DNA from: Neocallimastix lanati (nom. inval.)
Taxonomy: Eukaryota > Neocallimastigomycota > Neocallimastigomycetes > Neocallimastigales > Neocallimastigaceae
Assembly (NCBI GenBank): GCA_016946835.1
Contig: JACVTC010000210.1
Coordinates: 21,001 to 85,000 of the forward strand
Reading direction: 5' to 3'
Length of the DNA: 64,000 bases
In this document: positions 1 through 64,000 of the stretch, piece after piece
Layout of the letters: every line of letters starts with the position of its first letter
Position numbering within the stretch: the first letter of the stretch is position 1
Notes under the pieces: generated by a model
The model's input: the letters and a program-made list of their open reading frames with translations, nothing else
Database searches by the model: none
Told to the model about the DNA's origin: nothing
Translations under genes and position numbers: made by a program

Positions 1-796
1 TACAAAATAAATTCAACATATTATAACCATCGTATTATAACTATCAAATCTTATTATAATAATTAATATGTTTTAGTTTTAAATATTAAATAATTTAATA
101 AAGTATTTAAGAAATTATTTATTTAATAAAATAATATTGATTAATAATAAAATATTTGTTAAAAATGAAAAAAATAAATACAATAAAATGATATTCCATT
201 TTTTTCTGGTTTTAATTATTTGATTTAGTCATCTTTTTTTACAAAAATAATTTACCTAATATAAAAATAATTATAATTTATTATAAATTGAAATAATTAT
301 TAATTAGTTTATATTTTAATATATTACTAATTAAAAAAAATTATAATTTAATTTATGATTTTCAAAATTTAATTATATTATTATTAATAATAATCATAAT
401 CATACTAATATTTAATGAATATAATAGAAAATATTTTAAAAAATTTAAAATATTTTTTTTTATTAAAAATAAAATAATACAATAAAAAGTAAAATAATAA
501 ATTCATATTAACTGATCTTTTATCCATCATAACATTATTTTTAATTAATTATTATTTTTTTTTTTAATTTTTTTATATCGTAAAAATCCTTTTATATAAT
601 TCTAGTGAGTATTTAAAATAAAATTATAAATTTAAAATAATGATAAAAAATGAAAAATTCTCTATGTATATATATTTTGAAATCATTATGTATATTAATA
701 ATTTTAAAAATCTAATATAATATATTTTTGTACGTTTTCAAAATGAAACTATTGAAAGAATAAAATAATCATAATCTAATAGAATAATTTAGAAAA
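1..796. other. AT-rich upstream spacer
   Basis: Almost pure A/T with short A and T runs. I see no open frame, RNA gene or recognisable repeat. It contains the upstream region of the proteasome gene that begins at 797, but no specific promoter element can be supported. Confidence 0.6.
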
Positions 797-1298
797 ATGA
801 GTGATCGTTATTCATTCTCTTTAACTACTTTCTCACCTTCAGGTAAATTAGGTCAAATTGAATACGCCCTTAATGCTGTAAAGCAAGGTGTCACAAGTAT
901 TGGTATTAAAGGTAATCAATTGTCTATTATAATTATATTTTATAAAATGAAATATTAGAAGAAAAATGTAATTTTCCATAAATTTTATATTTAGTTAAAG
1001 AATAAAAATAAATAAAAATATAATTGATTATAAATAGATTATATTGATAATAAAATTTCAAGTTAGAATTTTTATGATCAAAAATATTATTTTAAAAACA
1101 ATTTTATTTAAAATTTAATAATAATTTGAAATGAAGCAAATAAAATAAAACAAATAACAATAAAATGTTTAAAAATAAATTTCAAAAAAATAATATAAAT
1201 AATATATGATGTAATTTTTTATAATTATTCATTGATTATTATATTGACATTAAAATAATAAAATAATATTTAACATGCAACAAATAACTTTCAAATAA

Positions 1299-1330
<32 letters not shown>

Positions 1331-2428
1331 AACACTATTGAAATATTGTTTATTATTAATTCATGAAAGTTCATAATAAAATTCTAAAAATTTATTATTA
1401 TTAAATTTAAATATAATATTAATATTAATATAATTTAGCAACTAATGGTGTTGTCATTGCAACTGAAAAAAAGAGTCCATCTACTCTTGTTGATGAAACC
1501 ACAGTAGAAAAGATTTCACTTATTACTGATGACATTGGTATAGTTTATTCTGGTATGGGTCCAGACGCTCGTGTTTTAGTTGGTAAAGCTAGAAAAGCTG
1601 CTCAAAAATATAAGCGTTTATATAATGAAAACCCACCAGTTAATATGTTAGTTAAAGAGGTTGCTTTAATTATGCAAGAATATACTCAAAGCGGGTAAAT
1701 ATATATAAATTTTAATAATAAAATAATATAATAATGAAATAATAGAAGTATAATTAAATAATAATAAAATTCAATTACCAATAAAGCTGAATTATAAAAT
1801 TAAATTTATATATTTTCTACCTCTAAACATATAAAAATTTAAAGTGGTGTTAGACCATTTGGTGTTTCATTATTAGTTGCAGGTTACGATAGTAATGGTC
1901 CATCTTTATATCAAGTTGATCCTTCTGGTTCATACTGGCCATGGAAGGCTACTGCTATTGGAAAGAACATGATTAGTGCTAAAACTTTCTTAGAAAAAAG
2001 GTAAATTGAATTATTTAAATAAGTAATTTAATGTATCCAAATTTTTATAACTATTTATATTTTATATATATACATAAAATTGCGAATTAATTTTTGTTAA
2101 ATATATATTATTATTTTTTTTTTTTGTAAAAAAATTATATTGTTTTGTGTCAAAAAATCATTCTTCTCTGTTTATATAATCAATAAAAATTAAAATTTCG
2201 TTTATATAATGAAGATATAATGAAAACTTAGAATTAGAAGATGCTGTTCATACTGCAATCTTAACATTAAAGGAAGGTTATGAAGGACAAATGACAGAAA
2301 ATACTGTTGAAATTGGTATTTCTCAAATGGAGGATGTCATTGATACTCGTGGTAATCATGTTACTGTTCCAAGATTCAACAAATTATCACCAGCTGAAGT
2401 TAAAGATTATCTTGCCAACGTTGCTTAA
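797..2428 (+). CDS. PRE8/PSMA2 ortholog: 20S proteasome subunit alpha type-2 (four exons)
   Basis: Non-catalytic alpha-2 subunit of the 20S proteasome outer ring, which gates substrate entry and helps dock regulatory particles in cytosol and nucleus. Exons 797-911, 1439-1694, 1845-2000 and 2215-2428 join to a 246-aa frame, the normal family length; introns are 527, 150 and 214 bp with GT-AG ends. The N-terminus [20 protein letters not shown] is the alpha-subunit signature that forms the gate. Also visible are [36 protein letters not shown] and [14 protein letters not shown], all typical of alpha-2 rather than other alpha subunits. The start is fixed by this conserved N-terminus and the stop is TAA. 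The first intron is long and almost pure A/T with a T tract of about 25. The gene converges on the SWEET gene at 3080. Identity is near certain; exon borders are inferred from protein conservation. Confidence 0.96.
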
Positions 2429-3079
2429 ATTGAAATATCCAAAATTTAAAAACAGATTAATAAACAAGTAAATAAAATACACAACAATAACAAAAAAAAA
2501 AAAAAAAAAAAATAAGCTATTAATTACAATGAAAATAAAATTCAAGAAAAATAATGATAGTAATAATAATTAATATTATATTAATATATTAATATTATGT
2601 ATTATTAATATAAATAAATAAGCAAATAACATTTAAAATATATATATACAATAATTACAATTTTATATAAGAAAAAATTTAAAAAAAAATAAAAAAAAAA
2701 AAAATCAGTAATATCAATAATAATAAAAATGAAATGAAATAAAGTAAAATAAAATAAAATAAAATAAAATAAAATAAAATAAAAAAAAATTTTTTTATAA
2801 GATATACTTTTATATTAATTAAAGGGAATAAGTTAATAAATTAAATTCTATTTATTTGAATATTTTTTTTAATATTATTAATAAACAAATACATTAAAAT
2901 TTATTCTATTTAAAATTTTATGAAAGATTTTTATTCTATTAATATATTTATTAACTTTTTTCTTTCTTTGTTTTTAATTTTTAGTTTTGTAATTATTTTT
3001 ATTTTTTATTGAATTAAATTTCGAAAAATATGAAATTATTAATTTTTATTTAAGAAATTTTTAATTTTTTTTTTTTTTT
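2429..3079. other. Convergent 3' spacer with TAAAA repeat
   Basis: The spacer between the 3' ends of the proteasome gene (+) and the first SWEET gene (-) must hold both terminators. It contains A runs near 2493-2511 and 2690-2704 and a short AAAAT-type pentamer run near 2735-2785, the same motif as the large satellite at 54.8 kb. No gene seen. Confidence 0.6.
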
Positions 3080-3593
3080 TTAAGGTGAAACAGAAGTTGG
3101 TGATGATAATTCTGATTTTGGTGAGGATTCACCATCATATATTGGTAATTCTTGACTATTTCTTCTTGAACTTCTATGAAAAATAATAAAAAGAGCAAAT
3201 TGAATTGCTGCTGATACAACACCCATTCCATTAGGGAACCAGACATAAAAATCATTAAAGAAAAATCCATAGACAACCCAGAGAAAACCATTAATAAAAG
3301 AAGCAATAGTTAACAAAGGATTTAATGAACTACTATCTCTTGTCATAATAACTTCTCTCATTGAAGTTAATGGTGAAACATACATAGCACATAAAACAAT
3401 AATAGTAATTACTCCCATACAATTTTTTGCTGCTTCATAATTATCTTTTAAAAATATGAATGAAGCTGCAGCTCCTGCAATATTCAAAAAAGTAAATCCA
3501 ATTAATGTAATAGCCGATAATTTAAATTGTTTAGGACTAAGTTTAGATGAAAGTAATACCATTGTATAATATTCTCCTAATAAAATTCTGTTT

Positions 3594-3624
<31 letters not shown>

Positions 3625-4414
3625 GGCGATATTTATTTAATTTATCATTTTTATTATTAGCATTGTTTTTATTATTATTATTACCAAATTATAATTTCAT
3701 TATATGTCATTTATTGATATCATTAATATAATTAAAAATAAAAAATAAAAAAAAAAAAAAAAAAGTTGTTACAATTTTTTTTTTTAATATAGTAATATAA
3801 TATTAAATATATATTATTAAAAATTGTTAATATAATAAATATTATAAATAGAATTACCCTCCTAAATTTGGCCTATTCGATAACAATAATAATAATTTTA
3901 TAATAATGATAATAATAATAATAAAATAATATAATAATAAATTATTAATTCAGTTATAACTTTATATTTATTTATTAATTTATTAATTAATTTTTTTTTT
4001 TTTTATATTTGTAATAATATACCAAAATGTCCAATGATTATGAATAACAAAGGAATAAAGACTCCAACATAAGCAATTACATATAATCATTACACTTGGT
4101 ATTGGATTAATATTACATGGCCCATTACTATTTTTCAATGTTTGTATTTCTTTAAACGGACTAAAAAATATAAAATATCTATATTATTTTTACATATAAT
4201 AAATTTCATACATATTAAAATATATTAAAATAAAATAAGTCTCTCATATTTATTATCTTCATATAATTATTATCATTTATTGAAGTTAATTTAAATAGAA
4301 ATTGTATTATAATATAATAATTAAAAATACTAGTATTATTTACGAGGTTACTATTCCACATAGAGGAAAAATAGTCTCTGTAATAATTTCACAAGCTCTA
4401 CTGTTACACTCCAT
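3080..4414 (-). CDS. SWEET-family sugar transporter A (four exons, microexon)
   Basis: Predicted bidirectional, gradient-driven sugar uniporter of the plasma or vacuolar membrane (SWEET/MtN3/SLC50). Minus-strand exons are 4414-4344, 4160-4023, 3872-3858 (15 nt) and 3587-3080, giving 243 aa, normal for a seven-helix SWEET built of two triple-helix bundles. Seen: PFKEIQ after helix 1, NPIPS with CNCLCWSLY in the first bundle, WTFWPNLGG across the microexon, then YEAAKNCMG, the SPLTSMREVI loop and INGFLWVVYG with WFPNGMG in the second bundle. These mirror the helix-linked motifs of the family. The tail is short, hydrophilic and Ser/Pro-rich. The start at 4414 matches the start of paralogue B (MECNSRACEIITET versus MVECSNKTCEIITET). 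The substrate cannot be read from sequence; anaerobic-fungal SWEETs carrying glucose and xylose are known. Confidence 0.9.
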
Positions 4415-4835
4415 ACCAATATTTAGTTTTATTAGTTATATTAAAAAAAAAAAAAAATAAAAAATATAAATTTTAAATAAAAATTAATATAAATAAAAAT
4501 AAAAAATAAAACAAAAAAAAATTAACTTTCAATAATTTTATAAAAATCTCCAAAATGATAAATATAGAATTTATATTTTACCTTTTCTTTTTTATTGAAA
4601 AAGTCTATTAAATAATGAAAATTTTAAATTATATAATATTTATGTATTGATCGATTGATTGATTTATATATTTATAAATTATTTATATTTTTAAATGTCT
4701 ATACAATTATATAATTTTTATATTTATATATATATATATGTATAAATTTGCTTTTATTTAATAAAAAAATAAAATTATATATTTATTCATTATTATAGTT
4801 ATTATTATTAATAAGATGTTTATTTATTTAATATA
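4415..4835. other. Spacer upstream of SWEET A
   Basis: AT-rich spacer that must contain the 5' region of the first SWEET gene. It has A runs near 4442-4456 and AT dinucleotides near 4725-4740. No coding signal and no identifiable promoter motif. Confidence 0.5.
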
Positions 4836-5002
4836 TGTTAAGAATCAGGAATTTATGGTTTATACTTAGGTCAATTTTATTAATATATTTTATGATAAAG
4901 AATTACTAGCACTTAAAATTATTCAAAACTAAATAATTTTATATTACAATATGTTTCAATACATTTGTAGCTAAATTTTCATATATTTCACATATTCTAA
5001 CA
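4836..5002 (-). mobile_element. LTR of mini-retrotransposon family (minus copy)
   Basis: Read on the minus strand it begins TGTTAGAATATGTGAA and ends TTCTTAACA, and its centre shares 'AAGTGCTAGTAA' and 'ATATTAATAAA' with the intact LTR pair at 14.3-15.7 kb. It is about 167 bp. Directly after its right edge lies TTCTCCCGTAAACCC, which on the minus strand is a purine-rich tract adjoining the LTR. This is therefore a 3' LTR with part of the internal region following toward about 5240. No target duplication is visible. Confidence 0.7.
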
Positions 5003-6139
5003 TTCTCCCGTAAACCCAGTTATTCTATATTGAATAAATTGGTTCATTGATGAATATGTGTTTATAAATTTATCCTATTTTTATAATATTAACTTGATAT
5101 TATTAAACTATTATTTATTTCTATTATAAATTAACCTTAATTTTACATGAATAAAATAATTTTACATTATATTAATTTCTTTAATTCTATTTAAAAATTG
5201 TAAAAATAATTACTTAAATATGTTAATAATATAATAATTTCCCCCTAAAACTAAGTATTTAATATTATTACACCATTTATATTAGATGTATCTAAAACAT
5301 CTCTTACAATATATGATTTATATATATGATGGAAACCTTTCTCTTGAAGGGTGATATTACACCATCTTAATTTGTGTGAATACTTCTTATATATTGGGTT
5401 TTACATCATTTTTAATTATAATCCGCTTTGAAGATAAACACTTATTTTTATATATTATTGCATTGTAGTTTTAGCAATAACTATTAACATAAATGTTAAT
5501 TACATATTGGTGTACTTGATAAAATATAATCTTTGGTATTAAAATTGATTATATTTATAACTAATTATATTATTCTAGCCATTTAAACTTATTAGTAAAT
5601 AAATAATACAAATTATTTCATAAAATGATTTAATATTTCAGTAAATTTCTTTTTGAGGACTGATTGTCTCTAATTTTCTCTATTTATTTTATTTTTATTC
5701 ATTTATAAAAAAAAAAAGGTTGTTAATAATCAGCATAAAGAATCAGTTAAATAACTTTCCTTTAATATTTTATGTTCTTTATTTTATTTTGCTTATTTCC
5801 CCCTTAAATCCAGATTTCTGAGATATTTTTTCATCATTAAAATATTAATTATTGATTACTAAGTATACATCCAATATTAATAGTACAATAATATTAAATT
5901 AGTTATAGAGAGAAGCTATTAGATTACTTATATATTTAAGAAATTATAGTAAAATTTAAATCCAATTTAAAGAATAAATAAAATGTAAAAATTATTTTAT
6001 TCATGTAATATAGAATGTTAATTTAGAATAGAAATGACTAATAGTTTAATAATATCAAATTAATATTATAAAATAAGACAATTTTGTATACATATATTCA
6101 CCAGTAAAATAATTTATTCATTATGGAATAATTAGGTAT
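5003..6139. mobile_element. Internal remnants of two inverted LTR elements
   Basis: The first about 240 bp, read on the minus strand, align by eye with about 5950-6139 read on the plus strand; both carry TTATTTTATTCATGTAA and TTTAATAATATCAA. The middle (about 5250-5930) is AT-rich with scattered more mixed blocks and two further purine-tract-like motifs on the minus strand (TTTTAGGGGGAAA near 5241-5253, TTTAAGGGGGAAA near 5797-5810). No intact gag or pol frame is present. I read it as the decayed interiors of two related elements in opposite orientation. Confidence 0.5.
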
Positions 6140-6311
6140 AAGTAGGAATATATAAATATAATGTTATGAGTATGAGATTAATGTAATAAAATGTAATGAC
6201 ATTATTGTATTAGTACAAAAGCATTTAAGAATAATTTAAAAGCTAAATCTTTATAATCAAATATATTAATAAAGTTGATATAATATAAACTCATTAATTC
6301 CTAACTCAACA
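6140..6311 (+). mobile_element. Divergent LTR (plus copy)
   Basis: Shares TATGAGATTAATGTAATAAA and AATATATTAATAAAGTTGA with the LTRs at 14312 and 15486 and ends CTCAACA at 6311. The left edge is eroded, so its start is approximate. It lies in opposite orientation to the copy at 4836-5002. Its terminal CA abuts the ATT microsatellite that begins at 6312. Confidence 0.65.
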
Positions 6312-6611
<300 letters not shown>

Positions 6612-7018
6612 GATAAATATATTATTTCAATTTAAAAATATTAAGAAACTTAATATCTTAATATAATAAAAAACTTTATACATTTTAAAAAAAAAAAAAA
6701 AAAGTTCTTTTTTTCTTTTTTCTTAAACATAAAATAAAATTTTTCTTTTTTCTTAAACATAATATAAAATAAATATTTATTAAAATAATACAATAGTCAT
6801 AAAATTAAAAATAAATATTACATAATATAAAATACAAAATAAATATTTACTTAAATAAAATAATTTTCATTAAATATAAAATATAATTTTATAAGTTATT
6901 ATCTAAAATATTTAATTAACAAGTTAATAATTGTATCAAGCCCGAAAATAAAAAAAAAGATCCATTAAAATGGTAAAAAAAAAATTTTTTTTTTTATTTC
7001 TTTATTAATTTCGAATCA
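6612..7018. other. 3' spacer of SWEET B
   Basis: AT-rich, no gene. It contains a near-duplicate of a roughly 35-bp block ending CTTAAACATAA near 6715-6775 and A runs near 6690 and 6950. Confidence 0.55.
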
Positions 7019-8067
7019 TTAAACTATATTTGATATGTCCTTTTCAGAAAGTTCAGAAGGTTGAAGGGTAATGCCTGAAACATCAGTTTCAGTTTCATAA
7101 TTGTCTTTATTTACTGAACTATATGATTGTGCTTCATTAACGTCAGTTCCAGTTGTTGATTTTCTTGGGAAAATTAAGAAGAGAAGAAATTGAATAACTG
7201 CAGAAAACGTACCAACAGCATTTGGAAACCAAATAAAGAAATCATTAATGAATACACCATATGCAGTCCAAAAAACACCATTTATTAATAATGCTACAGT
7301 CATTATAAAATTAATTGAACTACTGTTTCTTGTATGAATAACCTCATACATTGTTGTTAGTGGTGAACCGTATATACCACAAAGAATAACAATACCTATA
7401 ATACCCATACTATTTTTGGCTGCTTCATAATTATCATCAAAAAGAATAAAAGCTAAAGCTCCTCCAATGAGACATAATAAAGTAAATCCAAGCAAAACAG
7501 TAGTGGACATATTCCATACTCTTGGCTTAAGTTTTGCAGAATATATTATAGCAACATAGTATAATCCTAATATAACACTTATTATAATATTATTAAAATA
7601 TCAATAATAAAAAATTATATATATATAAATATAAAAAACAAAAAAACAATAATAATAATAACAAATACAATGTATTTCAATTAGTTTATTTTATTTTAAA
7701 TGTATATATTGTTAAAATAATTTACCCTCCAAAATTTGGCCAGTAATTCCAATGATTATGAATTGTAAATGAATATAGAGTTTGACTAAGACAGTTACAG
7801 AAAACCATAATACTTGGAATAGGATTCATAGTACATTCACCAGTTTTTTTTCTTAAAGCTTGAATTTCTTTAAGTGGACTTAAAAAAATAAAATAACTAT
7901 AATTATACATAAATATTAAAAATTTATACATATTTTATTTTTTAATTATATAGAATAATTAAATGAAATATTTAAAATAAAAATAATAATTACGCTGTTA
8001 TTATTCCTAACAAAGGACATACTGTTTCTGTAATTATTTCACAAGTTTTATTACTGCATTCTACCAT
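7019..8067 (-). CDS. SWEET-family sugar transporter B (three exons)
   Basis: Second SWEET/MtN3 sugar uniporter, paralogous to the gene at 3080 and on the same strand. Exons 8067-7994, 7878-7726 and 7577-7019 join to 261 aa; introns are 115 and 148 bp. Seen: MVECSNKTCEIITET, APLKEIQALRKKTG, NPIPSIMVFCNCLSQTLYSF, WNYWPNFGG and VILGLYYVAIIYSAKLK in the first half. The second bundle has YEAAKNSMGIIGIVILCG, GSPLTTMYEVIHTRNSSSIN, INGVFWTAYG and WFPNAVG. The hydrophilic tail of about 50 residues is rich in Ser, Thr and acidic residues and could be regulatory. Here WPNFGG is encoded within one exon, whereas gene A splits the same site. The start is set by the ATG opening the only frame that splices into the conserved core. 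Confidence 0.92.
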
Positions 8068-8153
8068 TTTAAATATTATTTCTTTATTATGAAATTAATG
8101 ATTAAATAAAAATTAAAAAAAAAAAAAAAAAAAACTTTTTGAAATTATTAATC

Positions 8154-8190
<37 letters not shown>

Positions 8191-10492
8191 TTTATTATAT
8201 AATTATTGATTTAATAATAAAAAAAATAAAGATCTTATTACTTATAATAAATACGAATTAAATAAAAAAAATAATAATATAAAAATTATTTATTCAAAAA
8301 TAATATATTTATACCAAAAAAATTTTAAAACGCTTTTTTAATTATAATAGAAAATTTAATGTTGACATTACTTTAATTAATTTATAAATAATCCAGAAAT
8401 AGTAGTAACATATATAGTATCACATAATATTTATGAAAGATATATATAAAATATATCTTATTACGGTAATTATATATTATAATAAATTAATAAAGATCTT
8501 CCAAAATTAAATAAAATTAATAAATGAAACTACATATTTAACGGTCTATATTAAATTTATCAATAATTAAAAAAAAAATATATATATATATATATATATT
8601 TATTTACTATATAAAACATGTGTAATATAATTTACTATCTATATATAAATTTTGTATATGTAAAATTTTGTTTGTAATATATTCATATACATATAGTATA
8701 ATAATATTTCATCAGAATAAATAAATAGATTATATAAATTATAATTATTAAAAACAAAAAATATTGTTGATTGATAATATAATTATTTTATTAATAATTA
8801 AATAATAACACTTAACAATTAATTTCAAAATATATTTTGTTTTTTTATTTAAAAGGTCACTCATATATTTAATTTTACTTTTTATCTTAATATCATCAAA
8901 ATTTATATATAAAATATTTTCATTTTATATATTAAAAATATTAAATTTTTTTTTTATAAAGTATAATTTAAAGTGTTTATTTACCCTCATTTTATTTAAT
9001 AAATATGGTACAATAATAATTTATTATATAATTTTAATTAATTTATTTAAATATTTTTCATATTTTTAAAATTTTGTTGTACTTAATGCATATAAATATA
9101 AAATATTTTTATAATAAATAAATGGATTATTCAAAATTCTAGAGCAAATGAAGAGATTATTAAAAATATAATTATTATAATCCAAATAAATCTTTGATTG
9201 AGATATAATTTTTTTATTATAATGAATAAATATAATAGTAACACTTCATAGTTAATCATTAAATGAAAAATATTTTTCTTGGTTTACTTTTATTTAAAAG
9301 TTCACTCATAAATTTATTTTATATTTTTATTTCCTATATATTATAATAAAATAATAAAATTATATTTATATTTATATTTTCCATTAAATTTATTAAATTC
9401 TTTTAGTAAAAAAATAATTTAGAAGTGTTATCTTTACCCCACTTTATACAATAAATTTGGTACCAACTATTATTCATTTATTTAATTTTTAATTTATATA
9501 TAATTATGTATATATATATATATATAGAAAATATTTGAACTAAATACATATAAACATAGCATTAACATTTAACTAGAATATTGATTATATAAATTATAAT
9601 TATTAAAATCCATATGTTGAAAGAATTTTTTAAAAGAATTTTATATCATTTATTTTTTAATTTAAATTTTAACTTGATTCTTATTATGGAAATATAAACC
9701 AAGAACTATAACGTTCTTTTTTTAATTCTTTTGATAAATATCAAGGTAAGAAGTCTAGCAATATACCAACATAAAGCATAAAACTGTAAAAATTATGCAA
9801 TAAGCCTTGTGCAAAAAAGTTCTCATAGTATTTCTAATATTAATTGTTTCTTAGCCTTAATTATTACTAATTATTTAAGAAATAATTAAAATTATAGAAT
9901 AACTCAAAAAAAAAAAGTTGATTATTTGTTTCTTATCAAAAAATATAACTATTTATAATATTTAATTATTATTTAATTAAAATATATATAAAAAGTATGA
10001 ATTCATTATTTGTACTTACTTAATTATAACCTCTTTTTAGTATTTATATATATTTTTTAATATATCTATTTTAATATTTTATAATATTTTTTAGAAATAG
10101 TATTATAATTTTTTTTTAAAAAAAAAAATAACAATAATAATAATAATTTAAGTTTATATATTAAATTTATATATATGTTGTACTAAGTTTGTATATACAT
10201 ATAACGTACATATTTTTTTATTATATATTGAATTTTTAATATAACATCTACTAATATTACAACCTTCAAAGAAATTAATAAGATGTTTCATTTTAATCTT
10301 TGCTTCACTTTTTTTTTTTATTGCTATTATTTTTAAAATTAAGTAATACTCAACTAAAATAACGAATTCAATATAAAAAATTCTAAAAAACAAATTGATT
10401 ATATTATTGTTATTAAAATCTTATCAAATTGATGACATATAATTATTAAAATCAAACAAACTAATAAACAAAAATAAAATAAAATTGTTAAT

Positions 10493-10528
<36 letters not shown>

Positions 10529-12069
10529 AAATATAATTATTATTAATTAAATAATAATAATAATTTATATTTAATTCTTTAATTCTAACAAATTTTATTA
10601 TTTTTTTTCTTAGTTTACTTTTTTTATTTAATAGTACACTTTATATTTTTTTTTTATATATATATTTCCCATATATAATAATAATTTAAATATTTTCATT
10701 TCATATGAATAATACATTACATATATTAAATTCATAAAACTACTTCTTTAATATATTTTAAAAGTATCTTCTTTATCCCTTTGTATTTAACAAATAAAGT
10801 ACAAATATATAAAATGCTATTAGTAATGGCAAAATTCATATAATATATATAAAAAATTATTAATTTTGTATAAATTAACTTTTTATCTAATAAATTTATA
10901 TCTTTATTCATAATTTCTAGCCATGAATATTATTTAAAAATAAATGACTTTTAAATATAAATTTACATATTATAAAAATTATAGTCTATTTAATAAAAAA
11001 TTTATTAAAAAAAATTATATAATTAATAATCTATGGCTTTTTAATAATTTTATTAATATTTTTTTATAAATAAAAGTATGAATCAATTATTTGTATTTCA
11101 TAATAATTTCTTTTTTGTATTAATTTTATTTTAATATATTCTATTAAATTCATTATTAAATACATTAAATTTTTCTAATTTAAGTATTTTTTATAAGTGC
11201 TTTCTTTATCCCTTTTTATTTAATAAATATGGTAGAATTATATATAAATATTATTACTATTATTATTAATGGTAAAATTCAAATAATACATATAATTTTG
11301 ATATGAAATGAAAATAAAAACCTTAATTATTAATAAATTATTTTATTAATAATTACATAAAAATAAATCAATTAATCACTTGATTAATTATCATATGATT
11401 TATAAAATGATCCAGAAATAACGTGATATAAGATAAATTTATGTAATATCATAAATTTTCTAAAAATACATAAAATTAATGTAAACATAAAATTTATAAC
11501 ATAAATTTTATGTTATGTAAATATGTAAATAATTTATAAATTAATTAAGTTTTATTTTATTTCATTTTAATTATTTTTATTATATTTTTATTATATTTTT
11601 ATATGTTCTAATTATTATAAATATTTTATTATTTATATTATACTTTTTAATTCTTATTATTTTAAAATAGTTTATAATTAAAGAGTATTATATAAAGAAT
11701 ACTTTTTCTTTATATTTATTCTTTGTAATTTTGCAGTTTTGCAAATTGCCATTCTTTGCAATTCAAATAGTTAAAATTATAATAATAAATTGCCAAAATA
11801 AAAATATTTTATTAGTAAAATTAATTTAGTAATATTTAATATGAAGTTATAAAAATTATTAGTTATTTAAATAAATTTAAATTATAAAATAAATAAATAA
11901 ATATTTAATAAATAAGTAAATAAAATTATATTATATTAATAAATTTCATAAATAAATTATATAACTTCTCCCAGTAAGAGAGTGAACCAAGGTGTACTTT
12001 ATCAATTTACTATATTACTATTTTAGTATAAATTTCTTATTATCCATATATTTTTATCTTTGTATCCAT

Positions 12070-12100
<31 letters not shown>

Positions 12101-12446
12101 TTTATAAAAAAAAATAAAAATTTTTTATATATAATTAATAATTTCTTTGTGGCTTTTTTATCATTTATTATTAAGTATTTATTACAACAAATATAAAAGA
12201 TTTTAATTTATATATGTATACATAACTCCGTTCTTCATAGATATAAAAACAATTAATACATATCTAATATATATCATTACATAATTTTTATAATAAGAAA
12301 TTAATAATAAATAAATAAAGTATTAAAAACATAAAAAATTGATTTATAATTGTGTATTTAAATTTACATCATGTTTTAATATACAAAATCTTTTAAAATT
12401 TTTATCTTTTTATTTTACATGAAATTTTGTACCACTAATTTTTAAA
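8068..12446. other. Gene-free spacer with decayed ~445-bp repeats
   Basis: No coding signal or RNA gene seen. The stretch holds degenerate copies of one unit: TTTAAAAGGTCACTCAT at 8848 and TTTAAAAGTTCACTCAT at 9293 are 445 bp apart. An AAGTG...TACCC/TATCCC...AATAAAT...GGTA block recurs near 8971, 9423, 10762 and 11195. GATCCAGAAATA-type motifs occur near 8390 and 11410. Open frames here, for example at 10154-10393, are short and compositionally biased and are not taken as genes. Confidence 0.5.
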
Positions 12447-12655
12447 TGTTAAGAGTCGTGAAATTTGGGTTTAATAATTATATCAACTTTATTAATATGT
12501 TTTAGGATAAAAAGTTACAAAGAGTAAATTATTTCAAATTACATGTTTTTATACTTATACAATGTGGCTTATACATTAATATATATATACAATATGTTTC
12601 AATACATAATAAATACATTTGAAGTTCATTTCTCATTATTTCACATATTCTAACA
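12447..12655 (-). mobile_element. Solo-like LTR (minus strand)
   Basis: On the minus strand it runs from TGTTAGAATATGTGAAATAA to a TCTTAACA end and contains ATTAATAAAGTTGATATAAT, as in the intact LTR pair at 14.3-15.7 kb. It is 209 bp. I see no matching 5-bp target duplication and no clear purine tract beside it, so it may be a solo LTR or a truncated element. Confidence 0.7.
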
Positions 12656-13687
12656 TTTATTATTTAATTAGGTGGTATTTTTTATTTGATAACCTAAACA
12701 ATATTTACTGAATAAAAAGAGTTTATTAATATAATACATAGATATAAAACATTTAATAAACACCATTAAGGAAAATTAAAGCTTTTAAAAAATTTTTGAA
12801 ATAGACTTATAATTATTTTTTTGATATTATTGATATATTATTATATTACTCTATGTAAAAAGATATAATAATTATATATATAATAGTTACAATTTTTGAT
12901 TTTAGATTTTATTTTATTTAATTTAATTTTATTTCATTTTATTTCATTTTATTTCATTTTATTTCATTTTATTTTTTTAATACTTATCTCTTTTATATTA
13001 CTTCATTATTTATTATTTAATTTTATTTTTATTAATGCTTTATTCTCTCATACTACTTTACTATTTAATTTATTTATTCAATATATACTTTACATTTATA
13101 TTTCTACTATTAATTTTATTTATTTTATTTTATCTTTATTATTATATAATACTTTAATATTTATTTTATTTAAGATTTATAATCTTCACAATTAATTTTT
13201 ATTTTTATTTTATCTTTTGTTCTTAATTTATTTATTTTTAAGGTTAACTATTACTTAAACTAAAATATAAAAGGAATTATATCATTGAAATTTTTTTTTT
13301 TTATATGGGGAAAATACAATATTTTATTAAATTACATTAAGATAAAAAAACATTAATAAACAAAATATCCATAAACTATCCAAAAAGAAGAAAGTTGTTA
13401 GTAAAGAAAAAAAATAACAATAATAACAATCTTAAACTAAATCTAAACCAAATGAACTATTTTTTTTTATCTTTAAACATTTTTATAATGATGAAGTATA
13501 TATTACATATAAACAAAAAAGGCAGCTTCCTTCTAAATTTTATCAATTTTTCTAATTGAAATAAAAGTTAAACATTCAATTAATCAATTAAATATTTATT
13601 TTGGATTTAATATATTAGATATTATTGTTATTTTCATGATCTTTCTTAACTTTAATAATATTTGAATGAATTTTTCATCATATTATG

Positions 13688-13725
<38 letters not shown>

Positions 13726-13847
13726 AACAACTTTAGAAAAATAATAATATACTTTAATGAATTGTTATTATAAAGTCTTAGTAATTAGGATTTTAAAAAG
13801 CCTATAATTGGTTATATTTATTATATAATCATCACAATATTAAATAA
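12656..13847. other. AT-rich spacer with long A tract
   Basis: No supported gene. The frame at 12896-13195 is a run of F/I/L/Y codons from T-rich repeats (ATTTC/ATTTT units near 12930-12972) and is not believed. A 36-bp A homopolymer lies at 13688-13723. A slightly more mixed patch near 13300-13560 has no coding signal. Confidence 0.5.
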
Positions 13848-14025
13848 TGTTAAAAAATCTCAATATTTGTTTATTTATTAACTTTATTTATTTGAAGCAA
13901 AAGGCTTATTTTTTAAGAATAAATAATTTAATGTTATTTATACATACAAAATACATTTGATGGATCATACATATTTTAATACATTAAATACATGTTTGCA
14001 AATTGGTAAATTATTATAATTGTAG
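13848..14025 (-). mobile_element. Possible degenerate LTR
   Basis: Begins TGTTAA and resembles the minus-strand LTR at 12447 in order of motifs (AACTTTATTTATTTG, then TTTTAATACATTAAATACAT), but is heavily diverged, and its other end is not recognisable. Low confidence. Confidence 0.3.
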
Positions 14026-14311
14026 CTAGTGAAAATATCATTAGAATTTAGGAAATTAATGATAACATAAAAATATGAAATTCATTGTGTATTATTAATA
14101 ATTTATTATATTAAATAACTTTTATTTTATTTCTAATATTTATTATATTTTATAACATTTAATTATGTATATATATTTTATTAAACTTTATATTTTATTA
14201 TATGAAAACTTTATTATAAATTAGTATAAATGTAAATTATTTTATATTATGAAATTGTTAAGTTGTTAACTAATTATTATTACTAAATAAATAAAAATAA
14301 ATATTAAAAAG

Positions 14312-14514
14312 TGTTAGAATATGTGAATATGATGTTATAATACGTGAATATGAGATTAATGTAATAAAATGTAATGTAATATAAATAATGTATTAGCCAC
14401 AATGTATTAATATAAAAGCATTTAATTTAGAATAATTAAGTGCTAGTAACTCTTTATCACAAAATATATTAATAAAGTTGACATAATTATAAAACCTAAA
14501 TTCTTAATTCTTCA
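14312..14514 (+). mobile_element. 5' LTR of complete mini LTR retrotransposon
   Basis: 203 bp beginning TGTTAGAATATG and ending TTCTTCA. It is nearly identical to the LTR at 15486-15689; differences are a few bases near 'CACAATGT' and at the 3' end. It is preceded by the 5-bp AAAAG (14307-14311), which is repeated after the other LTR. Confidence 0.9.
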
Positions 14515-15485
14515 TCGACTCTTAGAAAGGATTCTTTGGAATAGAAATCCTTAGCCGAATGTAATATTATGTCAAGGAAATAAATTGGAAACTAAAATTG
14601 CGATAAAAGTTGCTCATTATGTCAATCTTAGAAAAATAAATAAAATTGATTTCGAACATTTGAAATGATCAAGATTACAAAAATTGAAGAAACGCGTAAA
14701 AAATTTTAATATAGTTGATAAAAGAGAATCCCCAAGTAGAATAAAAGTAAATTAAAGCTCTAAACATATAGAAACATTAAATAAATAGAGGTAAACAAGC
14801 TTAAGCATATATTAGTATAAATTATATTTTCTCATACAATACTGAGACTCTTAACGAAAATTATACTGAAAACATCAAAACATTAATTGATAATTAAATA
14901 TCTTTTGAATATTATTTAGTATATTTTATTAAAGAATAATTTATAAATACAATATTGATTCTTAAATGATGTAATACCCAAGAGGTCATCATACATATAA
15001 ACATAATTGAAATAGCGTAAATCCTAAAGAGTAGCTATATACATATAAACATAATTGAAATAGCGTAAATCCTAAAGAGTAGCTATATACATATAATTGA
15101 ATTGAAATAGCGTAAATCCTAACGAGTTGCTATAAACATAATTAAATGGCGTAAAACCTAAAGAGTAGCCATAAATATAAACATTTATATAAAGATAGGA
15201 TTGGTATAAAACCATAAGAGTATCCAACCTACAATAACCATTAAGTTTGAATTATATTAAAGGTTTAAACGTTTAACCACAAAAACGTAATAGTATTTAA
15301 TAATATAAATTTTTTGAATAAAATAAATAAAAAATATGCATTAAATGTTTAAAATTTCAATTAAGAAAAATTTATAAAAGAGAATAAATTTTTTAAAAAA
15401 AATTAATTTTAGAGTAATAGTAATTTACACATATTCACCTATAAACCGAATTTTATCTTTTAGAAAAACTAGGTTTAGGGGGGAA
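14515..15485 (+). mobile_element. Internal region of non-autonomous LTR element
   Basis: The 971 bp between the LTRs contain no open frame of useful length, so the element cannot encode gag-pol and must be mobilised in trans (inference). It carries three to four tandem units of about 40-48 bp with core GCGTAAATCCTAAAGAGT at about 15015, 15063, 15110 and 15150. The end is a strong purine tract, GTTTAGGGGGGAA, directly before the 3' LTR, as expected for plus-strand priming. The first bases after the 5' LTR would be the primer-binding site; no tRNA match could be assigned. Confidence 0.85.
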
Positions 15486-15689
15486 TGTTAGAATATGTGA
15501 ATATGATGTTATAATACGTGAATATGAGATTAATGTAATAAAATGTAATGTAATATAAATAATGTATTAGCCACAATGTTTTATATAAAAGCATTTAATT
15601 TAGAATAATTAAGTGCTAGTAACTCTTTATCACAAAATATATTAATAAAGTTGACATAATTATAAAACCTAAATTCTTAATTCTTAACA
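15486..15689 (+). mobile_element. 3' LTR of complete mini LTR retrotransposon
   Basis: 204 bp, TGTTAGAATATG to TTCTTAACA, followed by the AAAAG target duplication at 15690-15694. Near-identity with the 5' LTR implies fairly recent insertion. The whole element, 14312-15689, is about 1.38 kb. Confidence 0.92.
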
Positions 15690-15885
15690 AAAAGAATATA
15701 ATCGCTTCTCCCAAAAAGTGGAAATTAGAATCGAGTTATATCACTTATATAAATAAATTAATTATTATGCAATTATATTGTTTTATATATTTATATATTT
15801 ATATATTTATTTATTCATTAATTTATTAATATATTAAGACTAGGAAAAAATGTAATTAATAATTAATAATTGAAGCAATATATTT

Positions 15886-17404
15886 CAATGTGGCACATTT
15901 TGGAAATTGAAGAGTTTGAAATTTTTAATAAATAAATTGAATAATAAATAATATTTATAAAAAATAAATGTTAAGTTAATAATCAATAAAATTTTAAATA
16001 TTTTAGACATTAAATAAAATATTTTCATGGCGTTTTTTATATTTTTTATATTAAAAAAATTAAATAATTAATATTCATTTCAAATATAACAGAATTAAAA
16101 TTAAAAAAAGATAATCAAATATATAAAAATATTTAATTATTTAAATAGTAAATTTAGAATATTTGTATTAATAAGAATTAATGAAAGAGTTTTTAAAATT
16201 ATTATAAACTTAATAAAAATTAACATTTATATATATATATATATTAACAAAATATCAATGTAAAAATCATTTATATATTTGAAAACCCAGGTTATATACT
16301 AAATAAATTAATATAACTCTTAATCAAGTGAGAAATAATATAGTTATTGTTACTCCTGTTCAATATAAATTTACTGATAAAATTTGGATATTCGAATGAA
16401 ATTATCACATATGAAAGATTGTATTGAATATTAATCAAAGTGATAAAATGATGAGGTGGTATGTCAATCAGTATTAATTAAGAATGATAACCTTCATATT
16501 CAAGATGATTACAACATAGAAAAAGATGATAAATGGGAAATAATTTATGATATATTAATAAGTAATATTCCATCTAGAAATAAGATGGGTTAATTATCCA
16601 GAAAGTTACTGCATAATTTTATAATACAGCTAATAGAAATGTACTTACTATTAATTTTACGAATATGGCAAGAATGACTGCACGTACATGCTGATATCAT
16701 ATTTTTACTAATATAGAAGGAACAGCTGATTAATTAATGGTAAATTATATGGATATCTTGATAATAATTTTAATTCTCATTATAATAAAGAAGAACTAAC
16801 CCAGTTCATAATATGTAGTTTATTTTAGATTTCCAACTGATATTGCTATATGTCTTATCTATGCAAGTAACAATTATAAGAAATATTCAGGTATTCAGAA
16901 TAAAGAAAATACCTTGTTTTAAATTATTTCCTTAAACAAAATAATTTAAGTGAAATGAAAATAAATAATATAAACATATATCTTCAATGTAAAATTATAA
17001 TTGATGAACAAAGAAATCAACATGATATAATAAAACTAATTATAAATATGTTAAAAAATAAATTAAATATTGGTATATAAAATCAAATGGTAAATATTAT
17101 ACTGTTATTTCACTACGCGATGGAAATGTTTAAATTTCAATTCTCAAGAAGATATTATATATGAAACTGTAAAAATAATAAATTTGAGATATTTTGAATT
17201 AAAGTTTGTTTTATTCATTCAAAATTTGATGAAAAATAAATGCTTAGATGAGTTGCATTTCCTCAAGTTGCATTTCACCAAGTGGCATATTGATATTGAT
17301 AATAAATGAATAAATAAATAAAAATTCAAAAAAATTTTTTTTAAAACTTTATTCAATATTATAATAATATTTAATTTTATTTATTTATTCATTAATTTAT
17401 TAAT

Positions 17405-17443
<39 letters not shown>

Positions 17444-17774
17444 TATAATAAATTTTAATTTGGAGAAAAGCAACATTTTTAATACGCCACATATTTTCAA
17501 AAATGGCGAAATGCAACTTGGCGAAATTCCAATCCTGTCTAAAATAGGGATTGTGCATTTCGCAATGTGTTGTATAATATTTTTAAATAAAGCCATACAT
17601 TTTTAAGATATTCTATACAATCATAAATAAATATATAAATAATTATAAAAAATTATTTTTATAATTGAATATTAATATATTATATATATAAAAAAAAAGA
17701 ATATTTATTATTTATTTAATTATTATTTATTAACTATTAAAAAAACAAGCCACATACAAAAATATGCCACATTG
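15886..17774. mobile_element. Possible old inverted-repeat element
   Basis: CAATGTGGCACATTTT at the left end is mirrored by AAATATGCCACATTG at the right end (17760-17774), a loose inverted repeat of about 24 bp. Inner inverted pairs share the motif TTGG(C/T)GAAATGCAA (17251-17283 against 17504-17525). Between them lies a dead reading frame. No target duplication was found. This could be a decayed DNA transposon; simple chance in AT-rich DNA is less likely for the G/C-containing motifs but not excluded. Confidence 0.35.
16320..17190 (+). pseudogene. Decayed, unrecognised coding remnant
   Basis: Base composition is less A/T-extreme than neighbouring spacers, and short protein-like stretches occur on the plus strand in shifting frames, for example VYFRFPTDIAICLIYASNNY near 16820-16880 and WYIKSNGKYYTVISLRDGNV near 17065-17130. 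Frequent stops and frameshifts break it. I do not recognise the family. Its position inside the inverted repeats suggests a former transposon gene, but this is inference. Confidence 0.3.
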
Positions 17775-17884
17775 CTAAACGCACTAGACTCTAAAATATA
17801 CTATAACTTAACCTATTCAACAAAATTTGCTAAAATTGGATTAAAAATGTTGTAATAATTGATATTGGGCAATATTTGGAATTT

Positions 17885-18110
17885 TTAAAAAAATTTTTCA
17901 TATAGAATTTTAATATCCATAAAATATTTCATTTGAAATTCACAGAAAAGATAGCAAATAGAAAACCAATGTTCCAATCGAGAATTACTATTTACTCTAT
18001 AACAACAAGAACATCGTTCTGGACAGTCATCTTCAATCATACTTATATTCATATCCACGTCTGGCAAGAAGTACCCATCAGAAACCAATGCTAAATTCAG
18101 GAACCTTAAA
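17885..18110 (-). pseudogene. LINE C-terminal zinc-finger remnant
   Basis: The minus strand encodes EDDCPERCSCC...LEHWFSICYL, matching by eye the C-x-C-C...EHW-x5-C motif in the LINE fragment at 63.3 kb (EDCPKSCPCC...FEHWIFKCDA). Such Cys/His motifs lie downstream of the reverse transcriptase in many non-LTR retrotransposons. The frame is open for about 75 codons, then broken. It lies in correct order relative to the RT remnant at 19.1 kb. Confidence 0.6.
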
Positions 18111-18277
18111 GTTGATCTTCAGGTAGCTTTTATTTTTTTCAAATTTATTCTTCTAATAAGTCTTAGTCTTGATTGATTTTCATGCTATGTCTCTATCCCA
18201 GTAAAAATTTAAAATTGCTTTTTTTTTTTGATGGAAATTTATCTAATTTATCTGCTATAAATTTTACTTTCTTTATT

Positions 18278-18700
18278 TCATACATGACGTCTACAACGTG
18301 ATATATCTTTAAGTAAATCAGAGATAATACGATTCGAGTTTTTCCATTTTTTGAAACATCTTACCCAGGTTACTGTAGAGGGCGGGGTTCGAATCCTCGG
18401 CATGGCACCAAATAATCGGATGAGATTTCTATCCTGGGATATTATGTGACCACACGTGATATTCATAAGGCTTTCCCTCAAATGATTATTTCACCCAACC
18501 CTGATACTACGCTTTGAATTGAAGCATAGACCTTGATGATTGTAAAATTTCCAATCGCCAATGATTACACCCACTAGGGAGGAGTTAATGATTCCGTTCT
18601 GATGCTCGTGGTCAATAGAAATATATGTAGGAACGTTAGGAATGCATCTCCGGGCAGTGTGTAACGACGATTGATGAGTTATTGGCATACAGTATGCCAA
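18278..18700 (-). pseudogene. GC-richer remnant, perhaps endonuclease-like
   Basis: Two minus-strand frames (18278-18481, 18491-18700) lie in a block with clearly higher G+C than the spacers. A stretch reading PTYISIDHEHQNG, VGVIIGDWKFYNHQGLCFN and then SKRSI loosely resembles the C-terminal part of a LINE endonuclease, where SDHS would be expected. I cannot identify it firmly. It includes half of a 39-bp palindrome and, on the plus strand, a tRNA-3'-end-like sequence. Confidence 0.3.
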
Positions 18701-18710
18701 TAACTCATCA
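18672..18710. repeat. Perfect 39-bp palindrome
   Basis: TGATGAGTTATTGGCATAC is followed by a single A and then its exact reverse complement: 19-bp arms with a 1-nt centre. It is much more complex than the surrounding A/T runs, so chance is unlikely. Confidence 0.9.
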
Positions 18711-18928
18711 CCTTACAGTTAATTAATAACTGTATGGCCATATGGGAGATGGGTACTCATATGTGCAAGTCTATGTTTGAAACATCTTACCAGAGCAAAC
18801 GCATATTTAACTAAACAGGAGGAATATTTAGTTTTTTAGAAACACAATAAAGGAATGCAAAGCTTTTCCCATCAGAAAAACCTTCAATCCAGTATAATCC
18901 TGAATTAACTAGAGTCTGTGTACTTCTC

Positions 18929-18967
<39 letters not shown>

Positions 18968-18975
18968 TTTTTTTT

Positions 18976-19006
<31 letters not shown>

Positions 19007-19080
19007 GTTTTATCCAAGAAAAGGTGCATAATACGATTATTGCCCAATCACTATAGCTAGAAATAACATTCGTTTATATG

Positions 19081-19216
19081 GAATAGGAAAACGGTGGACC
19101 TAAGTTAGTATAGCAATTTGTTTTAGGTAATTCTTGACTTGAAAGGTAAAAGGGTAAGGTTAATATTATTAAGAAATCTTGAAACTTCCCCTCGTACTGT
19201 TAAACTAGTACACTTA
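19081..19216 (-). pseudogene. LINE reverse-transcriptase remnant
   Basis: On the minus strand CTSLTVRGEV, then after a frameshift LSSQELPKTNCYTNLGPPF, corresponds to CATLVVKP...IGSNKLPKTDNYTYLGIPF in the RT fragment at 37.3-37.8 kb. These are residues just after the FADD catalytic box. Broken by stops and frameshifts. Confidence 0.6.
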
Positions 19217-19559
19217 TAACTCTTAATTTGTTTATACTTTAGATTTTTTACCTTTTGAAGATAATAAATTACTCGGGACATTCTAAACATCGCTTTTCTG
19301 ATGAAGAAAAAAAAAATAATGATATAATTTGCTTAAAAATACATAATTAAAAAAATAATAATAATTATAATTATAATAAAAGAAAAGTTTGTTTTTTTAA
19401 AAAAGTATTATTAATTTAAAAAATTTTCAAATGAAAATGAAAATACAAATAAATATACAAATAAAAAATTTTTTATTTATAATCAAATATAAATATAAAA
19501 CATTAAAAATATAGATGTTCTTTTTTTTTTTTAATATAGTTTTATTTTGTTTTTCTTTT

Positions 19560-19602
<43 letters not shown>

Positions 19603-20040
19603 CATAAATATATGCTTTATTATATATATGAATTTTATTATTCATATAATAAATAAAATATGATTAGGATTTGTTAAAATATATGAATATTTTACAATTT
19701 TGTATTTTAGTTTTCTAAATCTTTTTTTTTTTTTTTCTCTAATATTATAAATATTTTTCTATTTACTATTTTACTTTATTTATTTATTTGCTTATTTATT
19801 TATTATTTATTTATTTATTTATTTATTATTTTAATATTAACTTCTATCCTTTCATATTCTTAATTTTTTTTTTCTATTATTATTATTATTTATAAATAAA
19901 TTTGGGCATTGCATTGTATTAATTATAAATAAAATTAAAATAAAAAAAAAAAAAGAAAAAAAAATATAACATTAAACTAGAATTATTTCTACTTCTTTAT
20001 TTATATATTATTATTATAATACTTTATTTTTCCATACTTC
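19217..20040. other. Spacer downstream of metacaspase 1
   Basis: AT-rich with a 41-nt T run at 19562-19602 and TTTA/TTTAT repeats near 19780-19835. The poly-Lys frame at 19427-19645 is a by-product of the T run. No gene. Confidence 0.6.
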
Positions 20041-21234
20041 TTACATAATGAATTGTTCATTCATATTCATTGGATGTGAAGTAGAAAGTTGTGGAATTTG
20101 TTTAAAGTTCTTTTGTTTCATAATTTGTCTAATTTGTGTTAATAATTGTGTGTAACTAATATTTTGGTTTTGTTTTAAGACTGTAGAAAAAGCGTATGAC
20201 ATAGCACCAGTAGAAACATTATTAATCTTAGCATCAGCTGAGGTTTGATTATCTCTACAACCAGAGAATTGAATAACATCAGCATCATGTCTTCTCTTTT
20301 CAATGGTAGCTTGATTAGAAGTATTTGGTTTATTAAAGCTAATAGAACCATCGAAAAGACCAAGAAGAGAACTTGCAATAGCAGCTTGATCACCTTGAAT
20401 GAAACTACCAACAATACCGAAGGCCTTCTTGAAAATTTCCTTACGCATATCATTTTCAATAACCTCAACATTACCATCACATTGATAAGTGTATGGAAGA
20501 TCTAAAACAGTACCAGAGTGACATGAATCGAAAATAGCAGTTAATCTACAACCTTTTGGCAATGGTTTAACCAAGTTTTCATAAATAACATCATCAATAA
20601 TTTGACCATTTTTGGCATAATCTAATGGTAATATAGTTTCATCGAAGCCATCTATTTCATCAGCATGAGAATCCCTAGCTGTACCACCATGACCACTGTA
20701 GTGGAAGAATAAAGAATCATTTGGTTGAGCACCTTGAACAAGCCACTTCATAGCTTCAATAATATTATTGTAAGTAGGTTTCTTTTCTGGATCTTGTTGT
20801 TCATCAGTTAAGTATAAACAGTTTTGGAAACCAAATCTTCCACATACTAATTCTGAAATGTTTCTAACATCATTAATACAACCCTTAAGTTCAGCTTGAG
20901 TACCAGTATAATTAATACCGATGAAAAGAGCCTTCTTATTACCATTACAGGCAGATCTTTCAAATTGATCACCACCTCTTGAACGATAGAAACCATCAAG
21001 ATCACTATTCCATAAGTTTTGTTCTCTAATTTTTTGGTCAACTGCTCTACTGAAGACTTCATTTTGACTATCCCAAGTATTTATATTAACATTGTATCTT
21101 CTTCTATCACGGTCACTTTGCATACTACTAATAGATTCCATGCTAGTTTGAATAATGTTTTGAAGGTTTCCATTTTGAACTTGTTCTTGAATACTTTGGA
21201 AACCTTGTTGTAAAAATTGTTGGAAGTTGTTCAT
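20041..21234 (-). CDS. Type I metacaspase 1 (Gln-rich N-terminus)
   Basis: Predicted Ca2+-dependent cysteine peptidase of clan CD that cleaves after Arg/Lys; in fungi the class (yeast YCA1) acts in stress response, protein-aggregate clearance and cell death. The gene is intronless, 397 aa. Residues 1-45 are Gln-rich (MNNFQQFLQQGFQSIQEQVQ) and probably helical. The p20 core starts at KKALFIGINY (about 100), with catalytic His182 in HYSGHGG and Cys238 in FDSCHSGT. The acidic DEIDGFDETILP fits the Ca2+-binding loop. The p10-like end has FSGCRDNQTSADA, TGAMSYAF and STSHPMNMN. All catalytic elements are intact. First of six same-strand paralogues; the 2.7-kb gap to the next is gene-free. Function is inferred from family. 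Confidence 0.94.
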   Translation of the reverse strand: MNNFQQFLQQGFQSIQEQVQNGNLQNIIQTSMESISSMQSDRDRRRYNVNINTWDSQNEVFSRAVDQKIREQNLWNSDLDGFYRSRGGDQFERSACNGNKKALFIGINYTGTQAELKGCINDVRNISELVCGRFGFQNCLYLTDEQQDPEKKPTYNNIIEAMKWLVQGAQPNDSLFFHYSGHGGTARDSHADEIDGFDETILPLDYAKNGQIIDDVIYENLVKPLPKGCRLTAIFDSCHSGTVLDLPYTYQCDGNVEVIENDMRKEIFKKAFGIVGSFIQGDQAAIASSLLGLFDGSISFNKPNTSNQATIEKRRHDADVIQFSGCRDNQTSADAKINNVSTGAMSYAFSTVLKQNQNISYTQLLTQIRQIMKQKNFKQIPQLSTSHPMNMNEQFIM

Positions 21235-21951
21235 CTTTGTATATTAAATTACCTACTTATAATTATAACATAATAAATATATATAATAAATATTTAATAA
21301 TTATAATGTAAAATTAAAAGATATTTTATATATTTAATAAGAATAACAATAAAAATGTATGTTTTTTTGTTTCATAATATAAAAAATATGAACTGGCACA
21401 ACATTTAAATATAATTATCAATATATTTATTATTATAAAATCATTTTTATTTTATATATTATTTCTTTTATTTATTAATTAGTATATTTATTCTAAAAAT
21501 ACACATATTATTTTATTTTCCCTGTTATTCTTTAATTTAACCATTTTCATAAATAATAATTTTACTGTATTATTATCTCTAAATTTTTTTATTGTCTTTT
21601 CTTTTTATTAGTATTATTTCCATAAATATGATTACTCTAATTTTTATTTCATCAAATTTCTTATTTTAAATTTTATCTTATTTTTTTTTTTTTGTGTGTG
21701 TTCTAGAGTTCGCTTTGTCTCATTATTCTATCAAAAGTTCTCTTCTACTTTATAATATTATTGTGCTTTATTTATTTATTTTTTATTTTTAATACAATAT
21801 TAACCTTTTTTATGTCTTTCAAAAATAATTTCTTCTCGATAAGATATAAAATTGGATTATTCAAAACCTTTTATATATAAATAAACAAATAAATAAATAA
21901 AATAAAAGTTGAAAAGAGATAAATAAAAAGAATTGAACTGTTTTTTTATAT

Positions 21952-22018
<67 letters not shown>

Positions 22019-23735
22019 TATATTTATAATTATAATTACTTTAATAGTATAATTTTTATTATAAATAATATTGTTCAAATTTTATTAATAAAAACATATT
22101 TATTAATTCATTATTATAGAATAAAAATATTAATATATATATATTATAATTAAATATTAAATTTTTTAAATTAAATAAAAAAAAAGCTTAGTATCGATTT
22201 ATTTAATAATGTATTTATTCATTTAATATAATATGATAATTTATTTAACTTGTATTTATTCATTTATTTATTATTATAAGTTACATTTTCTTATTTCTAT
22301 TGACTTAGAAATTCAATTTTTTTCTCAACAAATAATAAAAAATTAGAATAACTTTAATAAATTTCAATATATTTTATAATATATATATTAGAAATATATT
22401 TGATATAATTTATTCTTATTATAAAAAATATATATTAGAATAGTAATAAATATTTATTTACTTATTAATTTATATAATATATATATATTATTTGTTATTT
22501 AATGAATCATAAACTTCATTATTAAACTATATATATTCTATTTTTTTAAAAAAAAAAAAATGAGCTTTAAAGCCTTAAATATATTGGTTCACAAAAGAGT
22601 TAAATAAATTATTTCAGTATATTATAATATATTTAAATTGTATATTAAATAGAAAAAAAATGGAAATGGACCGTTTAACTTTAAAAAATAAATAAATAAA
22701 TAAATAAAAATTTTAAAGTAAAAATAAAAACAATTATTTATTTTATCCATTTAATTATTAATATATAAAAATAATTTAATCAGCCATTTTTTTATATATA
22801 TTTTAGTGTAATTAAATATATTTAATCAACATAATAAATTTTCAAGATACAAAAAAAAAGGTTAAAATATAAATTTTAAGATAATATTTAATAAGTATAT
22901 TCTAATATAAATAATATTATTAATTTCAATTAATTTGCCATTCTTTGAATAAATAAATTATTAATAATTTCTATAAGTAAATAAAATAAAGAAAAAAAAT
23001 ATAAATAAAAGAAAAAAATAAAGTATTTTTATATATATCATTCACAATTAATTCTTATTATATAAATACTAAAAAATATATATGTAAAAATTAATAAATA
23101 CTAATAATAAATAAATAAATATTATTAATAATATTAACAATTAATAATAATAAAATATATATATTTAAATAGCAAATAAAATAAAATAAAACCATAATAT
23201 TTCATTTCCTTTATTTATGTTTTTTTGTATAAATTATATATAATTTAAAAAAAAAGTACATATATTACAAAATTGTCAATAATGATATTTCTTATTTATA
23301 AAAAAATAATGGTCCTCATAATTATAATAATACTAGAATTATTATTGATATCCTATTATCCTTAAATATGGAATAATTTATATTATTATTTATCAAACAA
23401 ATTAAAGAATGAAACTATATATTCATATATATTCAAAAAAAAAAACATTAAATATTTTTAAAATGCATGATTTATTCCTAATTATTAGTTTTTGATTTAT
23501 TTATTCATTCATTTACTTATTTATTTGTTTGTTTATTTATTTATTTGCTTGTTTGTTTGTTTGTTTGTTAATATACTTATTTTGTAGTTGTTCTTTTTAA
23601 ATACATTAAATAAATTCTATTATAATATAAAAATTTTTTACAATAATAATTTTGTACAATAAAGAATAAAAAAAAAAAAAAAAAGTGTATTGCTTTATGT
23701 ATTATGCTGAATAATTTTGATAATCATTAAATATA

Positions 23736-23766
<31 letters not shown>

Positions 23767-23980
23767 CACCATTATTCTTTGATTTTAAATTTTTTTATTA
23801 TAAAATTATTATTGTTATTTTTCTAATTTTTTTTTATTTATTTTAATTTAAAAAATATATATATAATGTGTGTATATAAATATAAATTTATATATTTTTA
23901 TATACTTATATATACTTCTTAGTATTGTTTGTTTTAGTTGTTATAAGTTCATTATTTTTTTTATTATTACCATTATTATT
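21235..23980. other. Intergenic spacer, metacaspases 1-2
   Basis: 2.7 kb of AT-rich DNA with a TTTA tetranucleotide array at about 21950-22018 and smaller TTTG/TTTA runs near 23515-23570. It must contain the metacaspase 1 promoter near 21235 and the 3' end of metacaspase 2. No coding signal. Confidence 0.6.
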
Positions 23981-25375
23981 TTACATTCTGAAAACTTCAT
24001 TCATATTCATTGGATGAGAAGTAGAAAGTTGTGGAATTTGTTTAAAGTTCTTTTGTTTCATAATTTTTCTAATTTCAGTTAATAATTGAGTATAGGTTAA
24101 ATTTTGATTTTGACTTAAAACGGTTATAAGAGCATAAGACATGGCACCAGTAGATACATTATTAATTTTAGCATCAGCTGAAGTTTGACTATCCATACAA
24201 CCAGAGAATTGAATAACATCAGCATCATGTCTTCTCTTATCAATAGCAGCTTGATTTGAGATGGAATTACCACCTCCTCCTAACTGAGCAAAGTTAATGG
24301 AACCATCGAAAAGACCAAGAAGTGAACTTGCAATAGCAGCTTGATCACCTTGAATGAAACTACCAACAAGACCAAGTGCTTTCTTGAAAATTTCTTTACG
24401 AACATCATTTTCAATAACCTCAACATTACCATCACATTGATAAGTGTAAGGAAGATCAAGAACAGTACCAGAGTGACATGAATCGAAAATAGCAGTTAAT
24501 CTACAACCTTGTGGTAATGGTTGAACTAAATTTTCATAAATAACATCATCTACAATTTGACCAGATTTTTCATAATCTAATGGTAAAATAGTTTCATCAA
24601 AGCCATCCACTTCATCACTTCCAGAATCTCTAGATGTACCACCATGACCACTATAGTGGAAGAATAAGGAATCACCTGACTTGGCACCTTGAACAAGCCA
24701 CTTCATACCTTCAATAATATTATCATAGGTTGGCTTCTTTTCTGGATCTTGTTGTTCATCGGTTAAGTATAAACAATTATGGAAACCATATTTCTGACAG
24801 ATTAGTTCAGAAACATTTCTGACATCATTAATACAACCCCTAAGTTCAGCTTTAGTACCAGTATAATTAATACCAATAAAAAGTGCCTTTTTATTACCAG
24901 TAAGAGTTGATCTAACACATTGGTCACCACCTCTTGAACGATAAAAACCATCAAGATCTCTTGACCATAAATTCTTTTCTTTAATTTTTTGTTCAACTAT
25001 TTTATGGAAGTTTTGATTACAGTTAATACCTTGACCATTCCACATATTCATATGAACATTAAATCTTCTCATTGGAATCATTCCTATACGACCGCCACGG
25101 CCCATCATACCACCGCGACCGCCCATCATACCGCCGCGACCACCCATCATTCCTCCACGGCCCATCATTCCTCCACGGCCCATCATACCACCTGGTCCCA
25201 TGACACCTGGTCCCATTCCAGGACCTCCTTCACTACGACCGCCCATCATACCTGGCATACCACCTCTACCTCCTGGCATTCCACCTCTACCTCCTGGCAT
25301 TCCACCTCTACCTCCTGGCATTCCACCTCTTCCTCCTGGCATACCGCCTCTTCCTCCTGACAATAAACCGAACAT
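23981..25375 (-). CDS. Type I metacaspase 2 (GGRGGMP-repeat prodomain)
   Basis: Intronless, 464 aa. Residues 7-41 are five perfect GGRGGMP heptads. Residues 42-100 continue as Met/Gly/Arg repeats (MMGRGG, MMGGRGG), giving a basic, disordered RGG-like prodomain that could bind RNA or phase-separate (inference). The peptidase follows: NKKALFIGINYTGTKAELRG from 161, His244 in HYSGHGG, Cys300 in FDSCHSGT, acidic DEVDGFDETILP, then FSGCMDSQTSADA. All key residues are present. An insert GGGGNSISNQ lies before the KRRHDADV segment. The first ATG is used because the repeats start directly after it. The C-terminal half is almost identical to metacaspase 3, including long stretches of identical DNA, while the prodomains differ. 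Confidence 0.94.
   Translation of the reverse strand: MFGLLSGGRGGMPGGRGGMPGGRGGMPGGRGGMPGGRGGMPGMMGGRSEGGPGMGPGVMGPGGMMGRGGMMGRGGMMGGRGGMMGGRGGMMGRGGRIGMIPMRRFNVHMNMWNGQGINCNQNFHKIVEQKIKEKNLWSRDLDGFYRSRGGDQCVRSTLTGNKKALFIGINYTGTKAELRGCINDVRNVSELICQKYGFHNCLYLTDEQQDPEKKPTYDNIIEGMKWLVQGAKSGDSLFFHYSGHGGTSRDSGSDEVDGFDETILPLDYEKSGQIVDDVIYENLVQPLPQGCRLTAIFDSCHSGTVLDLPYTYQCDGNVEVIENDVRKEIFKKALGLVGSFIQGDQAAIASSLLGLFDGSINFAQLGGGGNSISNQAAIDKRRHDADVIQFSGCMDSQTSADAKINNVSTGAMSYALITVLSQNQNLTYTQLLTEIRKIMKQKNFKQIPQLSTSHPMNMNEVFRM
25244..25360. repeat. Coding 21-bp minisatellite of metacaspase 2
   Basis: Tandem 21-bp units encode GGRGGMP on the minus strand, with only synonymous changes between units (for example CTACCTCCTGGCAT versus CTTCCTCCTGGCAT). 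Such arrays change copy number easily. Confidence 0.85.
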
Positions 25376-26548
25376 TTTCTAAAAATTTATACTACTTTAT
25401 TAAATAACAAAAAAAAGAAAAGAAAACTATATAATATTAATGATAATAAATTGTTAGTAAAATAAACAAACTAACTAAATAAAAAAAAAAAAAAAAAAAA
25501 AAGTTTTATCATAAAGTAATAAATTGTATGGACTTTTTTGCAATATTTCATTTATGAAATTATTTATAGAATTTAATCCTTACAAAATTTATATTTTAAT
25601 ATATTGTATATAATTACTATTTTAATTATTTTAACATTCATCAAATATAATATTTTTTATAAAGAATAATTAATAATGATTGAGAATACAAAAATATAAT
25701 AAATATTGAAGTATAGCATAAAATAAATAATTGATATTTTTTAACAATAAATGTAATTTAAATTTTAAATATGAAATATTTAAAATATCTTGGCATTTTT
25801 TATTATAATAAATAATAAAAAAATTATCTGCTTATATATATTTTTTTTCTAACATATATAATTTTTATATTCATTTATTTATTTATTAATAACAGTTCTT
25901 ATGTTTCTTTTTAAATAATATATATATATGTTTAAAAAGAAAAATTACTTATTTTCCTTTTTTTAATTATAAAATTTTAATCAATGATTTATATATATTT
26001 ATTTCATTTATTTTATTTTATTTCCGTTAGATATATATTAAGATTTATACATATTTATATATTATATAACATTTCTCCCTTTTAAATATATAATAATATT
26101 TATTTAATTACAAAAAAAAATAAAACAATTACCTTTAAAAGATTTAGTATTATAAATTATGAAAGAAATTTAAATAATAAATAAAGAAATAAAATAAATA
26201 AGAGTATTTATATATAATTTTCATTTTAAATAAAAAAAAAAAATTTATCTTAGTTTTTATTTAATTTATTTTCATTCATTTAATATTGATTCTTTTTTTT
26301 TATTAATTAATAATAAATTTTATAATTATTTTTACGCTTTTGTCAGCAAAATCAATAGTAGTATCTGTAAAGAATTTTAAATGGAATTAATATTTATTTA
26401 ATATATTGTATATATATTAGTAAAAATAAAATAAAATAAAATAAAATTAATAATAAATAAACTTTATTTATTTATTAAAAATCATTTATATATTTATATA
26501 GTCACTCATCTATTTATTAAATTTATTCATTCATTCATTTATTTTATT

Positions 26549-26643
<95 letters not shown>

Positions 26644-28577
26644 TTAATAAAATGAAATTAAAAACTCTTTGGCAATATTATAAATAATTTAAATCATTTA
26701 TATATATATATATATATAATATATAATTCCATGGAAAAACATTTTTTTTTTCTTTTTTCTTTTTTTTACATATCTAATCTTCAAAACATTAATTTTGATA
26801 TAATATACATTTTTTATTTTTTTTTTAATGTTTTACCTTTTATATTTTATATTTTATATTTTATGTTTTATTTCTATATTTTATATTTCTATATTTTATA
26901 TTTCTATATTTTATATTTCTATATTTTATATTTTATATTTCATATTGCATATTTAATATTTTATATTTCCATATTTTAATTTATACTTTATTAAATCTAA
27001 TATTTTATATTTAATATTTTTATATATATATTCTATTTTACTTTTCAATTTCCTAATAATGATTATTATATATATGATTATTTATAACATATAGATAGAT
27101 TTAGGAATAAAAAATAAAGTGATGTCTATAAAAATATTTTATACTTTTAAACTTTATTAATTTCATTATTTAAAATAATTATCCTTATTTGATAATCATG
27201 AAGTTACATAGAATAGCAAAGATGATCTACTGTTTATGATCTGATACACAATTTATTGTATTTATTTTATATAAATATTTAATCCATGTTTTATTGATAT
27301 ATACCATTAATTTTATTTATTGAATATTATTATTTACTAATCATTGACACGTATTACAAGTATTTTTAAAGTTTAAATAATATTAATCTTTTTATTTATT
27401 AATTATATTAATTTGTTAATATATTTATATTTTTTTTCTATTTCTCTTTAATTTATATTCAATATAATTAATATATAATATTTAAATTATAATTAATAAA
27501 TTTTTATATTAAAATTATATTTATATATATATATGATATATATAAATATAAATAATATATAATTTTTTTTTGAGAAATAAACTAGAAAATGATAATGGAT
27601 AAACTTTTGCATATTTAAAAATAAAACATTATGATTTACCATTATAGTTAGTATATTGGTATATCATGGTTTTATTATTAATTTCAAATTTTTATCATAT
27701 CAATAATATAAAAAAAAAAAAATTATAAATTAATAAATATATAGCATGTTTTTTTCTACTATTTACATATATATAATATTCAATAAATATATATATATAT
27801 ACATATGTTCAGTTTTATTTTATATATTTTATGTATATTATAAACATTTTTTCTATATTTATAATATAAAAAAAATGTTTATAATACAATCCAACTTTTT
27901 AGTATATATTCAAATGTGAAAATAAATAAATAAATAAATTAATATTATTAAAATTAATAAAACAAAACTTTTCCACATAATAATACATAATATAATAAGT
28001 GTACTTATTTTAAGGTAATATAAATTTAGATATTCTTTATATAGATATATATATGATAGATTTTTTTTTTTATATTTTATATTTTTATTTTATTTTACTT
28101 TACATTTTTTTTTTTTTTTTTTTTTTTTATTACTTTAGAATGTTATTTCTTGTAATAGATTTTTATTTTATTATATTACTTATTTAAATATTATTTTTAT
28201 TATATTATTCCATTTAAATATAATAAAAAATTTTTTATAATTTTTTTTAATTATTTTAAAAATATATATATATATATTTGAAAGATGTGCTAACGTAAAG
28301 TTAATACGATTTATTTAATGTACATTTTTGGTAAACGTAATATATAAGACTATAAATTAATATTATTAATTTAAAAAAAAAAAATTTTTTTTTTGACAGA
28401 TTAATATTAAAATATTAAAATAGTATTATATGATATATATTAAAATTAAAGTTTCTATTTAAATGTCAATATTTATATAAAAATAGAAATTTTAATTAAT
28501 TGTTAAAAATAAATTTTTTTTATTTCTTTAATTTTGTTATATATTATGATATGTATTACTTTTTTTTTATTATTTCT
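25376..28577. other. Intergenic spacer, metacaspases 2-3
   Basis: 3.2 kb AT-rich spacer with a TTTA array at about 26555-26645, ATTTT/ATTTC repeats near 26840-26990 and several poly-A/T runs. The hydrophobic frame at 26731-26979 is repeat-derived. No gene. Confidence 0.6.
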
Positions 28578-29927
28578 TTACATAAAGAACCTTTCATTCA
28601 TATTCATTGGATGAGAAGTAGAAAGTTGTGGAATTTGTTTAAAGTTCTTTTGTTTCATAATTTTTCTAATTTCAGTTAATAACTCAGTATATGAATATTC
28701 TCTATTTTGACTTAAAACAGTAATAAGAGCATAGGACATAGCACCAGTAGATACATTATTAATTTTAGCATCAGCTGAGGTTTGATTGTCCATACAACCA
28801 GAGAATTGAATAACATCAGCATCATGTCTTCTCTTTTTAATAGCAGTATTACTAGAAGTATTTGAATTATTAAAGTTGATAGAACCATCGAAAAGACCAA
28901 GAAGTGAACTAGCAATAGCAGCTTGATCACCTTGAATGAAACTACCAACAAGACCAAGTGCTTTCTTGAAAATTTCTTTACGAACATCATTTTCAATAAC
29001 CTCAACATTACCATCGCACTGATAAGTATATGGAAGATCAAGTACAGTACCAGAGTGACATGAATCAAAAACAGCTGTTAATCTACAACCTTGTGGTAAC
29101 GGTTGAACTAAATTATCATAAATTACATCATCAACAATTTGACCAGATTTTTCATAATCTAATGGTAAAATAGTTTCATCGAAACCATCCACTTCATCAC
29201 CATCAGAATCTCTGGCTGTACCACCATGACCACTGTAGTGGAAGAATAAAGAATCACCTGATTTGGCACCTTGAACAAGCCACTTCATACCTTCAATAAT
29301 ATTATTATAAGTTGGTTTCATATTTGGATCTTCTTGTTCATCCGTTAAATATAAACAATTATTGAAATGGTATTTTCTACAGAATAATTCAGAAACATTT
29401 CTGACATCATTAATACACCCTTTGAGTTCAGCTTTTGTACCTTTGTAGTTAATACCAATGAAAAGAGCCTTCTTATTACCATCACAGGTTGATCTTACAC
29501 ATCTATCACCACCTTTTTCAAGGTAGAACCTATTAAGATCTCTGGTCCATAAATTTTGTTCTCTTATTCTTCGATTAACTTCTCTATTGAAATTCTGTTG
29601 ATTGTTATCGCTGTCTATCTTAATATTATATCTTCTATTTCCTGGGCGTCCAAATCCTCCTTGACCACCATAACCACCTGGTCCCATACCTTGTCCTCCA
29701 AAACCTCCTGGTCCCATTCCTGGACCTCCAAAACCTCCTTGACCACCATAGCCTGGTCCTCCATAACCACCTGGTCCCATACCTTGTCCTCCAAAACCTC
29801 CTGGTCCCATTCCTGGACCTCCAAAACCTCCTGGTCCTCCATAGCCTGGACCTCCAAAACCTCCTGGTCCCATTCCTGGTCCTCCGTAACCTCTTTGACC
29901 ATAGCCACCTGGACCTCCCATATACAT
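28578..29927 (-). CDS. Type I metacaspase 3 (GGPG-repeat prodomain)
   Basis: Intronless, 449 aa. Residues 1-96 are Gly/Pro/Tyr/Phe/Met repeats such as GGPGMGPGGFGGQGMGPGGY, resembling the proline/glycine/tyrosine-rich prodomains of fungal metacaspases and likely prone to self-assembly (inference). The core starts NRRYNIKID (about 97), with KKALFIGINYKGTKAELKG from 152, His234 in HYSGHGG, Cys290 in FDSCHSGT, acidic DEVDGFDETILP and FSGCMDNQTSADA. All catalytic residues are present. Over 104 bp (28912-29015) its DNA is identical to metacaspase 2 (24330-24433), third codon positions included, so gene conversion or recent duplication is likely. Confidence 0.94.
   Translation of the reverse strand: MYMGGPGGYGQRGYGGPGMGPGGFGGPGYGGPGGFGGPGMGPGGFGGQGMGPGGYGGPGYGGQGGFGGPGMGPGGFGGQGMGPGGYGGQGGFGRPGNRRYNIKIDSDNNQQNFNREVNRRIREQNLWTRDLNRFYLEKGGDRCVRSTCDGNKKALFIGINYKGTKAELKGCINDVRNVSELFCRKYHFNNCLYLTDEQEDPNMKPTYNNIIEGMKWLVQGAKSGDSLFFHYSGHGGTARDSDGDEVDGFDETILPLDYEKSGQIVDDVIYDNLVQPLPQGCRLTAVFDSCHSGTVLDLPYTYQCDGNVEVIENDVRKEIFKKALGLVGSFIQGDQAAIASSLLGLFDGSINFNNSNTSSNTAIKKRRHDADVIQFSGCMDNQTSADAKINNVSTGAMSYALITVLSQNREYSYTELLTEIRKIMKQKNFKQIPQLSTSHPMNMNERFFM
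29635..29920. repeat. Coding GGPG minisatellite of metacaspase 3
   Basis: Imperfect 12- to 30-bp units encode GGPG(M/Y) and GPGGF/GPGGY blocks on the minus strand. A larger block encoding GFGGPGMGPGGFGGQGMGPG occurs twice, showing internal duplication. Confidence 0.8.
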
Positions 29928-31680
29928 TTTTGTTATTATTTTTTTATTGGAAAAAAACCTATATTAAAAAAAAAAATGAATGATTTATTTGAATAATAGT
30001 AATAAATATATATTAGTAAACGAAAATGAAATTTTGAACTTAATTAAAAATACTGTTATTATTATTATTATAGTTGTTTTGTTCTATTCTCTTATATTTA
30101 TTTAATTTTATTATTATTTTTTTTTAATTAAACTTATTTTTAAATATATATATTAATTAATATAATTAACATTGAAATATCAAAATTAAATGGAATATTT
30201 GTTTATTAATTTCATTCTAGTAATTGATTATATATTATTTTTTTTTCTATTATTTTTTTATATTATGTATGAATTAATTATTATTAAATAAATGATGAAT
30301 AAAAAAATATATATATTTAAAAAGTCATGATGTAGTACTATTTCTTCATGTAAAAAAAAAAAAAAAAAAACATATTAAGCGTATAAAAAAATATTGTTAT
30401 TTTATTTGTTAGTTTATTTTTTGTTTGTTTACTTGTTTGTTTGTTTAGTTGTTTATTTGTTTGCTCATTTGTTTTTTATTTTTAATTTAATATTTCATTA
30501 TATTACATAATATTAAAATATAATAAATAATAACCTTAAATTTTGTGAATATATATTATTTGATTTCAAATAAAATCACTTTTTGTGATTTATTTACTTA
30601 TTTTTTTAAAAAAAAAAAAAATAAAATAAAAAAATAAAACTATTATTTATTAGTATGTTTTTAATAGATATGTTAAAAAATAAAAAAAAAAGGAAGAAAT
30701 TTAATCTTTTTTTTTTTTTAATTTTATTATTTTTGAAGTAAAGTATAAAATAAAAAATAAAAAATAAAAAATAAAAATAAAAATTATAATACTATGTTTT
30801 TATATAAATTTTCCCAATATTTATTCATTCTCTTTAAATTATATATTTAATAAATGTCATATAATATTATTACTAAACAATTTATATATAATTAAATAAT
30901 AAAAATAAATATTTAAATTAAATAATAAAATAATATATAATTAATTAATTTTAAACTTTTTATTATATCTATGAATTTTAATTACATTTTTAATTACAAT
31001 GTAATAAAAAATGTATTATATATAAAACACAAATCAACTTTGGATGTATGATGTATATTATATTATATATTATTATTAAAATAAGTATTGTGAATTATTA
31101 AATTAAAAACCTTAAAGTCATTTATATTCATGAATTATAAAAAAAAAGGATAAAAAGAATAAAAAGAATAACCCAATAATAACAAAAAACTAATAAAAAT
31201 AAAAAATAAAAAATAAAAAAAGAATCAAAGGAATAACCCAATGATAATAAAAACTAATAAAAAAAAAATAAATAAATAAATAAAAAATAAAAAAAGGATA
31301 AATTACAAAAATATATAATAAAAGAAAATATTTTTTAATCATAAAAACTTCAATATAAAAAAAATAATAATTATTATTTTAATTAGGTTTATTGATAGGT
31401 GATTAAGAAATATAAGCTTTACAGTGGCTTTTGTTATTTTGTTGTTGTTATTATTTTATATTATTTTTTAGTATTTATTTTTTATTCTTTTTTTTTTTTA
31501 TATTAAAGTTTTTCTTTTTTTTATTCATTTTATTTATTATTTATTACTTATTATTTATTACTTATTTATTATATATTATATATTAATTATTTATTATGTA
31601 TTTATTATATTATATATTTATTATTTATTATTTATTTATTATTTATTTATTATTTATCTATTATTTATTAATTTTTAACT

Positions 31681-31727
<47 letters not shown>

Positions 31728-32847
31728 TCAATATTTATTAAATGTAAATAATAATGATTCAATAACAGAACTAAAAATTTTTTAAGTTTAATAAATATTA
31801 AATAAAAATAATAAATAAATAAATATTAAATAAATATTAAATAAATAATAAATATAATTATTTTTATTTTTATTTATTTTATTAATATGACTTTTGTAAT
31901 ATATATGTGTAATTTTGAGTAGAATACAAAGTTCCAAATGATCATATAACAATCATTAAATTGAAAAACGTCATCATCATTTCAGTCTATAGTGTGTTGA
32001 TTTTTTTTTTTTTTTTTTCAACTCAAAGAAAAATCTAACAAATAATAAGGTTTAATTATTATATTATTATAAATAACCAATAAAATGAAATAATTAAGGT
32101 TTTTAGGTTTTATATATAAATTTAATTAAATATCAATGACAATATTTAATGATTAAATCTTTAAAAATATATAATAACTAATATAAATATTTATCATTAA
32201 TAATAATGTATCTATTTAATAATATTTAAAACTTTTTAAATATATAAAATTAAAAAAAAAATATAAGTATTATAATGTAATTCAATTATATATATTTTAT
32301 TTTTATTTAATTACAAAAAATTTTCAATTTATATTACAAAGATAAAAAATTCAATGAAAAAAACATAAAATTTTTAATGATTAAAATTTTATAATTGTCT
32401 GTTGTTATGGAAGTTATTGAAAACAGTTTAGTCTAAAATAAGAAAAATTTAATAAGAATATTTTATAAATACATCTTTATTTATACAATATTTATTAAAT
32501 AATAATTACAATCACAAAAAAAAAAAAAAAAAAAAAAAAAGCAATTATATACTCATGATTTATAAATGAGTTTTTTTTTTTTTTTTTTTGATTTCTTTTA
32601 TTATTTGAGTAACAATACAAAAATTTCTTGATTACTAATACAATTACTTTTTGATTTTATTTTTCTATAAACTAAAAAAAAAATTTTTTTATACATACAT
32701 ACAAATATGTATTTAAACGGTTAATCTACAATGAAATCAATAATGCATAATAGATAAAAAAGTTTTATTATAATAGAATTATTAATATATTAATATAGAT
32801 TTGATTTGTTACTTTTCAATAAAATGACATCTAAAAAAAAGTATAAA

Positions 32848-32887
<40 letters not shown>

Positions 32888-33868
32888 TAATAATAATAAT
32901 TATAATTATAATAATAATGATAATAATAATAATAATAAATAAATAAATAAATAATGGATAAAAATTTGTTAAAAACTTATAATTTTAAATATATATATAC
33001 AATAAATATCATGGGTTAGGGTAATTCTGATTCTTTTCTCATAACTTTCAAAATAATTATCTTTTTTCAACAATAAAAATTATTTAAAAATATAAATAAT
33101 TATATATATATAATTGTATAATTTTTATTTTCACCATTTATTTAATAAAAAAAAAATAAGTCCAATTTTTTTTATTTATTTTTTTATCTGTTGAACTTTA
33201 ACTTTATTACGGAAAAATTTATAATAGATATATGTTTATTATCAAAATTTTCATATTAAAAAAACTTATAAATTTTTTTACCTTATAATAAAAAAAAAAA
33301 AAAAAAAAAAAAGTTCATTTTTTATTTTGTAGAGTTATTACAAAAAATATTATAGAACTATATAAAAGTTATATATATTTAGAGAATTAACAGTAATAAA
33401 ACTTCATCTTAACTTTATTAAGATAATATTGATTTTTTACATGATTTCTTACGAGAGAAAGTTATATCCTGTACCAATTGTTTATATATAATTTTTTATA
33501 TAAATTTTATATAAATTGCATGATAATACCATTATAATTAGATAAAATTTACAATAAATACATTTATAGAAATGAAATTTTAAATATAATTAAAATAAAA
33601 AAAAATTAATATATATATATATATATTTTGACTGAAGAGAATATATTCGCTTCTATTGTTTTATTTATTAATTATTAAAAATATTAATACATTGTAAATG
33701 AGAAATAACAGTAAAAATTATATATTTATAAAAATTATATAATTATATAAATAACACATATATATATAAATTAATATAGTAATATGGAATAATGAAAGAT
33801 GAAGAATTTATTATCACCAAAGGTAAATTTATAATATTGAGAATAATTATAATTATAATAATAATAGT
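29928..33868. other. Large gene-free spacer upstream of metacaspase 3
   Basis: About 3.9 kb of A/T-rich DNA: TTATTTATTA repeats at about 31540-31675, a 42-nt A run at 31682-31723, an AAT array at about 32845-32940 and AT dinucleotides near 33608-33625. The metacaspase 3 promoter must lie near 29930. No coding signal; the frame at 33792 is repeat-derived. Confidence 0.6.
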
Positions 33869-33965
33869 AATTTTTTTTTTTTTTTCAAGGCTTGGAATAA
33901 ATTTTATTAATACTTATATATTTATTAAAAAAATACATGAAAATAATAATAAAAAGATATTAAAA

Positions 33966-34011
<46 letters not shown>

Positions 34012-34440
34012 TAATATTAAATAATAAAAAAAAAAAAAAATCACATAGAGTTTCGAGGATGAAAGGGCCTTTAATTCTTTCCCATTCATCGATTATAATA
34101 TCTTGTGGATTAATATTATCATTCGATTCTGTATAATAATTTCTTTTTTTTTTTTCTTATTGTTTCAACATCGATGCTCTTTACCACAGTAAATTTAATG
34201 GACAAATTGAACATAGTGTAAAAGTTACTAATCGTAAAAGGTATAATATCAGTAAAGAATTCCAAAAGCCTCACAAAATATGAAAATGGGAAAGAAGAAA
34301 TTTTTTGAAGGTCATTGAAAGGTGTTATTAATAAAATGTCTTCTTTCCACCGAGCTTATCTTTAAGATTTCATATATTGTATTTCTACCAAAAATATTTA
34401 ACAAAATTAAACAAAGAAGTAACATCTGTAAAGAAGATAG
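33869..34440 (-). pseudogene. LINE 3' end, copy Y1 (broken)
   Basis: Homologous by eye to the copy at 39552-40090. Shared features include the T tract then GG(A)ATAAA (poly-A tail and 3' UTR read on the minus strand), TTTCGAGGATGAAAGGGCCT against ATTCGAGGACGAAAAGGCCT, and a GGAATTCC(A/G)AAGCC block. On the minus strand it encodes the conserved C-terminal domain of these LINEs, but stops and frameshifts break it. 5'-truncated. Confidence 0.65.
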
Positions 34441-34805
34441 TATGGAGACTACTTAACTCTTCCTCGAACTATTTTTTTTTTTTTATTTTTTTATTTTTAT
34501 AACCGCAATTATTTCAAACTTTAATTTTTATTTATTTATTTATTAATTACTTGAAATTTTTTTAATATAAAAAACACTCCATTAATAAAAAAAAAAAAAA
34601 AAAAAAAAAAATTTATTCAAATGAATATAATAATATTTAAAATAGTAATATAAAATAAAAAATAATATTAAAAATAAAGTGTATAAATAAATTCTGAAAA
34701 AAGTTCATATGCAACGAACTTCACCTCCATATTACTTATTCCGGATTAGGGTTCGAAATGACTATCTGAAAGAAATTATGGTCTTCTCCTTCAGGGGCTA
34801 GCCTG

Positions 34806-35654
34806 TTATACTGCGTTTTCAACGTTGACGCTCCTGGTTTGTTTGAACTTATATTTTCGAAATAGTAACCCTTGCCGAGTACTAGCCCCAGGTATAATTT
34901 CTGTTAAGAGAGCTGAAGATCGCATCAAGAATGGCGTTTTTGAATAATCACCAGAAATAATTTGGTTTTTAAACAAAATATCCCATAAAGCATGGATCCA
35001 GAAGTTACGATTAAGGATGTGACCTGAGGGATCAGAAGCTAGATCTTTATAATATTCAGCCCATCTATCCAATTGTTTAGTAGGAGAGATAATATCTTGA
35101 CCAAATTTAGATTTTATGCAAGTAGGGGAGGTAGATGAATACGATGGTTTAGCCATTTTTTTTAAACATCTCCAACCATTTTTGAAATCTTTATTCAAAA
35201 AATAATTACCAATTTTTACTATATTAGCCTTAAATCTAGCAGAACGAAATTTGCTCTTTGTTTTTTTTTTGATTAATTTGCAAAGTTTTTCATATTTATT
35301 AAATTGTTCAAGGTAATTATCAACATTTTCACAGTTAAAGTAAGGCTTAATAATTCGAAATGCAATGTGTTTTTCATGAGACAGTTTTTTAATGTAATAA
35401 GGGCAATGAAAAGCAGAGCCCTTTAAATCTGTTGGAATGAAAGCCTTAATATTCTTCCCGATATTATTTGCTGTATTGATAAATTTTTCTACCATTTCAT
35501 CAGCCGTGAGCGAATTGTAATGAGAATCGAGGTCATTTGCTAAGATTGAAAAATAATTATGTGATAAAATATCTGAATTTTTTGTTTTACAAATATGTGT
35601 AGACCATTTAGAAACTTTAGCAGGCCTTATAAAGCCATCGGAGAGAACTTTGTT
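34806..35654 (-). pseudogene. LINE linker fused to C-terminus (copy X1; RT deleted)
   Basis: Continues in frame from the endonuclease across a TGA at 35655-35657. The sequence reads through VEKFINTANNIGKNIKAFIP and WAEYYKDLASDPSGH, the region normally between endonuclease and reverse transcriptase. It then passes directly into LFKNQIISGDYSKTPFLM and RSVNVENAV, which match the extreme C-terminus of copy X2 (LFKCQMKSGAYSDTPFLV, KSVNAEE). The RT and zinc-finger regions are missing, so this is an internally deleted, non-autonomous copy. The junction is near 34980. Confidence 0.75.
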
Positions 35655-36389
35655 TCAAGAAAGTATAATAGGTTTATGATCAGAAATACCATAAAATGAA
35701 GTGCAAACCGAGGTTTTATTAAAATGAGCTGTCAAAGCCTCATTATAGATGACATGGTCAATGCAAAATGATCTAGTACCTTTGGCATAAGTAAATTTAT
35801 TACCATATAAGGGAGCAATATACCAATTAGGAAAATTATTTGAAATGTATGTTATGATCTTCTTTAATGACATGTTAAAATCACCAACTAGGACAGCAGG
35901 AACGTTTTTTCTTTTGTGAAAACGTAACCATTGAGAAAGTTCATCAAAAGCAGCTAGTCTTGCTTCCTTCCATTTGCTTTGAGGAAAGTAGATATTACCA
36001 ATAGTACATTTTTGATTCCAGTAAGAAGTAATATTTACTGAAATGATATACTTGTATAAAAACGGTTCTTGGAAGAAAGAGAACGAAGAATGAACACCAA
36101 TAAAGAGTCCTCTCATACCAGGGATTTTAGGATTAGCTTTAAGAAAAACTGAGTTGTAATATGGAATTAATGGTGATGAAACATCTTTTGGAAGATATTT
36201 ACTTTTTCCAGTTTCTTGTAAACAGATACATATAGGTTTGAAAATAGAGTTGAGGTATAAAATACTATCACGCTTTTCAGTATTCCAACCGTTAATATTC
36301 CAGCTAATACAGAGATTAAAGAAAGAAGAATTTGAATTTAGATGGCTAGAGAATAAAATCTTTCGCCATAGGATTAAGTTCAACATCAA
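35655..36389 (-). pseudogene. LINE AP-type endonuclease domain (copy X1)
   Basis: Apurinic-like endonuclease (EEP superfamily) that nicks target DNA to prime reverse transcription. Seen in order: ISWNINGW, LQETGK (metal-binding Glu), GLFIGVHS, VLVGDFNMS (catalytic Asp/Asn), CIDHVIYN and the terminal SDHKP. All hallmark residues look intact. It ends at a TGA where other context suggests Trp (S-TGA-NKVLS), after which homologous coding continues. It overlaps the upstream frame by 44 bp. Confidence 0.85.
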
Positions 36390-36753
36390 TGTTATTAGAT
36401 TTTCTTGACTTATTCATTTGTTTAAGTTTATTACACAAGGTCCAGGTAATTTTAGCTGTTTCAGGAATTTTATCTCTTAAGAAATCTAAAACATTGAAAA
36501 ATTTGCGATCATTTTTGTGTTTATTAACCCTAATAATGAAGTATGAGCAGTACCTTGGAGAAAAAAGTTTTTTAACATATGGAATAATTTCATTGTAGTT
36601 AGGGATCTTACTTATAACTTGAGCCATTAGATTACTAGGGGACCAAGAATTAAGGTTATGGATAAAGATAAGGCTATAATTGTTCATATGATTACCGAAG
36701 CAGTAGAAACCACGATGGAAGGGAGTATTATTAACTGAGCTAGAAGCATCCAT
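36346..36753 (-). pseudogene. LINE N-terminal region (copy X1)
   Basis: 135-codon frame upstream of the endonuclease, ending NNIDVELNPMAKDFIL and overlapping the endonuclease frame at 36346-36389. This could be a separate ORF1-like protein or the true N-terminus of ORF2 broken by a frameshift. A segment with FSPRYCSYFIIRVNKHKN looks like a small alpha/beta fold of the kind found in LINE ORF1 C-termini (weak inference). Copy X1 appears to retain its 5' end. Confidence 0.55.
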
Positions 36754-37260
36754 GTTTAGAGTTTGATGATAACAGAACTGACTTAATTTCTATTTATTGT
36801 GAATTGATTATAAGGATTGAATACCAAAGAATTATATATAAAATATTAACATTTAAGTTTACTGAATATAAAAGTTAATTGTTTCACATGAATTGAATTT
36901 CCTAAGATATATTAAAAAAAACAATATTAGTGGAAAAATTATTTATTCAATAAAATACAATGTAAAATAATATATTTATTTAAAGTAAAAATATTTTAAA
37001 AGGATATGAAAATTAAAAACCTAAAGTAAAAATTTATATAAAAATATAAAGTAAAATATATAAAGATAAAAAAAAATATATATATATATATATATAAATA
37101 TATATAGAATAGAAAAATTTTAGAAATATAAGAGAAAAAATAAAAACAATATTATTAGTAGTATAGTGTAAAAAATTCTTTTGATTGAAAAATTGATTTA
37201 AAAAACTACAGTTATGATTTATATAAAAAGATAAAGATTGCATTAAAAATTGAAAAGTAA
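36754..37260. other. Spacer between LINE copies
   Basis: AT-rich, possibly the 5' leader of copy X1 near 36754-36850, then AT dinucleotides near 37077-37105. No gene. Confidence 0.5.
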
Positions 37261-38452
37261 TTTAGATTTTATTATTATACTAATTGCTGATTCCCTCAGA
37301 AACCACACACCTTAGGTTCTATCATTGGGATCAATGAGAGAGGAATAGATTTATTAATAAGAAATCGAAAGTACAAATTTAACTTGACATTTAAATTACT
37401 GTTTAATTTGGATTGTATAGGTTTCAGTGATAAAGATTTATCAAAAGGAATACCAAGATAAGTATAGTTGTCAGTTTTAGGTAATTTGTTACTACCAATA
37501 AAGAAAGATGGATCTTCATAATTTATCAGTTTAACAAAGTTAATCGGTTTTACAACAAGAGTAGCACACTTATTAATTCCAAAAGTCATTTCATTTTTAA
37601 TAGCCCATTCATGAACTTTTTTCAAAATTTTCTTAAAAGCTTGTTTAGATGGAGTAACTAAAACAATACCATCCGCAAAAAGTCCACCACAACAATACTG
37701 AGAATCTAAATATACACCATACTTATCACAATTATCCAGCATATCATTAATGAACAAATTGAATAAAATAGGAGATAGAGGGCATCCTTGTCTAACACCA
37801 CGATTAATCGAAAATTCTTCTGAGAGATTACCATTAAAAAAAAGCACGAGCTTTAGAGGATAGATAAAGATTCTTTAAAAATAGATGGCATTTATCTCTA
37901 ATTCCTAAGTTATATAATTTGGTCAAAATATTAAAGAGAGGTACTGAATCATAAGCTTTTTTTAAGATCGAGAAAAGCAAGATAAGTAAATTTTCCTTGA
38001 AATTTTCTTCTTTGACATATCTCTCTAATTGAAATATATAAACTTATACATTCTTCTTTATTTCTAAATCCAAATTGTTCAGGTCTAACAAATTTATGTT
38101 CAAGGGCATATTTATCAATTCTATTAGTAACAATCTTTGAAATAATTTTTAAGCCAACATTAATAAGAGATATACCACGATAATTATTACAATTCGAAAG
38201 ATCTCCTTTTTTTGGAATTGATATTATAGAAGCCGAATTTCATTCTTCAGGGAAATCACCATCCCAAATTTTGTTAAATAATGAAAGTAAACATTTAGCA
38301 CAATCAGGGTCGTCATCAACTGAAGAATCAATTTGATTATCGGATAAATTAGATTTACTAAAGAAGGCTTTAAAAAATTCAATCGGAATACCATCGGGTC
38401 CAGGAGCTTTATTATTTTTCATATCAAGCACAGTGTTTTGAATTTCTTCCAT
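37261..38452 (-). pseudogene. LINE reverse transcriptase fragment
   Basis: The minus strand encodes an RT of the non-LTR class. It starts MKNNKAPGPDGIPIEFFK and runs, after a TGA at 38240-38242 in the usual Trp position, through NSASIISIPKKGDLSNCNNY and RGISLINVGLKIIS. Next comes FLDLKKAYDSVP (broken by a 7-A run at 37957-37963), then RQGCPLSPILFNLFIND and the active-site box. The box reads LFADGIVLV: the second Asp of FADD is Gly (37668-37670), which should abolish activity. A further frameshift lies near the T/A run at about 37840. The C-terminal zinc finger is absent. Confidence 0.85.
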
Positions 38453-38471
38453 AGTAAAAAAAAAAAAAAGA

Positions 38472-38513
<42 letters not shown>

Positions 38514-38733
38514 TAATATAATAAAATAAAAATAAAGGAGAAAGTAAATTCCCTTTAAATAGTATATAAAAAAATATTGGTGTTGAATATATGAAAACTT
38601 GAAATATATAATTGTTCTTGATGATTTAATAGATTTAGATTTTGTAAATAATCTTCTTAAATGGAATAGGAATTTTGGAATTTGAAAGAAATTTACTAAA
38701 AGAAAAGAAAGCTTTAGTAACTGTTAAGTAATT

Positions 38734-38742
<9 letters not shown>
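38453..38742. other. Spacer with A and T runs
   Basis: A run at 38457-38469 and T run near 38479-38505, then AT-rich DNA without coding signal, between two LINE fragments. Confidence 0.5.
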
Positions 38743-38777
<35 letters not shown>

Positions 38778-39545
38778 GGCAGCAAACTTGTTTCATCTTT
38801 ATTAATTAAATATTTGATAAAATACATGTAATAAAATAATAAAAAAAAAAAAGATAAAAAAATAAACAAAAAATAAAACACAAAATAAAAATAAAATAAT
38901 GGTATAATATATTCTAGTTTCATTTAATTAATATTTGTAAGACTTCACAAGGGCATTATTATACTGAAGTATAATAATTAACTTTGACTTCGCAATGTTA
39001 ATCATAATTTTAAGATACAAAATTATGATCTTCATTGGTTGCGCTAGCCCTGCTGGCCTGTCTTACTGTTTCTTCAGCATTGACGCTCTTGGTAGTAGTA
39101 GTACGATTCGATTTGAACCTATTGAACAAAGACCATTGCTGGCCAATAGCAATAGGTATAATCGATTGGAGAAGTGCCGCAGTAACCACTAAGAACGGAG
39201 TATCAGAATAAGCACCTGATTTCATCTGGCACTTAAATAGATCCTTCCATTCCCTTGTACTGTTATTAATACTTCGACCTCCAAGAAGGAAATTAAACAC
39301 TTTTTCACACACACTAGAATCAATATACACATTATTTTCAATACTATTACTAACATCACTAAAAATACTATTACTAATATTATTATTACTATTATAACTA
39401 TTACTATTATTACTATTACTATTATCATTATTACTATTAACAATATCATTTGTTAGGTTGCCACGGTAAAAAGCATTATATAAAAATAAAATTTTATCAT
39501 TAATGTTAAGTAATTTAATATACCTTATTAATGTATTTTTTCATT
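38743..39545 (-). pseudogene. LINE 3' end, copy X2
   Basis: The 32-nt T run at 38743-38774 is the poly-A tail read on the minus strand, followed by a 3' UTR to about 39010. The coding part (39010 to about 39545, no start codon) reads LIRYIKLLNINDKILFLYNA, FYRGNLTND and an Asn/Ser-rich stretch. It continues VFNFLLGGRSINN, FKCQMKSGAYSDTPFLV, IIPIAIG and TKSVNAEETVRQASRAS. It is 5'-truncated and begins where copy Y2 ends, so Y2 sits directly at its 5' boundary. Confidence 0.75.
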
Positions 39546-39548
39546 TTA

Positions 39549-39551
<3 letters not shown>

Positions 39552-39583
<32 letters not shown>

Positions 39584-40330
39584 CTAGGAATAAACTTTAT
39601 TTAATAATATTTTTTTTTTTTTAAAAAAATACATGAAGTTTAAATACATGAAATTTTTTTTTTTTTTATTAATATTAAAAAACTACGTTATGAGATTCGA
39701 GGACGAAAAGGCCTCTAACTCTTCCCATTCATCGAAGATAACTCCATGTGGATGAAAATTATCATTCGAATCTGTATCAGAATTTCTTCTTTGCCTTATC
39801 GTTACGACGTCGACGCTCTTGACAACGGTAGGTCTAACACTATACAAATCGATCATGGTGTAAAAATCACCAATCACAATAGGCATAACGTTAGTAAGGA
39901 ATTCCGCAAGCCCTACAAAATATGAAATCGGGAAAGAAGGCTCGTTCGAAGGTGATTGAAAAATATTATTAATATATCGCCTTCTTTCCCCCGAGCCGAT
40001 CTTTAAGATTTCAAATACTGCATTTCCGCCAAGAAGGAGACACAGCACGTAAAAATTTGAAAGATAGAAGGTAGGATTACTATTATAAAGAAATTTTGAT
40101 ACTTCCCCTCGTACTACTAAACTGGCACATTAATTGATACCAAATTGCATTTCATTATTTCTAGTACATTTACTGGCAAACTTTAACAATTTCTTAAGTT
40201 GGGATCTTGTTGGAGCACATATTACAATGTCATCTGCAAAAAGACCTCCACAACAACGTTTTTTACCAATAGTAACGCCATATTATAAAAGTAATTTCTT
40301 AAACAATAAGACAAATTTCAATTTGTAAAA
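39552..40330 (-). pseudogene. LINE copy Y2: RT piece fused to C-terminus
   Basis: A T run of about 29 (from 39552) and AGACTAGGAATAAA mark the 3' end. On the minus strand the 5' part encodes CCGGLFADDIVICAPTRSQL, the RT active site with intact FADD, then NEMQFGIN, a stop, and CASLVVRGEV. It then joins almost directly to YVLCLLLGGNAVFE and the C-terminal domain IVIGDFYTMIDLY, VVKSVDVVTIRQRR (stop at 39683). The zinc finger between RT and C-terminus is deleted, the same type of internal deletion as in X1 but at other points. Confidence 0.75.
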
Positions 40331-40371
40331 ATACAAAAAAAAAAAAAAAAAAAAAAAATGAATAATAATAA

Positions 40372-40414
<43 letters not shown>

Positions 40415-40940
40415 AATATTTCTTTATTATCTTTATATTTTACACAAATATATTAATTATAGATTTTAAATAATTATTCTTTCAATTATTATTATTTTTA
40501 ATTGCGTTAAATATATTTTTATTTAATAAATTACACCATTAAATATAAACAAATTTAAATATATTTAATGATTAAATGCATTATAAATAATTATGATTAA
40601 CATTATTATATTATGCATGAAATTTTAATATAATACATAAAAAAAAATTAATTCAACAAAATTGTTATTAGTATTTTTTAACTAATCAATATATAAAATA
40701 ATAAATATGATATAATTTATTATCATAATTATTCATTTTCTATTACTATTTATCATTTATTTTTTCTAATGTATTTTTTTTTTTTTTTTTTTTTAAATTT
40801 TTTTATACTTTCGTTTATGATTATTAAACTTCCTTAAATTTAAAGTGATATTATTTGTTCTTTCTTATTTTCATTTTTTTTTTTTTTTAATTTTTATCAT
40901 TTCTCATGGAAAAAAAAAAATTAATAAAGATTTACTTCGC
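40331..40940. other. Spacer downstream of metacaspase 4
   Basis: A run near 40335-40358, an AAAT array at about 40373-40415, then plain AT-rich DNA. No gene. Confidence 0.6.
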
Positions 40941-42143
40941 TTATAAAATGAATTGACTGTTCATGTTCATTGGATGAGATGAAGAAAGTTGTGGAATTTG
41001 AGAGAAACGCTTTTCCTTCATAATTTGTCTGATTTGAGTTAATAATTGAGAGTAAGATAAGTTTTGGTTTTGATTTAAAACAGTAATAAGAGCGTAAGAC
41101 ATAGCACCAGTAGCAACATTGTTTATACTAGCATCAGCAGAAGTTTGGTTATCTCTACAACCAGATAATTGAATAACATCAGCATCATGTTGTCTCTTTT
41201 CAATTATAGCTTGTTGATTAGTATTATTAGCATGAGCGCTAAGAGATCCATCAAAAATACTCATAAGAGCTTCAGCAATACCAGCTGGGTTACCTTGAAT
41301 AAGACTGCCAACAACGTTAATAGCCTTCTTGAAAATTTCCTTACGAACATCATTTTCAATAACTTCAACGTTACCATCACATTGATAAGTGTATGGAAGA
41401 TCCATAACTGTACCAGAGTGGCAAGAATCAAAAACAGCTGTTAATCTACAACCCTTTGGTAATGGCTTAACTAAATTTGCATAAATAACATCATCAACAA
41501 TTTGACCAGAACTAGTGTAATCTAATGGTAAAATAGTTTCATCGAAACCATCAATTTCATCAGTTTCAGAATCCTTAGCTGTACCACCGTGACCACTGTA
41601 ATGGAAGAATAAAGAATCTCCTGGCTTAGCACCATCAGTAAGCCATCTCATGGCATTAATAATGTTATCATAAGTTGGCTTCTTACTTTGATCTTGTTGA
41701 TCATCAGTTAAATATAAACAGTTTTGGAAGCCAAATCTTTGACAAACTAATTGAGAAACGTTTTTAACATCATTAATACAACCTCTAAGTTCAGCATTAG
41801 TACCAAAGTAGTTAATACCAATGAAAAGAGCCTTTCTGTTACCATTACACTCGGAAAGAGTGAAACCATTACCATCTCTATCATTGTAAAATTTTTCAGT
41901 ATCTTGGGTCCATAAATTTTGCTTCTTAATTTGTTCATGAATGCTTCTGGTAAATTCAGATGCACTGTTAGCGGTATTGATCTTAACTCTGTATCTCTTG
42001 TTTTGACCTTGAATGTTTTGGATGGTTTGAACACCTTGTTGGATTACATTACCAATACCACCATTTTCTTCAACTTTTTGTTGAACTTGTTGAATACCTT
42101 GTTGAATACCTTGCTTTAATGCTTGATTCTTTAAAAAGTTCAT
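40941..42143 (-). CDS. Type I metacaspase 4 (Gln-rich helical N-terminus)
   Basis: Intronless, 400 aa from the ATG at 42143; an in-frame upstream ATG at 42164 would add MILFIEK but lies in AT-rich leader, and paralogue starts (MNNF, MNFI) favour 42143. Residues 1-48 are Gln-rich and helical-looking (QGIQQGIQQVQQKVEE, VIQQGVQTIQNIQGQ), like metacaspase 1. The core KALFIGINYFGTNAELRG follows, with His185 in HYSGHGG and Cys241 in FDSCHSGT, acidic DEIDGFDETILP and LSGCRDNQTSADA. The C-terminus is SSSHPMNMNSQFIL. Complete peptidase; separated from metacaspase 3 by the LINE cluster. Confidence 0.93.
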   Translation of the reverse strand: MNFLKNQALKQGIQQGIQQVQQKVEENGGIGNVIQQGVQTIQNIQGQNKRYRVKINTANSASEFTRSIHEQIKKQNLWTQDTEKFYNDRDGNGFTLSECNGNRKALFIGINYFGTNAELRGCINDVKNVSQLVCQRFGFQNCLYLTDDQQDQSKKPTYDNIINAMRWLTDGAKPGDSLFFHYSGHGGTAKDSETDEIDGFDETILPLDYTSSGQIVDDVIYANLVKPLPKGCRLTAVFDSCHSGTVMDLPYTYQCDGNVEVIENDVRKEIFKKAINVVGSLIQGNPAGIAEALMSIFDGSLSAHANNTNQQAIIEKRQHDADVIQLSGCRDNQTSADASINNVATGAMSYALITVLNQNQNLSYSQLLTQIRQIMKEKRFSQIPQLSSSHPMNMNSQFIL

Positions 42144-42476
42144 TTTTTCTATAAATAATATCAATAATATTAAATATTCAAATTAGTATATAATTAAGTA
42201 CATTTTATTTTTCATTTTTATAATAAGAATAATTTTATTTAATTTAAATTCAACAAAATTTTACTATTTATTAAATGCATATTAATATTTTGATATATCT
42301 CTAACATTTTTCTTTTAATATTAAATATATATTATCTCTAATTCTTCTGTATTTACAAATAAAATAAAAATAAAAAAAAAACGACAAAAAAAAAAATATA
42401 TATATATATATAATAATTTCATATTTATTATTTATCAATTTCAATTTTGTTCATAATTTTATTACTATTATGTTCT

Positions 42477-42510
<34 letters not shown>

Positions 42511-45040
42511 GTACTATACTATTTATTTTTCTATTTTATTTATCTATTTTCGATTTTATTTATGCCTTAGACATAATTTTATAATTTATCTATTTTAATA
42601 TTAACCTTTCAATTAGATATGATAAAGTTCAAATAAAAAAAGAATTTCACTTTTATTATTTTATAAAAAAGAAAAAAGTATAATTATAAGGAAATTGACT
42701 GACTTTTATACAATTTCTTAATTTATTATCAAATCAACAAATACTTTTACTTTTCCTTCTTTTTTTTTTTTTTTTTTTTTTCTATTCATTGATTTATTAA
42801 TTAATTGTAACTTCCAATAATACCTTTTATTATTTCATTATATGATATGATTATTAATTCGTATTTAATAATTAGTTATTACTATATACTATATTAATAA
42901 TATATTATTTTAAACTTATCTATTAATTATATATATTGTATGGCACTGTTTAATTATTTTATTATTTATTAATGATGAATGAAATTATACATCAATCACA
43001 ACTAATATATTAATACTCTATTTAATATATTAAAAAAAAGACTATATAAATATATTTATCTGGATATAAATATATTTGTAATATATTACTAATATGCTAT
43101 TTATTTTTTTTTAACTAATAAGCAAATAAAATTATATAAACCTTATTAAATATAAAATATTTCTATTTTTTACAAGCTTTTCAAAAATGTAATTAATTTA
43201 TGGCTTTTATAAAAAAAAAACTTTTTAAAAATTAATATATATAATTTATGTAATTATTTCTAATTTCTATTTTATTTTTATTTTTTTTAAAAATTCTTAT
43301 TTCATCTATATTTCTCTAATGTATTATCTAATATATGTTCAAAAGAAAATAATTTATTATATTAGTATATTATATAATATACATTAATATATTAAGTATT
43401 AATTTTATTAAATTGGTTAAATAACATATTCTTTTCATCTTCTTTTATTGTATCAGCCATTTTTTATAACATATTATTTAAAGAAATATTCAATATAAAT
43501 CATAATATTATATATTATATTATATTATATTGTTTCTGTATATTAATAATACTATATAAACAAATTTTTATTTTTTTAAAATCTCATATTCATAATCATT
43601 GAAATTATTTTATTTTATTTTATTTCCATTTCAAATCAAAAAATATTATAAAATATATTATTATTATTTAATTTATATATTTTCATTGCGGTATTAATAT
43701 TACAAGGGATATATGTAATATTTTTATTTTTATTTACAACTATATAAAAAAAAAAACGAATAAACCTATTTTATTTTTATTTTTAATTTTTTGATATATA
43801 TAAAATAGAAATTGAAAAGAAATTTTATATATTATTAATATATATTAAGTATATATCAATTGAATATTTTATATTTAAAATACCATAAATATTAATATGT
43901 TTTAATCATTTCACATTTGACCTAGCCATTTTTTTTATTTCATTTTAATAAAAGAAATATAAATAAATAAGTAAATAAAATAGTTATATAATAAATATCA
44001 ATAATAAATAATAAATAATAAATAAATAAATAATAAATAAATAATAATAAATAAATAATAATAAATAATAAATAAATAATAAATAATAAATAATAAATAA
44101 TAAATAATAAATAATAAATAATAAATAATAAATAATAAATAATAAATAATAAATAATAAATAATAAATAATAAATAATAAATAATAAATAATAAATAATA
44201 AATAATAAATAATAAATAATAAATAATAAATAATAAATAATAAATAATAAATAATAACAATAAATAATAAATAATAAATAATATTTATTTTGTTTTATTT
44301 TTATTTTTTATTATTTATTTTTTATTTATTTGTAAAAAAAGTATTTCATAATTATTCATACAAATAATATTAACTTTAAAGTATTATTTTAAATTGTTTA
44401 TAATTAAATTGATACATCTTGAAATGTTTATTTGTCATTAATTAATATCAACTTTTTTTTTATAGGATATTAACTTTAAATGCTATTCAAACAGTTACAT
44501 CTTATAAAAAATAATAATTATTAAAAATAGTTGATATTAAATTTTTTTAACAACTTTTTTTTTTTTTTTTTTTAACAAAAAAATAGTTAGTATAAATAAA
44601 ATAATTATTTAAAATAACTGAACATTTATATAATACTAATTGTTTCACCTATAGAAATATTAAAAAATAATAAAAAAAAATTTTTTTTGTTTTTTTTTTT
44701 TGATACATTTTTAATCTGATAAAATAATAAAATAAATAATATATCATACAGGAATAAATGTTAACAAATTCATTAACGGATTAAATTATATATGAATTTC
44801 AAATATTTTACGAAATAACAATAATAATAATAATAATAAACATATTTATTAATGTTATTTTTAATAAAATAAATAATTACATATCAAAAAAATAAAAAAA
44901 ATTCATTTAGAAAAAATAAATGATAAATCGTAATATAAAATGAATATTTTTATATTTAATTTTATTTATTATTAATTATTTTCCTCTAATTTTCTATATT
45001 AATACAATTTATTTATGATAATGGAATTAAATAAAAATTA

Positions 45041-45078
<38 letters not shown>

Positions 45079-45308
45079 TTATAAATCTAAATTATATAAT
45101 ATTACAAAATAATATTATATTTAAAATTAATTAAAAAAAAAAAAAAAAAAAGAAAAAAAATTTAATTATTTTAATTATTATATAATTATTTATATAATAT
45201 ATTATAAAAATTTTAAAATTCAATTATCCTATTATAATAAATTATTTATATAATTTATTATTATAATTTAATTGATTTTTTTTTTTTTTTTTTAATTATT
45301 CACTATTT
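42144..45308. other. Intergenic spacer, metacaspases 4-5
   Basis: 3.2 kb AT-rich with T runs near 42485-42510 and 42760-42781, a 7-bp-unit array at about 44000-44282 (separate entry) and an AAT array near 45045-45076. No coding signal. Confidence 0.6.
44000..44282. repeat. (TAAATAA)n heptanucleotide array
   Basis: About 280 bp of 7-bp units TAAATAA with a few TAAA insertions. In frame it produces a meaningless I/L/F/Y repeat. The reverse-complement array occurs at 48.1 kb on the other side of metacaspase 5. Confidence 0.9.
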
Positions 45309-46454
45309 CTACATAATAAATTTTTCATTCATATTCATTGGGTGACTTGTCGAAAGTTGAGGAATTTGAGTAAAGTTATTTTTAATCATAATACTTCTAA
45401 TTTCTGTTAATAATTCAGTATAAGAAAAGTCTTTATTTTGACTTAATACTGAAATAAGGGCATAGGACATAGCACCAGTGGCCATATTATTAATTTTAGC
45501 ATCTGCACTGGTTTGATTATCTTTGCAACCAGAAAATTGAATAACTTCAGCTTCATGTCTTCTTTTCTTAATAATTTCTTCTTGATTAGTATTAGAATTG
45601 GTAGTAGTACTTGTAGAAAAATTACCATCAAAAATACTACAAATAGCGGTGGTAAGACTATCTGTATTTCCTATTAAAAGATTACCAATGATTTCAAGAG
45701 CTCTTCTAAAGATATCTTTTCGTACATCATTATCAATAGCTTCAATATTTCCATCACATTGATAAGTAAATGGAAGGTCCATAACAGTACCAGAGTGACA
45801 TGAATCAAATACAGCTGTTAATCGACAACCCTTTGGTAAAGGTTCAACTAAATTCTCATATATGACATCATCTACAATTTGACCATATTTAGCATAATCC
45901 ACTGGTAAAATAGTTTCATCAAATCCATCAAGTTCATCAGAATTACTATTATTTGAATCACCAGCGGTACCACCATGACCACTATAGTGGAAGAATAATG
46001 AATCCCCAGCTTTTGCATTATTTACAAGCCATTTCATACCATTAATAATATTATTATAAGTTGGTTTCATTTTTTCATCAGGATTTTCATCAGTTAAATA
46101 CAGACAATTCTTAAATCCATATTTTTTACAAACTAATTCTGAAACATTCTTAACATCATTAATACAACCACTTAATTGAGCACTTGTACCATAATAATTA
46201 ATTCCTACAAAAAGAGCTTTCTTATTACCAGTGCAAGTTGAAGATTCATAAGTCTCCCCATTTCTATCTTTGAAAAAAGTTTCTAAATCAGTTGTCCACA
46301 AATTTTGCTTTTTAATTTGTTCATTAATTAAATCTTTTTTCGACTTTTTATTGCTATTTATATCATTAAATTTAATATTAAACCTCTTACTTGAGAAGTC
46401 TTTAAATTGTTCTTTTAAAGTATCTTTAAATACTTTGCTATTAATGAAATTCAT
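45309..46454 (-). CDS. Type I metacaspase 5 (short prodomain)
   Basis: Intronless, 381 aa, the shortest of the six. The N-terminus (MNFINSKVFKDTLKEQFKDF, then DINSNKKSKKD) is short, basic and lacks Gly- or Gln-repeats. Core: KKALFVGINYYGTSAQLSG, His160 in HYSGHGG, Cys219 in FDSCHSGT. The loop after SGHGG carries an Asn/Ser insertion (GDSNNSNSDELDGFDETILP) not seen in the others. FSGCKDNQTSADA and STSHPMNMNEKFIM end the protein. All catalytic residues are intact. A Thr/Asn/Ser-rich linker (STSTTTNSNTNQ) precedes the p10-like part. Confidence 0.93.
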   Translation of the reverse strand: MNFINSKVFKDTLKEQFKDFSSKRFNIKFNDINSNKKSKKDLINEQIKKQNLWTTDLETFFKDRNGETYESSTCTGNKKALFVGINYYGTSAQLSGCINDVKNVSELVCKKYGFKNCLYLTDENPDEKMKPTYNNIINGMKWLVNNAKAGDSLFFHYSGHGGTAGDSNNSNSDELDGFDETILPVDYAKYGQIVDDVIYENLVEPLPKGCRLTAVFDSCHSGTVMDLPFTYQCDGNIEAIDNDVRKDIFRRALEIIGNLLIGNTDSLTTAICSIFDGNFSTSTTTNSNTNQEEIIKKRRHEAEVIQFSGCKDNQTSADAKINNMATGAMSYALISVLSQNKDFSYTELLTEIRSIMIKNNFTQIPQLSTSHPMNMNEKFIM

Positions 46455-46649
46455 TTTGTTATATTTTATTGTTCTTTTTTTTTTTTTTTTTTTTTTTAAA
46501 CTTGTTTATATATATATATTTATCAAAAATTAATAATAAAAATTCTTTTTATTTTTTTTTAATAAGAAAAAAATATGATTTTTATCTTTTTTTTTTATCA
46601 ATTATAACACAAGAAATACTCTAATCTTATAGGTTTTTTTTATATAATT

Positions 46650-46684
<35 letters not shown>

Positions 46685-49600
46685 TAATTTTAGGACAAAT
46701 TTGACAGCAAATTAAATTAACCTTTTTAAATTAATTTCTTAAATCCAAATAATTAAAAATTTAAAATGAAATAATTTATTCATTAAAAATAATTTTTAAA
46801 AATTTGAAAGCTAAATTTTTATTAAAATCATTATTTGTATAATTAATTTTTACATTTAACAACTTTGAATTAAGAAATTTTATCATTTAATTAAAGAAAA
46901 AATAATAATAATAATAATAATAAAATTAAAATTTTATTATATATATATATATTTTTTTTTAAAAAAAAAATAATTTCAAAACAAGAATACTTCAATTTTA
47001 TAGGACTTTCCTGCATATAATTAAATCAATTCATGAATAATTGATATTTATTTTTTATTCATTTTTTTTAAAAAAAAAATTATCCTTAAATCTAAATAAT
47101 TTATTAATTAAAATAAAATATATAATAATGTGTCATAATAATTGAATATATATATATATATTATTTTAACAAATTTAAATTTAACTCTCTCATATTTCTT
47201 TTTAATAAAAAATTTTAAAATTTTTTATCTTTAATAATTTTAAAATTTAAGTTTTAATTTTTTTTTTTTTTTTTTTACTTCGTGTCTCTATGTTTCAAAT
47301 TATTTCTATAAATTTATTTATTTATTTTTATTTTTTTTTTTTTTTTTAGATTATAAAAGTAATCCATGTAGTTCAACACATTTCATCTAATTTTTTTTAT
47401 TATATTTTATGAATATAAATTTTGAATGATACACATAGTTTTATGATTAAATTTTTAAAAATAAATTTTTGTATGATACACTCAAGAAATTTAAATCAAA
47501 TTTAAAGAAAAATTATAAAATAAAAAAAAAAAATTTTTTTTTTCTCTTTTTGTCTCATCAATCCTTAAATTCGTTAATTATATAATAATTATAAAATTTT
47601 TAAAAAATTTATTGGCAAATTCATTTTTTTATAATAATAAAAATAATATAAATAAATATTAAAATTTTATATAATTAAAAAAAAATAATTTTAATCATTA
47701 AACAAATTTATAAATTTATAAATATTATAGATATATTTTTTATTTTTTTTTAAAAAAAATTATTTTTTAAATGAATCTTTTCTATAAGAATATAAAATAT
47801 TTTTTTTTCTGTTTATTATTCATCTATTATAAATATTAAAAAAATTTAATATTTTATGTTAATGTTGAAAGTAAATTATTCATTCGTTCATTTATTATAT
47901 TTATATATATTGATTTATGTATTATATTTATCTCTATTATATTTATCTTTATTTATATATCTTTATTATATTTATCTTTATTTATATATTTTATTTATTT
48001 ATGCATTTATTTATTATATTTATTTATGTATTTATATTAACTTATTAATTATATATATATTTTATATACTTTGATTTTAAATATTTATTAATTATTTATT
48101 ATTTATTATTTATTATTTATTATTTATTATTTATTATTTATTATTTATTATTTATTATTTATTATTTATTATCTATTATTTATTATCTATTATTTATTAT
48201 TTATTATTTATTATTTATTTATTATTTATTATTTATTATTTATTATTTATTATTTATTATTTATTATTTATTATCTATTATCTATTTATTATTTATTATT
48301 TATTATTTATTATTTATTATTTATTATTTATTATTTATTATTTATTATTTATTATTTATTATTTATTATTTATTATTTATTATTATTAAAAATTTATTAT
48401 TATTCTATTAATCTATTTATTATTTATTATTATTTAATTTAAAAAAAAAAAAAAAAAACTACAAATTAAAATAATTATTTATTTATTTTTATTTCCTTTT
48501 TTATAACTTTTTACCTTAATTTAATAAAAAAAAAAAAAAATCTTTACTAAATTAGTAAAAAAATAAAAATAAATAAATAAATAAAAATTAAAAAATATAA
48601 TATAAAAAATAAATAATAAATAAATAATAATAATAAATAAATAAATTTTATTTTTATTGCTTGATTGTTTTATTATTGTTCTTATTAAAAAATAAAATAA
48701 AATAAAACCGTTTTATTAGATATTATTATAATATTAATATTTTCATCATATATAAATCGAAAATATCCCTGAGAAAATAAAATTCAAAAGTATAAAAAAA
48801 AAAAAAAAGGTAAAATTTTTTTCTTTTCTTTCGTTCATTTCAAAAAAATTTTTTTTTTTTTTTATTATTATTTTATTTTATTTATTTATTTTTATTTTTA
48901 TTTTATTTTTATATTTATGGGTTTTAATATGTTTTTTTTTGTTTATTTTTTTGTTTATTTTTTGTTTATTTATTTTTATTTTTATTTTTTTTATAAAAAT
49001 ATTTCCTATTAATAAAAATTTTATATTATTTTCATATTCTTTTTTTTAAACTTTTTAATATATTATATATAGCTTTACGATTCTAACGTTGTTATATACA
49101 ATATATAAAAATATATAAATGATTTAATTATTTAAGATATTATAAAAAATAATAAAAAAAATTGAAAGAAAAAAAAAAATAATAAATAAAAATAATAAAG
49201 TAAACACTTTTTTATTTTTATCATTTTATTTTATTTTATTTTTATTATTTTTTTTTTCTTTTCCTTTCCTATTTTTACTTCGAAATGTAATTATATTATT
49301 ATTTAAACTCTGTTTACTATTAACAATTTTTTTTATTTATTTTTTTTTTTCTGAATATGATTTTGACATTATTGTATATAATATTTTTGATTTTTATTTT
49401 TTATTGTTTATTTGTTTGATTATAAAATTATTTATTATTGTGTTTATTTACTAATCTTTGATTTTCTCGATTTATTTGGTTGGAGATTCATATAAAAACT
49501 AATATATTATTTAATGTATTTTTAATTTTGTTGATTTTGTTTTGTAATAATAAAAAAAAATTTTTTTTTATATTACTATATATTAAAAATATATAAATAG

Positions 49601-50100
49601 ATATCTAAATAGTACATTTTTTTTTTAAAAAAAAAAAAAAAAAGAATTAGTTAAAATTTAAAATGTCAATCAAAAGAAAAAAAATATATATATATATAAT
49701 ATAAAAATACAATAACAAATAAATAAAAAAATAAATAAATTATTTTTTTTAATTATTTATAATTGTTTTTTTTTTTTTTTTTCTTTTCAGACAAACTTAA
49801 TTCTAAAATTATATGATAAGAATTTTTTTTTCTTTTTTGAAATTTTAACTCTTTTTTTTTTTAATAATTTATTATAATATTTCTTTTTTTTTTTAAAAAA
49901 AAAAAATAGATATATTATCTATTATTATTTTGTCATATTATATAACAAATTAAAAAAAATTGTAAACATTGATATAAAACATAAATATTTCAATTATATT
50001 ATGTTATAAAATTAAAAAAAAATTACGAAAGAAACTTATTAATATAAAATAAAATCTAAATATATATAACTTAATCTTTTTTTTTTTTTTTTTAATTTTT
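46455..50100. other. Intergenic spacer, metacaspases 5-6
   Basis: 3.6 kb AT-rich with many A/T runs and a heptanucleotide array at about 48083-48385 (separate entry). The frame at 47856-48074 is repeat-derived. No gene seen. Confidence 0.6.
48083..48385. repeat. (TTATTTA)n heptanucleotide array
   Basis: About 300 bp of 7-bp units TTATTTA with occasional TTATCTA variants. It is the reverse complement of the unit at 44.0 kb, so metacaspase 5 is bracketed by inverted heptamer arrays. Confidence 0.9.
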
Positions 50101-51384
50101 TTAAATAGAAAAGGTTTCATTCATATTAATTGGACGACTTGTGGAAATTTGTGGAATTTGAGTGAATTTCTTTTCTCTCATAACATCTCTAACTCCAGTA
50201 ATTAATTCGTTATAAGTATATTCTTTATCTTGTGATAATAAAGTAATGATAGCATAGGACATAGCTCCAGTAGAAACATTTCCAATTTTTGCATCAGCAC
50301 TAGTTTGGTTATCCTTACAACCTGATAATTGAATAACTTCACCGGTACGTTGTCTCTTTTGAACAACTTCTTTATCAGTACCTCTCTTAGCTACTTGACG
50401 AAGAGAACCATTGAAAATTCCACTAAGAGAATTTCTAATCTTGGTTGGATTACCTTCAATAAGACTATTAACAACTTCGTTTGTCTTCTTAAATACTTCT
50501 CTACGTACATCATTTTCAACAACTTGTACATTTTCACCATATTGATAGGTGTATGGAAGATCCATGATAGTACCAGAATGGCAAGAATCAAAAATTGCAG
50601 TTAATCTACAACCTTGAGGTAATGGTTCAACTAAATTTTCACGAATAACATCATCAACAATTTGTCCATTAGTAAGATAATCACATGGTAAAATAGATTC
50701 ATCAAATCCATCAAGTTCATCACCATCCTTATCTCTAGTTGTACCACCATGACCACTGAAGTGGAAGAACAAGGAATCACCTGCCTTTGCATCTTGAACA
50801 AGCCATTTCATAGCATTTATAATATTATCATAAGTTGGTTTCTTCTTTTCATCAGCTTGATCATCAGTTAAAATAACAGCACTAGTAAAACCAAATCTCT
50901 TTGCAATTAATTGTGAAATATTATGAACATCATTAATACAACCCTTAAGAGGTGACTTTCCGCCAATATAATTAATACCTACGTAAAGAGCCTTTCTATT
51001 ACCTTTACAATCTGATCTTTTAAAGTTATCACCATCTCTATCATCATAGAATTTCTTAACGTCTGGTGACCACATTTTTTTATTTATTTGTTCATTAAGA
51101 TGTTGTGTAATTTTAGAAGCTTTACCTTCTCCATTTACCTTAACATTATATCTTCTTGGTGGTCTAGTGGTGGTGGTAGTAGTAGTGGTGGTGGTTGGTT
51201 GAGTTTGAACAACAGTTTGTGGTTGGGTTTGAGTATGAACAATTGTTGGTTTCTTTATAACAGTAATTTTTTTTCCTCCAGTAGTACCATCAGCAGGAGC
51301 AGTAGTTGTAGTAGTAGTAGTAGTTGTAATAATTTTCTTATTTCCAACTTGTTTAACTTCTTGTTTAACAACCTTTTCAACCAT
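50101..51384 (-). CDS. Type I metacaspase 6 (Thr-rich N-terminus, divergent)
   Basis: Intronless, 427 aa. The N-terminus begins MVEKVVKQEVKQVGNKKIIT and has two poly-Thr tracts (about residues 20-28 and 64-73) around a Lys/Val/Gln-rich segment, then RPPRRYNVKVNG. Core: RKALYVGINYIGGKSPLKG, His212 in HFSGHGG (Phe instead of Tyr before SGHGG) and Cys268 in FDSCHSGT. The acidic loop is DELDGFDESILPCDY, and YTYQYGENVQVV replaces the YTYQCDGNVEVI seen in the others. LSGCKDNQTSADA and STSRPINMNETFSI end it. It is the most divergent member but keeps the catalytic residues, so it is probably active. It lies at the far end of the array. Confidence 0.93.
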   Translation of the reverse strand: MVEKVVKQEVKQVGNKKIITTTTTTTTTAPADGTTGGKKITVIKKPTIVHTQTQPQTVVQTQPTTTTTTTTTTRPPRRYNVKVNGEGKASKITQHLNEQINKKMWSPDVKKFYDDRDGDNFKRSDCKGNRKALYVGINYIGGKSPLKGCINDVHNISQLIAKRFGFTSAVILTDDQADEKKKPTYDNIINAMKWLVQDAKAGDSLFFHFSGHGGTTRDKDGDELDGFDESILPCDYLTNGQIVDDVIRENLVEPLPQGCRLTAIFDSCHSGTIMDLPYTYQYGENVQVVENDVRREVFKKTNEVVNSLIEGNPTKIRNSLSGIFNGSLRQVAKRGTDKEVVQKRQRTGEVIQLSGCKDNQTSADAKIGNVSTGAMSYAIITLLSQDKEYTYNELITGVRDVMREKKFTQIPQISTSRPINMNETFSI

Positions 51385-52824
51385 TTTTATTTATTTTTAT
51401 ATATTGATATGATAACTTAAAATAAATATATAAATAAATTTATAAATATTAATAAGAATTTTTATATTATTTAAAAATATATATATATATATATATAGAT
51501 TTATCTATTAATTTTTTTTATTCATCTTTCAAAAAAAAAAAAAATATATTTTAATTATTAATTTTTAATTATTAATATTTTTTAATCTTTTTTGTTAATT
51601 TTTTTTTTTTTTTACTACTTATATATATAAATTTTATTAAATAATCCTCATTTTTTTTAATTATTTTTGATTCTTTTTACACATTTAATTTAAATAAATA
51701 TTTTATTTTATTTTATTTTATTGAATTTACTTTAAAGATTTAAATATTTATCTTTTTTTTAAAAAAATTAAAATTTTATCAATATCAATCACAAAAAAAA
51801 AAAAATCAAGTAAATAAAATATTTACTATTTTAACATCATAATTTAAACTATTTAAAATATTTTATCGTTTAAATATTTACCTAAAATTAAGTTTTAATT
51901 AATCTAATTAAATTTACCACAAAAATAGTGATATACTTCAATAATTTTAATCTAAATTTTAATATTTATTTAGTTAATAACAAATAAAAGATATTTCCTT
52001 TATTTAAATATTATTTTTTATTATTGTTTTTTTTTTTAATAAAAAAATTTTAATTATAAAAGAAAATAGTCTTTTTTTTATATGATTTTATTTAAAAATT
52101 CCTCGGTTAATATTTTTTATTACTATATTAATTATTTATGTTTCTTATTATTATTCCCTTTTAATATTAATATATATTAAGTTTATTACTTTAATGATCT
52201 GAGAAATTATATTGGATTATATTTAATTATATTTAAATAAATAGTATATATAATAAATTAAAACATTTATTGTTAAATTTAAATAAAATAAACTTTATAT
52301 ATGTTAAATTTATTTTAATATAATTTTTTTTAAAAAAAAAAACAGACTATAATTTTATTTAATATAAAACTAAAATTTTATTAATAATATATATTTATTA
52401 TATATAAATATATTGTAAATATATTGAGAAAATACATATTTTCAGTTTAATATATATTCTATTTATTAAGGGATGCAGAAATTTATTAAATTTTAAAACT
52501 ATCCTTAATCCTTAACAATATATTAAAAAATAAAAAATAATATATTTTTTTAAAAATTAAAAATTATTTCAATATATATCTAATTAATATATTATTTCTT
52601 ATGGCAATTCAATATATTTAATATATTTAATAATTGTACATTCAATAATAAAAACGTATTTAATAATAAATAATAATGTAATTGTATTTAAATATAAATA
52701 GTGTTTTATTAAATATTATATATTTATATTTTGAGATTTCCTTTTATAGCAAAATTACAATTTATTTTATTTTGTTATGTTTTTTAAGCGCCATTATTTA
52801 TAATACACACATTTATTTATTTAC

Positions 52825-52891
<67 letters not shown>

Positions 52892-53050
52892 TTAACATAC
52901 ATTTTTCAAATTTAATAATTATTCGTAATTTTAAAGATTCATCAATTAATTAAAGATATAAATATATAAAAATACAAACCATAAATAAAGCTAATTAATA
53001 AAATTTTCTAATTATTATAATAAATCTATCTATATTAATTATTATTTAAT

Positions 53051-53086
<36 letters not shown>

Positions 53087-54812
53087 AATATTTAAAATAT
53101 AAAATTTATAGAAATATATCAAATAATTCATATCATATTAATTAATTTAACCAAATATATTTTATATAAATGTCATGATTTTTTATTTTCTTATCAATTA
53201 AAATTTTTTGCTGAATAAAAAAAAATATTTGATATAATTTATGGTCATGTATAAAAAAATAAATTATAATATATTTTTTATTTTCTGTTTATTTTTATAT
53301 ATATTATACAAAATATTTTATAAGTAATGAATTTTTTTTTTTTAAAAAAAAAAAGATTAAAATAAAAAATTAATAATATCCACTAAATTTTAAACTGCAA
53401 TTATATAAATATTAAAATTAGATATCTTTTTTTTTTTTTTTAATAAGGATTCAATTAGGAATAAAAATAATATTACAATAAACAATTGAAAGTATAACTT
53501 TTTCATAAAACACTTAACAATATATTATTTTATTAATAAAATTAATATTTTGATAGTTTAAACTTTATTTTAAAAAAATTATTATTACATTTACATTTAA
53601 ATACTTTTATATTTTCTATTTTCAAAAGTCAATAATTTAAATAAATTACCTAATTTAGAAAATACTTATAAAATACTTTTATGGTGTAATAAAATTAATA
53701 TTATAATTATTTTAATATATCTAAAGATATAATCCTAATCTTTCAAATATAATAAAAGTAAAATATGAATCAATCTTATATGTATAGTATTAAATATATA
53801 TACTATATAGATAATGTTTTTTTTTTAAAAAAAAATATATGTATGTATATAATTTTTATTAAAATTTTTATTTTATACTTTTTAAATAATAATATTCAAC
53901 ATATATCATAAATAAATATATTTAATAATACTGTTTACTTTCTTTTTGTTTTTTATTTTTTTTTTTTATTTAATGGAAATTAATAATTTTTAAATCATTT
54001 AAATAATAATTTTATTTAATGTTATTAAACGATTAATTAATAAGTCCTCTAAAATTATAAACGATATCATTTTATTATATAAAAACAATATGTTTTATAT
54101 ATTATGCTATTAGTGTTAATATTCAGTCTAATATGTAGTTTTGTAATTTATATAAACATAATAAAAAAAAAACAGACCATAAATTTATTTAAAAATGACA
54201 TTTGAATTGTTTAAATATATTGTAATATATTGTAATTATATTAATGACCTGTCAAATTTTTTTAATTAATTTTATATTAAATTAAAAAAAAAAAATACAA
54301 CAAAACAAAATAAAATACAAAGATTAATCATTTTATATATTTTAAAATATATTATTTAAAAGTAATAGTAAATTAGCTCAATATGTTATTACATAACTAC
54401 AATATTTTTGATATTAATATAACACTGAATATTTATAAATCAGCACAAATAGAAAAGTAATCAATAAATATATATATATATTTTATTTTTTTATCTAATT
54501 TTTAATTAATAATACTAAATATAAAATTGTATTAATAGTTATATAGTTTTATTTTTTATAATTGACATGAGAAAATTTTAAAATGTCAGGTTGTAGTTTT
54601 TATCAATAAAATATTTGAAATATTATTGGTTAAAAATTAATAACAAATTTCATCATAGTTTTTTCTATAATAAAAAAAAAATTAATAAAAAATTGAATTT
54701 CAATTAAAATTGTTGAGAAATTTAATTAGATAATTTTGAAAATATAATTTGAAAGATATGATAGAAAAAAAAAAGCATTTTATTTTAAAAATGTAGATTA
54801 TAAAATAAAGCC
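51385..54812. other. Spacer upstream of metacaspase 6
   Basis: 3.4 kb of AT-rich DNA. A TTTA array occupies about 52820-52893 and an A run lies at about 53056-53085. The metacaspase 6 promoter must lie just above 51385. No gene or RNA seen. Confidence 0.6.
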
Positions 54813-57800
54813 TAAAATAAAATAAAATAAAATAAAATAAAAATAAAATAAAAATAAAATAAAAATAAAATAAAAATAAAATAAAAATAAAATAAAAATA
54901 AAATAAAAATAAAATAAAAATAAAAATAAAATAAAATAAAATAAAATAAAAATAAAATAAAAATAAAAATAAAATAAAAATAAAAATAAAATAAAATAAA
55001 AATAAAAATAAAAATAAAATAAAATAAAATAAATAGTAGAAATATTAATATAAAGTACAGATTGAATAAAATAAAATAAAATAAAATAAAATAAAATAAA
55101 ATAAAATAAAATAAAATAAAATAAAATAAAATAAAATAAAATAAAATAAAATAAATAGTAGAAATATTAATATAAAATACAGATTGAATAAAATAAAATA
55201 AAATAAAATAAAATAAAATAAATAGTAGAAATATTAAAAAATAAAGTACAGATTGAATAAAATAAAATAAAATAAAATAAAATAAAATAAAATAAAATAA
55301 AATAAAATAAAAATAAAAATAAAATAAAATAAAATAAAATAAAATAAAATAAAATAAAATAAAATAAAATAAAATAAAATAAAATAAAATAAAATAAAAT
55401 AAAATAAAATAAAATAAAATAAAATAAAATAAAATAAAATAAAATAAAATAAAATAAAATAAAAATAAAAATAAAATAAAATAAAATAAAATAAAATAAA
55501 ATAAAATAAAATAAAATAAAATAAAATAAATAGTAGAAATATTAAAAAATAAAGTACAGATTGAATAAAATAAAATAAAATAAAATAAAATAAAATAAAA
55601 TAAAATAAAATAAAATAAATAGAAGAAATATTAAAAAATAAAGTACAGATTGAATAAAATAAAATAAAATAAAATAAAATAAAATAAAATAAAATAAAAT
55701 AAAATAAAATAAAATAAAATAAAATAAAATAAAATAAAATAAAATAAAATAAAATAAATAGTAGAAATATTAAAAAATAAAGTACAGATTGAATAAAATA
55801 AAATAAAATAAAATAAAATAAAATAAAATAAAATAAAATAAAATAAAATAAATAGTAGAAATATTAAAAAATAAAGTACAGATTGAATAAAATAAAATAA
55901 AATAAAATAAAATAAAATAAAATAAAATAAAATAAAATAAAATAAATAGTAGAAATATTAAAAAATAAAGTACAGATTGAATAAAATAAAATAAAATAAA
56001 ATAAAATAAAATAAAATAAAATAAAATAAAATAAAATAAAATAAAATAAAATAAAATAAATAGTAGAAATATTAATATAAAATACAGATTGAATAAAATA
56101 AAATAAAATAAAATAAAATAAAATAAATAGTAGAAATATTAAAAAATAAAGTACAGATTGAATAAAATAAAATAAAATAAAATAAAATAAAATAAAATAA
56201 AATAAAATAAAATAAAATAAAAATAAAAATAAAATAAAATAAAATAAAATAAAATAAAATAAAATAAAATAAAATAAAATAAAATAAAATAAAATAAAAT
56301 AAAATAAAATAAAATAAAATAAAATAAAATAAAATAAAATAAAATAAAATAAAATAAAATAAAATAAAATAAAATAAAAATAAAAATAAAATAAAATAAA
56401 ATAAAATAAAATAAAATAAAATAAAATAAAATAAAATAAAATAAATAGTAGAAATATTAAAAAATAAAGTACAGATTGAATAAAATAAAATAAAATAAAA
56501 TAAAATAAAATAAAATAAAATAAATAGAAGAAATATTAAAAAATAAAGTACAGATTGAATAAAATAAAATAAAATAAAATAAAATAAAATAAAATAAAAT
56601 AAAATAAAATAAAATAAAATAAAATAAAATAAAATAAAATAAAATAAAATAAAATAAAATAAATAGTAGAAATATTAAAAAATAAAGTACAGATTGAATA
56701 AAATAAAATAAAATAAAATAAAATAAAATAAAATAAAATAAAATAAAATAAAATAAATAGTAGAAATATTAAAAAATAAAGTACAGATTGAATAAAATAA
56801 AATAAAATAAAATAAAATAAAATAAAATAAAATAAAATAAAATAAAATAAATAGTAGAAATATTAAAAAATAAAGTACAGATTGAATAAAATAAAATAAA
56901 ATAAAATAAAATAAAATAAAATAAAATAAAATAAAATAAAATAAAATAAAATAAAATAAAATAAAATAAAATAAAATAAAATAAAATAAAATAAAATAAA
57001 ATAAAATAAAATAAAATAAAATAAAATAAAATAAAATAAAATAAAATAAAATAAAATAAAATAAAATAAATAAATAAAATAAAATAAAATAAAATAAAAT
57101 AAAATAAAATAAAATAAAATAAAATAAAATAAATAAATAAATAAAATAAAATAAAATAAATAAAATAAAATAAATAGTAGAAATATTAAAAAATAAAGTA
57201 CAGATTGAATAAAATAAAATAAAATAAAATAAAATAAAATAAAATAAATAGTAGAAATATTAAAAAATAAAGTACAGATTGAATAAAATAAAATAAAATA
57301 AAATAAAATAAAATAAAATAAAATAAAATAAAATAAAATAAAATAAAATAAAATAAAATAAAATAAAATAAAATAAAATAAAATAAAATAAAATAAAATA
57401 AAATAAAATAAAATAAAATAAAATAAAATAAAATAAAATAAAATAAAATAAAATAAAATAAAATAAAATAAAATAAAATAAAATAAAATAAAATAAAATA
57501 AAATAAAATAAAATAAAATAAAATAAAATAAAATAAAATAAAATAAAATAAAATAAAATAAAATAAAATAAAATAAAATAAAATAAAATAAAATAAAATA
57601 AAATAAAATAAAATAAATAAAATAAATAAATAAATAATATTGAATGTAATAATATAAAAGTACAAATATGTAAAATAAAATAAAATAAAATAAAATAAAA
57701 TAAAATAAAATAAAATAAAATAAAATAAAATAAAATAAAATAAAATAAAATAAAATAAAATAAAATAAAATAAAATAAAATAAAATAAAATAAAATAAAA

Positions 57801-58084
57801 TAAAATAAAATAAAATAAAATAAAATAAAATAAAATAAAATAAAATAAAATAAAATAAAATAAAATAAAATAAAATAAAATAAAATAAAATAAAATAAAA
57901 TAAAATAAAATAAAATAAAATAAAATAAAATAAAATAAAATAAAATAAAATAAAATAAATAGTAGAAATATTAAAAAATAAAGTACAGATTGAATAAAAT
58001 AAAATAAAATAAAATAAAATAAAATAAAATAAAATAAAATAAAATAAAATAAAATAAAATAAAATAAAATAAAATAAAAATAAA
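54813..58084. repeat. AAAAT satellite with embedded 36-38 bp cores
   Basis: 3.27 kb of almost pure TAAAA/AAAAT pentamers, with a few AAAAAT hexamers. It is interrupted by 18 copies of a core that begins AAATAGTAGAAATATTAA and ends GTACAGATTGAA (or ATACAGATTGAA). Core starts: 55031, 55153, 55220, 55528, 55618, 55756, 55850, 55944, 56058, 56125, 56443, 56522, 56661, 56755, 56849, 57172, 57246 and 57958. A diverged core-like segment lies at about 57630-57668. The long F/I/L/Y frame on the minus strand is a by-product. Confidence 0.97.
55153..57060. repeat. 905-bp higher-order repeat, two copies
   Basis: Cores 55153, 55220, 55528, 55618, 55756, 55850 and 55944 recur at 56058, 56125, 56443, 56522, 56661, 56755 and 56849. 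The offsets are 905, 905, 915, 904, 905, 905 and 905 bp. Variants recur in step: the TATAAAATACAG form at 55153 and 56058, and the AGAAG form at 55618 and 56522. A whole block was therefore duplicated in tandem; exact ends are hidden by the pentamer repeats. Confidence 0.9.
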
Positions 58085-60916
58085 GATCAAATAATTACAA
58101 AAATACTTCTTAAAGTATATTTTTCGAAATATTTAACTATAACAATAATATTATTTATGTGGCTTATCTAATTAGTGTTAATATTTATATTGTAAAAGCA
58201 ATATTAAATTACTATATAAATAATAGGTTTTTAAACTTATATGTAATATAGATCTTCAATTATTATCGTTACACAATTAATTATTATTAATTTCTTTTAA
58301 AAAAAAAGATTATTTTGTAATTTATTTATTTTTTAAAAAAAATAGAAATAAAAAAATAAATAATCATATTTTTATTTGATAATAGTTTTGCCACTTTTTT
58401 TTTTTTTTTGTAAAAATTACCTAATTATGTCAAATTATATTATTTTATTTATCAAATAATAAATATTATTTTTTTTTAACCCAAATCAAAAAATATTTAT
58501 ACAATTTATAATTATCAAAAATAAATTAATAGAAGATTTAGAATGTTTATTTAATATTTGTTGTATAAATATTTATATGTAAAATATATCATCTGAAATT
58601 AATAATTTATTCAGCCTTATTTTTTTGTATTATTTGTATGTATTAATTGGGTTAGTTTATCGTGATGTGCTTTATGTTTATATATATTTTTAAATATATA
58701 AAATGAATTTATAGTTGCTATTATTAATTTTTATTGATCTTCCTTATAAAAAAGTTATAATATAAATTCATTTAATTAATTTTTTTTATTAATAAATTTC
58801 GTTAATAAAAAATAATAGAACAATTGACTTTTTAAATATATATTAAGATCAAAGATTAATAAAAAACAAAATTAAAATAAATAATTTTGAAAATTAGTTT
58901 ATTCACCAACCGAATTTATTTTAGGATAAAATAATGTTTATAATAGTAAATTTTTATTAATTTGATATTTAAAAAAAAATAATAATAATAACTATTGAAA
59001 GAATTTTTAAATAAAAAAATATAAAAGACTAATATAGAAATTCCTTTAATATTGAATATGTTGTAGACTTTTTTAACTTTTGAATAAATCCTTTTTTTTT
59101 TTTTTATTATTATTATTGGACCTTTTAAAAAATTCTCAAAGAAGCTTTAATAAATAAAACAAAATCAAATATTATCAATTTATAACGAATAATATTTTCA
59201 TTAACTTAGTAAATCTTACTAAATATATAATTTATTTTATAAGCATTAAATGTATATGAATATTTAATTATATATTTGTTATATAAATATTTTCATAACA
59301 TATAATTAAAGAAAAAAAATGAAAAAATAGTAATTATAATATATATACTAGGAGGAATAAATATAAAGTATATAATATTGTGTATTTTTTCAAAATATAT
59401 ATGTATATTCTTGAATTAGTATTCATATAAATATATAATAAACTTTATAATTTTATCAAAAAAAAAAAAAAAAAAAACTTTTTAATAATTTTCTAAATCC
59501 AGTATATATTTAAATAACAAAATTTCTAAATTTATTATTCAAATAAATAATACTTTTATATATATAATTTGCAAAGCGTATATTATAAATTTAAAATAAT
59601 TGATTATTACTATATATTTATAATTTTATATTATTAAATGAATTCTTATTACTAATTTTTAATGAAACAGTATGTAATAAAAATAAAGGATAATTATTTT
59701 TAATTCGAACTATTAATTATTAGCAAAGCTAAAACTTTGTTAATAATTAATAATTGAGGATACATTTCTATTTTTTAAATGTTTTAATCGATATAAAACA
59801 TTTATAAGACATTATCTTTTTTTTTGCATTAATTATTATATATATTTATATAAACATTTAAGTTGAAAAGTAATTTCTTTTAGAAGCATTCACTTACAAA
59901 TATTTTTAAACACATTTTAAATCTATTAATTACCTGCCCAAAATTAGTTTATTTCAAATAAGTTTATATTTGGATTCATTATCTCAATAAACTATTCTGT
60001 GAATTTAAAATTTACCCTTTTATTTTTTTGTTTATTAATTAAATGATAAAATATACATAAAATTCAAGCATTTAATATTTATACTTGAAAATCATACATT
60101 GATTATATAAATTAACACATATAAAAAAAAAAATAATATTACTTCAACAGATATAAAATAAAAAATATATATATATTTATATATACAAAAAAAAATATAA
60201 AGTATTTAAAAAAATAAAAAAAAAAAAATAAGTAATTAATAAAATAATGGTAATGTATTACTCATGTGATCTTAAGCTTTATGTTTTTATAATAATATTA
60301 GACTGAATTATGTATTATTATTATGTATACATAAAATATACATAAAATACTTTTAGCAAAAAGTAATACGTAATTATATATATTTATTTATTATGAATGC
60401 ATCATATGACTTATTATTGTATGATTGGTTAATATGATAAAAATTTTTATTAACTTTTTTTTTTTTTTAAAACATTATAAAAATATATAAATATATAATT
60501 CATTTTTACTAAATAAACAAATCATATATTAGATTATAATGTAAGTACAAATTAAAATAATAGATTAAACTAATTTTTTTTTTTTTTTTTTTTAATTTTT
60601 AATTTTTGATAGTATTTTTTTAATAACGTAATTTATTTTATTATTAACAAGCTAATTTAAAGTAAAAATCTATATAATTAGAATAAGTTTCTTTTTAAAT
60701 AAAGGAATATAATATAAAAATATTATAATTTTAATAATTAAATATATCAAATATATAAAATTTTAATAATATTTATTAACTGTACTATTCATATTATTAT
60801 AATAAATATTTTTTCATATACTATAAATCTTAAAATCTGTTTAAATTATTTTTATAATTATATAATTTATTATCAAAATAAAAATATTCAAAAATATACA
60901 GTAATATAATATAAAA
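58085..60916. other. Spacer upstream of GAR1
   Basis: 2.8 kb of AT-rich DNA without coding signal. It contains one G/C-bearing hairpin at 59712-59751 (separate entry) and A/T runs near 59458-59477 and 60575-60592. Confidence 0.55.
59712..59751. other. 17-bp-arm hairpin
   Basis: ATTAATTATTAGCAAAG, a 6-nt CTAAAA loop, then CTTTGTTAATAATTAAT: arms pair at 16 of 17 positions, the exception being a possible G-U wobble. No adjacent gene explains it. Confidence 0.6.
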
Positions 60917-62463
60917 ATGTCTTTCCGTGGACGTGGAGGTAATAGAGGTCGTGGTCGTGGTGGCTTTAATGCCCCACAAGGTCCACCAGATACTGTTGTT
61001 GGTAATTATTAACAATTAATTTCAACGTGTTTTATTAAAGTTTTTACTCTCAAAAAAGGGAATACAAATTTCAATATTCTATTTATGAATAAGAAATAAT
61101 AAAAAGTCAGTTTTTATTAAAATAATCAGTAGTAGAATAAAAATTAAATTAATTAGAATTTAGTAAAAAATTTCAAATGAATTTAGCAAAACTAATAGTA
61201 ACAATACTTTAGTATTATATTTATTCAATAAAACTATTATTAAATATTTAATCTACATGATTTTTTTATTATTAATCTTTAATTGATAATTTATGAGCTA
61301 TTTCAAAAATTTATTGATTTTTCATTCCAGGAAAAAAAAAAATTCATAAAATAAATTAATTTATATATTAAATAGATTAATAGATTAAGAAATATTATAT
61401 TATATAATAATATTAAATTATATATATAATTTAAAAGCCTTTATAAAAGGCTATAACAAAAAATATAAAAAATTAATATTAAAATTTAAATTATTGACTT
61501 TTTATAATATAGTAGTTAATATTAAGTAGATATTTCTTTTTAATGTATATAAAACATTATAAAAATATTAAATATTAATATTTTGTATATATAAATATTT
61601 GATCGTAATTAATAATTAGCTATGGGTGAATTTATGCACGATTGTCATGGTGAAATGGTAATTATAAAAGCCTTTATATTTCAAATAAAGCATTATAAAT
61701 AACTTGATAGGGATGAAAGTTTATTTTATTAAAATTTAAATTTTAAAAATATATATATAATAATAGGTTTGTAAATCTATTAATACAAAAATTCCATATT
61801 TCAATGCTCCAATCTACCTTGAAAACAAAACTCAAATTGGTAAAGTTGAAGAAATTCTTGGTCCTTTCACTGAAGTTGTAAGTATTATCATAATAGTTTA
61901 TAATAAATTTTATTCATATATATAAAGTATAAATAATATATAATAAATATTAAAATTTAAATGTAATATTAATAAATTATATTAAATTTTAATGGAATTA
62001 TTTAATTATAATAAATTAAATATAGTACTTTACTGTAAAACTCCAAGATGGTGTTGTTGCCTCTTCCTTCAAAGAAAAGGATAAAGTTTACATATCCCCT
62101 GATAAGCTTTTACCATTAGAAAGATTCCTTCCAAAACCAAAGGCTGTAGGTAAAAGTAAGTATTAAATAATTATAATTATAATAATTAGATTTGAATTAT
62201 CATAATACGAATTTAATTAAAAAAAATTAAATAATATTCTAATAAAATTATAAATAATTTTAATAGTTGAAAAACCATTAAATAGACAAGGTATGCTCGG
62301 TAACAAGCGCGGTGGCCGTGGTGGTAGAGGTGGCCGTGGTGGCTCCAGAGGTGGTTTCGGTGGACGTGGTGGTTCCAGAGGTGGTTTCGGTGGACGTGGT
62401 GGTTCTAGAGGTGGCTTTGGTGGCCGTGGTGGCTCAAGAGGTGGTTTCCGTGGTAGAAAGTAA
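60917..62463 (+). CDS. GAR1: H/ACA snoRNP subunit GAR1 (five exons)
   Basis: Core protein of the H/ACA ribonucleoprotein in nucleoli and Cajal bodies, needed for rRNA pseudouridylation with Cbf5/dyskerin, Nop10 and Nhp2. Exons 60917-61001, 61620-61657, 61767-61877, 62026-62155 and 62267-62463 give 186 aa; introns are 618, 109, 148 and 111 bp. An N-terminal RGG patch ([15 protein letters not shown]) is followed by the GAR1 beta-barrel: [67 protein letters not shown]. The C-terminal RGG domain has repeated [10 protein letters not shown] units, likely methylated on Arg and RNA-binding. The donor of intron 4 is placed at GTAAGT after AAAA rather than at an earlier GT. The 38-nt second exon is very short. 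Stop TAA. Confidence 0.96.
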
Positions 62464-63256
62464 ATAATAAAGTAATAAACAAATGCCTTCATATATACTA
62501 CCATAAAAGTAGAAAAGAATAATTCGATTTAATTTTTTTTTTTTTAATTATAATAAATTATTTAATAAAAAAAAAAAAAAATGGGATAACATTAAAAAAG
62601 AAAAATGAAAAAATACAAAAAAGAATGAATTATCAACAATGACAAATATTCATATATATCTAAGAGAATTAATAATATGAAAATAGAATTTATTTATATT
62701 TTTATTTTATTTTTTAAAAAAAGAAAAATTCGAAGCATCTTATTAATTCTTTTTAATAATTATTTTTTTTTTATTTCATTATTCCCTTTTTTAACTTTTT
62801 CTTTGTTTTGTTTTTTTTTTTTTTAAAAAAAAAATATTTAATTTATTTTAATTTATATATTAAATTTTTTCTTATATACATAAACTACATATTAATAAAA
62901 TAATTTTTATTTTTTTTTCTATAAACTTTTTTTTTTATGCTTATTTTAATTTTAATTTTATAAAGTATCATATTCAAAAAAAAAAAAAAAAAAAAAAAAA
63001 AATAATAATAATAATAATAATAAATTATATCTTTTTTTTTTTTTAAAAAAAAAAAAAAAAAGTTTAAATGTCTTATGGTAAATATTAAATGAATTATTAA
63101 TTGTATGACTTTTTTTAATTTTAATAAGTGTAAATAATTTTTATTTTCATTATAATAAATATTTATTATTATTAGTATTTATGGATTTTTATTTATGCGA
63201 ATTTTTATTTCATTTCATATAAAATAAATTTTATCCATTTATATAAAATATAAAAT
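62464..63256. other. Spacer downstream of GAR1
   Basis: AT-rich; A runs near 62568-62581 and 62977-63001 with AAT repeats following, T run near 63032-63044. Contains the GAR1 3' UTR. No gene. Confidence 0.6.
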
Positions 63257-63949
63257 ATGTATTTTATATTAAAAAAAAAAAAAAAAAATTTAAAATATTT
63301 TTTTTGTTTTACAGAAGATTGTCCCAAGTCTTGCCCCTGTTGTGGCGAAGATAAACAATCTTTTGAACATTGGATTTTTAAATGCGATGCTCTTGCATCT
63401 TTTAGATGGAATTCTTTAAATTTCATCGATGATCTCTATGTTTTATTCCTTAGGAAGATTAGAGCGTTTAATCCTCTTTCTTCCTATGACTCTATTTCTA
63501 ATTTTGAAGATTATATCAATCATTATATATACTTGTTCCTTCTTGGTGGGACTTTAGTTTTAAATGAGCTACATTTCGATAGTGGGGAACAGAGACAATT
63601 AAATGAACTACTTTTCAAAGGTTCATCTGAGTCACCGGTTCCAAAAATTGTGGGCTTGGCGGAATTCTTAACAAGTGCAATACCTATCATTAGTAGTTCG
63701 TTTGAGCTATTATTTGATAGGTATTGCAAAATACCAAACTTATCCAAGAGCGTCGACGTCGTACTGATAAGGCATAATGATAATACAGGATCATCATCTA
63801 TTGCTACGAAGGATGAATCTCTCCCTAGTAGTTCAATAAATGATGAATCCGGGGAGAGTTTAGTGGACACCACACTATCTATTTTAAAGATGTTACTTCT
63901 AGGTTTTATTTCTTTTTTATTTGTTAGGAAGGGAAAAATTCCCGCATAG
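63257..63949 (+). pseudogene. LINE C-terminal fragment with zinc finger (plus strand)
   Basis: 230-codon frame; homology starts at about 63313 (EDCPKSCPCCGEDKQSFEHW-IFKC), so the Lys-rich start is spacer read-through. After the Cys/His motif come YLFLLGGTLVLNEL, SGEQRQLNELLF, IVGLAEFLTSAIPII and SKSVDVVLIRHND, matching copy Y2 (LLLGGNAVFE, GLAEFLTNVMPIV, KSVDVVTIRQRR). A hydrophobic segment, TLSILKMLLLGFISFLFV, lies near the end. It is open to its stop, unlike the other copies, but lacks RT and endonuclease, so it is a 5'-truncated insertion. It is the only LINE piece here on the plus strand. Confidence 0.75.
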
Positions 63950-64000
63950 TACAACTTGCCGAAATACATAGTATTTTCGAGCTTTTTCATTTTTTTATTT
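63950..64000. other. Window edge, LINE 3' flank
   Basis: The 3' UTR of the LINE fragment probably continues past the end of the window; no poly-A tail is visible yet. Confidence 0.4.

Follow-up and report, generated by a model that had tools for sequence, protein, structure and literature searches.

Six uninterrupted metacaspase genes stand in tandem on one strand of the Neocallimastix lanati genome, and we consider it fairly probable (roughly 60%) that tandem duplication has furnished one fungal type I metacaspase core with multiple N-terminal address tags that evolve. Several elements of this reading are established. The six genes belong to an intronless lineage, which the tree separates from two metacaspases of this genome that contain introns. 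Genes 1–4 are present a second time, on contig C346, with the same tail types, in unchanged order, and beside the same flanking genes; this second copy lacks genes 5 and 6.

The window, i.e. the whole stretch of 64,000 nucleotides that was analysed, is C125:21001-85000 in a very AT-rich genome of 199 Mb and 762 contigs, and its GC content is 3–30% per 2 kb. The initial annotation had claimed a same-strand array of six intact intronless metacaspases, and this was borne out: the ORF list contained six uninterrupted open reading frames of 381–464 aa just where it had placed them, all on the minus strand, and 6/6 matched Pfam Peptidase_C14 over almost the full profile (E values of 4.5e-39 to 6.3e-44). 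An in-frame stop codon is found 2–18 codons 5′ of every array ATG. The features, with positions in the window, are as follows.

788..2425, plus strand: left flank, proteasome subunit gene with introns, which we take by motif to be of the alpha type; it also adjoins the C346 array
20041..21234, minus strand: gene 1, type I metacaspase, 397 aa (ORF, Pfam); twin c346_1 on C346
21103..21234, minus strand: gene 1 prodomain, 44 aa, Gln-rich, 36% Q+N
23981..25375, minus strand: gene 2, type I metacaspase, 464 aa (ORF, Pfam); twin c346_2; distal core with a putative conversion signal shared with gene 3
25070..25375, minus strand: gene 2 prodomain, 102 aa, RGG-box-like
28578..29927, minus strand: gene 3, type I metacaspase, 449 aa (ORF, Pfam); its C346 twin, c346_3, is interrupted by a 5000-base N run
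29637..29927, minus strand: gene 3 prodomain, 97 aa, Gly/Pro/Phe/Tyr repeats (7 GGPG and 10 G[FY]GG)
34500..40150 (limits approximate), minus strand: retroelement pieces between genes 3 and 4, with an endonuclease frame (35655-36386) and a reverse transcriptase frame (37299-37874)
40941..42143, minus strand: gene 4, type I metacaspase, 400 aa (ORF, Pfam); twin c346_4
42000..42143, minus strand: gene 4 prodomain, 48 aa, Gln-rich, 42% Q+N
45309..46454, minus strand: gene 5, type I metacaspase, 381 aa (ORF, Pfam); no twin found on C346
46389..46454, minus strand: gene 5 prodomain, 22 aa
50101..51384, minus strand: gene 6, type I metacaspase, 427 aa (ORF, Pfam); no C346 twin found; core clusters with the lone gene of C643
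51157..51384, minus strand: gene 6 prodomain, 76 aa, 27 Thr
61767..62163, plus strand: right flank, GAR1-like exons (exon 1 by Pfam, exon 2 by eye); also adjoins the C346 array

A tblastn search of C125:11001-95000 with 13 metacaspase proteins (E 1e-3) found only the six array genes and no seventh copy or remnant; the first 2500 bases to the right of the window are N. In the 300 bases upstream of the genes, no pair of array genes was alignable, and among 45 pairs only the gene 3 twins exceeded z 4. Co-regulation of the array is thus unsupported by the upstream DNA.

The six genes are type I metacaspases of the ordinary fungal family. As in type I enzymes, the p20 part precedes the p10 part, the catalytic His and Cys and an N-terminal prodomain are present, and the linker is short. 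In the PDB, genes 1 and 6 matched the yeast and Candida glabrata metacaspases best by sequence; the closest solved match, yeast Mca1, was hit at E = 2.6e-81 by gene 1 and at E = 2.9e-80 by gene 6, with the linker included in the alignment and no large gaps. An AlphaFold model of gene 1, made with a six-row alignment, had a mean pLDDT of 66, with the N-terminal helices at about 40 or lower, and Foldseek with this model returned the metacaspases of C. glabrata (E = 1.7e-25) and yeast (E = 6.5e-25) as top matches; the gene 4 model (mean pLDDT 44.7) was too poor to use. His182 and Cys238 (gene 1 numbering) are kept in 13/13 complete intronless copies of the genome, the 14th copy, c346_3, being interrupted by the gap, and the claim of an intact His/Cys pair and acidic loop holds for 6/6 array genes. 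Two putative S1 aspartates, whose role and numbering we assume, are also present in 13/13 complete copies. Asp236, Asp252, and Asp283 are named as calcium-site aspartates in an excerpt of PMC12914765; the equivalents in gene 1, counted from the catalytic Cys within a gap-free stretch of the gene 1/yeast Mca1 alignment, are Asp198, Asp214, and Asp245, which are kept in 13/13 complete copies. Because of the family membership and the intact residues, cleavage after Arg or Lys upon a rise in calcium is predicted. At the amino acid level, the six cores are between 59% (genes 5 and 6) and 89% (genes 2 and 3) identical, and the description of the protease as nearly constant suits genes 1–3 but not genes 5 and 6. 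The core is under purifying selection, with dN/dS between twins of 0.09 (gene 1), 0.18 (gene 2), and 0.15 (gene 4).

Metacaspase copies are unusually many, as had been supposed: the PF00656 profile gave at least 19 matches at a minimum of 17 places in the genome. These include the six array genes, four on C346, single intronless genes on C666, C91, C3, and C643, and one gene each on C110, C135, and C143 that is split over several frames; the C110 and C135 genes look like ordinary intron-bearing genes, and the C143 gene could be intron-bearing or decayed. A core tree was built from the 13 intronless genes, the C110 and C135 genes, the enzymes of two yeasts (yeast and Candida), and two bacterial loci, leaving out the C143 gene and the bacterial locus L025, a part match. 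The 13 intronless genes group together (94/98, not starred), apart from C110, C135, yeast, and Candida. Within this clade, only genes 2 and 3 (96/95) and gene 6 with the C643 gene (96/94) are starred, and gene 1 joins c346_1 at 93/91.

Intronless genes in a genome that has intron-bearing cousins, together with the occurrence of metacaspases in prokaryotes, could point to a bacterial metacaspase acquired by horizontal transfer, but the best PDB matches are the yeast and Candida enzymes, and a scan of bacterial contigs found three metacaspase loci at 32–53% identity, the two of them included in the tree forming a long-branched group away from the fungal rows. This origin is very unlikely, and we rejected it on the bacterial scan and the core tree. 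By PDB matches, scan, and tree (outgroups, two yeasts and two bacteria), the core is closer to fungal than to bacterial enzymes. A scan of viral contigs with gene 1 gave nine stretches that fit a pattern, none of them a relative.

The second copy, C346:399.9-434.7 kb, is collinear with C125 over the left flank with the proteasome gene, genes 1–4, the stretch upstream of gene 4, GAR1, and a 612-aa right-flank gene without a Pfam family. The tail types match between the C125 and C346 copies of genes 1–4. A region present twice in the assembly might consist of assembly duplicates or alleles of one gene; however, synonymous divergence (Nei–Gojobori with Jukes–Cantor, rough in DNA this AT-rich) is 0.33–0.93 among the six cores and about 0.4–0.66 between twins, and most of the non-coding DNA of the two regions had no blastn match. 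We therefore rejected this extremely improbable explanation on the divergence among array members and between twins; the concern in the initial annotation that the array copies could be assembly duplicates is likewise excluded by the divergence between members. Over whole genes 1–4, the twins diverge by 0.41, 0.56, 0.66 (gene 3, partial), and 0.45 at synonymous sites, and the values for GAR1 and the 612-aa gene are 0.51 and 0.505. The proteasome gene gave 0.47 over only 124 codons at 60% identity with a poor exon alignment, and an outlier piece of the left flank gave 0.81 at 51% identity. Genes 5 and 6 have no counterpart on C346, where the matching interval is about 3.6 kb. The synonymous divergence of their cores from those of genes 1–4 (0.62–0.93) exceeds that between core twins (0.40–0.47), and for this reason C346 more probably lost the two genes than C125 gained them; alternatively, they may have moved into C125 at a later time.

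A single eukaryotic proteasome set has 14 subunits, and the proteasome profile counted 23 places in this genome. Sixteen of the 23, a list that does not include the C346 twin of the window's proteasome gene, were taken as eight apparent pairs by profile coverage; synonymous divergence was 0.28–0.50 in 8/8 chosen pairs, and that of the array twins resembles it. CCT chaperonin genes also occur in apparent pairs, some of them collinear (C24/C457 with a proteasome and a CCT pair, C479/C749 with two CCT pairs), and two CCT genes (C223, C577) are apparently single. These observations suggest that the C125/C346 duplication may have arisen from a genome-wide doubling or a hybrid origin. A large Neocallimastix proteome, such as the 27,675 given for Neocallimastix sp. 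JGI-2020a in an excerpt of PMC11878562, would fit a doubling. PMC12341934 states, in a passage on N. cameroonii, that there is 'no evidence of specific polyploidy'; a doubling that is old and diverged would not necessarily be visible as polyploidy.

The distal core of gene 2 shows a sign of probable gene conversion with the neighbouring gene 3, with the tail spared, because this part is nearer to gene 3 than to the C346 twin; the core tree agrees. Upstream of the core, the twin has 37 variable sites in common with gene 2 and gene 3 has 9; inside the core, the counts are 49 for the twin and 72 for gene 3. The PTYNNII stretch marks the best break, whose value was reached in 0/1000 shuffles. In two consecutive 30-codon blocks, the identity of gene 2 is 0.94 and 0.92 to gene 3 versus 0.87 and 0.78 to the twin, and in the rest of the distal core its identity to gene 3 is above, equal to, or slightly below that to the twin. 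Ten triplets were examined for such breaks, which rate variation along a gene can imitate; the other breaks were reached in 2/1000 shuffles for gene 1/gene 3, 30/1000 for c346_1/c346_2, and 40/1000 for gene 1/gene 2, and the remaining six triplets (84–599 of 1000) gave no evidence of conversion. The neighbour outscores the twin inside the core for genes 2/3 only (72 vs 49). For c346_2 with c346_1 there is a tie (59 vs 59), so c346_2 may itself have exchanged sequence. The gene 1/2 quartet gave twin 53, neighbour 20, and cross 8; no neighbour excess was seen in the gene 4 quartets (6 to 10, 11 to 14), and the c346_3 quartet, which takes in only 28 columns beyond the best break and hence a small part of the exchange, showed no core excess (twin 9, neighbour 5, cross 3). 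Neighbour exchange would so help to hold the protease alike, at least in genes 2 and 3, with the tails escaping it and purifying selection probably accounting for the rest.

The N-terminal segments had been called unrelated, which is correct for the outermost 22–102 residues only; the next 52 or so, immediately ahead of the core, align in all six genes at 31–60% identity and diverge faster than the core. Tail behaviour was assessed from composition and helical moment alone. The N-termini of genes 1 and 4 are alike in appearance. Helix 1 of gene 1 is amphipathic (hydrophobic moment 0.54, shuffled mean 0.19) and its helix 2 is not significantly so (1958/5000 shuffles as high); in gene 4, the predicted helix 2 is amphipathic (moment 0.48) and helix 1 is not significantly so (moment 0.29, 696/5000). 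By helical moment, the gene 5 tail is not significantly amphipathic (1884/5000). There are 10 RGG motifs in the first 130 residues of gene 2 and 8 in c346_2, clustered by sequence as in an RGG box.

One rival explanation is that Q/N-rich prodomains act as prion-type triggers, seeding aggregates that activate the protease in a cell-death device. The glutamine-rich composition that the initial annotation gave for genes 1 and 4 is real (Q+N of 36% and 42%), and the yeast prodomain is described in an excerpt of PMC12914765 as rich in Pro, Gln, and Asn. Such triggers would, however, cover only 2/6 tails, tails 2, 3, 5, and 6 having 0–14% Q+N and no prion-like Q/N enrichment, and tails 1 and 4 are partly amphipathic helix (gene 1 helix 1, 1/5000 shuffles as high; gene 4 helix 2, 27/5000). 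A prion-like tail is thus not the natural reading, and we regard this explanation as quite unlikely. From the sequence analysis, the cell-death or proteostasis module proposed in the initial annotation gains no support either.

The array may otherwise be a redundant dosage amplification, in which tandem duplicates carry low-complexity tails that drift freely without a specific address. We hold this to be possible, though on balance doubtful: divergence is faster in the tails and in the segment that follows them than in the core, repeat numbers shift between twins (102 aa in the gene 2 tail vs 63 aa in that of c346_2), and core sequence is exchanged between neighbours, but the tail types, both RGG and GGPG among them, are retained between twins despite a synonymous divergence of 0.4–0.66. 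Also against free drift, amino acid replacements between twins are rarer per site than synonymous ones in the tails of genes 1 and 4 (dN 0.095 and dS 0.30 over only 44 codons; dN 0.105 and dS 0.41 over only 48 codons). The gene 2 tail gave dS 1.2 and dN 0.19 in a repeat-ridden alignment, in which clean constraint is not seen.

We infer that the tails serve as addresses because their types are conserved between twins and because the yeast prodomain, according to a passage of PMC9820594, is required to clear insoluble aggregates. In the favoured reading of one core with several address tags, each array gene would encode a calcium-activated protease that cuts after Arg or Lys and cuts itself in the basic linker, and the tail would set where the enzyme gathers. 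The tails of genes 1 and 4 would lead to a helical oligomer or a membrane, that of gene 2 to RNA or an RGG condensate, and that of gene 3 to a Gly/aromatic assembly. A single activity could thereby act in several places, serving proteostasis under stress or those phases of the life cycle that involve lysis. A modular address, in which conversion keeps the core alike and stops before the tail, paralogue-specific tails (amphipathic helix, RGG box, Gly/aromatic, and Thr-rich) target compartments or condensates, and enzyme and address evolve independently, is a tentative proposal that we consider rather unlikely.

In the open-access literature on metacaspases in Neocallimastigomycota and anaerobic fungi, no account of these genes was found. 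MCA2 and MCA3 of Trypanosoma brucei are a tandem pair, with no more than two linked copies known, and AtMC4–7 of Arabidopsis form a tandem cluster. T. brucei MCA2 (4af8, 4afp, 4afr) is like the array in core fold and dyad region, but its proline-rich N-terminus spans the active site (PMC9820594, excerpted text). Arabidopsis metacaspases 4 and 9 (6w8r, 8a53) share the fold but, by the same excerpts (PMC9820594), are type II enzymes without a prodomain and with a long linker. Yeast Mca1/Yca1 (4f6o, 4f6p) and C. glabrata metacaspase-1 (7qp0, 7qp1) resemble the array in the full core, the catalytic dyad, the calcium-site aspartates, and the basic linker, and yeast Mca1 has a low-complexity N-terminus as well (passages of PMC9820594 and PMC12914765); unlike them, the array has a shared pre-core segment and differing tails. 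Several low-complexity prodomains on one core thus extend a known family, and the array is not the new kind of system implied by the term 'undescribed system'. The purpose of the metacaspase prodomain is unsettled, and its roles differ between yeast and trypanosome in the excerpts of PMC9820594. Similar cores with several natural tails, in a region present in two diverged copies, make a ready-made chimaera set for asking whether it is location, activation, or substrate that the tail determines. Yeast has one metacaspase gene, compared with a tandem of six and a total of at least 17 loci in this genome, and Magnaporthe and Podospora, though like N. lanati in having more than one, have two each (both from parts of PMC9820594); the number of loci far exceeds the one or two genes reported for four fungi in these partial sources.

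Proteasome and CCT genes occur in the Neocallimastix lanati genome as diverged apparent pairs, with a synonymous divergence of 0.28-0.50 in all eight proteasome pairs measured. On sequence comparison, these diverged housekeeping pairs appear as signs of a genome-wide doubling or a hybrid origin of the genome. A gene is conserved next to both metacaspase arrays, that of the window's contig (C125) and its diverged twin on C346:

L023:4851-6689 (locus L023, outside the window to its right), gene of 612 aa

The copies at the two arrays share 88% identity over 608 codons compared, and a Pfam scan at an E-value of 0.01 found no family for this gene.

Retroelement pieces (endonuclease and reverse transcriptase) and frames without a Pfam match are spread over two parts of the window, taken together:

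34806-40129
63257-63949

Two of the frames, at about 39.7 kb and about 63.3 kb of the window, have a motif around SVDVV in common. The stretch at 38759-39173 is 97% identical over 415 columns to C346:421065-421472, far higher than the remainder of the two regions, and may perhaps represent a recent mobile element with a copy in each region.

A search of this genome with the RPB2 profile gave 68 matches to an RNA polymerase second-largest-subunit domain, 28 of which were nearly identical in score and range (E-values of 4e-52 to 1e-49, profile positions 57-63 to 372-373). Many of these 28 are held in open frames of 1191-1203 aa, and they are spread over many contigs, including C110 (217 kb), which also carries a metacaspase. 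Judged from these matches, this is not a cellular pattern; they are perhaps many copies of an element of the giant-virus or linear-plasmid type. An open-access literature search on giant viruses in gut fungi listed one phylogenomics paper.

Two pieces of SWEET-type sugar transporter genes (Pfam family MtN3_slv) lie close together in the window:

3080-3562, minus strand, SWEET-type transporter gene piece
7019-7510, minus strand, SWEET-type transporter gene piece
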